Under the pieces are notes generated by a model, which saw only the letters and a list, made by a program, of their open reading frames with translations, ran no database searches and was not told the DNA's origin. Below are positions 1 through 64,000 of a stretch of 64,000 nt of DNA, piece after piece. Numbering within the stretch: position 1 is the first letter of the stretch; each line of letters starts with the position of its first letter. Both the position numbers and the translations under genes were made by a program. Origin of the DNA: Janibacter sp. HTCC2649 (GTDB lineage Bacteria; Actinomycetota; Actinomycetes; Actinomycetales; Dermatophilaceae); the NCBI RefSeq assembly GCF_000152705.1, contig NZ_CH672413.1, positions 1,649,978 through 1,713,977 of the forward strand, in the 5' to 3' direction.

Positions 1-979
1 AGTCGAGGTCCTCGAAGGACACGATCTCGGCCTTGATGAAGCCGCGCTGGAAGTCGGTGTGGATGACGCCGGCAGCCTGGGGTGCGGTCCAGCCCTGACC
101 GATGGTCCACGCCCGCGACTCCTTGGGCCCGGCCGTGAGGTAGGTCTGCAGCCCGAGAGTGTGGAAACCCACGCGTGCCAGCTGGTTGAGCCCGGACTCG
201 GTCGCGCCAAATCCCTCGAGCATCTCCTGGGCGTCCTCGGCGGACATGTCCATGAGGTCCATCTCGAGCTTGGCGTTGAGGAAGACCGCGTCGGCCGGCG
301 CAACCAGGGCGCGCAGGCGATCGTGCAGGTCGGTGTCGGAGAGCTGGTCCTCGTCGAGGTTGAACACGTAGATGAACGGCTTGGTCGTCATCAGTCCCAG
401 CCCGCGCGCTTCGGCGAGGTCGACGCCCGCAGCCGCTCCAGCGGCATACAGAGTCTTGCCCTCCTCGAGCACCTTCTGGGCGGCGAGCGCGTTCTCGTGG
501 AGCGGCTTGGACTCCTTCTTGATCCGCGACTCCTTCTCGAGGCGCACGACGGCCTTCTCGAGGGTCTGGAGGTCGGCGAGGATCAGCTCGGTGTGGATCG
601 TCTCGATGTCGGACTCGGGCGAGACCTTGCCGTCGACGTGGACGACGTCTCCGTCCTCGAACGCTCGCACGACCTGGCAGATCGCGTCGGCCTCGCGGAT
701 GTTGGCGAGGAACTTGTTGCCCAGGCCCTCACCCTCCGAGGCGCCGCGGACGATGCCGGCGATGTCGACGAACGAGACCACGGCCGGCAGGATCTTCTCG
801 GATCCGTGGATCTCGGCGAGTCGAGCCAGCCGCTCGTCCGGCAGTGGGACGACGCCCACGTTGGGCTCGATCGTGGCGAACGGGTAGTTCGCAGCGAGGA
901 CGTTGTTCTTGGTCAGGGCGTTGAACATCGTTGACTTACCGACGTTGGGGAGCCCGACAATTCCGATGGTGAGTGCCAC
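1..979 (-). CDS. ychF: YchF/EngD redox-regulated ATPase (3' end outside window)
   Basis: This is the N-terminal ~326 residues of YchF, an Obg-family P-loop NTPase that prefers ATP and binds ribosomes and nucleic acid. The start is GTG at 979, giving [17 protein letters not shown] with the Walker A motif at residues ~8-16. The G3-like [17 protein letters not shown] follows at ~67, then a coiled-coil arm, and NLDE stands where the G4 motif lies. The visible end ([13 protein letters not shown]) belongs to the C-terminal TGS domain, so only about 35 residues are missing past position 1. GTG start is chosen because the conserved family N-terminus begins there. Confidence 0.95.
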
Positions 980-991
980 GGGGACAGAAGT

Positions 992-1216
992 CTACTGGCG
1001 TGTGGCGCGTGACTTTGCCACTCGCCGGCCCACCCACCACACGATGGCGGCGATCGCGACGCCGACCACGACGAACAGGGCATAGATCCCGGCGGCCTGA
1101 CCATCGCCCTTCGTCAGGGCATAGACGAGCGCGGCGAGACTGACGACGATCCAGACGAGCAGCGCCGCACCCAACAACATCGCGGCGAGGACGCCGAGGA
1201 CCTTGGTGAACGTCAC
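992..1216 (-). CDS. small two-helix membrane protein
   Basis: A 74-residue protein that I do not recognise as a named family. It has two hydrophobic segments (about residues 8-34 and 43-62) separated by a short polar turn (TKGDGQ) and a basic C-terminus (RRVAKSRATRQ), which suggests a hairpin in the cytoplasmic membrane with the tail inside. Its ATG overlaps the stop of the upstream Nudix gene in an ATGA arrangement (1213-1216), so the two are probably translationally coupled. Function unknown. Confidence 0.7.
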   Translation of the reverse strand: MTFTKVLGVLAAMLLGAALLVWIVVSLAALVYALTKGDGQAAGIYALFVVVGVAIAAIVWWVGRRVAKSRATRQ

Positions 1217-1746
1217 GCCATGGTCCCGGGGACTTCACTGTTCTCGAAATACATCGTGTATGCCGTGTGCTCGCCTTCCAGGAGCTGCTCCACCATCCGT
1301 GCGGTGTAGGGAGCGACGTGCTCACCGAGTTCGGCGGGCGCCACCCAGTGGACGGCCTTGATCTCGCGCGGGAGCAGGGTGAGGTCGTCGGTGAACGAGC
1401 GCGGGACGACCCCGAGGTCGTAGAGGAAGAGCACCGCGTCGTCCCACCCGCGCCACGGGGGCAGCCAGTTGACGGCGAGGAGTCGCTCGATGCCGAGGGA
1501 GACGCCGAGCTCCTCAGTGATCTCACGCACGACGCACGCGGCCGGCGACTCCTTGGGGTCCACGACCCCGCCGGGCAGGTCCCACTCGGACTTGTAGGTC
1601 AGCTGGCAGAGGAGGATCTCGCCGTCCTCGTTGCGCACCAGCCCCTGGGCGATGTTGCGTTTGCGGGGCAGCTTGGCGTTGAGGATGTGGATGAACGAGC
1701 GTCGGCCGGCCTCACTCGAGGTGTCGGGTCGCCCGCTGTCAGCCAT
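1213..1746 (-). CDS. Nudix hydrolase
   Basis: A 177-residue Nudix-fold pyrophosphohydrolase. The Nudix box (G-x5-E-x7-REUxEExGU) is intact: GGVVDPKES followed by REITEELGV at residues ~59-83, supplying the metal-binding glutamates. Members hydrolyse nucleoside diphosphates linked to another moiety; the substrate cannot be read from sequence. The N-terminal ~30 residues are basic (KLPRKRN). It lies head to head with the DUF389 gene and is followed by a coupled small membrane protein. Confidence 0.85.
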   Translation of the reverse strand: MADSGRPDTSSEAGRRSFIHILNAKLPRKRNIAQGLVRNEDGEILLCQLTYKSEWDLPGGVVDPKESPAACVVREITEELGVSLGIERLLAVNWLPPWRGWDDAVLFLYDLGVVPRSFTDDLTLLPREIKAVHWVAPAELGEHVAPYTARMVEQLLEGEHTAYTMYFENSEVPGTMA

Positions 1747-1811
1747 GGTCCGAGGCTAACCTGCGTGGCGGCGGACCAGACCAGGTGACCACGCGGCATA
1801 CGCTGCACGTC

Positions 1812-2738
1812 ATGCTCGTCCACTTGCGGATGACGGTCCCCGAGGACCTCTCCCCCACCATCGAAAGCCTGCTCGTCGACGACGACCGCGTCACCAATGT
1901 CGTTGTCATGCGCGGCGTCTCGGTGCAGCCCGTGGGCGACGCGATCGAGGCCGACGTCGCGCGTGAGGCAGCGAGCGACGTCATCGACGCGATCTGTGCG
2001 ACGGGCCTGCCGAAACGCGGCGGGCTGGCGTTCAACGATGTCGACGGGTCCCGGTTCGATGCCGCGTCCGAGGTGGGCCGAGCGGCACCCGGCGACCCTG
2101 ACGATGCGGTGCTGTGGGGCTCGGTGCTGGATCGAGCGCGCACGAGCGCCCGGCCCAGCGCGACCTACCTCGCGTTCCTGATCCTCGCGACGATCCTCGC
2201 GTCGATCGCCGTCATCACCGACTCCGCCGTGCTCGTCGTGGGCGCAATGGTCGTCGGGCCCGAGTTCGCGTCGATCGCGGGAGCCTGTGTGGCCGTGGCG
2301 TTCGGGCGCTGGCGGCTGGCCGCCCACGGCCTCGCCCGGCTCCTCGGGGCCTTTGCCATCGCGATCGCTGCCGTGGTGCTGCTCGCCCTCGCGGCCAGGT
2401 GGACCGGGCTGATCACGGCCGAGATGGTGACCCGGCCGCGGCCCCTCACGGGCTTCATCTGGCACCCTGACCGGTGGTCGTTCATCGTCGCGCTCGTCGC
2501 CGGAGCGGCGGGGGTGCTCGCGATGACGACGGGCAAGTCCGCGGCAATGGTTGGGGTGTTCATCTCCGTGACGACGGTGCCGGCGGCCGGCAACCTCGCT
2601 CTCGCACTGGCCCTGTGGGCTCCGGACGAGATCGTTGGATCGGCCAGCCAGCTCGCGGTCAACATCGCCGGCATGGTCATCGCCGGTGTGGTCACTGTCT
2701 GGGTGCAGCGCATCTTCCGTCCGGCTGCTCGGGCCTGA
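1812..2738 (+). CDS. DUF389 (TIGR00341-type) multi-pass membrane protein
   Basis: A ~308-residue protein of the DUF389 family, of unknown function. An N-terminal soluble part (residues ~1-110) is followed by about six hydrophobic helices, beginning at TYLAFLILATILASIAVITDS with the family-typical segment VLVVGAMVVGPEF. I chose ATG at 1812 (MLVHLRMTVPEDL) because it matches the usual family N-terminus; an in-frame GTG at 1785 would add nine residues. It is divergent from the Nudix gene, with only ~65 bp between starts. Confidence 0.75.
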   Translation: MLVHLRMTVPEDLSPTIESLLVDDDRVTNVVVMRGVSVQPVGDAIEADVAREAASDVIDAICATGLPKRGGLAFNDVDGSRFDAASEVGRAAPGDPDDAVLWGSVLDRARTSARPSATYLAFLILATILASIAVITDSAVLVVGAMVVGPEFASIAGACVAVAFGRWRLAAHGLARLLGAFAIAIAAVVLLALAARWTGLITAEMVTRPRPLTGFIWHPDRWSFIVALVAGAAGVLAMTTGKSAAMVGVFISVTTVPAAGNLALALALWAPDEIVGSASQLAVNIAGMVIAGVVTVWVQRIFRPAARA

Positions 2739-2779
2739 CGTCCCGCACCCTGTCGGTGCCGACTGGCACCGTGTCGTTC

Positions 2780-3982
2780 ATGAACCCGTGGATCGCGTTG
2801 GTGGGCGGCATCGTCATCGGTGCGCTCACGGCATACCTGTTCTTCAAGCAGGCGTATGCCGTGCGCGCAGCCTCCGTGGCGACCGAACGGGACCTGTTGC
2901 GCGAGCGAGTCGTCGACCTCGAGGCCTCGCTGGCCGAGGATCTCGAGACGGCCTCACTGCTCGCGCCGCTGCGTGACGCCTTGGGGCGCGTCGAGCGGCA
3001 GGTGGGCGTGCTCGAGCGCGACCGGGTCGAGCAGTTCGGCGCCATCCGGGCCGTCATGGGCCGCGTCGAGTCCGAGGCACAGCACCTGGGGAAGCAGACA
3101 CAGTCCCTCGCGGGTTCGCTGCGGTCCTCGTCGGTGCGCGGGTCCTGGGGCGAGGTGCAGTTGCGCCGCGTCCTCGAGGCCTCGGGCATGTTGGCGCGCT
3201 GCGACTTCGAGGAGCAGGTGCGAGCGCGAAGCCGTCACGACCGCGAGGTGCGGCCCGACGTGGTCGTGCGCCTGCCCGGCGATCGTTCGCTGGTCATCGA
3301 CGCGAAGGCACCGATGGCGGCTTTCCTCGACGCCCAGACCGAGGACCTGCCCGAGGACGAGCGGTCCGAGCTGCTCCGCGACCACGCGAGGGCGCTGCGA
3401 CAGCACGTCCACGCACTTGCGGCCAAGGACTACTGGTCGGCGTTCGACACCACTCCCGAGATGGTCGTCTGCTTTGTCCCGAGCGACGCCATGCTCGGTG
3501 CTGCCCTGGCCGCGGATCCGGGACTGCACGAGCGGGCGATGGCCTCACGCGTCGTCCTCGTCGGCCCCGGCACCCTGCTCGCACTGCTGCGCACGGTGGC
3601 GTTCGGGTGGCAGCAGGACTCGCTCTCGTCGAGTGCGCGTGAGCTCTTGGCACTGGGTCAGGAGCTCTATCGCCGACTCGCCACTCTCGGCACGCACACG
3701 GCCAAGATGGGGCGGTCGCTGCACGCGACGGTGGAGAGCTACAACCAGTTCGTCGGCGCCCTCGAGTCACGTGTCTTCGTCACGGCGCGACGGATGCAGG
3801 AGCTCGACGTGGTCACCGACGAGCTGCCGCAGCTCGAGCCGCTCCAGACCGGCCCACGGGTCCTCACGGCGATCGAACTGTTGGAGGCCGTGGGTGCCGA
3901 CCACGAGCGCCCAGACCTCCTGCTCGACCTTCCCGATGTCCCCCGCGCCACCGACTCCGAACGGGAGCGCCCGACCGGCTGA
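2780..3982 (+). CDS. rmuC: DNA recombination protein RmuC
   Basis: A ~400-residue RmuC protein. These limit inversions and recombination at short repeats and have a PD-(D/E)XK-like nuclease core. An N-terminal membrane anchor (ALVGGIVIGALTAYLFF) precedes a coiled coil (residues ~35-110) and the core with VRGSWGEVQLRRVLE, RPDVVVRLP and LVIDAKAP, the putative active-site strand. The start could be ATG 2780 or the in-frame GTG 2771; neither has a strong ribosome site. A small hairpin (GGTGCC-GACT-GGCACC, 2755-2770) lies immediately before the start. The stop is 13 bp from the convergent M23 gene. Confidence 0.88.
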   Translation: MNPWIALVGGIVIGALTAYLFFKQAYAVRAASVATERDLLRERVVDLEASLAEDLETASLLAPLRDALGRVERQVGVLERDRVEQFGAIRAVMGRVESEAQHLGKQTQSLAGSLRSSSVRGSWGEVQLRRVLEASGMLARCDFEEQVRARSRHDREVRPDVVVRLPGDRSLVIDAKAPMAAFLDAQTEDLPEDERSELLRDHARALRQHVHALAAKDYWSAFDTTPEMVVCFVPSDAMLGAALAADPGLHERAMASRVVLVGPGTLLALLRTVAFGWQQDSLSSSARELLALGQELYRRLATLGTHTAKMGRSLHATVESYNQFVGALESRVFVTARRMQELDVVTDELPQLEPLQTGPRVLTAIELLEAVGADHERPDLLLDLPDVPRATDSERERPTG

Positions 3983-3995
3983 TCTCCGGGAGCTT

Positions 3996-4661
3996 TCAGG
4001 CGGTGACGATCTCGCCCTCGCCGGGAACCCACATGCGACCGTCGGGCGCGCGAAAAGTCACCGGCACACCTTTGGCGTCGATCCCACCGATCGAGTCACT
4101 GACCTGGACATGCACGTGGGGTTCGGTGCTGTTGCCCGAGTTGCCGCACTCCCCCACCTGCTGCCCGACTTCCACCATGTCCCCGACGCGCACCGCCGCT
4201 GACCCCTGTTTGAGGTGGGCGAGCAGCACGAACGGCCCCGACGGCGCGATCGCGATGGCGACATGGTTCCCGGCCAGGCCGAGGGTCCCGAGCCGCGCAC
4301 GAGATGCCTGTCCCAGCGCATAGGCCATCAGTCGCAGCGGGGACCGGCGTGCCTCGTGGTCGGGTTCGGCGTCATGGACCGCGACGACCTCGCCTGCCAT
4401 CGGTGCGAGCACTGGCTGCCCGAACCCGACGAAGACCTCGGGCGCCTCGAGGCCGAACCACGTGCGCCGGGTCTGCGGGGCGGAGCGGCCTCGTCCGACA
4501 CTTCCCGCCTCGACCGCGACGAAGTCGATGGCGTGGGACACCCCGAACGCCTCGGTGCCGTGGCTGGGCACGCGCCGGGCAGGTGAGTTCTCCACTCGCC
4601 ACGTGCCCGTGAACGGGAAGGCGAGGGCGATCGGCTCCGGTGAGCTCACGGCATACTCCAC
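3996..4661 (-). CDS. M23-family peptidoglycan endopeptidase-like protein
   Basis: A ~221-residue protein with an M23/LytM (lysostaphin-like) fold. The zinc ligands can be recognised as His and Asp in SHAIDF (spacing two, shorter than the usual HxxxD) and the HVH pair in EPHVHVQV near the C-terminus. QPVLAPMAGEVVAV and GNHVAIAI are typical M23 strands. There is no clear signal peptide with the GTG start at 4661, which sits 13 bp after the ispH stop, so export is uncertain. Same orientation as ispH and probably co-transcribed. Confidence 0.75.
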   Translation of the reverse strand: MEYAVSSPEPIALAFPFTGTWRVENSPARRVPSHGTEAFGVSHAIDFVAVEAGSVGRGRSAPQTRRTWFGLEAPEVFVGFGQPVLAPMAGEVVAVHDAEPDHEARRSPLRLMAYALGQASRARLGTLGLAGNHVAIAIAPSGPFVLLAHLKQGSAAVRVGDMVEVGQQVGECGNSGNSTEPHVHVQVSDSIGGIDAKGVPVTFRAPDGRMWVPGEGEIVTA

Positions 4662-4674
4662 AACGCCGCAGGCG

Positions 4675-5691
4675 TCAGTGCAGGGAACCGTCTTCGGTGA
4701 AGCCGGCGTCGTGCACCATCTTGTCGGACATGCCAGCGGCCTTGAGGTCGCGGCGGATCTCGTTGGGCAGCGAGAAGACGAGTGACTCCTCGGCCGCACG
4801 GACCGGGCGGACGTCCTCGTACCCGCGCTCGGCGAGGTAGTCGAGAACGCCGCGCACGAGAAGCTCGGGCACCGAGGCGCCGGAGGTCACTCCGACGGTC
4901 CCGACACCGTCGAGCCAGGACTCTTCGATCTCGTCGGCGTAGTCGACCAGATATCCCGCCTTGGAGCCGTGCTCGAGCGCGACCTCGACGAGACGCACCG
5001 AGTTCGAGGAGTTGCGGGAGCCGACGACGATCATGAGGTCGCAGTCAGGCGCCATGTGCTTGACGGCGAGCTGACGGTTCTGGGTGGCGTAGCAGATGTC
5101 ATCGCTGGGCGGGTCCTGCATGAGCGGGAACTTCTGGCGCAGGCGCCGCACCGTCTCCATGGTCTCGTCGACCGAGAGTGTGGTCTGCGAGAGCCAGACC
5201 ACCTTGTCGGGGTCGCGGACCTCGACACCGTCAACGCTGTCGGGGCCCTCCACGAGGGTGATGTGCTCGGGCGCCTCACCAGCGGTGCCGACGACCTCTT
5301 CGTGGCCCTCGTGACCGATGAGGAGGATGTCGAAGTCGTCGCTGGCGAAGCGGACGGCCTCGCGGTGGACCTTGGTCACGAGCGGGCAGGTCGCGTCGAT
5401 CGTCTTGAGACCGAGCGCCTTGGCCTCCTCGTGGACGACGGGGGCAACACCGTGCGCCGAGAAGATCACGGTCGAGCCCTCGGGCACCTCGTCGGTCTCC
5501 TCGACGAAGATCGCGCCGCGCTTCTCGAGCGTCGTGACGACGTGCTTGTTGTGGACGATCTCCTTGCGGACATAGACCGGAGCGCCATAGAGGTCGAGCG
5601 CCTTCTCGACCGTGACGACCGCACGATCGACTCCTGCGCAGTAGCCGCGAGGCGCCGCGAGGAGCACGCGCTTGGTGGCTTGGTCAGTCAT
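4675..5691 (-). CDS. ispH: 4-hydroxy-3-methylbut-2-enyl diphosphate reductase IspH
   Basis: The last enzyme of the non-mevalonate (MEP) pathway, reducing HMBPP to IPP and DMAPP with a 4Fe-4S cluster. The three cluster cysteines are visible in [21 protein letters not shown] and CYATQNRQ; the His of HGVAP and the SQTTLS motif are also present. I chose ATG 5691 ([11 protein letters not shown], 338 aa): a GGAGG lies 10 nt upstream, whereas it is only one base from ATG 5700. An ATG-like extension to 5736 is possible but lacks family support. Confidence 0.95.
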
Positions 5692-5747
5692 GGCGGTCAT
5701 GCCTCCATCGTAGGTCTCGCTGCGTGGCGTCCCCAACCGCCCAAAGC

Positions 5748-5784
5748 CGGCGTATGCCGTGAGCTCGGCTCACGGCATACGCCG
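5748..5784 (-). terminator. hairpin terminator built from two GTATGCCGTG motifs
   Basis: A perfect 17-bp stem with a three-base loop (TCG) lies downstream of the doxX stop and before the ispH start, both on the minus strand. Each arm contains one copy of the recurring ACGGCATAC word (at 5752-5758 and 5774-5780). There is no T-tract, which is common for GC-rich actinobacterial terminators. Confidence 0.65.
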
Positions 5785-5813
5785 TCAGTTCGTTCGTGGT
5801 CGGGCAGGTGCGA

Positions 5814-6185
5814 TCAGAACGAGTTCGGACCGAAGCGCTGCCACGCGACGAAGAGGGACAGCAGACCCAGCACGATGCTCGGGACAGCCATCGCGATGGG
5901 GTCCTTGAGGCGGACGTGTGTCAGGACAGCGCCGACCATCGTCACGGCCAGGCCAGCGGCCGCCAGGGGCGTGAGCCACGGCGCGATGTCGGTGGCGGCG
6001 GGCAGGACGAGGCCGATGCCGCCGAGGAGCTCGACGGCTCCGATGGAGCGGACGGCGGGTTCGGAGAAGCCCTCCATCCACGCCATCTTGTCCTGCAGCT
6101 TCTTGCCCTGGCTGAGCTTCATGGCGCCCGCCATCACGAAGGCGGCGGCAAGGACGATCTGGATGATCCACAGCGTGGTGTTCAT
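5814..6185 (-). CDS. DoxX-family membrane protein
   Basis: A 123-residue DoxX-like protein with four hydrophobic helices. The family signature appears as FVMAGAMKLSQ (helix 1) and GAVELLGGIGLVLP (helix 2). DoxX proteins are small quinone- or redox-associated membrane proteins, often under TetR control. ATG at 6185 is preceded by a purine-rich GAGAGAGAAA. It is divergent from a tetR gene, and a perfect inverted repeat lies between the starts, so TetR control is likely (inference). Confidence 0.85.
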   Translation of the reverse strand: MNTTLWIIQIVLAAAFVMAGAMKLSQGKKLQDKMAWMEGFSEPAVRSIGAVELLGGIGLVLPAATDIAPWLTPLAAAGLAVTMVGAVLTHVRLKDPIAMAVPSIVLGLLSLFVAWQRFGPNSF

Positions 6186-6251
6186 GGTTTCTCTCTCGGT
6201 TTTCTGGGCAGCTCCGGACGACCCGTCGCTGTGCGAAGGCCACAACGTGAC

Positions 6252-6273
6252 AAGTGGAGACTGTATTCCACTT
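6252..6273. promoter_or_regulatory. probable TetR operator between doxX and tetR
   Basis: A perfect inverted repeat AAGTGGA-N8-TCCACTT sits in the ~100-bp divergent region, 12 bp upstream of the tetR start. A TATGCT at 6273-6278, overlapping its right edge and six bases before the tetR ATG, could be a -10 box giving a leaderless tetR mRNA. A repressor here would control both genes. Confidence 0.6.
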
Positions 6274-6284
6274 ATGCTGCTTCG

Positions 6285-6950
6285 ATGAGTTCTCCAGACG
6301 GGCAGGATTGTCGAGGCCTGCGCGCCGACGCCGAATCCAACCGCCGGCGGATCATCGCCGCGGCCCAACAGGTCTTCGGCGAGCGTGGCGTCTCGGCGCC
6401 CCTCACGGAGGTCGCCGACCGCGCCGGAGTGGGCATCGCGACGCTCTATCGCCGCTTCCCCACGCGCAAGGCGCTGGTCGAGGAAGCGTTCGAGGACGCC
6501 TTCGCCGGCTATGACGCGAGCGCCGACATGGCCCTGGCGGAAGAGGATCCGTGGGAGGCCTTCGCCGGGTTGGTGGAACGCATGGGAGCACTCCAGGCCG
6601 AGAACCGCGGCTTCACCCACCTCATCCAGTCGTCCGTGCCCTTGGGCCACCGACGCGACGGTCGGCGCGAGCGCACCTATCGCAAGACGGTTGAGGTCAT
6701 CGACCGCGCCAGGGCGGCCGGTGCGATCCGCGACGACGTCACGCCCGAGGACCTACCCGTCCTGTCGTTCGCCCTCGCCGGGATCCTCGAGGTGACCCGC
6801 GACGACCTGCCCGATGCCTGGCGGCGTCACGTGGCCTACTTCCTTGCCGGGTGCCGACCGGAGGCTCCCGCGACGCTGCCCCCGGCTCCTGCACCACTGC
6901 ACCTGCAGCGGGCGATGCTCCGCTCGGGGCGTCGACGCCAACAGCGCTGA
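6285..6950 (+). CDS. TetR-family transcriptional regulator
   Basis: A 221-residue TetR regulator. The N-terminal helix-turn-helix domain is typical: RRRIIAAAQQVFGERGV, then LTEVADRAGVGIATLYRRFPTRKALVEEAFED (residues ~20-70). The C-terminal ligand domain resembles the SbtR-type class (FxxLIQSSVP region). The C-terminus is rich in Arg and Gln. It is divergent from doxX, which is the likely target along with itself. ATG 6285 is supported by the start of the HTH alignment; there is no ribosome-binding site, consistent with leaderless translation. Confidence 0.88.
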   Translation: MSSPDGQDCRGLRADAESNRRRIIAAAQQVFGERGVSAPLTEVADRAGVGIATLYRRFPTRKALVEEAFEDAFAGYDASADMALAEEDPWEAFAGLVERMGALQAENRGFTHLIQSSVPLGHRRDGRRERTYRKTVEVIDRARAAGAIRDDVTPEDLPVLSFALAGILEVTRDDLPDAWRRHVAYFLAGCRPEAPATLPPAPAPLHLQRAMLRSGRRRQQR

Positions 6951-6975
6951 CGGACCCACCTCCTACAGTGGCCCA

Positions 6976-8220
6976 GTGACCAGCCCCGACGCGCGCCCAG
7001 CTCTCCCCGAGCGGGCCGGCGACACCACCGCCGAGCAGCCGTGGCCGGTCCGCCTGCTCTCGATGAAGATCGCGGAGTACGTCGACAAGATGTCGACGCT
7101 GTGGGTCGAGGGCCAGGTCGTCCAGCTGAACCGTCGACCCGGCGCCCGGACGGCTTATCTGACCCTGCGCGACCCGGACGTCGACATGTCCCTGTCCGTC
7201 GCCATCCAGGTCAACGCGCTCGACGCCATGGGCACTCCGTTGACGGAGGGGTCTCGCGTCGTCGTTCAGGCCAAGCCGACGTTCTGGACCCAGCGGGGCA
7301 GCCTCATGCTCGACGGACGGCAGATCCGCCCGGTCGGCGTCGGCGAGCTTCTGGCCCGGATCGAGTACCTCAAGCGCAACCTCGCCAGCGAAGGTCTCTT
7401 TGACGCTGATCGCAAGCGCCCCCTACCCTTCCTCCCCCGTCGCATCGGACTCATCTGTGGCCGGGCCAGCGCTGCCGAGAAGGACGTGGTCGAGAACTCC
7501 CGGCGTAGGTGGCCGACGGCGCAGTTCGAGATCCGCCAGGTTGCCGTGCAGGGAGCCAACGCCGTCACGGAGGTGACGGCGGCACTCAGTGAGTTGGACG
7601 GCATACCCGATGTCGATGTCATCGTCATTGCTCGCGGTGGCGGCAACGTGGAGGACCTGTTGCCGTTCAGCAACGAGGCGCTGATCCGCGCCGTGGCGGC
7701 TGCGCGCACCCCCGTCGTCAGCGCCATCGGCCACGACGTCGACTCGCCCTTGCTCGACCTCGTGGCGGACCACCGCGCCTCGACGCCGACCGACGCGGCC
7801 AAGGCGATCGTCCCCGACGCCGACCGCGAGCACCAGGTCATCGAGGCTGCGCGTACGCGGGGTCGTCGCGCTCTCGAGGGACGGTTGCACCACGAGCGGC
7901 GGCGCCTCGTCGAGCTGAGGTCACGCCCCGTGCTGGCTGACCCCGCAGCGTTCGTTCGCGTGCAGCGCGAGGTCGTTCTGGCACTGCGAGCGCGGGCCAG
8001 GCACCGCACCCAGGCCCAGCTGCACCGCCACCAGGACGGCGTAGCGCACCTGCGCGCCCAGGTGCGCACGCTGTCGCCGCAGTCAACGCTCGACCGGGGC
8101 TATGCGATCGTGCAGCGGGTGGACGGGGCGATCGTCCACGACCCTGACGAGTTGGCCATCAAGGAGCTGCTCCACGTGACCGTGGCTCGCGGGGACTTCG
8201 GTGTCCGCACCGAGGGTTAG
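6976..8220 (+). CDS. xseA: exodeoxyribonuclease VII large subunit
   Basis: A 414-residue XseA, the catalytic subunit of the bidirectional single-strand exonuclease VII. The N-terminal OB-fold covers residues ~25-125 (TLWVEGQVVQL, TAYLTLRD). The central nuclease part has LPRRIGLICGRASAAEKDV, VIVIARGGGNVEDLLPF, SAIGHDVDSPLLD and ASTPTDAAK. The C-terminal region is a long Arg-rich helical arm ending in LDRGYAIV. The start is GTG 6976; a TACAGT box ends six bases before it, so the message may be leaderless. Contains a rare ATA isoleucine codon at 7603, created by a GGCATAC motif. Confidence 0.95.
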   Translation: MTSPDARPALPERAGDTTAEQPWPVRLLSMKIAEYVDKMSTLWVEGQVVQLNRRPGARTAYLTLRDPDVDMSLSVAIQVNALDAMGTPLTEGSRVVVQAKPTFWTQRGSLMLDGRQIRPVGVGELLARIEYLKRNLASEGLFDADRKRPLPFLPRRIGLICGRASAAEKDVVENSRRRWPTAQFEIRQVAVQGANAVTEVTAALSELDGIPDVDVIVIARGGGNVEDLLPFSNEALIRAVAAARTPVVSAIGHDVDSPLLDLVADHRASTPTDAAKAIVPDADREHQVIEAARTRGRRALEGRLHHERRRLVELRSRPVLADPAAFVRVQREVVLALRARARHRTQAQLHRHQDGVAHLRAQVRTLSPQSTLDRGYAIVQRVDGAIVHDPDELAIKELLHVTVARGDFGVRTEG

Positions 8221-8230
8221 GGTGCTCGGC

Positions 8231-8500
8231 ATGGCCAAGAGCACCCCGCAGCCCGAGACCACCGACGCCGAGGTCAACGCCGACGTCGAGACGACGGCGA
8301 CCGCTGAGGTCGACGCCAACGCGGATGTCGCGGAGATGAGCTACGAGGCGGCGCGGGACGAACTCGTCGACATCGTGGCCCGGCTCGAGAACGGCCAGGT
8401 CGGACTCGAGGACAGCATGGGCCTGTGGCAACGGGGCGAGGCACTCGCCGCGCACTGCGCCACGTGGCTCGACGCCGCCGAGGCCAAGCTCAGCGAGTAG
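8231..8500 (+). CDS. xseB: exodeoxyribonuclease VII small subunit
   Basis: An 89-residue XseB, which assembles on the XseA arm. The conserved part is YEAARDELVDIVARLENGQVGLEDSMGLWQRGEAL, a helical hairpin at residues ~37-72. The N-terminal ~35 residues are acidic and Ala/Thr-rich. Starts at ATG 8231, 10 bp after the xseA stop; a GTG at 8222 is an in-frame alternative. Confidence 0.92.
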   Translation: MAKSTPQPETTDAEVNADVETTATAEVDANADVAEMSYEAARDELVDIVARLENGQVGLEDSMGLWQRGEALAAHCATWLDAAEAKLSE

Positions 8501-8522
8501 ACCCTCCCCCACGCGCCAACCT

Positions 8523-8594
8523 GGTTCGCGAACCCTTTTGAGGCTCGCGAACCGGATTGAGGTGGTTCACGAGTATGCGAATGGTTCGCGAACC
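8523..8594. repeat. four-unit array of the palindrome GGTTCGCGAACC
   Basis: Perfect 12-bp palindromes GGTTCGCGAACC at 8523-8534 and 8583-8594 flank a one-mismatch copy (8542-8553) and a half copy (GGTTCACGAG, from 8564). Unit starts are 19, 22 and 19 bp apart. Three of the four units are followed by a TTGAG- or TTGGG-containing tail. The array fills the convergent gap between xseB and the DUF4245 gene, so it is not placed as a promoter element for either. Function unknown. Confidence 0.7.
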
Positions 8595-8628
8595 GTCTTG
8601 GGCCGCGTCGCGCCAGGCCCCGGTGGCG

Positions 8629-9207
8629 TTACTGGGTGACCGGGCCGAGGTGTTCGGCGACGAACTTGAGTTCGTCGAAAGTGCCAGTGCCCGTGAGCAA
8701 CGTGGTCATGGCACCTGATTCCTTGCGGCGGTCGAGCAGGCTGTTCTGGACCTTGGCCCCACGCTCGTACTTGAGCCAGGTGGTGTCGCCGATCTGCAGC
8801 TCACCGATGCGCCGAGCTCGGTTGGTCTGGGCGTCAACCCACACCTGGGTGGCGTCACGCGTCTGCTCGACCGCGACGTAGTTGCCCGACGGAGCCTGGT
8901 AGCCCGCGTGCCAGGTCATGAGCCCGTCGGTCCCCTTGACGTAGCGAGCACTCGTCGTCTTCCAGTCCTTGGGCAGGTCCACGGCCTCGGAGATCGGCCA
9001 GCCGCTGTCCTTGGCCACCTGCACAGCCGTGCCGTGGACGTCGACGACGGGACCGCCGAGAGTGTTCACCCGGGGCGTCATGAACCAGATGAGGGCCATG
9101 AGCGCGCCGATGACGAGGAGGGACCGCACCATGTTGGGGGTGGATCCCATCGAGTAGCGGCTCTTCGGCGGCGTGCTGGGCTCGGTGCCCGTCGGCGTGG
9201 TGCTCAC
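8629..9207 (-). CDS. DUF4245 membrane-anchored protein
   Basis: A 192-residue DUF4245 protein, function unknown. The start is GTG 9207 (VSTTPTGTEP). One transmembrane helix at residues ~28-44 (SLLVIGALMALIWFMTP) follows a short Pro/Thr-rich cytoplasmic tail; the rest is extracytoplasmic with the family core GWPISEAVDLPKDWK and GTDGLMTWHAGY. The family is often found divergent from glpX in actinobacteria, and that is the case here with ~118 bp between starts. Confidence 0.82.
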   Translation of the reverse strand: MSTTPTGTEPSTPPKSRYSMGSTPNMVRSLLVIGALMALIWFMTPRVNTLGGPVVDVHGTAVQVAKDSGWPISEAVDLPKDWKTTSARYVKGTDGLMTWHAGYQAPSGNYVAVEQTRDATQVWVDAQTNRARRIGELQIGDTTWLKYERGAKVQNSLLDRRKESGAMTTLLTGTGTFDELKFVAEHLGPVTQ

Positions 9208-9325
9208 GTCCCCATGGTCCCTGATGACCGCAGGAATCGACGTATCGGGTCGGCGATAGAGTCGGGCGCGCAGGATCCCAGCCCGATCCAGCCCTCGCGC
9301 CACGTCAAGGAAGACAGGTTTCCCC

Positions 9326-10324
9326 ATGCCCGACGCCCCGTCCACGAACGTCCCCGACCGCAACCTCGCGCTCGAGCTCGTTCGTGTCACCGAGGCCGCC
9401 GCGATGGCCGGTGGCCGATGGGTCGGTCGCGGTGACAAGAACCGCGCTGACGGCGCGGCCGTCGAGGCCATGCGCGCCCTCATCTCCACCGTCGAGATGC
9501 GCGGCACCGTCGTCATCGGCGAGGGCGAGAAGGACAACGCCCCCATGCTCTTCAACGGCGAGCAGGTCGGCGACGGAAACGGCCCCGAGGTCGACGTGGC
9601 GGTCGACCCCATCGACGGCACGACCCTGGCTGCCAAGGGCATGCCCAACGCCATCGCCGTCATGGCCGTGAGCGACCGGGGCACGATGTACGACCCCAGC
9701 GCCGTGTTCTACATGGACAAGCTCGTCGCCGGCCCCGAGGTTGCTGACGTCGTCGACATCCGCCTCCCTGCTGCCGAGAACATTCGCCGGATCGCCAAGG
9801 CCAAGAAGGAGAGCCCGGAGGACGTCACGGTCGTCCTGCTCGACCGCCCGCGCCACGAGAAGCTCGCCGAGGAGATCCGCAACACCGGGGCCCGGATCAA
9901 GCTCATCTCCGATGGTGACGTCGCCGGCGCCATCTCCGCCGCTCGCGAGACGACCGGCATCGACCTCCTGCTCGGCATCGGCGGCACCCCCGAGGGCATC
10001 ATCACGGCCTGCGCCATCAAGTGCCTCGGCGGTGTCATCCAGGGTCGCCTCTGGCCCCAGGACGACGACGAACGACAAAAGGCCCTCGACGCCGGCCACG
10101 ACCTCGACCGCGTGCTCACGACCGAGGACCTCGTCACCTCCGACAACTGCTTCTTCGTCGCGACTGGCATCACCGACGGCGAACTCCTCCAGGGCGTGCG
10201 CTACTCCCGCGGACGGGCGATCACGAACTCGATCGTCATGCGCAGCAAGTCCGGCACGGTCCGGGTCATCGAGAGCCACCACGTCCTCGACCGCACCGCT
10301 GGTCTCCCGCAGGGCGTGGCCTGA
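9326..10324 (+). CDS. glpX: class II fructose-1,6-bisphosphatase GlpX
   Basis: A 332-residue class II fructose-1,6-bisphosphatase, the gluconeogenic phosphatase of actinobacteria. Metal and phosphate motifs are present: [13 protein letters not shown], then [13 protein letters not shown] at residues ~92-104, and [10 protein letters not shown] at ~213. An AAGGAAG ribosome site lies 12 nt before ATG 9326. The following pfkB-type kinase starts one base after its stop, so both are in one transcription unit feeding hexose-phosphate metabolism. Confidence 0.96.
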
Positions 10325-10325
10325 C

Positions 10326-11261
10326 ATGGCCACCAACCAGAGCACCACGCAGCAGGTCCTCGTCGTCGGCGAGACGCTCGTCGACATCGTGCACACCCCC
10401 GACGGCGCGGTCACCGAGCACGTCGGGGGCTCCCCCGCCAACGTCGCCATGGGCATCGCACGCCTCGGCCACGACACCGTCCTCGCGACCACCCTCGGCG
10501 ACGACGACCACGGCACCCGGTGCCACGAGCAGATCACCTCGCACGGCGTCGCCATCGAGAACCTCGACACGGGCAGCCACCCCACTTCGACGGCCATCGC
10601 CACGATCGATGACTCCGGTGCGGCTGAGTACGTCTTCGACCTCCATTGGGACCTGCGCCCCGTCGCGGACCTCAACACGTTCGGCCACGTCCACACCGGC
10701 TCCATCGCGGCAACCCTCACGCCCGGCGCCACCGTCGTCACCCAGACCCTGGCCGACGCCCGCGAGCACGCCACGATCTCGTACGACCCCAACGTCCGCC
10801 CCTCGATCATGGGCGACGTCGATGAGACCCGCGCTCGTGTCGAAGAGCTCATCGCCCTGAGCGACGTCGTCAAGGCCAGCGAGGACGACATCGAATGGCT
10901 GTATGCCGGTGAGTCACTTCCCGATGTCATGGCCGCCTGGGGGCGGCTGGGACCGGGACTTGTCGTCATCACCAGAGGTGGCGACGGAGTCACCTACCGC
11001 GCGACCGCGACGGGCGAGATCGCCGAGGCCCCCGCCCGTGTCGACGAGGTGGCCGACACCGTCGGCGCCGGCGACTCGTTCATGGCCGGCCTAATCTCGG
11101 GGCTGCTCGACGCCCGCCTGCTCGGCGACACCGACGCCCGACAGCGGCTCAGCACCGCGACCATCGAAGCGGTCGCCGGCTCGGTCAGCCGGGCGATGGC
11201 CACCAGCGCGATCACTGTCGGCCACGCCGGCGCCTACGCACCAACGCGAGAGGAAATCTGA
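10326..11261 (+). CDS. PfkB-family sugar kinase (probable fructokinase)
   Basis: A 311-residue ribokinase/PfkB-family kinase. The N-terminal signature [15 protein letters not shown] at residues ~38-52 and the C-terminal [13 protein letters not shown] with the catalytic Asp at ~250 are intact. [11 protein letters not shown] is typical of fructokinases and 2-dehydro-3-deoxygluconokinases, so a ketose or keto-sugar substrate is likely but not proven. Start ATG 10326 directly follows glpX; the fumarase gene starts 5 bp after its stop. A TAT codon (normally TAC here) at 10902 is part of a GTATGCC motif. Confidence 0.85.
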
Positions 11262-11266
11262 GCACG

Positions 11267-12978
<1,712 letters not shown>

Positions 12979-12982
<4 letters not shown>

Positions 12983-13494
12983 GCGAAAACACCACTCCCG
13001 CACTGGGATTCGACGACCTGCTTGCCGCCAACGACGCGTTCGCGGCCAAGTTCACCCTCGGCGGCTTCGACGGCATCGCCCACCGCGGTGTTGCCGTCGT
13101 GACGTGCATGGACTCGCGGATCGACCCGCTCGGGATGCTTGGCCTCTCCCCCGGTGACGCCAAGATCTTCCGCAACCCCGGCGGCCGCGTGACGGCTGCA
13201 GCCCTTGAGGCACTCGTCCTCGGCGTCCACCTGCTCAACGTCCAACGCATCCTCGTCGTCCCGCACACCAGCTGCGCGATGACGAAGTACACCGAGACCG
13301 AGCTGCGCGAGATCATCGGCGAGAAGGCTGGCTCCGATGCCTCGTGGCAGGGCTTCCACGTGATCAACGACCAGGAGGCCGCCCTCAAGGCCGACGTTGC
13401 TGCCGTGAGGTCCCACCCCCTCATCCCCGACACCGTCGCCGTCGGCGGCTTCATCTACGACGTGGACAGCGGCAAGCTCGACCGCCGCGTCTGA
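12979..13494 (+). CDS. beta-class carbonic anhydrase
   Basis: A 171-residue beta-carbonic anhydrase interconverting CO2 and bicarbonate. Zinc ligands and catalytic dyad are intact: CMDSR (Cys and the Asp-Arg dyad, residues ~43-47) and HTSC (His and Cys, ~95-98). [13 protein letters not shown] is the conserved substrate-side loop. It belongs to the short single-domain branch found in mycobacteria and relatives. Its ATG overlaps the fumarase stop, indicating translational coupling. Confidence 0.93.
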
Positions 13495-13514
13495 GGAAAC
13501 AAGCGGGGTATTCC

Positions 13515-14354
13515 GTGAAAGTCGTTGCGCTCAACATTCACCCGCTCAAGAGCGGGGCCATCAGACCGGTCGACACGGCAACCGTGGAACGCGCGGGCCT
13601 CGCCGGTGATCGCCGCTGGATGGTGGTCGACGGCGACGGCAAGCTCGTCTCGGCCCGCGAGGAGCACCGCCTGTTCGCCATCACTCCAGACGTCGCCGAG
13701 ACGGATTCTGCTGTGGGACAGGGACTTCGGCTCCGCGCAGACGGATTTCCCGACCTCCATCTCGCCCGGGACACTGAGCGCGAGATCCCGGTGCGGCTGC
13801 ATCGGCACGACCTCACCGGCACACTCGTCTCCCCGGAGGCCGACGACTGGATCAGCGCCGTGGTCGGACGACCTGGCCTGCAGCTCGTCCGGTGCCCCGA
13901 CCCCACCCGCCGATCCCTCAACCCGGACTTCAGTCGCGAAGGCGACCACACGGCATACGCCGATGGTTATCCGGTGACACTCGCGAGCCTGCGCTCCCTC
14001 GCCCAGCTCAACGACTGGATCGCTGACGGCGCCGTCGAGCGCGGCGAGGAGCTTCCCGAGCCCCTGCCGATCGCACGCTTCCGACCCAACCTCGTCATCG
14101 ACGGCGACCTCGAGGCCTTCGTCGAGGACTCCTGGACGACCGTGCGCATCGGCGACGTGCCGTTCCGCGTCGCGAAGCCCGTGGACCGATGCGTCATGAC
14201 GACGATCGACCTCGACGCCCTCACGACGGGCAAGGAGCCGATTCGCACCCTGGCCCGCCATCGACGGTGGGACGGCGCCACCTGGTTCGCGATACAACTC
14301 ATCCCCGACGACACCGGCATGGTGCGCATCGGGGATGAGGTCGTGCCCGGCTGA
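13515..14354 (+). CDS. MOSC-domain protein with N-terminal beta-barrel
   Basis: A 279-residue protein with the MOSC N-terminal beta-barrel (residues ~1-115; LNIHPLKSGAIRPV, GDRRWMVVD) and a C-terminal MOSC domain (RFRPNLVIDG, PVDRCVMTTID with the conserved cysteine). The architecture matches YcbX and mARC, molybdenum-cofactor enzymes that reduce N-hydroxylated compounds. GTG at 13515 gives the family N-terminus. It follows the carbonic anhydrase by 20 bp and ends 3 bp from the convergent NAD(P)-binding gene. Confidence 0.85.
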   Translation: MKVVALNIHPLKSGAIRPVDTATVERAGLAGDRRWMVVDGDGKLVSAREEHRLFAITPDVAETDSAVGQGLRLRADGFPDLHLARDTEREIPVRLHRHDLTGTLVSPEADDWISAVVGRPGLQLVRCPDPTRRSLNPDFSREGDHTAYADGYPVTLASLRSLAQLNDWIADGAVERGEELPEPLPIARFRPNLVIDGDLEAFVEDSWTTVRIGDVPFRVAKPVDRCVMTTIDLDALTTGKEPIRTLARHRRWDGATWFAIQLIPDDTGMVRIGDEVVPG

Positions 14355-14357
14355 GAG

Positions 14358-15011
14358 TCAGACGATCGCGTCGAGCGCCTGCTTGATCGTCGTGTCACCG
14401 TTGTTGAACAGCACCGTGGTGCGGGCAAAGACGTCGTGCTTGACGACGTAGGCCGCCACGGTCGCGACGTCGTCCCGGGTGACGTGCGAGCTGGTGAGAC
14501 CCTCACCGACCTCGATGCGGCCCGTGCCCGAGTCGTCCGTGAGTGCGCTCGGCCCGAGGACCGTCCAGTCCAACGACGTCTCCCGAAGGTAGGCGTCAGC
14601 GTCGGACTTGGCCTGGGCATAGGTGAAGAACGAATTGTCCTCCGGCACACCATGATTGGGGCCTGCGCCGAAGTAGGAAACCATCACGTAGCGCGGCACG
14701 CCAGCAGCGACGGCGGCGTCCATGGAGCGGATCGCCGCGTCACGATCAACGGCGACGGTTCGCTCTGGACTCCCGCCACCGGCACCGGCGGACCACACGA
14801 CGACATCGGCTCCGGCGAACGCCTCGGTCATCTCCTCGACCGACATGGACTCGACGTCGAGCACGGCCGCCTTGGCACCGGTCTCTTCGACGTCGCCCGC
14901 CTGGTCGCCCTTGCGGATCCAGGACGTGACGTCGTAGCGGTAGTCGGCCAACTGCCGGGCGAGGCGCAGCGCGATCTTGCCGTGTCCGCCGATGATCGTG
15001 ACTGAGGTCAT
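14358..15011 (-). CDS. NAD(P)-binding atypical SDR (NmrA/YwnB-like)
   Basis: A 217-residue single-domain Rossmann protein of the atypical short-chain dehydrogenase group. The nucleotide-binding loop is IIGGHGKIALRLARQL at residues ~6-21; DVVVWSAGAGGG follows. YAQAKSDADAYLRET has the Tyr-x-x-x-Lys pattern. Members often act on flavins or quinones or serve as redox sensors; no substrate can be assigned. It sits 3 bp downstream of ohr and may be co-transcribed. Confidence 0.8.
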   Translation of the reverse strand: MTSVTIIGGHGKIALRLARQLADYRYDVTSWIRKGDQAGDVEETGAKAAVLDVESMSVEEMTEAFAGADVVVWSAGAGGGSPERTVAVDRDAAIRSMDAAVAAGVPRYVMVSYFGAGPNHGVPEDNSFFTYAQAKSDADAYLRETSLDWTVLGPSALTDDSGTGRIEVGEGLTSSHVTRDDVATVAAYVVKHDVFARTTVLFNNGDTTIKQALDAIV

Positions 15012-15014
15012 CTG

Positions 15015-15443
15015 TCAGACCGTTCGAACCGTGACGGTGACGTCGATGTTGCCGCGCGTCGCCTTCGAGTAGGGGCAGGCCTGGTGGGCGGCCTCGACGA
15101 GGGCCTGGGCCGTGGCCTCGTCGACTCCGGGGATGACCGCTTCGAGGGCGACGGCCAGGCCGACACCCGTCTCGGTCGTGCCGAGGTCCACCGAGGCGGT
15201 CACGGTGGACTCGCTGGTGTCCAGGCCCTGGCTGCGGGCGACGGAGTTGAGAGCGTTCCCGAAGCAGGCTGCATAGCCGGCGGCGAAGAGAGTCTCGGGG
15301 TTGGCCTTGGGGTTGGTCTTGCTGCCCGGCTTGCCCGTCACGAGGTCGATGACACCGTCCTCGCTCTTGACGTTGCCCTCTCGCCCACCCTTGGCGGTCG
15401 CGGCAGTGGTGTACAGGGTCTTGGTGAGCGCTTCGTATGGCAT
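15015..15443 (-). CDS. ohr: organic hydroperoxide resistance protein Ohr
   Basis: A 142-residue OsmC/Ohr protein that reduces organic hydroperoxides with a cysteine pair. Both are present: the peroxidatic Cys in GYAACFGNAL (~60) and the resolving Cys in HQACPYSKATRGN (~125). LYTTAATAKGGREG is the usual Ohr N-terminus. The ATG at 15443 lies inside a 17-bp palindrome that could be an operator. It is divergent from the GH1 gene, with 45 bp between starts. Confidence 0.93.
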   Translation of the reverse strand: MPYEALTKTLYTTAATAKGGREGNVKSEDGVIDLVTGKPGSKTNPKANPETLFAAGYAACFGNALNSVARSQGLDTSESTVTASVDLGTTETGVGLAVALEAVIPGVDEATAQALVEAAHQACPYSKATRGNIDVTVTVRTV

Positions 15444-15448
15444 ACGAA
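15432..15448. promoter_or_regulatory. 17-bp palindrome over the ohr start codon
   Basis: TTCGTATG-G-CATACGAA is a perfect 8-bp inverted repeat with one central base, and the ohr ATG (15443-15441) is inside it. It could be the site of an OhrR-like repressor, although no regulator gene is nearby. It also contains a GGCATAC word. Confidence 0.4.
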
Positions 15449-15488
15449 CACCATGCCCCAGCCCGGCGTCCACGACTACGTTGGGTCC

Positions 15489-16856
15489 ATGACGTTCGAG
15501 ACGACCTTCCCCGACGGCTTCCTGTGGGGCGCAGCAACCGCGAGCTATCAGATCGAGGGTGCGGTGGCCGAGGACGGCCGCTCGCCATCCATCTGGGACA
15601 CCTATTGCGCCGAGCCCGGCAAGGTCCTCGGAGGCGAGTCGGGTGAGGTGGCGTGCGACCACTATCACCGCGTTCCCGAAGACGTCGCGCTCATGAAGGA
15701 GCTCGGCCTCGAGGCCTACCGCTTCTCCGTCGCCTGGCCCCGCGTCATCCCCACCGGCACGGGTGCGATCAACCAGGCCGGCATCGACTTCTACTCACGA
15801 CTCGTGGACACGCTGCTGGACAACGGAATTCGGCCCTTCGTGACGCTCTACCACTGGGACCTTCCGCAGGTGCTCGGCGACAAGGGCGGCTGGCTCAACC
15901 GCGACATCAAGGACTGGTTCGCCGAATACACCGGCGCAGTGGTCGGCGCCCTCGGCGACCGGGTCAAGAACTGGACGACCCTCAATGAGCCGTGGTGCTC
16001 GTCGCTGCTCAGCTACTCACTCGGTCACCACGCCCCCGGTCACACCGACCCGGTCGAGGGACTCGTGTCCGCCCACCACCTCATGCTGGCTCACGGGACC
16101 GCCGTGCCGGTCATCCGCGAGAACTGCGCGGACGCGGAGGTGTCGATCACCCTCAACCCCACCCAGGTCTACGGCCCCGACAACCCCACCGATGCCGACC
16201 TCGATGCCGTGCGCCGGGCAGACAACGTCCTCAACGGCATCTTCTTCGGCCCCCTGTTCCACGGCGCCTACCCACAAAGCCTCCTCGACGACACCGCGCA
16301 CCTCACCGACCACGCATACATCCAGGACGGGGACCTCGCGGTCATCAACGCGCCCCTGGACAACCTCGGGGTCAACAACTACTTCCCCACCCGGGTCCGC
16401 CACTCCGAAGGTGCGGTCCATCCGCTCCCCGGCGGCGACAACGTCGAGGAGACCGAGCCCCACCCGCCGCTCACCGACATGGGCTGGGAGATCTCGCCGC
16501 AGGGCCACCACGACATCCTCGTGCGCTCGTCGCAGGAGTCCGGGCTGCCGATCTACATCACCGAGAACGGCTCGGCCTGGCCGGACGTCATCGAGACCGG
16601 CCCCAAAGGTGAGGCGGTGCACGATCCGGACAGGACGGCATACCTGCATGGTCACCTCGACGCTGCGAAGCAAGCGATCGATGACGGCGCCGACATCCGC
16701 GGCTACTTCGCGTGGTCCCTGATGGACAACTTCGAGTGGGCCTTCGGCTACAGCAAGCGGTTCGGCATCATCCACGTCGACTACGACACGCAGAAGCGCA
16801 CCATCAAGGACTCCGGCCGCGAATATGCCCGGATCATCGCTGCGCACCAAGCGTGA
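15489..16856 (+). CDS. GH1 beta-glucosidase
   Basis: A 455-residue glycoside hydrolase family 1 enzyme hydrolysing beta-glucosides such as cellobiose. FPDGFLWGAATASYQIEGA is the family N-terminus. The acid/base Glu is in TLNEPWC (~170) and the nucleophile in IYITENGSAWPD (~359). YFAWSLMDNFEWAFGYSKRFG is the conserved C-terminal aglycone region. No signal peptide, so it is cytoplasmic and would act on imported disaccharides. ATG 15489 is chosen from the family N-terminus. Confidence 0.94.
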   Translation: MTFETTFPDGFLWGAATASYQIEGAVAEDGRSPSIWDTYCAEPGKVLGGESGEVACDHYHRVPEDVALMKELGLEAYRFSVAWPRVIPTGTGAINQAGIDFYSRLVDTLLDNGIRPFVTLYHWDLPQVLGDKGGWLNRDIKDWFAEYTGAVVGALGDRVKNWTTLNEPWCSSLLSYSLGHHAPGHTDPVEGLVSAHHLMLAHGTAVPVIRENCADAEVSITLNPTQVYGPDNPTDADLDAVRRADNVLNGIFFGPLFHGAYPQSLLDDTAHLTDHAYIQDGDLAVINAPLDNLGVNNYFPTRVRHSEGAVHPLPGGDNVEETEPHPPLTDMGWEISPQGHHDILVRSSQESGLPIYITENGSAWPDVIETGPKGEAVHDPDRTAYLHGHLDAAKQAIDDGADIRGYFAWSLMDNFEWAFGYSKRFGIIHVDYDTQKRTIKDSGREYARIIAAHQA

Positions 16857-16998
16857 AACCCCGCAACACGCGCGCAACACAGATCACGATTCGGGGGTCT
16901 GATGGAGGAAAGGCGCTTCATCGTGCCCAGTGCTGGGTAGGGTCACGAACTAGTCCGACGTGGGTCGACCACGTCCACTACCGCCAAGGAGTTCCCCG

Positions 16999-17829
16999 GT
17001 GACCACCTCACGTATCCGCCGCGCCAGCGCCCTCGCTGCCGTGACGCTCGTTTCCACTTTGGCCCTTGCCGCCTGCGGTTCCGGTGACGGGGACACCCCC
17101 GCCGCCACGAACTCCGCCGGCGTCACGCTGATCACGGCCGGCAAGCTCAAGGCCTGCACGCACCTGTCCTACAAGCCGTTCGAGTTCAAGGAAGGCTCCA
17201 AGGTCGTCGGATTCGACGTCGACCTCGGTGACCTCATCGCCAAGAAGCTCGGCGTCGAGCAGGAGGTCGTCGACATCGAGTTCGGCACCATCACCTCGGG
17301 TGCTGCCTTCGCAGCGAAGAAGTGCGACATCGGCTACGGCGCGACGACGATCAACGACAAGCGCAAGCTCGCCGTCCTCTTCTCGGACCCCTACTTCGAT
17401 GCCACCCAGGCGCTCATCGTCAAGAAGGGCTCGGGCATCACCGACCTGCCCGGCCTCAAGGGCAAGAAGGTCGGCGTCCAGACCGACACCACCGGCCAGA
17501 GTTACGCCGAGGACAACAAGGCCGCCAACGGCTACACCCCCGTCGTGTTCGATGACCTGCCGACCCAGCTCGCTGGCGTGCTGTCGGGTCGCGTCGAGGG
17601 TGCCATCAACGACAACGGCCCGCTCTTCGACTACGTCAAGGACAACCCCACGACCGAGGTCGTCAAGGAGTTCGCGACGGGTGAGCAGTACGGCCTGATG
17701 TACAAGATCAAGGACGCCAACGGCACCAAGCTCGCCGAGCTGGGCAACCAGGTCCTCAAGGACGCGAAGGCCGACGGCACCTACAACACGATCTACAAGA
17801 AGTGGTTCGGAGTCGACGCCCCGAAGTGA
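16999..17829 (+). CDS. amino acid ABC transporter substrate-binding lipoprotein
   Basis: A 276-residue solute-binding protein of the polar amino acid (family 3) class. Signal peptide ends in a lipobox LAAC at residues ~22-25, so it is a lipoprotein on the outer face of the membrane. LKACTHLSYKPFEFKEGSKVVGFDVDL and FSDPYFDATQALIVKKGS are the typical ligand-lobe segments. GTG 16999 follows AAGGAG by eight bases. First gene of a three-gene transporter operon; a stable hairpin follows it, probably raising its level relative to the permease. Confidence 0.92.
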   Translation: MTTSRIRRASALAAVTLVSTLALAACGSGDGDTPAATNSAGVTLITAGKLKACTHLSYKPFEFKEGSKVVGFDVDLGDLIAKKLGVEQEVVDIEFGTITSGAAFAAKKCDIGYGATTINDKRKLAVLFSDPYFDATQALIVKKGSGITDLPGLKGKKVGVQTDTTGQSYAEDNKAANGYTPVVFDDLPTQLAGVLSGRVEGAINDNGPLFDYVKDNPTTEVVKEFATGEQYGLMYKIKDANGTKLAELGNQVLKDAKADGTYNTIYKKWFGVDAPK

Positions 17830-17844
17830 CCTTTCACAGCGCCG

Positions 17845-17880
17845 GGGGCGGCGGTACGGTTTCGACCGGACCGTCGCCCC
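17845..17880 (+). other. intercistronic hairpin with UUCG tetraloop
   Basis: A 16-bp stem, with one mismatch and one G-U pair in RNA, is capped by TTCG, the very stable UUCG tetraloop. It lies 15 bp after the substrate-binding protein gene and ~44 bp before the permease. Such structures protect the upstream mRNA or partly terminate transcription. Confidence 0.6.
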
Positions 17881-17923
17881 TCGGCGTTCGGACCCTTGAC
17901 CCCTCAGGTCGGCAGGAGAACTG

Positions 17924-18748
17924 ATGAGCACCACCACCACTGAAGCACCTCCGAAGAAGAAGCTGTCCCCACGCAAACGCGCCCAACGGATCCGATGGGT
18001 GCAGTACGCACTCCTCATCGCCGTGGCGCTCGTGCTCGTGTTCGCCGCCAACTGGACCCAGATCCAGCAGGTCTTCTTCCGCTCCGACATGGTCAAGGCG
18101 ACCTTCACCGAGGGCCTTCCCAACGCCTTCAAGAACACGCTCGTCTACACCGCCGGCGCCTTCATCATCGGGCTGCTCCTCGGCACGGTGCTCGCCCTGA
18201 TGAGGCTGTCGTCGGTGGGCCCCTACCGCTGGCTCGCGACGGTCTGGATCGAGTTCTTCCGCGGGCTGCCGGCGATCGTCGTCTTCATCGCCTTCGGCCT
18301 GCTGCCACTCGCCTTCTCCGGGCTGGTCATCCCCTTCGACCCCTACGGCACCGTGTGGATCGCCCTGGGCCTCGTCGCCTCGGCCTACATGGCCGAGACG
18401 ATCCGAGCCGGCATCCAGGCCGTCCCTCCGGGACAGATCGAGGCAGCTCGTTCCCTGGGTATGCCGGCCGGCGTCGCCACGCGCAAAATCGTCCTTCCGC
18501 AGGCCTTCCGGGTCATCACGCCCCCACTGACCAACGAGATCATCCTGCTCGTCAAGGACTCGTCCCTCGTCTACGTGCTGGGGCTGTCGACCACGGGCTA
18601 CGAGTTGACGAAGTACGGCCGTGACCTCGCCAACACCAACGCCAACCTCACGCCACTCGTGGTGGCCGGGTTCTGCTACTTGGTCATCACCCTCCCGCTC
18701 TCCATCCTCGTGCGCCGCATGGAAGCCCGACAGAAGAAGGAGCGCTGA
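17924..18748 (+). CDS. amino acid ABC transporter permease
   Basis: A 274-residue HisM/GlnP-type permease. It has a basic cytoplasmic N-terminus ([16 protein letters not shown]), a first TM helix at ~27-42, a periplasmic loop, then the five-helix core typical of the family. The EAA coupling motif [23 protein letters not shown] contacts the ATPase. [15 protein letters not shown] is the usual third-helix segment. The ATPase starts 5 bp after its stop. Confidence 0.93.
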
Positions 18749-18753
18749 GCCCC

Positions 18754-19626
18754 ATGAGTGCAGCCACCACTTCCACCCCCGTCGTGCAGGTCACCGACCT
18801 GCACAAGTCCTTTGGTGAGAACCACGTCCTCCGGGGCCTCAGCGCGACGATCGGCCAGGGCGAAGTCGTCTGTGTCATCGGGCCCTCGGGTTCGGGCAAG
18901 TCGACCTTCCTGCGCTGCATCAACCTGCTCGAGCAGCCCACCAGCGGCTCGATCCTGGTGGGGGGCGACGAGGTCAACGACCCCGACTGCGACATCGACG
19001 CCATCCGCCGCAACATGGGCATGGTCTTCCAGCAGTTCAACCTCTTCCCGCACCTGTCGGTGCTCGACAACTGCACCATCGCGCAGACCACCGTCCTCAA
19101 GCGGGGCAAGGAGGAGGCGCAGGCCAAGGCCCGCGAGAACCTCGAGAAGGTCGGTCTCTCCGAGAAGGAGGACGCCTTCCCGGCGCAGCTCTCCGGTGGA
19201 CAGCAGCAGCGCGTGGCCATCGCCCGCGCTCTGTCCATGGACCCCAAGCTGATGCTCTTCGACGAGCCGACCTCTGCCCTCGACCCCGAGCTCGTCGGTG
19301 ACGTGCTGTCTGTCATGCGCCGTCTCGCCAGTGAGGGCATGACGATGTTCGTCGTCACCCACGAGATGGCCTTTGCTCGCGACGTGGCCGACCGGGTGAT
19401 CTTCATGGACGGTGGCTACATCGTCGAGGAGGGCTCCCCCGAGCAGGTCATCGGTTCACCGAAGGAGGAGCGGACCAAGGTCTTCCTGCAACGGGTGCTC
19501 GACCCGACGCACGTCGACCCGGGAGCCGAGGACGCGGCATACAACAAACGCCACATCGCCGACGCGACAGCCGACGGCCTCGAGGAACGCCAGCCGGGCA
19601 CCCACGGCCGCTACGGCCTCGGCTGA
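18754..19626 (+). CDS. amino acid ABC transporter ATP-binding protein
   Basis: A 290-residue GlnQ/HisP-type ATPase energising the preceding permease. Walker [10 protein letters not shown] is at ~45, the Q-loop in [12 protein letters not shown], the signature [15 protein letters not shown], Walker [15 protein letters not shown], and the switch His in [13 protein letters not shown]. The C-terminus runs ~45 residues beyond the usual family length, with a Gly/Arg-rich tail. Last gene of the operon, followed by a very long hairpin. Confidence 0.94.
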
Positions 19627-19633
19627 CCCACAG

Positions 19634-19694
19634 GTCGAGAGTAGACAAATCCCCGTCTCCAGTCGCTGGAGGCGGGGATTTGTCTACTCTCGAC
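19634..19694. terminator. bidirectional terminator with a 29-bp stem
   Basis: The arms 19634-19662 and 19666-19694 are complementary over 29 bp with one mismatch (a G-U pair in RNA) and a three-base TCG loop. It fills most of the 76-bp gap between the convergent ABC transporter operon and glmM. Both strands show AAATCCCC...GGGGATTT in the middle, not a terminal T-tract. The length is exceptional for a terminator. Confidence 0.75.
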
Positions 19695-19702
19695 TGCTTG
19701 CG

Positions 19703-21049
19703 TCAGAGGGTGAGGCGGTCCTTGACGACGGCGACGAGGCGGTCGGCGACCAGCTGGGCGTCGTCCTTGGTCGCAGCTTCGACCATGACGCGCACGACCG
19801 GCTCGGTGCCGGACTTGCGCAGCAACACGCGCCCGGAGCCGTTGAGCTGCACGCCAGCCTCGGCCACGGCCGCCTGGACGCCTTCGTCGGTCTCGACCCG
19901 GGCCTTGTCGACGCCCTTGACGTTGATGAGGACCTGCGGCAGGCGGGTCATGACCGTGCCGAGCTCGGCGATGGTCTTGCCGGTCGCGACCATGCGGGCG
20001 GCGAGCATGAGCCCGGTGAGCACGCCGTCGCCAGTCGTTCCGTGCTCGAGCAGGATGACGTGGCCGGACTGCTCACCACCGAGGGTGTGCGATGAGGCCC
20101 GCATCTCCTCGAGGACGTAGCGGTCCCCCACTCCGGTCTGCTTGACCCTGATGCCTTCGCGCTCCATGGCCTGAATGAGGCCGAGGTTGCTCATGACGGT
20201 GGCAACGAGGGTGTCCTCGTGCAGGGCGCCACGTGACTTCATGTCGACCGCGAGGATCCCCATGATCTGGTCGCCGTCGATCTCGTTGCCCTCTGCGTCG
20301 ACAGCGAGGCAACGGTCGGCGTCACCATCGTGCGCAATACCCAGGTGGGCGCCCTTGCGAACCACGGCGTCCTTGAGGTGCGTGAGGTGTGTCGAGCCGT
20401 AGCCGTCGTTGATGTTGAGCCCGTCGGGCTCCGTGCCGATCTCGATGACCTCGGCTCCAGCGAGTCGGAACACCTCGGGCGAGACCGACGAGGCCGCACC
20501 GTGGGCGCCATCGATGACGACGGTGAGACCGTCGAGCCGGTTGGGGATGGCCTCGAGGAGGTGTGCGACATAGCGCGCCTGGCCGGCTCGGTTCTGGAGT
20601 ACCCGCCCGACCTGTGCCCCCGTGGGCAGCACGGGCGGCGTGTTGAGACCGGCCTCGATCTCGTCCTCGAGGGCGTCGGGGAGCTTGTGTCCGCCAAGAG
20701 CGAAGAACTTGATGCCGTTGTCGGGCATGGCGTTGTGCGAGGCAGACAGCATGACGCCGAAGTGGGCATCCATGTCGGCGGTGAGGAAGGCGACCGCTGG
20801 AGTCGGCAGCACGCCGACGTCGTGGACGTCGACACCGGACGACGCGAGTCCGGCGATCACGGCCGCGCTGAGGAACTCACCCGAGGCTCGCGGGTCGCGC
20901 CCCACGACGGCCTTGGGCTTGCGCCCGGCCTCTCGTGCGCTGCGACCGAGGACCTCAGCTGCCGACATGGCGAGCCGCATGGCGAGGTCGGCGGTGATGT
21001 CGACGTTGGCGAGACCACGCACACCGTCGGTGCCGAAGAGTCGAGACAT
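19703..21049 (-). CDS. glmM: phosphoglucosamine mutase
   Basis: A 448-residue GlmM converting glucosamine-6-phosphate to glucosamine-1-phosphate for UDP-GlcNAc and peptidoglycan synthesis. The family start [15 protein letters not shown] is intact. The phosphorylated serine is in [17 protein letters not shown] (~101). The metal loop is DGDADRC (~240), and GGEQSGHVI and [15 protein letters not shown] are the substrate and phosphate loops. It follows rplM-rpsI, as is common in actinobacteria, but has its own start 255 bp past rpsI. Confidence 0.96.
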
Positions 21050-21160
21050 GCTCGGTGGACCTTTCGTTTGTCAGACAGTCGGATCGGCGAACGCGCGCCA
21101 CGCCGGCGACAGCAGGCGGCGCGCTGGATCGCGCATCTCGACGAACTTACCCCTGAACGC

Positions 21161-21201
21161 GCCAATGGCGGCACCCGAAGAAATCGGGTGCCGCCATTGG
21201 C
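21161..21201 (-). terminator. rpsI terminator, 18-bp stem
   Basis: A perfect 18-bp stem (21161-21178 and 21184-21201) with loop AGAAA lies downstream of rpsI and before the glmM start. It should end the rplM-rpsI transcript and isolate glmM, whose promoter would then lie in 21050-21160. Confidence 0.75.
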
Positions 21202-21222
21202 TGGCTGGGCCCGGCTCGATCC

Positions 21223-21306
21223 AGCGCTTGAGGAGCCAAGCGATGAGACCGCGCCAGCGGGATCAGCGCTTGAGGAGCCAAGCGATGAGACCGCGCCAGC
21301 GGGATC
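21223..21306. repeat. 42-bp tandem duplication at the rpsI 3' end
   Basis: Two identical 42-bp units (21223-21264 and 21265-21306), and a third begins at 21307 inside rpsI with AGCGCTTG. Each unit copies the last codons and stop of rpsI, and each contains a small hairpin CGCTTG-AGGAGC-CAAGCG. It looks like a recent duplication by slippage that shifted the terminator ~84 bp from the stop codon. Confidence 0.85.
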
Positions 21307-21823
21307 AGCGCTTGGAGTACTGGGGTGCCTTACGGGCCTTCTTGAGACCAGCCTTCTTGCGCTCGGGAACGCGCGAGTCGCGCTTGAGGAAGCCGGCCTT
21401 CTTGAGTGCCGGACGGTTCAGCTCCTCATCGATTCCGTTGAGCGAGCGGGCGACACCGAGACGGACGGCGCCGGCCTGGCCGGAGGGGCCACCACCGTGG
21501 ACACGCACGAGCACGTCGTAGGCGTCAGCGAGCTCAAGGATCGTGAACGGCTCGTTGACGATCTGCTGGTGGACCTTGTTGGGGAAGTAGGCCTCGAGCG
21601 TGCGGCCGTTGACCTTCCACTCGCCGGTGCCGGGGACGATGCGCACGCGGGCGATGGCCTGCTTGCGACGACCGGTGGCTGCGCCGGGCGCGGTCACGGC
21701 AGCGCGGCGGGCCTCGCCTGCGACGTCAGCGGAGGACTCCGAGGTGTACTCGGTGATCTCCTGGTCCTCGGTGTCGGTGCCGAACTCAGCCTCAGGGGCC
21801 TCGATGCTGGTGTTCTCGGTCAT
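21305..21823 (-). CDS. rpsI: 30S ribosomal protein S9
   Basis: A 172-residue S9, longer than the ~130 usual in bacteria because of an acidic Thr/Glu/Ala-rich N-terminal tail (residues 1-~45). The core starts at [17 protein letters not shown], and the C-terminus ends in the basic [14 protein letters not shown] that reaches the P-site tRNA. Start ATG overlaps the rplM stop (TAATG), so the pair is coupled. The stop is followed by a 42-bp tandem duplication. Confidence 0.96.
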
Positions 21824-22266
21824 TACTGGGCCACCTGGGTGATCTCGAAGGGCTTGGGCTGCTGAGCAGCGTGGGGGTGCTCGGCGCCGGCGTAAACCTT
21901 GAGCTTCGTGAGCTGCTGACGACCCAGGGTCGTGCGCGGGAGCATGCCGCGGACGGCCTTCTCGACGGCCTTCTCGGGGTACTTCTCGAGCATCTCGACG
22001 TAGTTGCGGCTGCGCAGACCACCCGGGAAGCCGGAGTGGCGGTAGGCGCGCTTCTGCTCGGCCTTGGCGCCGGTGAGGGCAACCTTCTCGGCGTTGATGA
22101 TGATGACGAAGTCGCCACCGTCAACGTGAGGGGCGAAGGTGGGCTTGTGCTTGCCGCGCAGGAGCGTCGCCGTCTGAACGGCGAGGCGACCGAGCACGAC
22201 GTCCGTGGCATCGATGATGTGCCACGTGCGGGTGATGTCGCCCGGCTTCGGGGTGAAGGTACGCAC
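21823..22266 (-). CDS. rplM: 50S ribosomal protein L13
   Basis: A 147-residue L13, a 50S assembly protein. The core is intact: [25 protein letters not shown], then [15 protein letters not shown] and [13 protein letters not shown]. The start is GTG 22266 ([15 protein letters not shown]). About 150 nt of leader separate it from the probable promoter. First gene of the rplM-rpsI unit. Confidence 0.96.
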
Positions 22267-22421
22267 GGTGTTACCTAACGTGTGGATGGAACGGGGAGCC
22301 TGTGATTGCGTCCGAAGACCAACCTCAGGGGTATGCCGTGTGCTCCCGCCAGGACTCCGCCTGAATGTTGGAGTCACCTCTCGGGCCACCCTGGGAAGGG
22401 CGCACGGCACAACAGTCCTCA

Positions 22422-22450
22422 AGTTTACGGATGAGCCGTCTCGCACCCAA
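22422..22450 (-). promoter_or_regulatory. probable rplM-rpsI promoter
   Basis: On the minus strand, TTGGGT (22450-22445) and TAAACT (22427-22422) are separated by 17 bp, matching a housekeeping sigma pattern. Transcription would start near 22415, leaving a ~150-nt leader with an inverted GGGAGC (about 22294) / GCTCCC (about 22342) pair that could fold. The leader may allow autoregulation by L13, as in other bacteria (inference). Confidence 0.45.
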
Positions 22451-22523
22451 ATCGACCCCAACTCACCCCAAAAGGGCACCTGACCTGCACAAACAGCGGC
22501 GAGAACACGGCATACACAAAGGT

Positions 22524-22555
22524 TGTGCAAACATAGTGTGCACAGGTATTGTGCA
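22524..22555 (+). promoter_or_regulatory. three TGTGCA repeats, 13-bp period, before arsR-like gene
   Basis: TGTGCA occurs at 22524, 22537 and 22550, exactly 13 bp apart; the middle one is the palindrome TGTGCACA. The last ends three bases before the start codon. A probable operator for the regulator that follows. Confidence 0.5.
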
Positions 22556-22558
22556 CGC

Positions 22559-23167
22559 ATGCCCTCCGAAACGTTCGACAACGCGGGTCTCACCGGCCTC
22601 CGCCTCGACGCCGCCTCGCTCAAGGTGCTCGCTCACCCGCTGCGCTCACGTCTGCTCTCGAGCCTGCGGCGTGGGGGTCCTGCGACGGCCACCGACCTCG
22701 CGACCTCCCTCGGCACCAACTCCGGCGCCACGAGCTATCACCTGCGCAAGCTCGAGTCGGTGGGCCTCGTCGCCGACACCGGTGAGGGTGAGGGCAAGAG
22801 GCGTCTCTGGCGGGCCGCCACCGAGAGCCACACGTTCGAACCCAGCGACTTCGACGGGGACGAGGACTCCGAGACGGCGCTCAACTGGCTCGTGCGTGAC
22901 TACACGCGGCACTTCGCCGAGCAGTTCGAGAAGTGGCTCGACGTCGAGGCCGCGTGGCCGATCGCCTGGCGCGACGCCGCTGGCATGAACGACTCCTACG
23001 TCATCGCCACTCCGGCGCAACTGCAGGAGATGAAGGCCGAGCTCGACGAGGTCGTCGCGCGCTATCGCCGTGTGGGACAGGGCAATCCGGCAGCGCGACG
23101 CCTCGCCGTCTACAGCGTCACCTATCCACTGGACCTCGATCGCATCCCGCGTGGGGAGGAGTCATGA
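22559..23167 (+). CDS. ArsR-type winged-helix regulator
   Basis: A 202-residue helix-turn-helix protein of the ArsR superfamily (HTH_20 type). The DNA-binding domain covers residues ~18-85: [33 protein letters not shown], then [17 protein letters not shown] and a [10 protein letters not shown] wing. The C-terminal ~110 residues have no visible metal-site cysteines. Its stop overlaps the ATG of the MFS gene (ATGA), so the two form a regulator-exporter pair. Confidence 0.85.
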
Positions 23168-24453
23168 CCACGAACCTCTCCCCCGCCGCAGCCAAGCGCG
23201 TCTTCTTCCTGTTGTCGACGACCCGGTGGTTGCCGGTCGGCTTCGTGGCCGGAATCTTCACCCTCATCGCCCGTGAGCGCGGACTGTCGGTGCAGCAGAT
23301 CACGCTCTACATGACCGCCCAGGGGATCATGGTCCTCCTGCTCGAGCTGCCGACGAGTGGCTTCGCCGACGTCCTCGGACGCAAACCGGTCCTGCTGATC
23401 GCCGGTGTCGTCAACATCATCGCGGGCTTCGCCTACCTCTTCGCGCAGTCCTTCTGGACCTTCGCCCTCGCCGCCGGACTCATGGGCGTCTACCGGGCGC
23501 TCGACTCCGGGCCACTCGAAGCCTGGTACGTCGACACCATCCACGACCGAGAGCCGGGCGCAGACGTGCACGGCGCCATCTCGATCCAGGGCGTCCTCGT
23601 CGGCGTCGGCATGGGAGGAGGCGCGCTCATCTCCGGTGGACTCGTCGCCTGGCACCCCTTCAAGGAGTCATCTGCCCTGCTCCTGCCCGTCCAGATCTTC
23701 GTCGCCCTGTGCGTCGTGCACCTGCTGGCAACCCTGACGCTCATGCGCGAGACGCCACGCAGCACGGGACGCCTCGGCCTGAGACTCGCATCATCGGTGC
23801 GTGACACCCCCACTGTCATCCGCGAGGGGCTGGGATTGCTGCGCACCAACGTGGTGTTGCGCAGCCTGGTGCTCGTCGAGCTGTTCTGGGTCACCGGGAT
23901 GATGGCCTACGAGACGCTCATGCCGCTGCGCCTGGCCGAGCTCCTGGGCTCGGAGGAACGGGCAGGTGTCTGGATGGGTCCCTCCGCCGCGGCTGGCTGG
24001 GCGCTGTTCTCGTTCGGGTCATGGCTCGGCGGTCGGCTCGCCGATCGCCTCGGCCTCGTGCGCGCGGCCATCCTCGGCCGCGTCATCAACGGTCTCGGCG
24101 TCGTCGTCATGGGACTGACCCTCGGACCGGCGGCACTCATCGCCGCCTACCTGTTCACCTACACGATGCACGGAGCCGCAAGCCCGGCCTACATGGGCCT
24201 CATGCACCGCGAGGCCAGCTCGAAGAACCGGGCAACGATCCTCTCGATGGGTTCTCTGGCCATGCAGGGTGGCGGCGCCGTGGTCGGTCCGCTCCTCGGC
24301 GTGCTCGCCGCACGAACGTCCATCGGCACCGCCATGGTCCTCGCTGGCCTGGTGAGCACCGTGGGCTTCATCTGCTTCCTCCCGGCCCGCCGCCGCGAAC
24401 GCGGGCGCGCGATCGACCTCACTGACGGCGACCCGGACGCGGCCACCGCCTGA
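23164..24453 (+). CDS. MFS transporter, probable drug efflux
   Basis: A 429-residue 12-helix major facilitator. The loop 2-3 signature appears as SGFADVLGRKPVL (residues ~62-74) and a second copy as LGGRLADRLGLVRA in the second half. Substrate unknown; the coupled ArsR-type regulator suggests induction by the exported compound. C-terminus is polar and acidic after the basic ARRRERGR. Confidence 0.85.
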   Translation: MTTNLSPAAAKRVFFLLSTTRWLPVGFVAGIFTLIARERGLSVQQITLYMTAQGIMVLLLELPTSGFADVLGRKPVLLIAGVVNIIAGFAYLFAQSFWTFALAAGLMGVYRALDSGPLEAWYVDTIHDREPGADVHGAISIQGVLVGVGMGGGALISGGLVAWHPFKESSALLLPVQIFVALCVVHLLATLTLMRETPRSTGRLGLRLASSVRDTPTVIREGLGLLRTNVVLRSLVLVELFWVTGMMAYETLMPLRLAELLGSEERAGVWMGPSAAAGWALFSFGSWLGGRLADRLGLVRAAILGRVINGLGVVVMGLTLGPAALIAAYLFTYTMHGAASPAYMGLMHREASSKNRATILSMGSLAMQGGGAVVGPLLGVLAARTSIGTAMVLAGLVSTVGFICFLPARRRERGRAIDLTDGDPDAATA

Positions 24454-24493
24454 AACCCTGCCCGCGACGAGGTTTCGGTGGAAGCATCGACTC

Positions 24494-25867
24494 ATGGCCT
24501 ACCTCGTCAAGCCCAAGGACCGCGCGCCAGCCCGCCGGGAGCGCCTGGCCCCCGATCCCACGCTGCCGACCACCTGTGTCATCGGCGCCGGCTCCAGCGG
24601 GATCGCGGCCGCCAAGGCGCTCTATGAGGCTCGGCTCCCCTTCGACTGCTTCGAGCTCGGCAGCGCGATCGGGGGCACGTGGGTCCACCAGAACCCCAAT
24701 GGCCAGTCGGCCTGCTACGAGACGCTCGAGATCAACACGTCGTGCCCGCGCATGGCCTACTCGGACTTCCCGATGCCGGAGGGCTACCCGGACTACGCGG
24801 CGCACCACCAGGTCGCGGACTACTTCGCGGCCTACGTCGACCACTTCGGCTTCCGTCACACCATCACGTTCGACACGCGCGTCGACAGGGTCGAGCACAC
24901 GGACGACGGTCGTTGGCGCGTGAGTTTCACCGGGCCCGAGGGCGCTCAGCAGCGCGAGTACGACAACGTGATGGTCGCCAACGGCCATCACTGGGACGCG
25001 CGCCTGCCCGAACCGGCATACCCCGGCACGTTCAACGGCACCCAGATCCACTCGCACGCCTACAACTCCGCCGAGCAACTGCGCGGCCACGACGTCGTCG
25101 TCGTGGGATCCGGCAACTCGGCCATGGACATCGCCGTCGAGGCGTCGAAGGTCGCCCGGTCGGCGCACATCTCCCAGCGGCGTGGCCAGTGGGTGCTGCG
25201 CAAATTCCTTCTCGGTATGCCGTCCGACCAGGTGACGTTGCCGTCGTGGCTGCCGTGGTGGGTCACCAGCGCCCGTCTGGCCTTCGGGGCCAAACTCTCC
25301 GGCAACGTCGCCAAACTGGGTCTGCCCCAGCCCGAGCACCGGCCCGGGCAGTCACACCCCGTGCAGTCCGAGGGCATCCGCGGTGCGTTGCGCTCGGGCA
25401 AGCTCCTCCCCCGTCCCGGGATCGAGCGCCTCGACGGTGACCGCGTGGTCTTCACCGACGGCAGCTCCGTCCCGTGCGACCTGATCGTGTGGGCGACGGG
25501 CTACCGCGTGACCTTCCCGTTCCTGGACCCGTCGCTGGTCTCGGCACCCGGCAACGACCTCCCGTTGTGGAAGCGGATGGTCCACCCCGACCTACCCGGC
25601 CTGTTCTTCATCGGGCTGCTTCAGCCGGTGGGCGCCGTGATGCCGCTGTCGGAGGCGCAGAGTGCCTTCGTGGCAGCCCTGCTGACCGGTGAGCTCGCGC
25701 TCCCGCCCACAGCGGAACTGCGCACCGAACTCGCCGCGGACGACACGGCATACAAGAAGCGCTTCTACCAGTCAGCCCGGCACACGATGGAGGTCGATTT
25801 CGACCACTACCTGTGGGAGCTCGGCCGCGAGCGCAAGCGCGCGGCCGAGCGGGTCACTGGCTCGTGA
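24494..25867 (+). CDS. flavin-containing monooxygenase (FMO/BVMO-like)
   Basis: A 457-residue flavoprotein monooxygenase. The FAD-binding GAGSSGIAAAKAL is at ~33, and the NADPH-binding GSGNSAMDIAVE at ~203. CDLIVWATGYRVTFPF is the C-terminal ATG motif of FMOs. A GGT-x-x-x-x-N (GGTWVHQN) loop matches FMO and related N- or S-oxygenases and Baeyer-Villiger enzymes; substrate unknown. Its last 14 bases overlap the end of the convergent amylase gene. Confidence 0.85.
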   Translation: MAYLVKPKDRAPARRERLAPDPTLPTTCVIGAGSSGIAAAKALYEARLPFDCFELGSAIGGTWVHQNPNGQSACYETLEINTSCPRMAYSDFPMPEGYPDYAAHHQVADYFAAYVDHFGFRHTITFDTRVDRVEHTDDGRWRVSFTGPEGAQQREYDNVMVANGHHWDARLPEPAYPGTFNGTQIHSHAYNSAEQLRGHDVVVVGSGNSAMDIAVEASKVARSAHISQRRGQWVLRKFLLGMPSDQVTLPSWLPWWVTSARLAFGAKLSGNVAKLGLPQPEHRPGQSHPVQSEGIRGALRSGKLLPRPGIERLDGDRVVFTDGSSVPCDLIVWATGYRVTFPFLDPSLVSAPGNDLPLWKRMVHPDLPGLFFIGLLQPVGAVMPLSEAQSAFVAALLTGELALPPTAELRTELAADDTAYKKRFYQSARHTMEVDFDHYLWELGRERKRAAERVTGS

Positions 25868-28800
25868 CGGTCGTGAGGTGCGTCGTCGAGTTGTAGGTGA
25901 AGGACGTCTTGGCTCCATCCGTCGGCACCGTGAGCGTCATGTTGCCGCCGTTGGGCACACCACCGTCGCCGTAGTTCTCGGTCCACGACAGGTCGTGCGC
26001 CACCTTGAACTGCCACGTGCCGGCGGGAATCTTCGTCGTCGCCCAGCTGAAGATGCCGTCGCCGTCCTTGTCCTGCAACCACGGACGCATGCAGTCGGGC
26101 GAGAAGTCGGCCGGACAACCCAGCTCGGACTGGAAGTCGCCGGGCACGGTGACGATCTCGGTCTGTTCGTCCGACGTCGCCCAGTGCGTCGTCGGGTCGT
26201 AGTAGAACGTCACCGTGCCGTCCAGGGTCTCGTAGGAGATGTTGGCGCCGTCGCGCACACCCTTGTCGCCGTAGTTCTCGGTCCAGTCGCCATTGAGCGC
26301 TGCCTTGTAGGCGTACGGCCCGGCCGGCAACGTGAACGCGCCCTTCCAGATCTTGTCCTTGGCGTCGAGGGCCAGACGGGCTGCGACACATGACGGCTCC
26401 CAGTCGGTGGCACACCCCATCTCTGAGTTGTGCGTGCCGGCCGGGACGACCGACGTCGGCTGGGTCGCCGGTGAGTCGCCGATCTCGGCCGGTGCCGGCG
26501 GCGGCGTGTCTGCCACCACGGTCGCCCAGGTGCCGTCAGCGGCCACCCGACCACCCGCGTCGCGCACGACAGCGCGGTACTCGAGAACCGAGCCGAGCGG
26601 CATACCCGCAACGTCGTGGAAGACGCGGAACGGAGCGTTGTCGTCGGTCCCGATGGTGCGCCACTGCGTCGTGCCGACCGGCCGATAGAGGAAGGTCGTC
26701 TGCGCAAAGGTGCTGGCGCTGACGTCCGCAGAGATCTCGGCCCGACCGGCAACCGTGTGGGCTGCACCCGTCGACACCTCGACGGTCGGCGCAGCCCCAG
26801 AGGTGTTGATCGCCTTGTTGGCCTTCCAGATGCTCACCGTCAGCGGCGGCACCGTGACCTTGACCGATCCGTCGGCGGCCGGCTTGACCGCGGTGTCCGT
26901 GCCGGAGACGGGCGTGAAGACGACACCCTTGCCCTTGCTCCAGGTCGGGAAGGTCGCCGAGGCAGCCGACGCGGAGTTGTTGGCCGCGACAACGTATTCG
27001 ACCTTCTGCGACGCGTCGATGCGCGAGACCGCGAAGATCCCAGCGCCCTCGGCAGCAAACCGCGCCACCTGGGCGCCGTCGGCGAGCGCGGGGTTCTTGG
27101 CACGCACCGCCGAGAGGTCACGGATGTGCGTGTAGAGCGGGTGGTCCGTGGCGTAGCGGTCGCGCGAACCCTCGGGCCCGGCGAGGACATCCTCGGTGTT
27201 GTAGATGTCGACCTTGCTCGCGAACATGTCCTCGCGCGCCAGCTGGTCGCCTCCGGTGCCGATGAAGCCCTGCTCGTCGCCGTAGTAGGTCACCGGGTTG
27301 CCACGCGTCGCGAACATCAGGGACTCGGCGAACTTCACGCGCGCCAGGTGCTCGGCCTCGTTGGCCGTGCCCTCCTTGAGGAACATTGCGACGCGACCCA
27401 TGTCGTGGTTCCCGAGGAAGGTCGGCAGCTCGTAGGCGTTGCTGTCGGCGTCGGTGTACCAGTCGTCCTTGGCGAAGAAGTCGGCCAGCACGTTGGCCGG
27501 CTTGCCCTTGGCGAGGTCGACGCCCTGCTGCTGGAACCCGAAGTCGAGGGTGGCCTGCAGCTTGCCGCGCGTCGTGTACTCGGACATGACTGCGGGGTTG
27601 CCGTCGTAGACCTCACCGAAGGCGAAGAAGTCGTCGTTGCCGACGCGCTTGGCCTCCCCGAGGATGTCCGGCACGAACTTCTGCCAGAACTCGAGGTTGA
27701 CGTGCTTGACGGTGTCGATGCGGAAGCCGTCGATGCCGAAGTCGACCCACTCCTTGTAGATCTCGCCCATCCCGTCGACGACCTCGGGCCGCTCCGTGAA
27801 GAGGTCGTCGAGCCCGATGAAGTCGCCGTAGGTCGAGGACTCACCGGCAAAGGTCGAGTCGCCGCGGTTGTGGTACATCAGGGGGTTGTTGAGCCAGGCG
27901 GGGGTCTTGGCGTCCTCATCGCCCGGGTGGAAGAACGGCACGTAGGGGAACGACGTCGCCGGGTTCATCTCGGGGAACGTCTGGTTCACGTAGTCGCGGT
28001 CGTCGAAGGCCACACCCGTGGCGTTCGTGTAGGGCGAGGCCTTCTTGGACTTGTAGGTGTAGGCCCCACCCTGGTAGTCGATGACGTCAGCCGTGTGGTT
28101 GGTGATGATGTCGAAGAAGACCTTCATCCCCTTCTTGTGCGCCGCCGCGATGAGCGTCTTCATCTCAGCGTTGGTGCCGAGGTGGGGGTCGATCTGGGTG
28201 AAGTCGGTGATCCAGTAGCCGTGGTAGCCCGAGCTCTCCTCCCCCGGCTTGCCCTGCACGGGCTTGTTCTTGAAGCTCGGCGTGAGCCAGATGGCAGTCG
28301 TGCCCATGCCCTTGATGTAGTCGAGCTTGTTGAGCACGCCCTTGAGGTCACCGCCGTGGTAGAAGCCCTTGTTGGTGGGGTCGAACCCGGTGGTGAGCGG
28401 GCCGCCCGTCAGCCCGCCCTTGTCGTTGGCCGTCGTGCCGTTGGCGAACCGGTCGGCCATGAGGAAGTAGAAGCGCTCCTTGGTGAGCGGCGAGCGCAGG
28501 GAGTTCTGGGCCAGGGCCGCGTCGGCCCCCGTCGTGCCGCCCGAGAGGCCCTCGGGCGTGAACGTCACGAGGTGGCTCACGTCGTCATAGGTGAACTTCA
28601 GCGTCGCGGGGCCTTCGAGCACGAGCGGGATGTTGGCCCCGTTGAAGGCACCACCCGCCCCGTAGTTGATGTCCCACGAGTCGTTGATCGCGACCTTGAA
28701 CTCGTAGTTCCCTGCCGGGAGAGAGAACGTCCTGGCGTATGCCGTCGTGTCACCGACCCGGGTCAGCTCCGTTGCGCTGCACTCGGGTTGCCAGTCGTCG

Positions 28801-28943
28801 GGGCAGCCGAGCTCCGACTGGAGTGACCCGGCGAGGGCAACCGACGTCGTCACGGCCGCTGCGGGGAGCGCGGCCCCCACGAGCGGGGCCAGAGCGACGG
28901 CGGAACCGGCCAGGACGGCATACAGGCGGCGTGGACTGGGCAT
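25854..28943 (-). CDS. secreted multidomain alpha-amylase / pullulanase-like GH13 enzyme
   Basis: A 1029-residue secreted GH13 enzyme. Signal peptide residues ~1-30 (LVGAALPAAAV). An N-terminal X25-type module (~41-128; SELGC...NYG) comes before the catalytic barrel (~150-600). Visible GH13 motifs: FFDIITNH, nucleophile D410 in GFRIDTVKHV, acid E444 in FAFGEVYDG and D514 in FLGNHD. Two further X25-type modules follow at the C-terminus (~830-920, ~935-1029), each with a GC...C pair and WTENYGD. Such modules are found in pullulanases and amylases and probably bind starch. A LacI-like operator lies in its promoter. Confidence 0.92.
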   Translation of the reverse strand: MPSPRRLYAVLAGSAVALAPLVGAALPAAAVTTSVALAGSLQSELGCPDDWQPECSATELTRVGDTTAYARTFSLPAGNYEFKVAINDSWDINYGAGGAFNGANIPLVLEGPATLKFTYDDVSHLVTFTPEGLSGGTTGADAALAQNSLRSPLTKERFYFLMADRFANGTTANDKGGLTGGPLTTGFDPTNKGFYHGGDLKGVLNKLDYIKGMGTTAIWLTPSFKNKPVQGKPGEESSGYHGYWITDFTQIDPHLGTNAEMKTLIAAAHKKGMKVFFDIITNHTADVIDYQGGAYTYKSKKASPYTNATGVAFDDRDYVNQTFPEMNPATSFPYVPFFHPGDEDAKTPAWLNNPLMYHNRGDSTFAGESSTYGDFIGLDDLFTERPEVVDGMGEIYKEWVDFGIDGFRIDTVKHVNLEFWQKFVPDILGEAKRVGNDDFFAFGEVYDGNPAVMSEYTTRGKLQATLDFGFQQQGVDLAKGKPANVLADFFAKDDWYTDADSNAYELPTFLGNHDMGRVAMFLKEGTANEAEHLARVKFAESLMFATRGNPVTYYGDEQGFIGTGGDQLAREDMFASKVDIYNTEDVLAGPEGSRDRYATDHPLYTHIRDLSAVRAKNPALADGAQVARFAAEGAGIFAVSRIDASQKVEYVVAANNSASAASATFPTWSKGKGVVFTPVSGTDTAVKPAADGSVKVTVPPLTVSIWKANKAINTSGAAPTVEVSTGAAHTVAGRAEISADVSASTFAQTTFLYRPVGTTQWRTIGTDDNAPFRVFHDVAGMPLGSVLEYRAVVRDAGGRVAADGTWATVVADTPPPAPAEIGDSPATQPTSVVPAGTHNSEMGCATDWEPSCVAARLALDAKDKIWKGAFTLPAGPYAYKAALNGDWTENYGDKGVRDGANISYETLDGTVTFYYDPTTHWATSDEQTEIVTVPGDFQSELGCPADFSPDCMRPWLQDKDGDGIFSWATTKIPAGTWQFKVAHDLSWTENYGDGGVPNGGNMTLTVPTDGAKTSFTYNSTTHLTTVTSQ

Positions 28944-29004
28944 CGTTGCTCCTCCAGGATCGCCGCGGCACCCCCATTGGTGCGCGGTCGCAGGACTGCT
29001 GAGG

Positions 29005-29033
29005 ACGCTAGCTGCGTAAACGTTTTACCTCAA
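29005..29033 (-). promoter_or_regulatory. amylase promoter with LacI-type operator in the spacer
   Basis: On the minus strand, TTGAGG (29033-29028) and TAGCGT (29010-29005) are 17 bp apart. The spacer carries GTAAAACGTTTAC (29028-29016), an imperfect palindrome with central CG, the form of LacI/MalR-family operators. Repression by a maltose- or starch-responsive LacI protein is the simple reading; no regulator is in the window. Confidence 0.55.
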
Positions 29034-29098
29034 CCCCCAATTTTCCCCTTGTGTGTCTGGGCGCGCGTCGGGACGTGGGCTCAGGCGCACAAGGCAGG

Positions 29099-29782
29099 AT
29101 GGGGAGGGTGAAGCAGTTCGTGCTCGGTGCCATGGCCATGCTTGTCGCCCTCGTGGTCGCAGTGGCCGCCCTCGTGTACTCCGTCGGCAGCCCCGGCGAC
29201 GGGCCTGCGGTCAACGCGACCGCCGCAACCGCCACGGCATCGCCGAGCCACTCCGCCGACGATGGCCACGACCACGGCGCCGAGGGCACCGAGCTGACGT
29301 CTGTGCGACTCACGAGTGACGAGGTCGTCAGCCCGGACGGGGAGATCACCAAGGTCACCGCCGTGGGCGCCGGGGTGACCCTGACCGATGAGGGGCTGCG
29401 TGCCGAGCGACTCGACATTGACGCGACCCTGCCATTCGAGAGCGCGGCAGGGCAGATCGGTGCCGGGGTCACACTCAGCGCAGCCCCCAACGGTCGCGCC
29501 TCCCTCCGCCGAACCATCAACATCCTCAGCCGCGACATCACCGTGCGCACGACCGGGCAGGTGCGCGCCGAAGGCGGACAGCTCGTGATCACGCCAGAGA
29601 CGATCGACCTTGATGGTCCCGACTGGCTCGATGCGGCGGCATCGAGGGTGGTGCGCGAGCTCGTGACGATCCGACACACGGTGCAGGGCGTCCCGGAGGG
29701 CATGGCCCTCACTTCGGTGAAGGTGCAGGCCGATGGGTTCCGCGTTCACCTCAGCGGAGCAAACGTCAGCATCACTCGCTGA
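29099..29782 (+). CDS. DUF2993 (LmeA-like) membrane-anchored protein
   Basis: A ~227-residue DUF2993 protein. An uncleaved signal anchor (FVLGAMAMLVALVVAVAALVYSV) is followed by an Ala/Thr linker with a His/Asp-rich patch (DDGHDHG, ~60) and the DUF2993 domain. LmeA of mycobacteria, in this family, binds phospholipids and acts in lipomannan maturation, so a cell-envelope role is possible. Start could be ATG 29099 or GTG 29108. Confidence 0.7.
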   Translation: MGRVKQFVLGAMAMLVALVVAVAALVYSVGSPGDGPAVNATAATATASPSHSADDGHDHGAEGTELTSVRLTSDEVVSPDGEITKVTAVGAGVTLTDEGLRAERLDIDATLPFESAAGQIGAGVTLSAAPNGRASLRRTINILSRDITVRTTGQVRAEGGQLVITPETIDLDGPDWLDAAASRVVRELVTIRHTVQGVPEGMALTSVKVQADGFRVHLSGANVSITR

Positions 29783-29790
29783 CGGGTCGC

Positions 29791-30642
29791 TCAGGCGTCG
29801 GGGGCGAGGCTGCGTGTGGACCGGGCCTCCACGGCTCGCGCGGCCAAATCGGCATCGGCCGGATAGGTCACCTCTTCGAGCGAGAGTCCGTGCGCCGGCA
29901 TCACCTTGACCCGGGGATCCCGCGCTCCTCCGGTCAGGACCTCGCGCGGGAAGTCGACCTCGGCACGCCCCATTCCCACCGGCACCACGGAACCCACCAG
30001 AGCGCGAACCATGCTGTGGCAGAACGCATCCGCGACGACCGTGGCCTCAACAGTGCCGTCCGGCGCGCGCACCCAGGAGTAGTCGAGGAGCGTGCGAACC
30101 GTCGTCGCACCGTCCCGCTTCTTGCAGAACGCCGCGAAGTCGTGGAGCCCGACGAGCCGTCCGGCAGCCTCGTTCATGGCCGCCACGTCGAGAGGGTCCT
30201 TGAGGACGACCGTGTCGCCGCGGCGTAGCGGATCGAGGGCCCCGGGGTCGTCGCAGATCCGGTAGAGATACCGACGCCGCAGGGCCGCGAATCGCGCATC
30301 GAACCCGTCGGGTGCGCGCGACACTGCGCGCACGACGACGTCCGACGGGAGTATGCCGGCTAGCCGGGTTCGCGCCGCTTCCTCCGGTGAGCGCGAAGAC
30401 CGACCGGGCAACGCGGCATACAGGGTGTCGTCGACATCGGCGTGCACGACCTGACCGCGCGCATGAACGCCGGCGTCGGTGCGCCCAGCAACGGTGAGGC
30501 GCACCGGTTCTGGCGCCCTGAGCAGGGTGGTCAGGGCCGCCGACAACTCACCCTCGACCGTCCGGCGGCCCGGCTGCGCGGCCCAGCCGGAGAAGTCGGT
30601 GCCGTCGTAGGCGAGGTCGATCCGCACCCGCAGCAAGGTCAT
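29791..30642 (-). CDS. truA: tRNA pseudouridine(38-40) synthase TruA
   Basis: A 283-residue TruA, forming pseudouridine in the anticodon arm of tRNAs. The catalytic Asp is in AGRTDAGVHARGQV (~58). RIDLAYDGTDFSGWAAQPG is the family N-terminus, and FCHSMVRALVGSVVPVG the C-terminal core. In many actinobacteria it follows rplQ in the ribosomal operon; here it is ~2 kb away on the far side of three other genes. Contains a rare ATA codon in a GGCATAC motif (30357-30351). Confidence 0.95.
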   Translation of the reverse strand: MTLLRVRIDLAYDGTDFSGWAAQPGRRTVEGELSAALTTLLRAPEPVRLTVAGRTDAGVHARGQVVHADVDDTLYAALPGRSSRSPEEAARTRLAGILPSDVVVRAVSRAPDGFDARFAALRRRYLYRICDDPGALDPLRRGDTVVLKDPLDVAAMNEAAGRLVGLHDFAAFCKKRDGATTVRTLLDYSWVRAPDGTVEATVVADAFCHSMVRALVGSVVPVGMGRAEVDFPREVLTGGARDPRVKVMPAHGLSLEEVTYPADADLAARAVEARSTRSLAPDA

Positions 30643-30705
30643 GGGTCCGCAGCCTAGGACACGACCTGCCCACACCGGCGATCCGCACGGGCTACGGTCG
30701 AGGGC

Positions 30706-31023
30706 GTGACGAACGCACAGGAGCGCGTGGACCGCGCCCAGACGGCATACGACGCCTTGGTCGCGGACAACGAGAAGTTCGCCGAGGCGGTGACCTGGAT
30801 CGCGGGTGCCATCGAACGTGGGCGCGCATTCGAGTCGTACTACCTGAATCAGTGGATGACCGATCGCGACGAGGTCGGCGTGCACCTGCCGGTCATGGGC
30901 GAGGACGAACCGTGGGAGGCGCTCGGCGACCACACCGCACAGATGCGTCGCCTGCTGCGCATCGCCACCCACGGCCTCGTCGGCCCTCTGGAGCCCAGCG
31001 ATGCCACTCACAGCCAGAGTTGA
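30706..31023 (+). CDS. DUF4298 protein
   Basis: A 105-residue DUF4298 protein of unknown function. GTG 30706 starts a largely helical, acidic protein (AYDALVADNEKFAEA; AFESYYLNQWMTDRDEV; LPVMGEDEPWEAL). The conserved YY..QWM.D segment is visible. Its 3' end overlaps the downstream MFS gene by 23 bp. Confidence 0.7.
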   Translation: MTNAQERVDRAQTAYDALVADNEKFAEAVTWIAGAIERGRAFESYYLNQWMTDRDEVGVHLPVMGEDEPWEALGDHTAQMRRLLRIATHGLVGPLEPSDATHSQS

Positions 31024-32272
31024 CGTGAACCTGCGACCGGCCCGCTTGGCGATCAGCGCTGCCTTCTTCGTCCAGGGTCTGCTCTTCATCTCGATGACGC
31101 TGCGACTCCCGGAGGTGCAGGACCTGTTCGGCCTCTCCGAGCTGGCCCTGTCGGGGCTGATGCTCATGCTCGTCCTGCTGGCCGGGGTGGGGTCGGTCCT
31201 GGCCGAGACCCTGGCCAAGCGCATCGACAGTGCTCGCACCCTGCGCCTCGCCCTCGGCGTCATTGCCCTCGCGTTCGTCGTCCTCGGTGTGGGAGCTCGC
31301 GGCGGCGGCACGTTCCCGCTCTACGTTGCGGGCCTCGCGCTCTATGGCGTCGGGCTGGGGGCCAACGATGCGGCGAGCAACATGCAGGGCGTGGCCGTGG
31401 AGCACCGCATCGGCCGTCCCGTCATGCCGTCGTTCCACGCGGCCTGGACCGCAGGTGGCCTGCTCGCCACCGCGCTGGCGTTCACGCCCATGTCCCTGTC
31501 CACCACGGTTCTGGTGCTCGTGCCGGCACCACTCGCAACGCTGGCCGCTCCCCTGCTCCGGCGCGACCTCCCCACCACCGGAGCCCCGGTGACGACAGAG
31601 CAACTCGGCGTCCCGTGGTCGCGCATCCTGCTCGTTGGCGTCGCTCTCGTCCTCTTCTACATGGTCGACACGTCCGCGACCGCGTGGGGCCCGGTCTACC
31701 TCAGCAGCGACAACGTCTTCGACAACCCACCGACCAACAGCTCGATGTTCGCGTTGGCCACGCTGCCCTACCTTGCGGCGACCCTGCTCGCCCGGGTCTT
31801 CGGCGACGGGCTCACGGCCCGGTACGGCGCGCGGCCCGTGGTCCGCTTCGGCAGCGTCCTCGCCTTCATCGGGCTCGCCATCATCGTCTTCGCCCCACGC
31901 TCGACGTGGCAGGTCGGCATCCTCGGCTTCTTCGTCGTGGGCCTCGGGGTCGCCGTCATCGCACCGCTCGCCTTCTCTGCGGCAGCCCGCATCGCCAGTG
32001 AGGCCGACCCCGCAGCCGGTCCGGTGGACGAGGTCGCTCACCGGGCCCGCGTCGATGCCGTCATTGCGCGCTTCAACCAGTTCAACTACGTGGGCGCCCT
32101 GCTGGGTGCCGTCCTCACCGGAGCGATCGGCAGCGGAAACCTCCGGATCGGGTATGCCGTCCCCATGGTTCTCGTCCTCCTGATGCTTCCGCTGGCGAGA
32201 CACTTCGTGGGCCCTGCCACGCGGTCTGCTGCCCCCGACAACTCCCTCGCGCCCGGCCCAGCCACTCCTTAG
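31001..32272 (+). CDS. MFS transporter
   Basis: A 423-residue 12-helix major facilitator related to the YfmO/FucP-like 'MFS_1' group. Helices are regular; GLGANDAASNMQGVAVE is a typical helix 4 segment of this type, and the second half begins at SRILLVGVALVLFYMVDTS. Substrate unknown. It starts 23 bp inside the DUF4298 gene, implying translational coupling. Confidence 0.82.
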   Translation: MPLTARVDVNLRPARLAISAAFFVQGLLFISMTLRLPEVQDLFGLSELALSGLMLMLVLLAGVGSVLAETLAKRIDSARTLRLALGVIALAFVVLGVGARGGGTFPLYVAGLALYGVGLGANDAASNMQGVAVEHRIGRPVMPSFHAAWTAGGLLATALAFTPMSLSTTVLVLVPAPLATLAAPLLRRDLPTTGAPVTTEQLGVPWSRILLVGVALVLFYMVDTSATAWGPVYLSSDNVFDNPPTNSSMFALATLPYLAATLLARVFGDGLTARYGARPVVRFGSVLAFIGLAIIVFAPRSTWQVGILGFFVVGLGVAVIAPLAFSAAARIASEADPAAGPVDEVAHRARVDAVIARFNQFNYVGALLGAVLTGAIGSGNLRIGYAVPMVLVLLMLPLARHFVGPATRSAAPDNSLAPGPATP

Positions 32273-32282
32273 GGTGAAGGGC

Positions 32283-32582
32283 ATGAGTCGCCCAACCCTC
32301 ACTGACGCCCTGGCCCACCGCGACGTCGTCGTGCGCGCCTTCATCGGCGCCGACGGTCGCCTCTCGAGCATTCCCACCAAGCTCACCAAGCGCCTGGTCA
32401 TCCTCGACCACATCGCCCAGTCCTTCGAGCCCGGCGTCCGCTACACCGAGGCCGAGGTCAACGAGGTCATGCATCGCTTCCACACCGACCATGCCGCCCT
32501 GCGCCGCTACCTCGTCGAGAACGAGTTCCTCGAACGCGCCGACGGCGTCTACTGGCGCGCCGGTGGCACCACCGAGACCTGA
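32283..32582 (+). CDS. DUF2087 protein
   Basis: A 99-residue protein with the DUF2087 domain: FIGADGRLSSIPTKLTKRLVILDHIAQSFEPG and YTEAEVNEVMHRFHTDHAALRRYLVE, a winged-helix-like fold found alone or after an HTH domain. A GAAGGGC lies just before ATG 32283. Function unknown. Convergent with rplQ and sharing its terminator. Confidence 0.8.
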   Translation: MSRPTLTDALAHRDVVVRAFIGADGRLSSIPTKLTKRLVILDHIAQSFEPGVRYTEAEVNEVMHRFHTDHAALRRYLVENEFLERADGVYWRAGGTTET

Positions 32583-32621
32583 GTCCCCTCCCGGTTCCGG
32601 CGGCCGGGTTCGGAGCACAAG

Positions 32622-32661
32622 CAAACGGGCCCTTCACCCCGAAGGATGAACGGCCCGTTTG
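32622..32661. terminator. bidirectional terminator of rplQ and DUF2087 gene
   Basis: Arms CAAACGGGCC (32622-32631) and GGCCCGTTTG (32652-32661) form a 10-bp stem; the loop can add CTTC/GAAG pairing. TTTG at the 3' end on both strands gives short T-runs. It lies between the convergent genes. Confidence 0.75.
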
Positions 32662-32674
32662 AAGGCGAAACAGA

Positions 32675-33388
32675 TCAGGCGTCGTCGCCGACCTGCTGCT
32701 TGGCCTCGCCACCGGCGGGCTCAAACCCAGCGGCCTTGGCGTCGTCGGCCGATGCGAACCAGAACTCAGCCTCGGTCTGGTCGTACCACTGCGAACCCTC
32801 GACGTGGTACTTGCCGGAGTCGGCGTTGCCCTTGACCGAGTAGCCCTCGGGAGCGGAGCCGTCCTCAGTGGGAGCAACGGCGCCCTTGGGCAGCTCGACA
32901 GCGGCAGCAGCCTCCGTGGCGGGAGCGTCGGTGGCCTCGGCCTCGACGGTCTCGGCCTCAGCAGCCTTGGACTCCTTGACGGCACGCTTGGTCGCGCCCT
33001 CGGCCTCCTTGACGGTGGCCTTCTTGGCAACGGGCTCGCGAACGAGCTCGATGACCGCCATGGGGGCGTTGTCGCCCTTGCGGGGGCCGATCTTCGTGAC
33101 GCGGGTGTATCCACCCTGGCGCTCGGCCATGTCAGGTGCGATCTCGACGAAGAGGCGGTGAACGACACCCTTGTCGCGGATGACCGTCATGACCCGGCGA
33201 CGGGCGTGAAGGTCACCACGCTTGGCGAAGGTGACGAGGCGCTCGGCGAGCGGACGAAGGCGCTTGGCCTTGGTCTCGGTGGTCGTGATCGAGTCGTGCT
33301 CGAACAGCGACGTCACGAGGTTCGCCAGGATGTGACGCTCGTGAGCCGGTCCGCCTCCGAGACGGGGACCCTTGGTGGGCGTAGGCAT
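32675..33388 (-). CDS. rplQ: 50S ribosomal protein L17 with extra C-terminal domain
   Basis: A 237-residue L17, about twice the usual ~120. Residues 1-~118 are the ribosomal core ([36 protein letters not shown]). A Lys/Glu/Ala-rich linker (~119-180) leads to a compact domain at 182-237, with the pattern KGN..S.KYHV.GS.WYD.TEAE.WF...D.AKAAGF. The same domain ends L4 in this window (39 of 56 identical). It resembles the Ada-like zinc-ribbon tails of secreted nucleases, but lacks their cysteines. Follows rpoA by 27 bp. Confidence 0.96.
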
Positions 33389-33415
33389 GTCTTTACTCCT
33401 TGATGTGGGTCAGCG

Positions 33416-34456
33416 TCAGAGCTGCTCGTCCTCGGCGAACGACGCATCCTCTGCGTCGTCGGCGTCGGCGAAGCTGAACTCGTCGTCGTAGGAAGCGATC
33501 TGGCTCGGGTCGAAGCCGGCGGGGCTGTCCTTCAGGGCGAGACCCATGCCGTGAAGCTTGGCCTTGACCTCGTCGATGGACTTCTGACCGAAGTTGCGGA
33601 TGTCGAGCAGGTCCGCCTCACTGCGGCCGACGAGCTCACCCACGGTGTGGATGCCCTCGCGCTTGAGGCAGTTGTAGGAACGGACCGTGAGGTCGAGGTC
33701 CTCGATCGGCAGGGCGAGGTCCGCGGCGAGCGCGGCATCCGTCGGGGACGGACCCATGTCGATTCCCTCGGCCTCGACGTTGAGCTCACGGGCGAGGCCG
33801 AAGAGCTCGACGAGGGTCTTGCCGGCAGAGGCGAGCGCGTCACGCGGGGTGACGGCCTGCTTGGTCTCGACGTCGAGGACGAGGCTGTTGAAGTCGGTGC
33901 GCTGCTCGACTCGGGTCAGCTCGACCTTGTAGGTGACGTTGAGGACCGGGCTGTAGATGGAGTCGACCGGGATGCGGCCGATCTCCTGGTCACCGGACTT
34001 GTTCTGCTGCGCCGAGACGTAGCCGCGACCGCGCTCGACGGTCAGCTCCATCTCGATGCTGCCCTTGTCGTTGAGCGTCGCGATGTGCAGGTCGGGGTTG
34101 ATGACCTCGACACCGGCCGGCGGTGCGATGTCCGCGGCGGTGACGGCGCCAGAGCCCTGCTTGCGCAGGTACATGACAACCGGCTCGTCGTGCTCCGAGG
34201 AGACGACCAGACCCTTGATGTTGAGGATGATCTCGGTGACGTCTTCCTTGACACCGGGGATCGTGGAGAACTCGTGGAGAACGCCGTCGATGCGGATGCT
34301 CGTCACGGCCGCACCGGGGATGCTCGAGAGCAGGGTGCGACGGAGGGAGTTGCCGAGCGTGTAGCCGAAGCCAGGCTCGAGCGGCTCGATGACGAAACGG
34401 CTCCGGTGTTCGGAGACGACGTCCTCGGTGAGGATCGGACGCTGTGCGATGAGCAC
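33416..34456 (-). CDS. rpoA: DNA-directed RNA polymerase alpha subunit
   Basis: A 346-residue alpha subunit. The N-terminal domain for dimerisation ([34 protein letters not shown]) and the C-terminal DNA- and activator-binding domain ([42 protein letters not shown]) are complete, followed by an acidic tail. GTG 34456 is chosen because GGAAGGA precedes it at proper spacing and VLIAQRP matches actinobacterial family N-termini. Confidence 0.97.
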
Positions 34457-34561
34457 GGTGATTTTCCTTCCCACGGGCGACCGCTATATGACGCCTCGTG
34501 AAACTGCCGGGTTCAAAACCGGCTGTCCAGCCCACCTCTGTCTGTGGTCAGGACGAGCGCT

Positions 34562-34606
34562 GGGTATGCCGTGTGCTCCCGGAAGGCGGGCGCACACGGC
34601 ATACCC
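34562..34606 (-). terminator. hairpin between rpsD and rpoA built from GTATGCCGTG motifs
   Basis: Perfect 15-bp stem: GGGTATGCCGTGTGC (34562-34576) with its complement at 34592-34606. Both arms contain ACGGCATAC. It lies in the 171-bp gap between rpsD and rpoA, so it may terminate or attenuate rpoA-rplQ expression. Confidence 0.65.
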
Positions 34607-34627
34607 AAATGCTGTGAATCTGTGAAA

Positions 34628-35236
34628 TCAGTTCTTCGAGTAGAACTCGACGATGAGCTGCTCGGTCAGGATCGAGTCGATCTGCGCCCGGATGGGGAGC
34701 GAGTGGATCAGGATCTGGAGCGAGCCCGGGACGACCTGGAGCCAGGCCGGGGTGGGGCGGTCACCGAAGGTCTCACGAGCGAGCTGGAGCGGGAACGTCT
34801 CCACCGACTGCTTGCGCACGGTGATGATGTCGTACTGCTCCACGCGGTAGGACGGAACGTCCACGCGCTTGCCGTTGACCTCGAAGTGACCGTGCGTGAC
34901 GAGCTGACGCGCGGCACGGCGGGTGCGGGCGAGGCCCGCGCGGTAGATGACGTTGTCGAGGCGGGACTCGAGGATCGTCAGGATGTTCTCACCGGTCTTG
35001 CCGGGGCGGTTCGCCGCTTCCTTGTAGTAACGACGGAACTGCTTCTCCATGACGCCGTAGGTGAAGCGAGCCTTCTGCTTCTCCTGGAGCTGGGTCAGGT
35101 ATTCCTTCTCCTGCATCCGGCGACGGCCGTGCTGGCCGGGCGGGAAGGGGCGCAGGTCGAAGTTCTTGTCGCCGCCGACGAGGTCGACGCGCAGACGGCG
35201 CGACTTCTTGGTGATGGGGCCGGTATAACGAGCCAT
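34628..35236 (-). CDS. rpsD: 30S ribosomal protein S4
   Basis: A 202-residue S4, primary 16S rRNA binder. MARYTGPITKKSRRL is followed by the S4 RNA-binding domain (RLDNVIYRAGLARTRRAARQLVTHGHFEVNGKRVDVPS). There are no N-terminal zinc cysteines, so it is the zinc-free type. It follows rpsK by 32 bp. Confidence 0.97.
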   Translation of the reverse strand: MARYTGPITKKSRRLRVDLVGGDKNFDLRPFPPGQHGRRRMQEKEYLTQLQEKQKARFTYGVMEKQFRRYYKEAANRPGKTGENILTILESRLDNVIYRAGLARTRRAARQLVTHGHFEVNGKRVDVPSYRVEQYDIITVRKQSVETFPLQLARETFGDRPTPAWLQVVPGSLQILIHSLPIRAQIDSILTEQLIVEFYSKN

Positions 35237-35268
35237 GTTCTAGTTCTCTTTCCGTCTTCTCGACGCGC

Positions 35269-35673
35269 TCAGACGCGGCGGCGCTTGGGCGGGCGGACAC
35301 CGTTGTGCGGTGAGGGCGTGACGTCCTGGATCGAGCCGACCTCGAGGCCAGCAGCGGTCAGGGAGCGGATCGCGGTCTCGCGACCGGAGCCCGGACCCTT
35401 GACGAAGACGTCGACCTTGCGCACGCCGTGGTCCATCGCGCGACGGGCAGCAGCCTCAGCGGCGGTCTGCGCGGCGAACGGGGTGGACTTGCGCGAGCCC
35501 TTGAAGCCAACCTGGCCGGCGGAGGCCCAGGCGATGACGGCACCGGTGGGGTCGGTGATCGAGATGATCGTGTTGTTGAACGTCGACTTGATGTGGGCCT
35601 GGCCCACGGGAACGTTCTTCTTGTCCTTGCGGCGCACCTTCTTGGCGCCGGCCAAACGGCCCTTGGGAGGCAT
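35269..35673 (-). CDS. rpsK: 30S ribosomal protein S11
   Basis: A 134-residue S11 with the core [27 protein letters not shown] and the C-terminal [13 protein letters not shown]. Its ATG overlaps the rpsM stop (TAATG at 35671-35675), so it is translationally coupled. Confidence 0.97.
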
Positions 35674-36050
35674 TACTTACCAACCTTCTTCTTGCCGGCG
35701 ACGGTGCGCTTCGGGCCCTTGCGGGTGCGAGCGTTGGTCTTGGTCCGCTGACCGTGGACGGGAAGGCCCGAACGGTGACGGCGACCCTGGTAGGACCCGA
35801 TCTCGACCTTGCGGCGGATGTCGGCCTGGACCTCACGGCGGAGGTCACCCTCAACCTTGAGGTTCTCGTCGATCCAGTCGCGAAGCGCGACCAGGTTGAC
35901 GTCGGTGAGGTCCTTGACGCGGACGTTGGGGTCGATGCCGGTGGCCGCGAGGGCCTTCTGCGAGCTGGAGCGCCCCACACCGAAGATGTAGGTCAATGCG
36001 ATCTCGACGCGCTTCTCGCGCGGGAGATCGACTCCTTGGAGACGTGCCAT
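35673..36050 (-). CDS. rpsM: 30S ribosomal protein S13
   Basis: A 125-residue S13 of the 30S head that contacts P-site tRNA. Starts [21 protein letters not shown]; the helix-two-turn-helix region and basic tail ([21 protein letters not shown]) are intact. A 219-bp gap separates it from rpmJ, with no gene in it. Confidence 0.97.
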
Positions 36051-36269
36051 CTTGTGATGGTTCCTGTTCTGGTGTTCCGGAGGTCTGGTGCAGTCGCCGA
36101 TCCGGTTTTCATGGTCCGGTCCCCGGCCTCCGGGCCGAGGGTGACGTCCCGCGCTCACCTCTGCAGGTGACGCACACGGGGGTCGGGCGCTGCGTTCTCA
36201 TCATTTGTGCGTGTGCTCGAAGGCTGTGGCCTCGTGCAGGTCCCAAAACTCAGGACGATCAGGCTGTGA

Positions 36270-36383
36270 TTAACCCTGGCGCTGCTTGTGGCGCGGGTTC
36301 TCGCAGATGACCATGACCCGACCGTTGCGGCGGATCACCTTGCACTTGTCACAGATCTTCTTGACGCTCGGCTGAACCTTCAT
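36270..36383 (-). CDS. rpmJ: 50S ribosomal protein L36
   Basis: A 37-residue L36, easily missed because of its size. Starts [19 protein letters not shown] and ends [10 protein letters not shown]. The zinc ligands (Cys-x2-Cys, Cys and His) are all present, so this is the zinc-binding C+ form. Lies between infA and rpsM, the standard order. Confidence 0.97.
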
Positions 36384-36490
36384 TGCCTCTGCTGTCTTGT
36401 CGATCCTCCCGACACGGCGGAAGCCGCGCGGGTTCTTGCTCTGGTGGGTCTGTGGTGCTGTGGATGCTGCTGCTGAGTGGGCGAACCCGA

Positions 36491-36712
36491 TCAGCGGTAG
36501 CGGAAGACGATGCGGCCTCGGGTCAGGTCGTAGGGGCTGAGCTCCACCACCACGCGGTCCTCGGGGAGGATCCGGATGTAGTGCTGACGCATCTTGCCTG
36601 AGATGTGTGCGAGCACCTTGTGACCGTTGGTGAGCTCCACGCGGAACATCGCGTTGGGGAGCGCTTCAACGATCGTGCCCTCGATCTCAATGACGCCGTC
36701 CTTCTTGGCCAT
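36491..36712 (-). CDS. infA: translation initiation factor IF-1
   Basis: A 73-residue OB-fold protein that binds the 30S A site during initiation. [27 protein letters not shown] and the conserved [19 protein letters not shown] are present. First gene of the infA-rplQ cluster; in most actinobacteria map would directly precede it, but here map is 10.5 kb away. Confidence 0.97.
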
Positions 36713-36995
36713 ACCCTCTCAATCCGTTGCTGGCCCCACCCTGGGTGCGGCACGAGGCCACCAGTGGAACCATGGAAGTGTGGTCACGCATGCCTGAATG
36801 CACACGAGACCGACGATCCATCCTACGGGAGCCCGCGCTGAGCACGAAATCGGGCCTGCGGGCCGCTGAGCGGCCGACGGGCCCGCCCGACGGGGAGTCC
36901 TCCCCCGTCGAAACGGCTGACGTCGCGACCCTCCTGGCCTAGCCTGCCGGAGGTTCCGCGAGCGCGGAACCCACACTCAACTCAAGGGGAAGCGC
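36713..36995. promoter_or_regulatory. divergent promoter region of infA cluster and small membrane gene
   Basis: No gene found in these 283 bases. On the minus strand, TAGGAT (36825-36820) could be the -10 box of the infA operon, but no convincing -35 stands 17 bp before it. The plus-strand gene at 36996 has AAGGGGAAG just upstream as a ribosome site. Confidence 0.35.
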
Positions 36996-37304
36996 ATGTT
37001 GTTCTTCGGATGGGGCCGCAAGTCGACCCAGCGCCAGATCTCAGCATCACAGGTCGTCGCGATGTCCTGGAGCTCGTTCCACCTCTTCTTCCTCTTCGCC
37101 CTCGGCTGGGGCAAGCGCTACTCCCTGGCGACCCTGACCGAGCAGGGCTGGGCACAGCGCGAGATCACCGAGACCGACGCGAAGCAGCTCCTCGGCTTCG
37201 ACCTTGACATCCCGCTGTGGAACCGCTTCGGTCTGCTCATCGCCGCCGCCGTCGGCCTGGTCCTCATTGGCGGGATCAACCTCGTCGCTGCCCTGGCTGG
37301 CTAG
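36996..37304 (+). CDS. small membrane protein, unknown
   Basis: A 102-residue protein I do not recognise. Two hydrophobic stretches: VVAMSWSSFHLFFLFALGW (~22-40) and FGLLIAAAVGLVLIGGINLVAAL (~77-99), separated by a polar loop (TLTEQGWAQREITETDAKQLLG). The N-terminus LFFGWGRKST is short and basic. A good AAGGGGAAG ribosome site precedes ATG 36996. Followed 30 bp later by the CPBP protease gene. Confidence 0.65.
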   Translation: MLFFGWGRKSTQRQISASQVVAMSWSSFHLFFLFALGWGKRYSLATLTEQGWAQREITETDAKQLLGFDLDIPLWNRFGLLIAAAVGLVLIGGINLVAALAG

Positions 37305-37334
37305 CGCTCAGGAGCCCCGGCGACACTGGGCACC

Positions 37335-38588
37335 ATGAATTCGCGCATCGCCGTCGTGGGGGACCCCGGCAGGACGCAGGACCGGGAGTCCCTCGCCCGG
37401 GCCCGTGCCCAGTCCGTGGGACCGGCCGCCGACCTTGAGTGGTGGCCGTTTGCGCCCCACGAGATGGCTCACCGCGGGTTCGACCACTTCGACGGCCTGT
37501 GGCTGATGGACTGGCCCCAGGACGCCGAGTCCGAGTCGGTCCGGCAGGCCACTTGGCTGGCGCACCAGCAGGGCCTCCCCGTCATCGTCTCCGCGACCGA
37601 GCCACCCGGATGGTTCGTGGGGCAGGCACGGGAGCGGGCGGCATACCGGATCCGTGGTCAGGTCGAGCGGACGCGAGCCGCGGAGCTCGAGGCGGCCGAG
37701 CGGCAGCCGCGCCCCCATGTCCACCAGATGCGCGGACCCCGCCACAGCTGGTGGCGCCCACTCCTCGCGCTGGCGGTCGCCGTCGCGGTCCTCATCGTCT
37801 GCGTCATCGCGTTGATGGTGCCCAGCGAGCTGGGTGGCCTCCTCGACAACGAGGAGACCCTCGTCGACCCGGTGAACCCGTGGTCGGCGCTCGTCACGAA
37901 TCTCCTTCTCGCCAGCCTCATTCCGGCCACCCTCATCGGCTTGTGGGTGGGATTCCGGCGGAGCCCGTGGCGAGTCCTGTCCGTGGCAGGACGCCTCCGG
38001 TGGGGCTGGCTCGGGTGGTGCGCGCTCGTCGTCACTCCCCTGTGGGCGATCTACCTCGCCGTGAGCTGGGTGGTCTTCGACCAGGAGGTCCTCGATCGCC
38101 CGGACCACTGGATCGCCCTCCTCGCGATCACCCTGTTCACCACTCCCCTGCAGGCGGCCGGCGAGGAACTCGCCTTCCGCGGCGGGCTGGTCCAAGGAGT
38201 CGGGGCGTGGTTCCGATCGCCCGTGGCCGCCCTCGTCGTGACCACGATCCTGTCGACGGCGTTCTTCGCGGCAGCGCACGGCTCCGCGGACCCGTGGATC
38301 ATCATCGAAATCGGTTCGCTTGCTGTCGCCGGCTGCTGGCTCGCCTGGCGCACCGGCGGGCTCGAGGCCGTCATCGTCCTGCACGTCGTCAACAACCTGC
38401 TGGTCATGGGGACCGGGATCCTCTTCGGCGGGCTCGAGGAGTCGTTCGTCGACGGGACGAGCACCGGGTCACCGGTCTCGGCGGCCATGAACGTCGTCGC
38501 CACCTCGCTCGTGACCCTCGTCCTGCTGTGGCTGGCACGCCGGCGGGGAGTGACTCCCGCGGGCTGGCGGACGCCCGCTCTGGGCTGA
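37335..38588 (+). CDS. CPBP intramembrane protease with N-terminal alpha/beta domain
   Basis: A 417-residue protein. The C-terminal part (~140-405) is a multi-helix CPBP (Abi/CAAX-like) glutamic metalloprotease with its three motifs: EELAFRG, FFAAAH and HVVNN. The N-terminal ~95 residues form a soluble Rossmann-like unit (RIAVVGDPG..., FDGLWLMDW..., ATWLAHQQGLPVIVSA) reminiscent of the amidotransferase-like or deoxyribosyltransferase folds but without a recognisable catalytic residue. The fusion is unusual. Function unknown; convergent with meaB. Confidence 0.8.
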   Translation: MNSRIAVVGDPGRTQDRESLARARAQSVGPAADLEWWPFAPHEMAHRGFDHFDGLWLMDWPQDAESESVRQATWLAHQQGLPVIVSATEPPGWFVGQARERAAYRIRGQVERTRAAELEAAERQPRPHVHQMRGPRHSWWRPLLALAVAVAVLIVCVIALMVPSELGGLLDNEETLVDPVNPWSALVTNLLLASLIPATLIGLWVGFRRSPWRVLSVAGRLRWGWLGWCALVVTPLWAIYLAVSWVVFDQEVLDRPDHWIALLAITLFTTPLQAAGEELAFRGGLVQGVGAWFRSPVAALVVTTILSTAFFAAAHGSADPWIIIEIGSLAVAGCWLAWRTGGLEAVIVLHVVNNLLVMGTGILFGGLEESFVDGTSTGSPVSAAMNVVATSLVTLVLLWLARRRGVTPAGWRTPALG

Positions 38589-38596
38589 CAGCCCGG

Positions 38597-39561
38597 TCAG
38601 TGCCCGAACGCGTCGAGGATCTGCGCGGCCGCGTCGACGGCGCTGAGTTCGCCGGAGCGCACCGCTGACTCGATCTGCGCCCGCTGCTCCTTGACCCGGG
38701 GCGCGACCCGAACGGCGTCGGTGAGGTGCGCGTCGACGAGGGCCCACATCCAGTCCTGCTGCTGCTGGGCCCGCCGCGCCTCGAGCGAACCCTCCGACTC
38801 CAGGTGGGCGCGGTGCTCGAGCACGGCCTCCCACACCTCGTCGAGGCCGGCACCGGTCATGGCCGAGCAGGTCAACACGGCCGGTCGGCGCACCTCGGCC
38901 CCGGGAAGCATGAGCCGCATCGCGGCCGTGAGGTCCTTGGCCGCACCCTTGGCCGGCAACTCGCCATCGCCATCGGCCTTGTTCACCGCAATGACGTCGG
39001 CGAGCTCGAGGATGCCGCGCTTGATGCCCTGCAGCTGGTCGCCGGCCCGCGCGAGCGTCAGCAGGAGGAAGGTGTCGACCATCTCGGAGACCGCGATCTC
39101 GTTCTGCCCGACACCAACCGTCTCGACGATGACGACGTCGAAACCCGCCGCCTCGAGGACGAGCATCGACTCGCGAGTCGCACGCGCCACTCCCCCGAGG
39201 TGCCTTCCGCTGGGACTCGGCCGGACGAACGCGTGGTCACTCGCGCTGAGCTCGCCCATCCGCGTGCGGTCTCCGAGGATCGAACCGCCCGTGCGACGCG
39301 AGCTCGGGTCGACGGCAACGACTGCGACGCGGTGACCGGCCTCGATGAGCCGGACGCCCATCGCGTTGACGAAGGTCGACTTGCCTGCCCCCGGAACGCC
39401 CGAGATCCCCACTCGCACAGCAGAACCCGTGTATGCCGTGAGCTCGGTGAGCAGGGCACGTGCCCTTTCGCGGTGGTCGGGTCGGGTCGACTCGACCAGC
39501 GTGATCGCACGGGCGATGTGGGTCCGCGAACCAGCGCGGACCCCGTCGAACAGCTCGTCGG

Positions 39562-39565
<4 letters not shown>
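38597..39565 (-). CDS. meaB: methylmalonyl-CoA mutase-associated GTPase MeaB
   Basis: A 322-residue G3E GTPase that guards adenosylcobalamin loading of the mutase. Walker [10 protein letters not shown] at ~55; the switch region RTRMGELS...[23 protein letters not shown] and the specificity motif NKAD are present. The C-terminal helices mediate dimerisation. Start GTG 39565 overlaps the mutB stop (GTGA), so it is coupled to its partner. Confidence 0.95.
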
Positions 39566-41756
<2,191 letters not shown>

Positions 41757-41760
<4 letters not shown>

Positions 41761-43472
41761 GCGGGAGCTCCCGTCGTGTCGAGGAGGTCGGAGAGGAAGG
41801 CGACGACGTCCATGTCCTTGGCGACACCCTCGTAGCCCTTGTCGGTGCCAGTCAGGGCGGCGGCGGACTCGGTGTCGCCGTCGACCGCGTCGATTCCGGC
41901 GACGGTGAGCAGGTTGACCGCGTCGATGCGACGGTCGGCGGCGCGAGGCACGTCGAGGGTCGGCACCGAGACGCGCGGAGCGTGACCGTGCTCTGTTGCG
42001 TATGCCGCAGAGCGGTCCCGGAGCGCTTCGAAGATGGCCGAGTCCCGGTGTGGCGCAAGGGCATTGGGCTGCACGGGCAGCTCGGCTCGAACCACTCGCT
42101 CAAGCGGCTTCTCGCCAGCCAGTGGGAACGTGCTCACGCCCGTTATCGGCGTGGAGCGTGTTGCCAGGGCGGCGTCGCGCTCGGCGACAGCCGCCAAAAT
42201 ACGCTGTGCGACAAGGCCATTCGCGAGGGCAGCGACCATGCCACCGGCGGACTCGATCTCCTGGAAGGTCTCCCACGCGGCCTTGGCCACGTCGTCCGTG
42301 AGGGTCTCGACGTACCAGGAGCCACCCGCCGGGTCGGTGACCCGCGCAACGTTGGACTCCTCGGCGAGCAGGATCTGGGTGTTGCGAGCGATGCGTCGGG
42401 AGAACGGCGTCGGCAACCCGGACACGGTGTCGAAGGGCAGCACGGTGATGGCATCCGCCCCGCCGAGGCTGGCACCGAACGTCGCGAGGGTGCTGCGCAG
42501 GATGTTGGTCCAGGCGTCGTCGCGGGTGAAGATGCGACCGGACGTCACGGCATGGGTGAAGGCACCACGGGACGTCTCGGGGACACCGACGCTCTCGCCG
42601 ATCCGCGCCCAGGCCCGGCGCAACGCCCGCAGCGCAGCCGCCGTGAGGAACTGGTCGGCGGTGGCGCTCACGCGGAACTCGATGTTGCGGAAGGCTTCCG
42701 CGACATCGACGCCCTCGGACTCGAGGTGGCGGAGATAGGCCACACCGGTGGCGAGCGCGAACGCGACCTCATCGGTCACGGTCACTCCAGCATCGCCGTG
42801 GACCCGGGTGTCAACCGTGATCGCCCGGATCTCGCCATGGTCGGCAAGACGGCGGACCGCATCGGCCAGTGGGGCCAGGTCGGGCGCTGAGCCCGTGCGT
42901 GCCGCGGCACCGAGGGGGTCGTGCCCGAGGTTGCCGGAACTCGCACGAGAACCGGACAGGACGGCATACAGGGCGTCCGCGGCAGCGGTCTGGTCGTCCC
43001 ACGAGGAGACGACGACCGGGGCGAGTTCGAGGCGGACCTCGGCAAGCGCCTCCGCGACATCATTGGGGGCAAGGCCGTCGGCACCGACGTGGAGCCAGAC
43101 AGAGGTGACGCCGTTCTCGAGGTCGGCGAGGACGAGCTGGCGCGTCGCGGCAGCGTCCGGGTCGTCGTGCACCTGGCGCACGTCCCACGGGACGTCGGCA
43201 TCACGCAGTGCGCGGCCACGGGTGAACGGCATCGCACCCGGCACGCCGAGCGGCACGGGGTCCGACGACTTCATGTAGAGCGGCTCGATGTCGAGCCCAC
43301 CCTCGAGGTGCGAGCGCATCGTGGCAACAGCGTCGTCGCCGCTCAGGTGCTGGTCCTCGGGGCGCCCCTTGTTGACCACGCCAGCGACGAGGTCTCGCCA
43401 CTGCTCCTGCGTCCGCTCCGGGAAGTGTGCCGCCAGCGTCATCGCTGCGGGCCGCTTCGGGGCCACCGTCAT
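41757..43472 (-). CDS. mutA: methylmalonyl-CoA mutase small (beta) subunit
   Basis: A 571-residue structural subunit partner of MutB. It keeps the barrel fold ([20 protein letters not shown]-type region, [30 protein letters not shown]), but the C-terminal B12-like domain is short and lacks the DxHxxG cobalamin ligand, as expected for a non-catalytic subunit. ATG 43472; first gene of mutA-mutB-meaB. The 133 bp upstream should hold the promoter; nothing distinctive is visible there. Confidence 0.95.
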
Positions 43473-43605
43473 CCACTGCTCCTCAAGCCGATCGGGTCAG
43501 GTCGCACCTGTTCGTGAGGTCTGCGAACCTGTCGTCACCCTACCGGCGTGTCAGCTGTCTCCCCACGAGAGTTTGCGCACACCACGGGGTGTGAAGAGTC
43601 ACCCG

Positions 43606-44109
43606 TCAGCCGTGTCGGCCCTCGGAAACCACGGCCTCGTATGCCGCCTGAAGGCGTTCGCTGGCCCGCGGACCCTTGCTCGGTGGAAGTGGCACACCCA
43701 GGTGGTGGGCGCGCAGCTCGTCCATGAGCTCGGCGACCATCGACGGTCCCCCTTCCTCCATGAGCTGCTGGCGGATGGTCAGCTCCGGGGTGGTCGCCCG
43801 GTGTGCCCGACCCCAGGTCCCGAGGGCAACCAGCACCGGAAGGGTCTGGATGCCCGCCTCGGTGAGGCTGTAGCGAGCACGCTGACCCCGGACCGCGTCG
43901 TCACGGGTGAGGATTCCGCCGGCGACCAGGGCTTTGAGCCGCGACGACAGGACATTGCTGGCGATGCCCTCGTCGGACCCGTTGAGGAGTTCACGGAAGT
44001 AGCGACGGTCGCCGAACATCATGTCGCGCAGGACGATGACGCTCCAGGGATCACCGAGCGCCTCGACGCCGGCGTTGATCGCGCAACCCGACCGTGGCTC
44101 GCCGCGCAT
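43606..44109 (-). CDS. HxlR-family transcriptional regulator
   Basis: A 167-residue winged-helix regulator. The HxlR signature with a redox-type Cys appears as SGCAINAGVEALGDPWSVIVLRDMMFGDRRYFRELLNG (residues ~7-44); SNVLSSRLKALVAGGILTR is the recognition part. The tail after ~115 is longer than in typical HxlR proteins. It is divergent from the reductase operon, with inverted and direct repeats between them, so it probably regulates that operon and itself. Confidence 0.88.
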   Translation of the reverse strand: MRGEPRSGCAINAGVEALGDPWSVIVLRDMMFGDRRYFRELLNGSDEGIASNVLSSRLKALVAGGILTRDDAVRGQRARYSLTEAGIQTLPVLVALGTWGRAHRATTPELTIRQQLMEEGGPSMVAELMDELRAHHLGVPLPPSKGPRASERLQAAYEAVVSEGRHG

Positions 44110-44150
44110 GTCACTCCTCGTGGGGGCTGTGGTTCGGCAGAGTGCTTGCC

Positions 44151-44203
44151 AAGTGCAATCACTCTACTCTACGGTGAGTGGTGGTTGCACTTCGCAATCA
44201 CTC
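44151..44203. promoter_or_regulatory. probable HxlR operator region
   Basis: Inverted repeat AAGTGCAA (44151-44158) / TTGCACTT (44185-44192), and direct repeats GCAATCACTC at 44155-44164 and 44194-44203. They lie in the 136-bp region between the divergent hxlR-type gene and the reductase operon. Confidence 0.55.
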
Positions 44204-44245
44204 ACACAGAGGTTCACACAGGGGCACCGACCGAGGGAGAACAGC

Positions 44246-44908
44246 ATGTCCATCGTTCGCGTCACGGGGTTCAGCATCTCCCTCGACGGCTTCGCCACCG
44301 GGGACGTCCAGACCCTCGAGGAACCCTTCGGTCACGCCGGTCAGCGGCTCCACGAATGGATGTTCCCGCCCGAGGCCGGCGGCGAAACCCGCGCGCGGTA
44401 CGGCGTTGACGGAGCTCTGGGCGCCGTGAGCTGGGACGGGTCGGTCGGCGCCGAGATCATGGGGCGGCGCAAGTTCTGGCCCTACCCCGGCCCCTGGACC
44501 GACGACACCTGGCGCGGTTGGTGGGGCGAGAACCCGCCGTTCCACACCCCGGTCTTCGTCATGACCCACCACCCCCACGAGTCGATCGAGATGGACGGCG
44601 GGACGACGTTCCACTTCGTCGCCGGCACCCCTGCCGAGGTCCTGGCCACGGCACGCGAGTCCGCGGGCGACCTCGACATCCGCATCGGCGGTGGCCCCAC
44701 CATCGTCCGCGAGTTCCTCAGCGCCGGGCTCATCGACCACCTGCACCTCGTCGTCACGCCCATCGTTCTCGGTCGCGGCGAGTCGCTCTGGGAAGGGCTG
44801 GAGGGCATCGAGGGCCAGTTCGACATCCAGACCGCCCATTCCGCCAGGCCCGGCGTCATCCACCAGTTCTGGCAGCGCAAGGGCCTCGACCAGACAGAGG
44901 TCGCCTGA
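44246..44908 (+). CDS. dihydrofolate reductase-like (RibD C-terminal) protein
   Basis: A 220-residue protein of the RibD C-terminal / DHFR superfamily. FSISLDGFATG, AEIMGRRKFW and the NADPH loop IRIGGGPTIVREFLSAGLIDHLHLVVTPIVLGRG are typical of the 'dihydrofolate reductase family' proteins of actinobacteria. These bind NADPH; the substrate is not known, and folate reduction is not implied. GAGGGAGA precedes ATG 44246. First gene of the HxlR-divergent operon. Confidence 0.85.
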   Translation: MSIVRVTGFSISLDGFATGDVQTLEEPFGHAGQRLHEWMFPPEAGGETRARYGVDGALGAVSWDGSVGAEIMGRRKFWPYPGPWTDDTWRGWWGENPPFHTPVFVMTHHPHESIEMDGGTTFHFVAGTPAEVLATARESAGDLDIRIGGGPTIVREFLSAGLIDHLHLVVTPIVLGRGESLWEGLEGIEGQFDIQTAHSARPGVIHQFWQRKGLDQTEVA

Positions 44909-45477
44909 TGGGACGCCTGCGCTACGGGGTGATCATCTCCCTCGACGGCTACGCCCGTGACGCCTCGGGCTCGTTTGCCTGGGCGAGACCCGACCACGAC
45001 CTGCACTCGTTCATCAACGAGAAGGAGCGGGACGTGCGGACCTACATCTACGGCCGGGGCCTGTGGGAGACGATGCGCTACTGGCAGAACCCACCTCGGG
45101 GCGAGGTCAATGCGCCGGAGCACGACGAGTTCGCCACGATCTGGCAGGGGGCCGACAAGGTCATCGTGTCAACGACCCTCGAGCCGCCGACCGAGCCACG
45201 CACCCAGTTGTGGGACACGCTCGACGTCGACCGGCTCGCAGCACTCGTCGGGGACGCGTCGACAGACGTGAGCATCGGCGGTCCCACCTTGGCCGCCGAC
45301 GCCCTGAGGGCCGGGCTCGTCGACGAGATCACGGCCTACGTCATGCCCCACGTCGCCGGCGGAGGACTCCCCTGGCTCCCCGACGGCTTCACGTCCGAAC
45401 TCACCCTGCGCGAACAGCGCACGTTCGGCAGTGGCGCGGTCGCCCTCGTGTACGACGTCACGAGGAGCGCCTCATGA
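44908..45477 (+). CDS. second dihydrofolate reductase-like protein
   Basis: A 189-residue paralogous RibD C-terminal-fold protein, shorter than its neighbour. IISLDGYARD, then YIYGRGLWETMRYW and VSIGGPTLAADALRAGLVDEITAYVMP. Its ATG overlaps the stop of the first gene (TGATG) and its stop overlaps the next ATG, so the operon is translationally coupled. The two are diverged, not a recent duplication. Confidence 0.85.
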   Translation: MGRLRYGVIISLDGYARDASGSFAWARPDHDLHSFINEKERDVRTYIYGRGLWETMRYWQNPPRGEVNAPEHDEFATIWQGADKVIVSTTLEPPTEPRTQLWDTLDVDRLAALVGDASTDVSIGGPTLAADALRAGLVDEITAYVMPHVAGGGLPWLPDGFTSELTLREQRTFGSGAVALVYDVTRSAS

Positions 45478-46165
45478 TCATCGTGACCGGACATCTCGTC
45501 GTGGATGCCGCAGACCGTGACCGCGCGGTCGAGTTGTCACGCGAGGCCGTCATCGCTGCGCGGGCAACCCCGGGGTGCATCGACTTCGCCGTGAGTGCCG
45601 ATGCGGTCGAGCCCGACCGCGTCAACATCAGCGAGAGATGGACCGACCGCGCGGCCCTCGACCGTTTTCGCGGCAGTGGCCCAGAGGGCGAGGTCGGCAC
45701 TCTCATCCGCGACTTCGCGGTGGCAGAGCATGAGGTGACGTCGAAGGATTCGGCGGCGGACGGCATACGCGCGGTCCTCGACGCACGCGTCGCGGCCGTC
45801 AGGGCCAAGGACCTCGACGCACTCGATCCCTGCTGGCCGACGACCTGGAGTCCTTCAATGTCCTGCCGCCGCACCGCGCCGAAGGTCGCGAGCCCACACT
45901 CGAGGCAGCGCGCGGCTGGTTCGACGGCTATGCGTCAGACATCGGGTACGACGTTCACGACCTCAACGTCACCGCCTCCGGTGACGTCGGTTTCGCGTCG
46001 TTCCTCTATCGCGTCACCGGCACCCTCACCGGCGGCACCGAGGTCGACATGTGGGTGCGCGCCACCTTGGGTTTCGAGCGCCTGGACGGCCGCTGGATCG
46101 TCACGCACGACCACGAGTCCGTGCCCTGGGATCCCGAGACGGGGCAGGGCGTGCTGACCCTGTGA
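45474..46165 (+). pseudogene. ABM monooxygenase-SnoaL fusion with a -1 frameshift
   Basis: The first ~100 residues are an antibiotic biosynthesis monooxygenase (ABM) fold (MIIVTGHLVVDAADRDRAVELSRE; ATPGCIDFAVSADAVEPDRV). A SnoaL-like domain begins in the same frame (AVLDARVAAVRAKDLDALDP), but near 45828 the frame breaks. The continuation LLADDLESFNVLPPHR...TGQGVLTL lies in the -1 frame and ends at 46165. The break is in CCC where CCCC would restore the frame: a one-base deletion or a sequencing error. Read straight on, the frame gives low-complexity Ser/Pro/Arg sequence. Confidence 0.8.
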
Positions 46166-46172
46166 GCCTTCG

Positions 46173-47195
46173 TCAGTCGCGCCAGCCCAACGCTGGGGCC
46201 ACGTGGGTGAGGATGCTCTCGAGGAGGTGGGCGTTGTAGTCCACACCGAGAGTGTTGGGGATCGTCAGGAGCAGGGTGTCGGCCGCCGCAACGGCCTCGT
46301 CCTGCGCGAGCTGGCGCACCAGCTCGTCCGGCTCAGCGGCATACGACTTGCCGAAGCGAGCGAGCCCACCGTCGATCATCCCGACCTGGTCGGTGCTGCG
46401 CCGGTCCGCCCCGAAGTAGGCGTGGTCCTGCGCCGTCACGAGGGGGAAGATGCTCCGACTCACCGACGTCCGCGGCGTTCGCTCGTGACCGGCCTCGCGC
46501 CACGCGTCGTGGAACATCTGGATCTGCTCGGCCTGCAGCTGGTGGAAGGGGACACCCGTGTCCTCGGTGAGCAGCGTCGAGCTCATGAGGTTCATCCCCT
46601 GCTGCGCAGTCCAGACGGCGGTCGCCCGGGTTCCGGCCCCCCACCAGATGCGGTCGCGCAGACCCTCGGAGTGCGGTTCGACGCGCAGCAGACCGGGCGG
46701 GTTGGGGAACATCGGGCGTGGGTTGGGCTCGGCGAATCCCTCACCGTCCAACACCGTGAGGAACTCGGCCGTATGCCGTCGCGCCATGTCGGCGTCCGAC
46801 TCACCTTCGCGCGGGTGATGGTCGAAATGCCGGTAACCCTCGATGACCTGCTCGGGCGATCCCCGGCTGATGCCGAGCTGGAGGCGCCCCTCCGCGATGA
46901 GATCGGCCGCTCCGGCCGTCTCGGCCATGTAGAGGGGGTTCTCGTAGCGCATGTCGATGACGCCCGTGCCCAGCTCGATCCGGCTCGTCTTCGCCCCCGC
47001 GGCGGCGAGCAGGGGAAAGGGTGACGCGAGCTGCTGGGCAAAGTGGTGCACCCGGTAGTACGCCCCGTCCGCACCCAGCTCCTCGGCCGCGACCGCCAGC
47101 TCGATCGACTGCAGCAACACGTCGGAGGCCGTGCGGACCGCCGACTGCGGGTGGGGGTTCCAGTGGCCGAACGACAGGAAACCGATGCGCTTCAT
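46173..47195 (-). CDS. LLM-class flavin-dependent oxidoreductase
   Basis: A 340-residue luciferase-like F420- or FMN-dependent oxidoreductase. MKRIGFLSFGHW, GAYYRVHHFAQQLASPFPLLAAAGAKTSRIELGTGVIDMRYENPLYMAETAGAADLIAEGRLQLGISRGSPE matches the MsnO8-like/LLM group barrel. Substrate unknown. ATG 47195 is chosen from the family N-terminus; GTG-type extension upstream is possible. Confidence 0.88.
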   Translation of the reverse strand: MKRIGFLSFGHWNPHPQSAVRTASDVLLQSIELAVAAEELGADGAYYRVHHFAQQLASPFPLLAAAGAKTSRIELGTGVIDMRYENPLYMAETAGAADLIAEGRLQLGISRGSPEQVIEGYRHFDHHPREGESDADMARRHTAEFLTVLDGEGFAEPNPRPMFPNPPGLLRVEPHSEGLRDRIWWGAGTRATAVWTAQQGMNLMSSTLLTEDTGVPFHQLQAEQIQMFHDAWREAGHERTPRTSVSRSIFPLVTAQDHAYFGADRRSTDQVGMIDGGLARFGKSYAAEPDELVRQLAQDEAVAAADTLLLTIPNTLGVDYNAHLLESILTHVAPALGWRD

Positions 47196-47254
47196 ACCTG
47201 CATTCAACACCGCTCACTGCGGCGCATTCCTCGCGCCGAGCCCAGCCAGGGAGG

Positions 47255-48103
47255 TCAGCCCAACGGTGCGTAGGCCACGCCGAGTTCGCGCAGCTTCGCC
47301 TCGCCACCATCGACCGCGGTGAGGACCCACAGGCCCTGCGCCGTCGCGGCGACAGTGTTCTCCCAGTGGGCCGCACGTGAGCCGTCGTTGGTCACGACGG
47401 TCCAGTCGTCCTCGAGGACCCGGTTGGCCTCGGCGCCAAGGGTGATCATCGGCTCGATGGCGATCGTCGTCGCATCGACCACGGTCGGCCCCTTGCCACT
47501 CACGCGGTAGTTCGGGACCTGCGGGTCCATGTGCATCGACGTGCCGATGCCGTGACCGACGTAGTCCTCGACGATGCCGTACTCGCGACCACGCCGCTCC
47601 CCCGAAGCGGTGATGCTGTCCTCGACGGCCTCGCCCACTGCATACAGGCTCTTGCCGACGGTGAGCGCAGCGATGCCGGCCCACATGGAGGCCTCGGTGT
47701 CATCGATGAGCTCAAGGTCCTCGGGACGCCCGGCCTCGCGGCCGCCGACGATGATCGAGATCGCTGCGTCGCCGTGCCAGCCCTCAATGATCGCGCCGCA
47801 GTCGATGGAGAGCAGGTCACCCTCCTCGAGCACCCGCCCACCCGGTATGCCATGCACGACCTCCTCGTTGACCGAGGTGCAGAGCGTGCCGGTGAACCCG
47901 TGGTAGCCCAGGAAGCTCGGGATGCCCCCGCCGTCGCGGATGTGCGCCTCGGCGAGGGCGTCGAGCTCCTTGGTCGTCATGCCCGGCTTCACCGAGTCAC
48001 GGGCCAGCTCGAGGGTCTGCCCCACGAGCAGCCCAGCGGCGCGCATGAGCACCACCTGCTCATGAGTCTTGGCCTCGATGCGCTCACGTCCGAACAGTCC
48101 CAT
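47255..48103 (-). CDS. map: type I methionine aminopeptidase
   Basis: A 282-residue MetAP that removes N-terminal Met. Metal ligands D (LLSIDCGAIIEGWHGDAA, two Asp), H (VGHGIGTSMH) and two Glu (IAIEPMITLG; TNDGSRAAHWENTV) are all present. MGLFGRERIEAKTHEQVVLMRAAG is the N-terminus. Normally downstream of adk in the secY-adk-map-infA order; here 1.3 kb of unrelated genes lie between adk and map. Confidence 0.95.
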   Translation of the reverse strand: MGLFGRERIEAKTHEQVVLMRAAGLLVGQTLELARDSVKPGMTTKELDALAEAHIRDGGGIPSFLGYHGFTGTLCTSVNEEVVHGIPGGRVLEEGDLLSIDCGAIIEGWHGDAAISIIVGGREAGRPEDLELIDDTEASMWAGIAALTVGKSLYAVGEAVEDSITASGERRGREYGIVEDYVGHGIGTSMHMDPQVPNYRVSGKGPTVVDATTIAIEPMITLGAEANRVLEDDWTVVTNDGSRAAHWENTVAATAQGLWVLTAVDGGEAKLRELGVAYAPLG

Positions 48104-48124
48104 GCCCCGCAACTTACAGCCGCA

Positions 48125-48159
48125 CCTCCCGCTCCCCCGAATCACGGGAGTGCGGGAGG
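48125..48159 (-). terminator. possible terminator after FMN reductase gene
   Basis: An inverted repeat CCTCCCGC (48125-48132) / GCGGGAGG (48152-48159), with partial further pairing inside, lies between the FMN reductase stop and the map start. Confidence 0.45.
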
Positions 48160-48174
48160 CGCGGGGCGCGGGGG

Positions 48175-48732
48175 TCAGGACTGGACGGGAACCTCGTCGA
48201 GGTCGAGAACCTTGCTGTGCAGGGTCTCGAGGAGCTGGCGCAGCTCGGCTGCTGCCGCATCGCCGTCGAGGACGACACCCTCGGTGCTCAGCTGCTCGGG
48301 GAAGCTCAGACCCACGGAGCCGACGACCTCGGCCTTGACGTGGGTGAGCACCTTCGTGAGATCGGCGGTCGCGTCGGACGCGCCCGACCAGCCGTAGCCG
48401 ACGAGCGCGATGGGCTTGGCGTTCCACTCGGCGAAGAGGTAGTCGATGGCGTTCTTGATCGGCGCCGGGAAGCTCCGGTTGTACTGAGGCGTCACCACGA
48501 CGACCGCGTCGGACTCGAAGATCTCGCTCGCCCAGGCCTGCGTGTGCGGCTTGGCGTAGTTGCCCTGCATGGGCATGCCCTCCTCATCGAGGAACGGCAG
48601 ACCGATCTGCGCGAGGTCGAGGATCTTGACCTCCCACTGCTCCGGGGACGCCTGCTCACTCACCCACTGGGTGACCTTGTGGCCGATGCGGTTCGGACGG
48701 GTACTGGACACGATGATGCGCAATTGATTCAC
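48175..48732 (-). CDS. NADPH-dependent FMN reductase
   Basis: A 185-residue flavodoxin-like reductase. The phosphate loop IIVSSTRPNRIGHKV (residues ~6-20) and TPQYNRSFPAPIKNAIDYLFAEW (~81-103) match the FMN-reductase family. It can reduce flavins or quinones. Convergent with the DinB gene on neither side; it is divergent from it, with ~100 bp between starts. Confidence 0.9.
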   Translation of the reverse strand: MNQLRIIVSSTRPNRIGHKVTQWVSEQASPEQWEVKILDLAQIGLPFLDEEGMPMQGNYAKPHTQAWASEIFESDAVVVVTPQYNRSFPAPIKNAIDYLFAEWNAKPIALVGYGWSGASDATADLTKVLTHVKAEVVGSVGLSFPEQLSTEGVVLDGDAAAAELRQLLETLHSKVLDLDEVPVQS

Positions 48733-48834
48733 ATTTCAACCAACAGGGTGTGCCGCTCACCCATTCCCAGACCTGACCCAGAATGCTCTGCTCGGCTGGC
48801 TCGCCCCTCGACGCCCGACCCTAGAGTGGCCGGC

Positions 48835-49320
48835 ATGGACCGCGAACGTGAGAACCTCGCCGCCGCCCTGGCCAGCGCACGCCGACACGTGCTTCGTCAG
48901 GTCGAAGGACTCGACGACGACGCTCTCCGCCGCCCGGTCCTCCCCTCGGGGTGGACGATCCTGGGCCTGGTCCGTCACCTGACCCTCTCCGATGAGCGCT
49001 TCTGGTTCGAGGTCGTGGTCGCGGGAGAGCCCTTTGACTGGTGGCCGAAGGACGATGCAGGTGACTGGCTGGTCTCGCCCGACGAGTCCGCGCAGGACGT
49101 CATCACGGCCTATCGGAACGCGATCACCGCATCGGACGGTATCATCGCGGCCCATTCCCTTGATGCCCCACCGGCGTACCGCGAGGACCAGTGGGATCCC
49201 GACGACTTCGCCGATCTGCGCGCCATCCTGCGTCACGTCATCATCGAGACCGCGACACATGCCGGCCAGCTCGATGCCGTGCGCGAGCTCCTCGACGGTC
49301 GCCAGTACATCGTGCTCTGA
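48835..49320 (+). CDS. DinB-family (DUF664) protein
   Basis: A 161-residue four-helix DinB-like protein. WTILGLVRHLTLSDERFWFE supplies the first His ligand and RAILRHVIIETATHAGQLDAVRELLDG the others (H-x3-H type), forming the usual metal site. Many members are thiol transferases (mycothiol or bacillithiol linked) in actinobacteria. ATG 48835. Confidence 0.85.
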   Translation: MDRERENLAAALASARRHVLRQVEGLDDDALRRPVLPSGWTILGLVRHLTLSDERFWFEVVVAGEPFDWWPKDDAGDWLVSPDESAQDVITAYRNAITASDGIIAAHSLDAPPAYREDQWDPDDFADLRAILRHVIIETATHAGQLDAVRELLDGRQYIVL

Positions 49321-49350
49321 CCCCAGCGCTGGTCTCCACCGCACAGCACG

Positions 49351-49394
49351 AAGGCGGGGCATGCCGGGACTCACGTCCCGGCATACCCCGCCTT
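49351..49394. terminator. bidirectional terminator between DinB gene and adk
   Basis: Arms 49351-49370 and 49375-49394 pair over 20 bp with one C-A mismatch and a TCAC loop. The right arm holds GGCATACCCC; the left carries its near-complement with GCATGCC, so the motif pair is nearly kept. AAGG...CCTT ends give short T runs. Confidence 0.75.
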
Positions 49395-49409
49395 TGTGGC
49401 GTGTGAAGG

Positions 49410-49970
49410 TCAGCTCAGAGCGGAGATGATCCGCTCGGTGACCTCGTCGACCTCACCGAGGCCGTCGACCTCGACCAGCAGACCGCGCTCGCCGTAGACC
49501 TCGACCAGCGGAGCGGTCTCGCGGCGATAGATCGCCTGACGCTCGCGGATGACGTCCTCGGTGTCGTCGGCGCGACCCTCGATCTCGGCCCGCTTGAGCA
49601 GGCGGCCGACGACCGCATCCTCGTCGACGGTGAGGGCGAGGACCTTGTCGAGTCCGTGGTCGTGCTTGGCGAGCATGGCCTCCAGCGCGGTGACCTGACC
49701 GGTCGTACGCGGGTAGCCGTCGAGCAGGAAGCCCGGCTCGCAGTCGTCCTGGGCCAGCCGGTCCTCGACGATCGCGTTGGTGATGTCGTCGGAGACGTAG
49801 CCACCTGCGGCGGTGATCTCCTGGACCTGCTTGCCGAGGTCCGTGCCGTTCTTGATGTTGGCGCGGAAGATGTCACCCGTGGAGATCGCGGGGATCCCAA
49901 AATGCTCTGCGATACGGGCAGCCTGGGTGCCCTTGCCTGCTCCGGGGGGGCCGAGAATGATCAGACGCAT
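49410..49970 (-). CDS. adk: adenylate kinase
   Basis: A 186-residue adenylate kinase (ATP + AMP to 2 ADP). P-loop [17 protein letters not shown] at ~5-21, AMP-site [11 protein letters not shown] and [13 protein letters not shown]. The lid is short, typical of actinobacteria ([21 protein letters not shown]). Its ATG overlaps the secY stop (TAATG). Confidence 0.96.
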
Positions 49971-51286
49971 TAGCGGAGGAACCCTTCGTAGTGACGCTGC
50001 TGCAGCTGGGACTCGATCTGCTTCACGGTCTCGAGTCCGACCCCGACGATGATCAGGATCGAGGTGCCACCGAACGGGAAGTTCTGGTTGGCGCCGACGA
50101 GGACGAGAGCGAGCAGCGGGATGATCGAGATCAGCGCGAGGTAGATCGCACCCGGGACGGTGATACGGGTGAGGACGTACTGAAGGTATTCCGCCGTGGG
50201 TCGCCCGGCTCGGATACCCGGAATGAAGCCGCCGTACTTCTTCATGTTGTCGGCGACCTCAGTGGGGTTGAACGTGATCGAGACGTAGAAGAACGTGAAG
50301 AAGAGGATGAGCGCGGTGTAGGTCGCGCCATAGGCCCACGTGTCGCCACCGGCGTAGTTGGAGTCGATCCAGTCCACCCAGCCCGGTGAGGTCCCGTCGG
50401 CCTTGCGGTTGAACTGCGCGAGCAGCGTCGGGAGCGCGAGCAGCGAACTGGCGAAGATGACCGGGATGACACCGGCCATGTTGACCTTGAGCGGGATGTA
50501 GGTCGAGGTGCCGCCGTAGACGCGACGCCCCACCATCCGCTTGGCGTACTGGACCGGGATCCGGCGCTGGCTCTGCTCGACGAAGACCACCAGGGCAATG
50601 ATGACGAAGCCCATGAGGATGATGCCGATGAAGATGTCCCAGCGACCTTCCTTCTGCTGGATCGCCCAGAGGGCGCCGGGGAAGGAGGCTGCGATCGACG
50701 TGAAGATCATGATCGACATGCCGTTGCCGACACCGTGGTCGGTCACGAGCTCACCGAGCCACATGACGAGGCCGGTACCGGCCGTCATCGTGAGCACCAT
50801 GATGAGGATCGTGACGATCGAGTCGTCGGTCAGGATGTTGGTGCAGGCCGGGTTCGCGAACAGCTGCGACGGGTTCTGCGCGAAGGTGATGAAGGTCGCC
50901 GACTGCAACACGGCCAGGGCGATCGTCAGATAACGCGTGTACTGCGTCATCTTCGTCTGCCCGGCCTGACCCTCCTTCTTGAGGGCCTCGAACTTGGGGA
51001 TCACCACGGTGAGGAGCTGGATGATGATGCTCGCCGTGATGTACGGCATGATCCCGAGCGCGAAGATCGACAACTGGAGCAGGGCCCCACCGCTGAAGAG
51101 GTTCGCGAGACCCAGCAGGTCGTTGGCGTCCCCCGCACCCTTCTGGCACGCCTGGATGAGCGAGTAGCTCACGCCGGGCGTCGGCACCTGGGCGCCGAGG
51201 CGGTACAGAGCGATGATCCCAAGTGTGAACAGGATCTTCCTGCGCAGGTCGGGCGTCTTGAACGCGCGGCCGAAAGCGGTGAGCAC
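49970..51286 (-). CDS. secY: Sec translocon subunit SecY
   Basis: A 438-residue, ten-helix channel subunit of the SecYEG translocon. Plug and lateral gate segments [30 protein letters not shown] and [34 protein letters not shown] are typical. It ends [22 protein letters not shown]. The 190-bp gap upstream, containing a large hairpin, separates it from rplO, so it may have its own promoter. Confidence 0.97.
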
Positions 51287-51394
51287 AGGTCCTCCAGGTG
51301 GGCGGCGGTAGCCGCGTCAGTGGTGATCGACGAACAAAGATACCCCGGCGTCGTCCGCGGTCGGCGACCGCAGTCTTCTCAGGGGGTCAAACGA

Positions 51395-51452
51395 CGTATG
51401 CCGCAAGGCGAGTTCCCGGATTGCCTCCGGGAACCGCGCCCTGCGGCATACG
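51395..51452 (-). terminator. large hairpin between rplO and secY with GTATGCC pair
   Basis: Outer arms CGTATGCCGCA (51395-51405) / TGCGGCATACG (51442-51452), then GGCG/CGCC, then an inner TTCCCGGA (51413-51420) / TCCGGGAA (51426-51433). The outer arms each contain GGCATAC. It follows rplO and probably ends the spc transcript before secY. Confidence 0.65.
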
Positions 51453-51476
51453 CACTGCTGTTGTCAACGACTCAGA

Positions 51477-51959
51477 TCAGATCTGAGTGGCCGAACCGCC
51501 CGCCGCGACAATCTTGTCCTTGGCGGACGAGGAGAACGCGTTGGCGGTGACGTTCACGGCAACCGTGATCTCGCCGGTGCCGAGCACCTTGACGAGCTGG
51601 TTGTCGCGAACCGCACCCTTGGACACGAGGTCCTCGACGCTCACGTCTCCACCATCGGGGAAGAGCGAGGACAGCTTGTCGAGGTTCACGACCTGGTACT
51701 CGGTCTTGAACGGGTTCTTGAAGCCGCGCAGCTTCGGAAGACGCATGTGGAGGGGGGTCGAGCCACCCTCGAAGCGCTCCGGAACCTGGTAGCGAGCCTT
51801 CGTACCCTTGGTTCCACGACCTGCGGTCTTACCCTTCGAGCCCTCACCACGACCCACACGGGTCTTGGCGGTCTTGGCTCCCGGAGCGGGACGCAGGTGG
51901 TGGACCTTGAGCGCGGAACCGCCGTTGGCCGATCCAGTCTCGGTCTTCTTGTCGACCAT
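51477..51959 (-). CDS. rplO: 50S ribosomal protein L15
   Basis: A 160-residue L15. [36 protein letters not shown] is the basic Gly-rich extension that threads 23S r[14 protein letters not shown] follows. ATG 51959 has GGAG at six bases upstream; an in-frame GTG at 51965 overlaps the rpmD stop. Confidence 0.96.
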
Positions 51960-51961
51960 GA

Positions 51962-52144
51962 TCACTCCACCTCCTCGACGGCAACGAGGTGCGTCACCGT
52001 CTTGACCATCCCGCGAATCTCGGGACGGTCCTCCTTGACGACAACGTCGCCAATGCGCTTGAGACCGAGGCTGCGCAGCGTGTCACGCTGGTTCTGCTTG
52101 CCACCGATCCCTGAACGGGTCTGAACTACCTTGAGACGAGCCAT
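51962..52144 (-). CDS. rpmD: 50S ribosomal protein L30
   Basis: A 60-residue L30 ([28 protein letters not shown]...). Its ATG overlaps the rpsE stop (TGATG), and its stop overlaps the region of the rplO start. Confidence 0.96.
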
Positions 52145-52815
52145 CACGCACCTGCCTTGGCCTCGGCGATGCCCGCAGCCTGGGCGCGGAGCATCGCAGC
52201 GGGGGCAACCCGGTCCACGGGAAGACCGCGACGGGCAGCAACGGCCTCGGGACGCTCAAGCTCCTTGAGAGCCTGGACGGTCGCGTGGACGATGTTGATC
52301 GCGTTGGACGAACCGAGGCTCTTGGAGAGCACGTCGTGAACGCCCGCGCACTCGAGAACCGCACGCACCGGGCCACCGGCAATGACACCGGTACCGGGGC
52401 TGGCGGGACGGAGCATGACGACGCCGGCAGCGGCCTCACCCTGGACGGGGTGCGGGATCGTGCCCTGGATGCGCGGGACCTTGAAGAACTCCTTCTTGGC
52501 CTCCTCGACACCCTTGGCGATCGCGGCGGGAACTTCCTTGGCCTTGCCGTAGCCGACACCCACGGTGCCGTCTCCGTCACCGACGACGACGAGGGCGGTG
52601 AAGCTGAAGCGACGACCACCCTTGACGACCTTGGACACACGGTTGATGGTCACGACTCGCTCGATGTACTGGCTCTTCTCGGCCTCGCGGCCACCACCAC
52701 GACGGTCGTCGCCGCGGCCACCGCGACGGTCTCCGCCGCCACGGTTGTCGCTGCGCTCGCCACCGGCGGCGTTTGCGGTTGCGGGACCGGTGCCTCGACG
52801 CTGGGGTCCTGGCAT
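52144..52815 (-). CDS. rpsE: 30S ribosomal protein S5
   Basis: A 223-residue S5. An N-terminal Arg/Gly/Asp-rich tail of ~45 residues (repeated DRRGG-type units) is added to the core, which starts at [24 protein letters not shown]. The [23 protein letters not shown] and [17 protein letters not shown] segments are intact. Such RGG-like tails on S5 occur in actinobacteria. Confidence 0.97.
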
Positions 52816-52849
52816 CAGATGTTCCTTCCAAAAACGGAATCAGTGTGGT

Positions 52850-53224
52850 TCACAGTGACAACCCACTTTCGCGAGCGCCATCGGCGATTGCCGCAACGCG
52901 ACCGTGGTACTTGTTGCCGCCACGGTCGAAGACGACAGCCTCAACGCCGGCAGCCTTGGCACGCTCGGCCACGAGCTCGCCGACCTTCTTGGCCTTGGCG
53001 GTCTTGTCGCCCTCGAAGGAGCGGACATCGGCCTCCATGGTCGACGCCGACGCGAGGGTCTTGCCCAGGTTGTCATCGACAACCTGCACGAAGACGTGAC
53101 GCGACGAGCGCGAGACGACGAGACGGGGACGCACTGCCGTGCCCGCGACGTGCTTGCGGAGACGAACGTGGCGACGGCCGCGCGCGGCGACCTTGCCCTT
53201 GGCACGCTTGATGATCATTCCCAT
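52850..53224 (-). CDS. rplR: 50S ribosomal protein L18
   Basis: A 124-residue 5S rRNA-binding L18. [35 protein letters not shown] and the C-terminal [21 protein letters not shown] are conserved. Start may be ATG 53224 or ATG 53218 two codons later. Confidence 0.96.
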
Positions 53225-53227
53225 GGC

Positions 53228-53764
53228 CTACTTACCAGCCTTTCCGACCTTGCGGCGGATGTGCTCGCCGGCGTAACGCACGCCCTTGCCCTTGTACGGG
53301 TCAGGCTTGCGGAGCTTGCGAATGTTGGCGGCCACCTCACCGACGAGCTGCTTGTCGATGCCCTCAACCTGGAACCGGGTGGGGTTCTCGACGGTGAAGG
53401 TGATGCCCTTCGGCGGCTCGACCGTGATCGAGTGCGAGTAACCGAGTGCGAACTCGAGCGAACCGCCCTTGTTCTGCACGCGGTAACCGGTGCCGTGGAT
53501 CTCGAGCTTCTTGACATAGCCCTCGGTCACACCGAGAACCATGTTGTTGATGAGCGAACGGGTCAGGCCGTGGAGCGAACGCGACTCGCGCTCGTCGTTC
53601 GGCCGAGACACCTGAACCTCGCCATCGCTTTTCTCAACCTGGATCGGCTGAGCCACCGTGTGCGCGAGCTCGCCCTTGGGACCCTTGACCTTGACGGTCT
53701 GGCCCTCGACGTTGATCTCGACACCGGAGGGGATGGCAACCGGAAGACGTCCGATGCGCGACAT
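53228..53764 (-). CDS. rplF: 50S ribosomal protein L6
   Basis: A 178-residue L6 near the factor-binding site. [33 protein letters not shown] and the C-terminal [26 protein letters not shown] are intact. It ends 3 bp before the rplR ATG. Confidence 0.97.
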
Positions 53765-53775
53765 GTCAGATCCCC

Positions 53776-54174
53776 TTACCAGATGTAGGCGAGGACTTCC
53801 CCACCCACACCCTTGCTAGCGGCCTGCCGGTCTGTCAGCAGACCAGAAGACGTCGAGATGATGGCGACACCGAGTCCACCGAGAACCTTGGGGAGGTTGG
53901 TCGACTTGGCGTAGACGCGCAGTCCAGGCTTGGACACGCGACGCACACCAGCGATGGAACGCTCACGGTTGGGGCCGTACTTGAGGTTGACGGTCAAGGT
54001 CTGTCCGACCTCGGCCTCCTCGACGGTCCAGCCGGCGATGTAACCCTCGGCCTCGAGGATCTCCGCGATGTGCGACTTGAGCTTGCTGAACGGCATGGCA
54101 ACCGTGTCCTTGTGCGCCGAGTTGGCGTTCCGGACGCGGGTCAACATGTCCGCAATCGGGTCAGTCATTGTCAT
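53776..54174 (-). CDS. rpsH: 30S ribosomal protein S8
   Basis: A 132-residue S8, regulator of spc operons in E. coli. [18 protein letters not shown] and the C-terminal [24 protein letters not shown] are typical. A 142-bp gap before rpsN holds a GTATGCC motif and a small TCGGC-TGT-GCCGA hairpin, no gene. Confidence 0.97.
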
Positions 54175-54316
54175 TGGGCTTCTCCGCCCTCTCTCACCGT
54201 GGTTTCATCCGGGGCTGCTGCTCCGGCTGACCTTCGATGTAGATGGTTTTGGGGTATGCCGCGGGTGCGGCGTGATTTCGGCTGTGCCGAGACCGGGATG
54301 GCTGAGTCAGCCGTGG

Positions 54317-54502
54317 TCACCAAGAAGACTTCGTGATACCGGGGAGCTCGCCGCGGTGGGCCATCTCCCGGAAGCAGATTCGGCACAGGCCGAACTTGCG
54401 GTACACGGCGTGGGGACGGCCGCAGCGCTGGCAGCGCGTGTAACCGCGCACCTTGAACTTCGGCTTCTTGTTGGCCTTGTTGACAAGAGCAGTCTTCGCC
54501 AT
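54317..54502 (-). CDS. rpsN: 30S ribosomal protein S14 type Z
   Basis: A 61-residue S14 of the zinc-containing form. The zinc knuckle is CQRCGRP...CRICFRE, i.e. two Cys-x2-Cys pairs. The zinc-free S14 form, if present, is elsewhere. It follows rplE by one base. Confidence 0.97.
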
Positions 54503-54503
54503 C

Positions 54504-55082
54504 TCAGCTGTTCTCCTTGAACGGGAAGCCGAGCGCCTTGAGCAGCGCGCGTCCCTCGTCGTCGTTCGTCGCGGTGGTGACGATGGTGATGTCCATGCCC
54601 CGGACGCGGTCGATCTTGTCCTGGTCGATCTCGTGGAACATCGACTGCTCCGTGAGGCCGAACGTGTAGTTGCCGCGACCGTCGAACTGCTTCGGGCTCA
54701 TGCCACGGAAGTCACGGATGCGGGGAAGCGCGACCGCGATGAGGCGGTCGAGGAACTCCCACATACGGTCGCCACGCAGCGTGGTGTGCGTGCCGATCGG
54801 CATGCCCTCACGCAGCTTGAACTGGGCGATCGACTTGCGAGCCTTGGTGACAACCGGCTTCTGGCCGGTGATCGCCGTGAGGTCGCGCACCGCGCCGTCG
54901 ATGAGCTTGCTGTCCTTGGCTGCGTCACCGACACCCATGTTGACGACGACCTTGACGACGCCGGGAACCTGCATGACGTTGGCGTAGCCGAACTGCTTGA
55001 GCAGAGCGTCACGGATCTCGTCCGCGTACTTCTGCTTGAGGCGAGGCTTGGCCGAAATCGTGGTTTCAGTCTGAGTAGTCAC
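54504..55082 (-). CDS. rplE: 50S ribosomal protein L5
   Basis: A 192-residue L5 that binds 5S rRNA. GTG 55082 ([19 protein letters not shown]) is chosen because it falls 5 bases after the rplX stop; a longer frame to 55148 would overlap rplX. Core [25 protein letters not shown] and [24 protein letters not shown] are intact. Confidence 0.96.
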
Positions 55083-55086
55083 AGGC

Positions 55087-55434
55087 TCACAGGTCCTTGC
55101 CCGAGCGCACGCCAACGCGGGTACGGGTCGCCTTCTGGCGCCCGTCACGCTCGACGGTCTCGACGCGGGTCTTGGTACGGGTCGGCTTCTTGTCCTCGGG
55201 GTCGACGACTGCCACGTTGCTCACGTGGATCGGCGACTCCTGGACAACCAGGCCACCGGTCTGGCTGCCACGGGCAGTCTGGCCGGCCTTGGTGTGACGG
55301 GTGACGCGGTTGACGCCCTCGACGAGCACGCGGTTCTTCTCACGGTCGACAGAGATGACCTTGCCGGTCGAACCCTTGTCCTTGCCCGTGAGCACCTGGA
55401 CGGTGTCGCCCTTCTTGATGCCAAACTTCGCCAT
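55087..55434 (-). CDS. rplX: 50S ribosomal protein L24
   Basis: A 115-residue L24. The KOW motif [38 protein letters not shown] is at residues ~5-42. Follows rplN by one base. Confidence 0.96.
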
Positions 55435-55435
55435 G

Positions 55436-55804
55436 TCAGAGCACCTCCGGCGCCAGCGAGATGATCTTCATGAACTTCTTGTCGCGCAGCTCGCGGCCCA
55501 CCGGGCCGAAGATGCGCGTGCCACGAGGGTCACCATCGGTCTTGAGCAGCACAGCTGCGTTCTCATCGAACTTGATGTAGGAACCGTCTGGACGACGGCG
55601 CTCCTTCTTGGTCCGGACGATGACCGCCTTGACGACATCGCCCTTCTTGACGTTGCCACCGGGGATGGCGTCCTTCACGGTGGCGACGATGGTGTCGCCG
55701 ATACCGGCATATCGGCGACCCGAGCCCCCGAGAACACGGATGCAAAGGATTTCCTTGGCACCGGTGTTGTCGGCGACGCGAACTCGCGACTCCTGCTGGA
55801 TCAC
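55436..55804 (-). CDS. rplN: 50S ribosomal protein L14
   Basis: A 122-residue L14, first gene of the spc part. [37 protein letters not shown] is the conserved N-terminus. An 82-bp gap upstream, separating it from rpsQ, could hold a promoter; TATACG is visible on the plus strand at ~55816. Confidence 0.97.
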
Positions 55805-55886
55805 TTATCTGTCTCCTATACGTCGTGCTGGTTCTCTGTTTGCCTCGGACGAACCGACGGGCGTCAGAGCCTGGCCGAACTTGGGC

Positions 55887-56180
55887 TTACTTGGCCTTCT
55901 CGAGGATTTCGACCACGCGCCAGCGCTTGGTCGCCGAGAGCGGGCGGGTCTCCATGATGAGGACGCGGTCACCGATGCCGGCGACGTTCTCCTCGTCGTG
56001 TGCCTTGACCTTGCTGGAGCGACGCAGCACCTTGCCGTACAGGGCGTGCTTCACGCGGTCCTCGACCTCGACGACAACAGTCTTGTCCATCTTGTCGCTG
56101 ACCACATAACCCTGGCGGGTCTTGCGGTAGTTGCGTGCCTCAGTTGCGGCCACGGTCTCGTCCTTCACGTTCTCACTCAC
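55887..56180 (-). CDS. rpsQ: 30S ribosomal protein S17
   Basis: A 97-residue S17 with the OB-fold core [32 protein letters not shown] and an N-terminal acidic extension of ~16 residues. Its start overlaps the rpmC stop by four bases. Last gene of the S10 operon. Confidence 0.97.
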
Positions 56181-56434
56181 TTGGCAGCCTCGCTCGTCGT
56201 GACGTCGCCGGGAGCCTGACCGATGCCGAGCTCGCGCTCACGCATTTCGGTGTAGATCCGGGCGATGTCCTTGCGGACGGCACGAAGCCGACCGTGGTTG
56301 TCGAGCTGGCCGGTGGCGGACTGGAACCGCAGGTTGAACAGCTCCTCCTTGGCCTTGCGCAGTTCGTCGACGAGACGGTCCTCGTCGAATCCACGCAGCT
56401 CGTTGGAGATCAGGTCCTTGGAACCGATAGCCAT
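56177..56434 (-). CDS. rpmC: 50S ribosomal protein L29
   Basis: An 85-residue L29 at the peptide exit. [34 protein letters not shown] is the helical hairpin. The C-terminal REREL...TTSEAAK is slightly longer than usual. Its start is adjacent to the rplP stop (ATGA-type overlap at 56434). Confidence 0.96.
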
Positions 56435-56853
56435 CAGAAGTCACCACCTTCACGCTGGACGAAGCGGCACTTCATCGGCAGCTTGTGCATGGCCAGGCGC
56501 ATGGCTTCACGCGCGACCTCTTCGGACACACCGGAGATCTCGAACATGATGCGTCCGGGCTTGACGTTGGCGATCCACCACTCGGGCGAACCCTTACCGG
56601 AACCCATGCGGGTCTCAGCCGGCTTCTTGGTCAGCGGGCGGTCGGGGTAGATGTTGATCCACACCTTTCCACCACGCTTCATGTAGCGGGTCATCGCAAT
56701 ACGAGCGGACTCGATCTGACGGTTGGTCACATAGGCCGGCTCGAGAGCCTGGAGGCCGTAGTCACCAAACGCGATGGTCGTCCCACCCTTGGCAGCGCCC
56801 GAACGACCCGGGTGGTGCTGCTTGCGGTGCTTGACGCGACGGGGAATCAACAT
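56434..56853 (-). CDS. rplP: 50S ribosomal protein L16
   Basis: A 139-residue L16. [24 protein letters not shown] and the [21 protein letters not shown] core, close to the peptidyl-transferase centre, are intact. Start and stop overlap with its neighbours. Confidence 0.97.
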
Positions 56854-57671
56854 CAGCTGGACGCTCCCTCAGTGGTCACTGCCGAAGTGGTGTCGGCTGC
56901 GGGGGCCTCGGTCGCCTGGGGTGCCTGGGTCTCCGGACGGTCGCGACGAGCGCGAGCCGGACGGTCGGCGCCTTCGCGACGCGGCGGGCGGCCCTGGCGC
57001 GGCGCGGTGGCCTGCTGGGCAGCGAGCTCACGTGCGGTGACGTCGCCCTTGTAGATCCAGACCTTCACGCCGATGCGGCCGAAGGTGGTGCGCGCCTCGT
57101 AGAAGCCCACGTCGATCTGCGCACGAAGCGTGTGCAGCGGCACACGGCCTTCGCGGTAGAACTCGGTGCGGGACATCTCAGCGCCGCCGAGACGGCCGGA
57201 GACCTGGACGCGGATGCCCTTGGCACCTGCGCGGGTCGCCGACTGCATGCTCTTGCGCATGGCACGACGGAACGAGACGCGAGCAGAAAGCTGCTCGGCA
57301 ACGCCCTGGGCAACGAGCTGCGCATCGGTCTCGGGGTTCTTGACCTCGAGGATGTTCAGCTGAACCTGCTTGCCCGTGAGCTTCTCGAGCTCGCCGCGGA
57401 TGCGGTCGGCCTCGGCGCCACGGCGACCGATGACGATGCCCGGACGTGCCGTGTGGATGTCCACGCGGACGCGGTCACGGGTGCGCTCGATCTCGACCTT
57501 GGAGATGCCTGCACGCTCCATGCCCTCGGACATGAGCTTGCGGATGGCGACGTCTTCCTTGACGTAGTCGCGGTAGCGCTGCCCCTCCTTGGTGGAGTCA
57601 GCGAACCAGCGGCTGCGGTGCTCGGACGTGATACCCAGACGGAAGCCGTGCGGGTTGACTTTCTGACCCAT
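56853..57671 (-). CDS. rpsC: 30S ribosomal protein S3
   Basis: A 272-residue S3. KH domain ([25 protein letters not shown]; ~63-90) and C-terminal S3 domain ([42 protein letters not shown]). A ~55-residue tail after ~215 is rich in Arg, Ala, Pro and Thr, as in other actinobacteria. Confidence 0.97.
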
Positions 57672-57673
57672 GT

Positions 57674-58075
57674 TCAGCGGCCTCCCTTCGAGTTGTTCTT
57701 TTCAGGCTTGGGCGCAACGACCACGGTGATGTGGCTCGTGCGCTTGTTGATGCGCGAGGCGCGGCCCTGCGCACGCGGACGGAAACGCTTCATGGTCGCG
57801 CCCTCGTCCACGTAAGCGGACGTGATGACGAGCTCGTGCTCATCGAAACGCTCGGCGGTCTTGTCGGCCTTGAACCGGGCGTTCGCGATGGCGCTCTCGA
57901 GCACCTTCAGGATCGGGTCCGATGCACCCTGCGGCGCGAAGCGCAGCGTGGCGATGGCCTCGGTTGCGTTCTTGCCGCGGATCAGGTCGATGACGCGACG
58001 CGCCTTCTGCGGGGTGACTCGCACGGAGCGGGCCTGGGCCCGAGCCTCGAGAGTCACGGTGTCGTTGGTAGGCAT
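57674..58075 (-). CDS. rplV: 50S ribosomal protein L22
   Basis: A 133-residue L22 lining the exit tunnel. [21 protein letters not shown] is the conserved start. The beta-hairpin with [25 protein letters not shown], where macrolide-resistance mutations occur, is normal. Overlaps the rpsS stop by one codon position. Confidence 0.97.
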
Positions 58076-58356
58076 CAGCGGCGCCGGCCCTTCTTGTCGT
58101 CCTTCACGTGACCCTTGAAGGTGCGCGTGGGTGCGAATTCGCCGAGCTTGTGGCCGACCATCGACTCGGTGACGAACACCGGGACGTGCTTGCGGCCGTC
58201 GTGGACGGCGAGAGTGTGACCGAGCATGTCCGGGCTGATGACCGAACGGCGCGACCAGGTCTTGATGACGTTCTTGGTGCCCGCTTCGTTCTGGACGTCG
58301 ACCTTCTTCTGAAGGTGGTCGTCGATGAAGGGGCCCTTCTTCAAGCTACGAGGCAT
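58075..58356 (-). CDS. rpsS: 30S ribosomal protein S19
   Basis: A 93-residue S19 of the 30S head. [19 protein letters not shown] and [32 protein letters not shown] are conserved. Confidence 0.97.
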
Positions 58357-58373
58357 GTGTCAATGGCTCCTTG

Positions 58374-59210
58374 TCAGCGCTTCTTGCCAGTGCGGCGTCG
58401 GCGGACGATCATCTTGTCGCTCGGTTTGCCCGGGCGACGGGTGCGGCCTTCGGCCTTGCCCCAAGGGGAGACCGGGTGACGACCACCGGAGGTGCGGCCT
58501 TCGCCACCACCGTGCGGGTGGTCGACCGGGTTCATGACGACACCACGGACGGTCGGGCGCTTGCCCTTCCAGCGCATGCGGCCGGCCTTGCCCCAGTTGA
58601 TGTTGGACTGCTCGGCGTTGCCGACCTCACCGATCGTCGCGCGGCAGCGCGCGTCGACGTTGCGGATCTCGCCGGACGGCATACGCAGCTGGGCGTAGGG
58701 GCCGTCCTTGGCAACGAGCTGGACGCGGACGCCGGCCGAACGCGCGATCTTCGCGCCGCCACCGGGGCGGAGCTCGACAGCGTGAATGACCGTACCGGTC
58801 GGGATGTTGCGCAGCGGGAGGCTGTTGCCGGGCTTGATGTCGGCGCCAGGACCGTTCTCGATGTTGGCGCCCTGCTCCAGACCCTTGGGGGCCAGGATGT
58901 AGCGCTTCTCACCATCTGCGAAGTGCAGGAGAGCGATGCGGGCGGTGCGGTTGGGGTCGTACTCGATGTGAGCGACCTTGGCCGGGATGCCGTCCTTGTC
59001 GTGGCGACGGAAGTCGATGAGTCGGTAGGCGCGCTTGTGGCCACCACCGATGTGACGCGTCGTGATGCGACCGTTGTTGTTACGGCCACCGCTCTTGGTG
59101 AGCGGTCGCACGAGCGACTTCTCAGGCGTGGTGCGCGTGACCTCGACGAAGTCGGCGACGCTAGAGCCGCGACGGCCAGGCGTCGTCGGCTTGTACTTGC
59201 GGATACCCAT
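58374..59210 (-). CDS. rplB: 50S ribosomal protein L2
   Basis: A 278-residue L2. [15 protein letters not shown] start, the OB and SH3-like domains, and the [27 protein letters not shown] loop with the conserved His near the peptidyl-transferase centre are intact. Contains an in-frame GTATGCC motif at 58684-58678. Confidence 0.97.
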
Positions 59211-59241
59211 GTCGTGTTTCCTTAAGTTCCTCAGTCGTCTC

Positions 59242-59547
59242 TCAGGCGCCAGCGCTGCCGAAGATGTCGATCGTGCCCTCGCGGAGGGTGACGATCGCGC
59301 GCTTGGTGTCCTTGCGCTTGCCCAGCCCGAAGCGGGTGCGCTTGGTCTTGCCCTTGCGGTTCAGCGTGTGGACCGAGTCAACCTTGACGTTGAAGATCTC
59401 CTCAATGGCGATCTTGATCTCGGTCTTGTTCGAGCGCGGGTCCACCAAGAAGGTGTACTTGCCCTGGTCGAGCAGTCCGTAGGACTTCTCGGAGACAACC
59501 GGCGCCAGCAGGATGTCACGCGGGTTCTTTGCGATTGCAGGACTCAC
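59242..59547 (-). CDS. rplW: 50S ribosomal protein L23
   Basis: A 101-residue L23, docking site for SRP and trigger factor at the tunnel exit. [50 protein letters not shown] is conserved. Its start overlaps the rplD stop by four bases. Confidence 0.97.
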
Positions 59548-60530
59548 TTGGCGTCCTCCTTGATCTGCTGGGCGGCTTCGCCACCGGCCGGGACGAACCC
59601 GGCGGCCTTGGCGGCATCCGCGGTGCGGAACCAGACCTCGGCCTCAGTGGCGTCGTACCAACGCGAACCAGGCACGTGGTACTTCATGGAGTCCTTGTTG
59701 CCCTTGATGCCGAAGCCCGCAGGTGCGGTGCCGTCCTCGAGAGCAGCGTGGCTGTCGGAGCCGAAGCCACCGTCAACCTCAGCCTCGGGTGCAGCGGCTT
59801 CGGTCTCGACGAGCTTGGCCGGCTTCTCAGCCTTGGCGGGCTTGTCAGCCTTGGGGGCCTTCGCAGCCTTGGCGGGCTTCTCGGCAGCTGCCTCGACAAC
59901 CTCGACCTGGACGTCAGCGGTCTTGACCTTGGCGACCGGGCCAGCGACGAACGCGTCGAAGGCGGCCTGGGTGAAGACCACGTCGTCGGCGCAGAGCACG
60001 TCGTACGTGTTGAGCTGGTCGGCGACGATGACGTGGAGGTTCTCCAGGTTGCGCACCGACTTCAGCGACACGATGTCACTGCGGTCGAGGACGACGAGCA
60101 TGTTCTTGCGCTCGGTCAGTCCTGCCAGCAGTGCAACGGCTTCCTTGGTCGAAGGGGCATCGCCCTGGACGAGCGAAGCAACGACGTGGATGCGGCCGTG
60201 ACGAGCGCGGTCAGAGAGGGCGCCGCGCAGGGCAGCAGCCTTCATCTTCTTGGGGGTGCGCTGCGAGTAGTCACGCGGGGTCGGTCCGTGGACGACGCCA
60301 CCACCGGTCCAGTGCGGCGCGCGGGTCGAGCCCGCACGGGCGCGGCCGGTGCCCTTCTGACGGTGCGGCTTGCGACCACCACCGCGGACTTCGCCGCGGG
60401 TCTTGGTCGAGTGCGTGCCCTGGCGCGCCGCGGCGAGCTGGGCGACGACGACCTGGTGGATCAGGGGGATGTTGGTCTGCACGTCGAAGATCTCGGCGGG
60501 CAGGTCAACGTTCACGGTCTGCGTAGCCAT
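59544..60530 (-). CDS. rplD: 50S ribosomal protein L4 with extra C-terminal domain
   Basis: A 328-residue L4, about 110 longer than usual. The core (1-~215) has the exit-tunnel loop with [22 protein letters not shown] and [15 protein letters not shown]. Then a Lys/Pro/Ala linker (~220-270) and a domain at 272-328 ([24 protein letters not shown]...[11 protein letters not shown]), almost the same as the L17 tail. ATG 60530 follows a good ribosome site; a longer frame upstream overlaps rplC and is not real. Confidence 0.96.
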
Positions 60531-60535
60531 GATGG

Positions 60536-61192
60536 TCACGCTCCCTTCACGGCGTTGCGGACGAGCACGACCGCGCCACGGGGGCCGGGAACGGCGCCCT
60601 TGACGAGCAGCAGCCCCTTGTCGGCGACGACGGCGTGGATCGTGAGGTTCTGGGTGGTCTGACGCACGCCACCCATACGGCCAGCCATGCGCATGCCCTT
60701 GAAGACACGACCCGGGGTGGCGCAGCCACCGATCGAGCCGGGCTTGCGGTGGTTCTTGTGAGAACCGTGGGAGGACGAGACGCCGTGGAAGCCGTGACGC
60801 TTCATGACACCGGCGAAGCCCTTGCCCTTGGTCGTGGCGGAGATGTCGACGGCCTGTCCGGCCTCGAACGTCTCGGCGGTGAGCTCCTGGCCCAGCGAGT
60901 ACTCGGCAGCGTCCGCGGTGCGGAGCTCGACGAGGTGGCGGCGCGGCGTGACGCCGGCCTTCTCGAAGTGGCCGGTGAGCGGCTTGGTCACCTTGCGCGG
61001 GTCGATCGCGCCGAACGCGATCTGCACCGCGGCGTAGCCGTCGGTCTCGGCGTTGCGGACCTGCGTCACGACGCAGGGCCCAGCCTCGATGACGGTGACG
61101 GGGATGAGCCGGTTCTCGGCGTCCCACACCTGGGTCATGCCGAGCTTCTTGCCCAGCACACCCTTCACGGTCTTGGTTGCAATGTCAGTCAT
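60536..61192 (-). CDS. rplC: 50S ribosomal protein L3
   Basis: A 218-residue L3. [36 protein letters not shown] and the tip loop [54 protein letters not shown] are typical. Confidence 0.97.
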
Positions 61193-61202
61193 CTGTCAAC
61201 CC

Positions 61203-61511
61203 TCAGAGCTTGATCTCGATGTTGACGTCAGCCGGGAGGTCGAGACGCATCAACGAGTCGACAGCCTTGGGCGTCGGGTCGATGATGTCGATGAGGCGCT
61301 TGTGGGTGCGCATCTCGAAGTGCTCGCGGCTGTCCTTGTACTTGTGCGGCGAACGGATGACCACGAAAACGTTCTTCTCCGTGGGCAGCGGCACAGGGCC
61401 GACCACCGTTGCGCCGGCACGGGTCACCGTGTCGACGATCTTCCGCGCCGAGTTGTCGATGACCTCGTGGTCATACGACTTCAAGCGGATGCGGATCTTC
61501 TGTCCCGCCAT
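61203..61511 (-). CDS. rpsJ: 30S ribosomal protein S10
   Basis: A 102-residue S10 (also NusE), first gene of the S10 operon. [29 protein letters not shown] and [41 protein letters not shown] are conserved. GGAAG stands nine bases before ATG 61511. Confidence 0.97.
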
Positions 61512-61882
61512 CTTGGCTTCCGTCTCTCTCTCGCCGTCTTCTTACTTCTGTCTTTGGTCGATCCTCAGGTCCGACCCCCGAGGTCGGGCGTGTCGCGCCC
61601 GCTCCGCGGCCCGACGGCATACGCATTCCTGCGTCAATCCGTCGGATGAATCGGAACTCCGTTGAATCGGAGCCGCTTTGCCTGCCGTGTGTCGCCCCGG
61701 CTTGACCGGTTCGAGTTGTTCTCACGTACAGGGGTGGTCCGAACCCGACGAGTGGTCGAGCGGATGCGTTCCACACCAAGCAACTGGACAATAGTGCCAG
61801 AGGCGGGGGCGACCTACCAAATCGAGTCAGGGGCGCACGGCATCCTCGTGCTCGTGGCGCGTCGTTCCCCGCGCCGGCGGAA
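61512..61882 (-). promoter_or_regulatory. S10 operon promoter and leader region, no gene
   Basis: No coding sequence supported in this ~370-bp stretch. A minus-strand TTGGTA (61822-61817) followed by CACTAT 18 bp later is a weak promoter candidate, which would give a leader of about 280 nt before rpsJ. One GGCATAC motif at 61616-61622. No clear riboswitch-like fold can be called by eye. Confidence 0.35.
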
Positions 61883-61926
61883 CGCCGAAGCCCTCGCGGA
61901 ACGCATCCCGCGAGGGCTTCGGCGTG
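61883..61926 (-). terminator. strong hairpin terminator after the secreted helical protein
   Basis: An 18-bp perfect stem (61883-61900 / 61909-61926; core CGCCGAAGCCCTCGCGG) with an 8-base loop, 34 bp past the stop at 61960. It insulates the S10 promoter from read-through. Confidence 0.8.
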
Positions 61927-61959
61927 GGCACCGCGTGCGGCGCCCCGGTGTGGTTGTGG

Positions 61960-62544
61960 TCAGCGCGGTCCCCCGCCGAGCACTCCCGCGTCCAGTGCCT
62001 TGAGAACGGACGCCTTGTCGGCTGCGGTGAGCTTCCCAGCCTTCACTGCGGCGTCGAGCCTGGCGCTCAGCTCCGTCTTGTGCTCGGCATCGTGGGCGGC
62101 GCGGACCTTGTCGAGGGCCGCGGCCACCTTGTCGGCGCTCACTCCGAGTTCCTTGGCGAGAGCTGCAACGTATGCCGTCTCCCTGGCCTGGCGCTCGGCG
62201 TCCGTCGGCTTCGTACCCTCAGCGGGCTTCTCCGTCGGCTTGTTGGCCTCGCGCACCTTCTCGATGGCGGCCTGGACCTTGGCCTCGTCGAGACCGAGGG
62301 CCGAGGCAAGGGCCTTGGCATCGGCGCCCCTGGGGCCACCCTTGCCATGTCCGGGACCGCCTGGCACACCGCCACGCTCCCCCGGGACGGTGGCCGACGG
62401 CGCCTCGCCGCTCTGGGTGGATGACGACGCACCCGGGGTCGGGGTGGTGTCGGCGAGGGCCTGGCTCGCGCCGAGACCGATCGTGGCGATCGCGGCTGCT
62501 CCGGCCACACCGGCGAGGGCGGCCGTCTTGGTGATCCTGGGCAT
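61960..62544 (-). CDS. secreted helical-repeat protein, unknown
   Basis: A 194-residue protein with a signal peptide (PRITKTAALAGVAGAAAIATIGLGASQALA, cut near ~32), a Thr/Pro/Ser linker with GGVPGGPGHGKGGPRG, and two similar helical units: ALASALGLDEAKVQAAIEKV (~93-112) and ALAKELGVSADKVAAALDKV (~146-165). These units occur in exported proteins of actinobacteria and clostridia; role not known. It ends in a Lys/Ala-rich helix. ATG 62544 is chosen for the signal peptide. Confidence 0.75.
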   Translation of the reverse strand: MPRITKTAALAGVAGAAAIATIGLGASQALADTTPTPGASSSTQSGEAPSATVPGERGGVPGGPGHGKGGPRGADAKALASALGLDEAKVQAAIEKVREANKPTEKPAEGTKPTDAERQARETAYVAALAKELGVSADKVAAALDKVRAAHDAEHKTELSARLDAAVKAGKLTAADKASVLKALDAGVLGGGPR

Positions 62545-62683
62545 GGAGTGTTCCTCTCGTTGCGGTCGACCCGAGGTGGCCGACCGTCGTCCCACCACCG
62601 TGACCTCCCGAACTGAACCTGTCGTATGCCGGACCTGTCACGAACCTGTCAACCATCCGGGCTCGGGCTGCTGGTCGGCGTGG

Positions 62684-63129
62684 TCACCCAACGCGTTCGG
62701 CCCACGGCGAGAGCGCCAGGTCGGGCGTGACGACAGCCGCTCCGGGCACAGCAGACAGGACCCGCTCCACGAGGTCCACCGAGCCGGCGACGAACGTCGC
62801 TGCGATGTCGGTGTCACCGCCGACGAGCCAGGAGTGGGAGCACGGCCAGAACAGGCTCGGCGACCGGCTCCCCAGAGCGCCGCGACGCAGCCGCCGGGGT
62901 CCTTGCCGATGCATCCCCGAAGGGGTGCCGCCAGGTCCGCGTTGAGGACCTCGCCCGGGTTGCTCGTCGGATCGTCGGCGCGGTGCGGGATCACGGCATA
63001 CGCCGCGAACGCCGTCGTCACGAGACCCCCTACGGTCCCGAAGGGACCCAGTTCGGGCGACAACCACTCCCCTGCCGACGGCGGAACAGTGAGGAGATCG
63101 GACCAGGTGCGTGACGGCATACGCATCAT
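62684..63129 (-). pseudogene. hypothetical gene split by a one-base frameshift
   Basis: A protein-like N-terminus (MMRMPSRTWSDLLTVPPSA, then FGTVGGLVTTAFAAYAVIPHRADD...GKDPGGCVAALWG) runs to about 62875, after which that frame turns to low-complexity Arg/Ser. The protein-like continuation FWPCSHSWLVGGDTDIAATFVAGSVDLVERVL...AERVG lies in another frame ending at 62684. Adding one G to the GGGG at the junction rejoins them into ~149 residues. No family recognised; a deletion or sequencing error. Confidence 0.55.
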
Positions 63130-63168
63130 TGAATCGATCGCGTACGCGGACTGCTCGCGAACATGCGA

Positions 63169-63204
63169 AAGGGCCCCACACCTCTTGCAAGGTGTGGGGC
63201 CCTT
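63169..63204 (-). terminator. tuf terminator
   Basis: A perfect 15-bp stem (AAGGGCCCCACACCT and its complement) with loop CTTGCA, 36 bp past the tuf stop. TTCTC follows on the other strand as a short pyrimidine run. Confidence 0.85.
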
Positions 63205-63239
63205 CTCGAGTGCGTCAGTGACGCAGTCGGTCAGTCAGA

Positions 63240-64000
63240 TCACGCGGTGATCTTGGTGACGCGACCGGCGCCGACGGTCCGGCCACCCTCACGGATGGCG
63301 AACTTGAGGCCCTCTTCCATGGCGATCGGCTGGATGAGCTCGACCGACATCTCGGTGTTGTCGCCGGGCATGACCATCTCGGTGCCCTCGGGCAGCTTGA
63401 CGACGCCGGTGACGTCCGTGGTGCGGAAGTAGAACTGGGGACGGTAGTTGTCGTAGAACGGCGTGTGACGGCCACCCTCATCCTTGGACAGGATGACAAC
63501 GTTCGCCTCGAAGTTCTTGTGAGGCGTGATCGAGCCCGGCTTGCAGATGACCTGGCCGCGCTCGACGTCCTCGCGCTTGATGCCACGGATGAGCAGGCCG
63601 ACGTTCTCGCCCGCACGACCCTCGTCGAGGAGCTTGCGGAACATCTCGATGCCGGTGACCGTGGTCTTGGTCGCGGGGCCCTCGTGGATGCCGACGATCT
63701 CGACGTCCTCGTTGACGTTCAGGATGCCGCGCTCGATACGACCGGTGACGACGGTGCCACGACCGGTGATCGTGAACACGTCCTCGACGGGCATGAGGAA
63801 CGGCTTGTCGACGTCACGCTCGGGCTCGGGGACCGACTCGTCGACGGCGTCCATGAGCTCCAGGACGGTTGCGCCCCACTCGGCGTCGCCCTCGAGCGCC
63901 TTGAGCGCCGAGACCTTGACCACGGGAACGTCGTCGCCGGGGAACTCGTAAGCGGAGAGCAGCTCACGAACCTCCATCTCGACGAGCTCGAGGATCTCCT
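63240..64000 (-). CDS. tuf: elongation factor Tu (5' end outside window)
   Basis: The C-terminal ~253 residues of EF-Tu, which brings aminoacyl-tRNA to the ribosome. The end of the G domain (SALKALEGD), domain 2 ([12 protein letters not shown]) and domain 3 ([40 protein letters not shown], ending AGRVTKITA) are visible. The start lies beyond 64000. It stands upstream of the S10 operon as usual, with two unrelated genes between. Confidence 0.97.

Follow-up and report, generated by a model that had tools for sequence, protein, structure and literature searches.

An exact, super-abundant octamer in the Dermatophilaceae, a candidate DNA-uptake tag in actinobacteria

Known uptake sequences and other abundant words

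Uptake sequences have been named in two Gram-negative families (PMC2734928 and the consulted parts of PMC1939737), and PMC2734928 deals with those of Neisseria and the Pasteurellaceae. The uptake sequences of the Neisseriaceae (DUS) occur in dialects read by the minor pilin ComP, as described in parts of PMC3630211; going by its title, a reference in PMC2734928 places them in transcription terminators. The uptake sequences of the Pasteurellaceae (USS) have an exact core and forms that have diverged among species (PMC1939737 and PMC12616744, in excerpt). HIP1 and the alternate HIPs of cyanobacteria are super-abundant exact 8-mers that are low or substituted in some lineages (PMC4390886, in part). 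Among actinobacteria, transformation of Micrococcus luteus requires two tad clusters, according to excerpts of PMC4322843, whose text never uses the term "uptake sequence".

We analyzed a word, CGGCATAC, in the genome of Janibacter sp. HTCC2649, a soil bacterium treated here as Knoellia. It shares with the DUS of the Neisseriaceae a very abundant exact form, dialects along the family tree, a common core and family members without an obvious word (PMC3630211, in part). Unlike them, it has an actinobacterial, high-G+C host, a core of 8 bp and a putative receptor and role in uptake, and PilM of type IV pili was found in none of the 25 family genomes tested. It resembles the USS in its exact core and diverged forms, and the HIPs in being a super-abundant exact 8-mer that is low or substituted in some lineages; it differs from the USS in the word itself and in that its receptor is putative. 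The sequence-only reading knew of no such signal in actinobacteria; among the matches listed from the open-licence literature, preprints excluded, we likewise found no actinobacterial uptake sequence and no report of the word as one. Its letters do occur as a tandem-repeat unit in Ralstonia (PMC7723262), and a survey of abundant octamers does not contain the word "uptake" (PMC2843746); PMC10860758 proved unrelated.

An exact and maintained octamer

The window, a stretch of 64,000 nt, contains GGCATAC 29 times forward and 21 times in reverse, exactly as counted by eye in the sequence-only reading, and ACGGCATAC 18 times forward and 12 in reverse, matching the earlier figure of about 30. The G+C content assumed there, about 70%, was too high: the window measures 67.3%. 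A C precedes GGCATAC in 48 of the 50 copies, which makes CGGCATAC the better unit. Our called genes hold 32 of these 48 sites, which lie in unrelated genes and gaps on both strands, as had been claimed. They are given below by coordinates, strand, location (by our own gene calls; gene 29791-30642 was missing from the first call) and the number of aligned congeners, out of five compared, in which the site is unchanged. "Core" is CGGCATAC; "A-core" is the core with A at -1.

442..449, +, core in gene, intact 4/4
1258..1265, -, A-core in gene, intact 5/5
1794..1801, +, core between genes, intact 1/1
2829..2836, +, A-core in gene, inverted pair with 2854, intact 5/5
2854..2861, -, A-core in gene, inverted pair with 2829, intact 5/5
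4649..4656, +, A-core in gene, TAT codon, intact 3/3
5752..5759, -, A-core between genes, inverted pair with 5773, intact 2/2
5773..5780, +, A-core between genes, inverted pair with 5752, intact 1/1
7599..7606, +, A-core in exonuclease VII large subunit gene, ATA codon, intact 4/5
10901..10908, -, core in gene, TAT codon, intact 4/5
11316..11323, +, A-core in fumarase gene, intact 4/5
12609..12616, -, A-core in fumarase gene, intact 3/4
13951..13958, +, A-core in gene, intact 5/5
16636..16643, +, A-core in glycosyl hydrolase family 1 gene, intact 5/5
18459..18466, -, core in gene, intact 1/5
19535..19542, +, core in gene, intact 4/5
22331..22338, -, A-core between genes, intact 5/5
22508..22515, +, A-core between genes, intact 5/5
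25014..25021, +, core in gene 24494-25867, 0/0 aligned
25215..25222, -, A-core in gene 24494-25867, 0/0 aligned
25746..25753, +, A-core in gene 24494-25867, 0/0 aligned
26598..26605, +, core in gene with pullulanase X25 and alpha-amylase domains, intact 5/5
28737..28744, -, A-core in pullulanase X25/alpha-amylase gene, intact 5/5
28916..28923, +, A-core in pullulanase X25/alpha-amylase gene, intact 4/5
30351..30358, -, core in gene 29791-30642, ATA codon, intact 2/5
30414..30421, +, core in gene 29791-30642, intact 2/5
30743..30750, +, A-core in gene, 0/0 aligned
32152..32159, -, A-core in gene, intact 3/3
34564..34571, -, A-core between genes, inverted pair with 34597, intact 5/5
34597..34604, +, A-core between genes, inverted pair with 34564, intact 2/5
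37639..37646, +, core in gene, intact 4/4
39431..39438, -, A-core in gene, intact 5/5
42000..42007, -, core in gene, intact 1/5
42962..42969, +, A-core in gene, intact 5/5
43639..43646, -, core in gene, intact 3/3
45761..45768, +, A-core between genes, intact 1/1
46337..46344, +, core in gene, intact 2/3
46771..46778, -, A-core in gene, intact 3/3
49379..49386, +, core between genes, intact 1/2
51396..51403, -, core between genes, inverted pair with 51444, intact 4/5
51444..51451, +, core between genes, inverted pair with 51396, intact 4/5
54254..54261, -, core between genes, intact 4/5
58677..58684, +, A-core in gene 58374-59210, intact 5/5
61615..61622, +, A-core between genes, intact 3/5
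62170..62177, -, A-core in gene, intact 4/4
62624..62631, -, core between genes, intact 1/4
62994..63001, +, A-core between genes, intact 2/3
63115..63122, +, A-core between genes, intact 2/3

The whole genome carries 1496 + 1486 copies of CGGCATAC on its two strands, where the word reversed has 24 + 35, and ACGGCATAC occurs 635/586 times against 5/6 for its own reversal. Both words lie far above the expectation of an order-2 Markov model, the comparison proposed in the sequence-only reading: in 464 kb sampled from the genome, including 5.8 kb of N, CGGCATAC occurs 289 times where 7.9 copies are expected, a 37-fold excess, and ACGGCATAC 122 times where 1.45 are expected. The over-representation of the word in this genome is real and confirmed. 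The word is also exact. Single-mismatch forms are hardly enriched after masking (306 observed, 269 expected). The graded excess of such forms that is usual for DUS and USS, though not strictly defining, is not seen here, unlike the forms described for Haemophilus influenzae and Neisseria gonorrhoeae in parts of PMC1939737.

Codon choice does not generate the word, and the codon shuffle by which the sequence-only reading could have been refuted upholds it. When the codons of 832 called genes were shuffled 100 times, a mean of 39.9 sites resulted (standard deviation 5.9, maximum 51), compared with 467 observed; and the word fills 467 of the 1030 coding places where it is synonymously possible (45%), compared with 10 of 574 for the control. 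We rejected a codon or mutational artefact, and the earlier exclusion of a codon or protein-level cause is upheld. The odd codons that had been reported are present as TAT at 10902 and 4655 and as ATA at 7603 and 30354, but position 45765 lies in no called gene. Scarcity of the word where codon bias is strictest was also borne out: genes of the strongest bias have 0.24 sites/kb and those of the middle classes about 0.7; genes of low codon score, as a class, show only mild depletion. The part 49970-61511 of the window, which looks like a ribosomal-protein region from gene sizes and order rather than from a profile search, has one genic site (58677) and three intergenic ones. An effect on the proteome was not significant, whether the own genome ([STPA]AY vs [STPA]YA, 324 vs 248; p = 0.29) or the own genome together with its congeners (186 vs 126 in the latter; p = 0.19) was set against "off" samples (68 vs 64); CGN-dialect samples gave 63 vs 44.

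Sites are maintained among relatives. Alignment with five congeners gave 183 site-by-congener comparisons, and the site is unchanged in 148 of them; the figure for other 8-mers of the same letters is 9073 of 22044 (Fisher p per congener, 4e-5 to 1e-7), and the flanks of the sites are conserved no better than average. Codon choice follows the same pattern: TAT is retained in 31 of 33 comparisons within sites and 71 of 185 outside them, and GCA in 50 of 56 and 168 of 804, counts drawn from five congeners that are not independent. The three sites of gene 24494-25867 align in none of the five.

Site context and distribution in the family

Most sites are genic, although their density is higher between genes (1.58/kb) than within them (0.60/kb); in genes, 211 are sense and 256 antisense (p 0.04). 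Neighbors less than 60 bp apart are mostly inverted, with 25 pairs in opposite and 2 in the same orientation (p = 6e-6); in DUS and USS, inverted close pairs that make hairpins at the ends of genes are usual, though not strictly defining. Such pairs are no commoner than chance (27 vs 24.6), and the skew concerns orientation only. Five of the 25 inverted pairs lie directly between convergent genes, and 10 touch called genes. In Knoellia the core sits within a looser context of about 30 bp, with GAGC at -7, CA at -2 and an A/T-richer stretch from about +12 to +21, and this context is asymmetric, unpaired genic sites included. In this it resembles the USS, whose core likewise lies in looser surroundings that turn A/T-rich downstream. 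GAGC at -7 does not occur in the samples of Flexivirga/Metallococcus, Arsenicicoccus/G019 and G024, and is weak in G011. The fewest sites among 41 stretches of the genome fall in a mobile-looking metal-resistance island (3 in 20 kb, Poisson P = 5e-4), which, being the lowest of the 41, was picked after the fact. Scarcity in recently acquired DNA is a mark of uptake sequences; such a depleted island would agree with it, while the three unaligned sites of gene 24494-25867 would not.

Among the genomes sampled, abundance of the word is confined to one family, the Dermatophilaceae. There, 33 of 53 genera have at least one "on" genome by the pattern CGGCATMC, while none of 241 genomes from other families of the class is "on" for CGGCATAC. 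The comparison of sister genera suggested earlier thus recovers the word, and with it dialects, found in some genera only, that share a core: CGGCATAC, CGNCATAC, CGGCATCC and AGCGGCATACG. The split between "on" and "off" within the family is bimodal. Stretches of 40 kb each from Leekyejoonella and Ornithinimicrobium held only 4 copies, where genome counts predict about 12 and about 10. On a SecY tree of 28 rows, with "on" set at a minimum of 150/Mb, the label requires 5 changes, and the tree does not fix the order of gains and losses.

Competence genes and possible roles of the word

Competence genes had been proposed as a check on an uptake role, and they are present: comEA and comEC lie side by side in the own genome (G000:C1:8.6-10.3 kb), which also has four Flp/Tad regions, a combination of several tad regions with comEA and comEC in an actinobacterium that recalls Micrococcus luteus (PMC4322843, in part). 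But comEA and the pilus ATPase occur as often in "off" genomes as in "on" ones, so that carrying them does not count in favor of uptake. All 25 family genomes tested have ComEC. A comEA match (TIGR00426) was found in 179 of 186, 97 of them over the curated cut-off, and the 7 without one comprise 5 "on" and 2 "off" genomes. The pilus ATPase family TIGR03819 matches in 184 of 186, 168 over the cut-off; by our own reading of E-values, the 18 without a match over it are 11 of 111 "on" and 7 of 71 "off" genomes. The pilus with this ATPase may be missing from certain "on" genomes, G012 among them. Presence of ComEC, comEA or the pilus ATPase shows no association with the "on" or "off" state in the family genomes. 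The one Tad cluster compared looks intact in the "off" genomes G016 and G017 and is rearranged in the "on" genome G003, with no clean difference between the two states. A PilM-type type IV pilus was rejected as the reader because PilM was found in none of 25 family genomes; of 14 genomes outside the family, 6 have it.

We lean, at somewhat better than even, toward CGGCATAC being a self-DNA tag for natural transformation, set in its looser context of about 30 bp. DNA bearing the word would be gripped at the cell surface by a DNA receptor that belongs to the competence machinery, putatively a minor pilin of a Flp/Tad pilus or a ComEA-type protein; import and recombination would then favor kin DNA, spreading the word and restoring it at many places able to encode it. 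The reader's role as an uptake receptor, its identity and the transformability of these bacteria are inferences. The likeness that had been suggested to DUS and USS, which are defined by a word-dependent preference in DNA binding and uptake, is partly borne out. It holds for the exact word, its occurrence on both strands, its mostly genic sites with a higher density between genes, site conservation and dialects; it fails in that the machinery does not track the word and one-mismatch forms are hardly enriched. Two further results count against uptake: close pairs show no excess, and for 11 "on" genomes the ATPase search gave nothing over the cut-off.

The main rival is maintenance of the HIP1 type, by which, for example, an orphan DNA methyltransferase with biased mismatch repair or gene conversion would make and keep the word with no uptake involved. 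We judge this unlikely, even though HIP1 is similarly super-abundant and methyltransferase-tied (PMC4390886, in part), the high synonymous occupancy and weakly enriched one-off forms suit a conversion-like process, and the failure of competence genes to separate "on" from "off" genomes suits it as well. HIPs and their extensions are palindromic and have cognate methyltransferases (PMC4390886, in part), whereas CGGCATAC is not palindromic; the asymmetric context and inverted close pairs are also unlike the HIP1 word. The sites might instead bind a nucleoid, segregation or regulatory protein that needs some 700 of them per Mb and has no role in uptake. An even distribution over 41 stretches (dispersion 0.95), strong conservation and dialects resembling changes of specificity fit such a protein, but the sites are mostly genic, on either strand and at a cost in codon choice, and the protein would not account for the way close pairs are oriented, which makes this reading quite improbable. 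We know of no such factor with this copy number and strictness.

Signals of recombination or replication orientation, such as Chi and KOPS, are short, asymmetric, over-represented words of similar length. A role of this kind is disfavoured and has little to recommend it: strands are balanced genome-wide and locally, and the orientation bias along replichores that typifies Chi and KOPS is lacking in 41 stretches (302/297), where GC skew is weak and the origin unmapped. The word shows no link to GC skew in these stretches (rho 0.11, p 0.49), with 127/123 sites where skew is positive and 175/174 where it is not. A 37-fold over-representation with an intergenic excess is also atypical of Chi. Chance, codon bias, repeats within proteins and a mobile element scattered over the genome are scarcely credible as the source of the word and, for the own genome, refuted: Markov models, the codon shuffle and the synonymous-occupancy control all fail more than tenfold as an explanation, strictness in Knoellia is limited to the 8-mer, and sites fall in unrelated genes. 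In the related genus of G023, the word lies inside a consensus of about 20 bp, mostly intergenic (28 of 44), and could there be a short dispersed element.

Returning to the self-DNA tag, the fuller account is close to an even proposition. On that account the strict 8-bp word would form a third, independent family of uptake sequences, the first of any Gram-positive phylum; it would have been driven to occupy nearly half its synonymous places and been switched off and on several times among the Dermatophilaceae; the dialects of genera would act as mating barriers, and the receptor would be of the Flp/Tad pilus or ComEA type. If so, sequence-tagged bacterial sex would have a further origin that relies on other pilus hardware, and its rise and loss could be traced in a family whose genomes are "on," "off" or in a dialect state, with an "on" genome in 33 of 53 genera. 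Should the word have no part in uptake, some other strong process must maintain it, though it is no palindrome, in 45% of the coding places where synonymous choice allows it. Either way, the word hints at which DNA to offer these bacteria for making them genetically tractable.

Abundance, placement, and conservation of the word

An exact count of GGCATAC in the window gives 29 + 21 copies in the two orientations, and of the 9-mer ACGGCATAC 18 + 12, in agreement with the sequence-only reading, which had estimated about 50 and about 30. The 8-mer CGGCATAC, hereafter the word, is the better unit, as it covers 48 of the 50 GGCATAC copies. A 464-kb sample of this genome (G000) has 289 copies of it, whereas an order-2 Markov model predicts 7.9. 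The whole genome (4.24 Mb) contains 1496 + 1486 copies of the word and 635 + 586 of ACGGCATAC, compared with 24 + 35 and 5 + 6 for the respective reversed controls. One sampled stretch, L023 (G000:C1:1140001-1160000), has 5773 bases stored as N.

Reproduction of the copy number by codon shuffling had been proposed as grounds for rejecting this excess; the excess survives such a shuffle. In 832 genes from our own simple gene caller, the word is observed 467 times, against 39.9 ± 5.9 (maximum, 51) over 100 rounds in which synonymous codons were permuted within genes. Of all coding positions where the same peptide could be spelled with the word, it fills 467 of 1030 (211/584 in one orientation and 256/446 in the other), while the reversed word fills 10 of 574. 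Together, these two results rule out codon usage or chance as the cause. One-mismatch forms are barely enriched (306 observed, 269 expected), which may reflect the high synonymous filling. Genes of strongest codon bias carry the fewest sites (0.24/kb).

Five congeners align to the window with 84 to 87% identity. Of the sites covered by these alignments, 36/43, 27/33, 26/35, 31/38, and 28/34 are unchanged, whereas control 8-mers made up of the same letters are preserved at 39 to 45%. Conservation in the flanks of the sites does not exceed that elsewhere in the alignment. The word is maintained site by site. Rare codons display this most clearly: TAT is retained in 31 of 33 cases within sites and 71 of 185 outside them, and GCA in 50 of 56 and 168 of 804, respectively, although these comparisons are not independent trials, since the five species share history. 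A window gene at 24494-25867 carries three copies of the word, none of which is aligned in any of the five congeners.

Layout and wider context of the sites

A sample of 858 kb spread over the chromosome contains 599 sites, balanced between strands (302 and 297) and unrelated in orientation to GC skew, with Poisson-like counts per stretch (dispersion, 0.95). Their density is 1.58/kb between genes versus 0.60/kb in genes, where antisense sites (256) outnumber sense sites (211; p 0.04). Neighboring pairs less than 60 bp apart are not in excess (27, with 24.6 expected); 25 of them are inverted and 2 are not. Of the inverted pairs, 10 touch called genes and 5 lie directly between convergent genes, where, as hairpins, they would suit terminators. 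A mobile-looking metal-resistance island (L011, G000:C1:180001-200000) has only 3 copies in 20 kb; it encodes a Mu-type/IS21 transposase, IstB, a P-type ATPase, two cation-efflux proteins, and a primase-domain protein.

The wider context of the sites is asymmetric. Upstream, A at -1 is enriched 2.65-fold, CA at -2 is found at 144 of 598 sites (33 expected), and GAGC at -7 at 55 of 598 (5.0 expected), an enrichment that holds for unpaired in-gene sites (25/459); downstream, the A/T fraction at +12 to +21 is 0.40 versus 0.32. The upstream context is common to the congeners and to pooled samples of K. koreensis, Terrabacter, and PHYC1 (5/58). GAGC at -7 is absent from the sites sampled in Flexivirga and Metallococcus (0/178), Arsenicicoccus and genome G019 (0/29), and genome G024 (0/113), and in genome G023 it is shifted one base outward (21/44).

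Distribution and dialects in the family

By SecY, the closest named relative is Knoellia sinensis (89%), and we assign this genome to Knoellia as its probable genus. ACGGCATAC is abundant in all nine genomes searched of the genus (885 to 1469 copies). Word-bearing named relatives are labeled Intrasporangiaceae, Dermacoccaceae, or Ornithinimicrobiaceae; their membership in the single family analyzed here is supported for just two of these genera, Knoellia and Metallococcus.

Counts of CGGCATAC in compared genomes
K. koreensis: 2003/1983
K. sinensis: 1234/1251
Terrabacter: 1096/1135
Flexivirga: 1275/1267
Metallococcus: 1565/1546
Humibacillus: 134/138, one of three intermediate genomes (the others are two MAGs)
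Janibacter indicus: 9/9
Phycicoccus avicenniae: 9/9
Streptomyces, Microbacterium, Curtobacterium: close to control level

We surveyed 186 family genomes with the pattern CGGCATMC, chosen to include one dialect (a genus-level variant with a shared core). Density is bimodal: 111 genomes have at least 350/Mb, 71 have less than 250/Mb, and 4 lie between. Genomes in which the word is abundant ("on," as opposed to "off") occur in 33 of 53 genera, some of them mixed. Outside the family, none of 241 class genomes comes near such density when counted as CGGCATAC alone; the highest value read from that table is about 51/Mb (G255). The SecY tree requires five changes of the "on" label; therefore, repeated loss or gain of the word in the family is likely. 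Leekyejoonella and Ornithinimicrobium have 1581 and 1021 copies genome-wide, yet only 4 per 40-kb sample (L194/L195 and L200/L201).

Unbiased word counts in sampled stretches revealed the dialects. Flexivirga, Metallococcus, and genome G011 use CGNCATAC; in Flexivirga, CGTCATAC is enriched 28-fold, CGCCATAC 25-fold, CGGCATAC 18-fold, and CGACATAC 10-fold. Genome G024 has CGGCATCC (114 copies, 10.6 expected), and G023 has AGCGGCATACG (34 copies, 44 core sites), embedded in a consensus of ~20 bp that could be either an extended form of dialect or a small dispersed element. In the G023 stretches (L138, L139, L167, and L179-L183), 28 of the 44 core sites lie between genes. No substitute word of such strength was found in the "off" genomes G010 (76 kb) and G018 (56 kb), where the top 8-mers reach about 9-fold.

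Possible origins of the word

By analogy with the DUS and USS of Neisseriaceae and Pasteurellaceae, we lean toward the word being a DNA uptake sequence. A putative surface receptor would bind DNA bearing the word, DNA of kin would be imported preferentially, and recombination with it would restore the tags and spread them to many of the places where they do no harm. The pattern itself is read directly from the genomes, whereas we infer competence, a receptor, and an uptake preference in these species. The strongest rival is an intracellular process like that of the cyanobacterial HIP1 (PMC4390886). Against it stand the non-palindromic form of the word, the asymmetry around its sites, and the way in which close pairs are oriented. 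The symmetry of the strands does not fit Chi or KOPS.

Competence genes had been suggested as a check: comEA and comEC are present and adjacent (G000:C1:8582 and 9475). The type IV pilus protein PilM was not found in any of the 25 family genomes searched. Flp/Tad genes occur near 0.15, 1.37, 2.01, and 3.87 Mb, and transformation of M. luteus requires two tad clusters (PMC4322843). In the family, comEA is present in 179 of 186 genomes (the misses are five "on" and two "off"). Matches to the pilus ATPase family TIGR03819 occur in 184 of 186; of the 18 genomes that lack one over the cut-off, 11 (out of 111) are "on" and 7 (out of 71) are "off," judged from E-values. Since both are present alike in "on" and "off" genomes, the machinery permits the uptake reading and does not support it over its rivals. 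Comparison of one Tad cluster between "on" and "off" genomes gave no clean difference. This cluster is broken by unrelated genes, classified from sequence starts only: transporter-like genes in L161 (G010, "off") and regulator and small-transporter-like genes in L153 (G003, "on").

Searches of titles and abstracts in the open-licence literature, excluding preprints, yielded no description of an actinobacterial uptake sequence or of the word itself, and the hits read more closely dealt with other subjects. If the word is an uptake sequence, it would represent a new set that evolved independently of the known ones.
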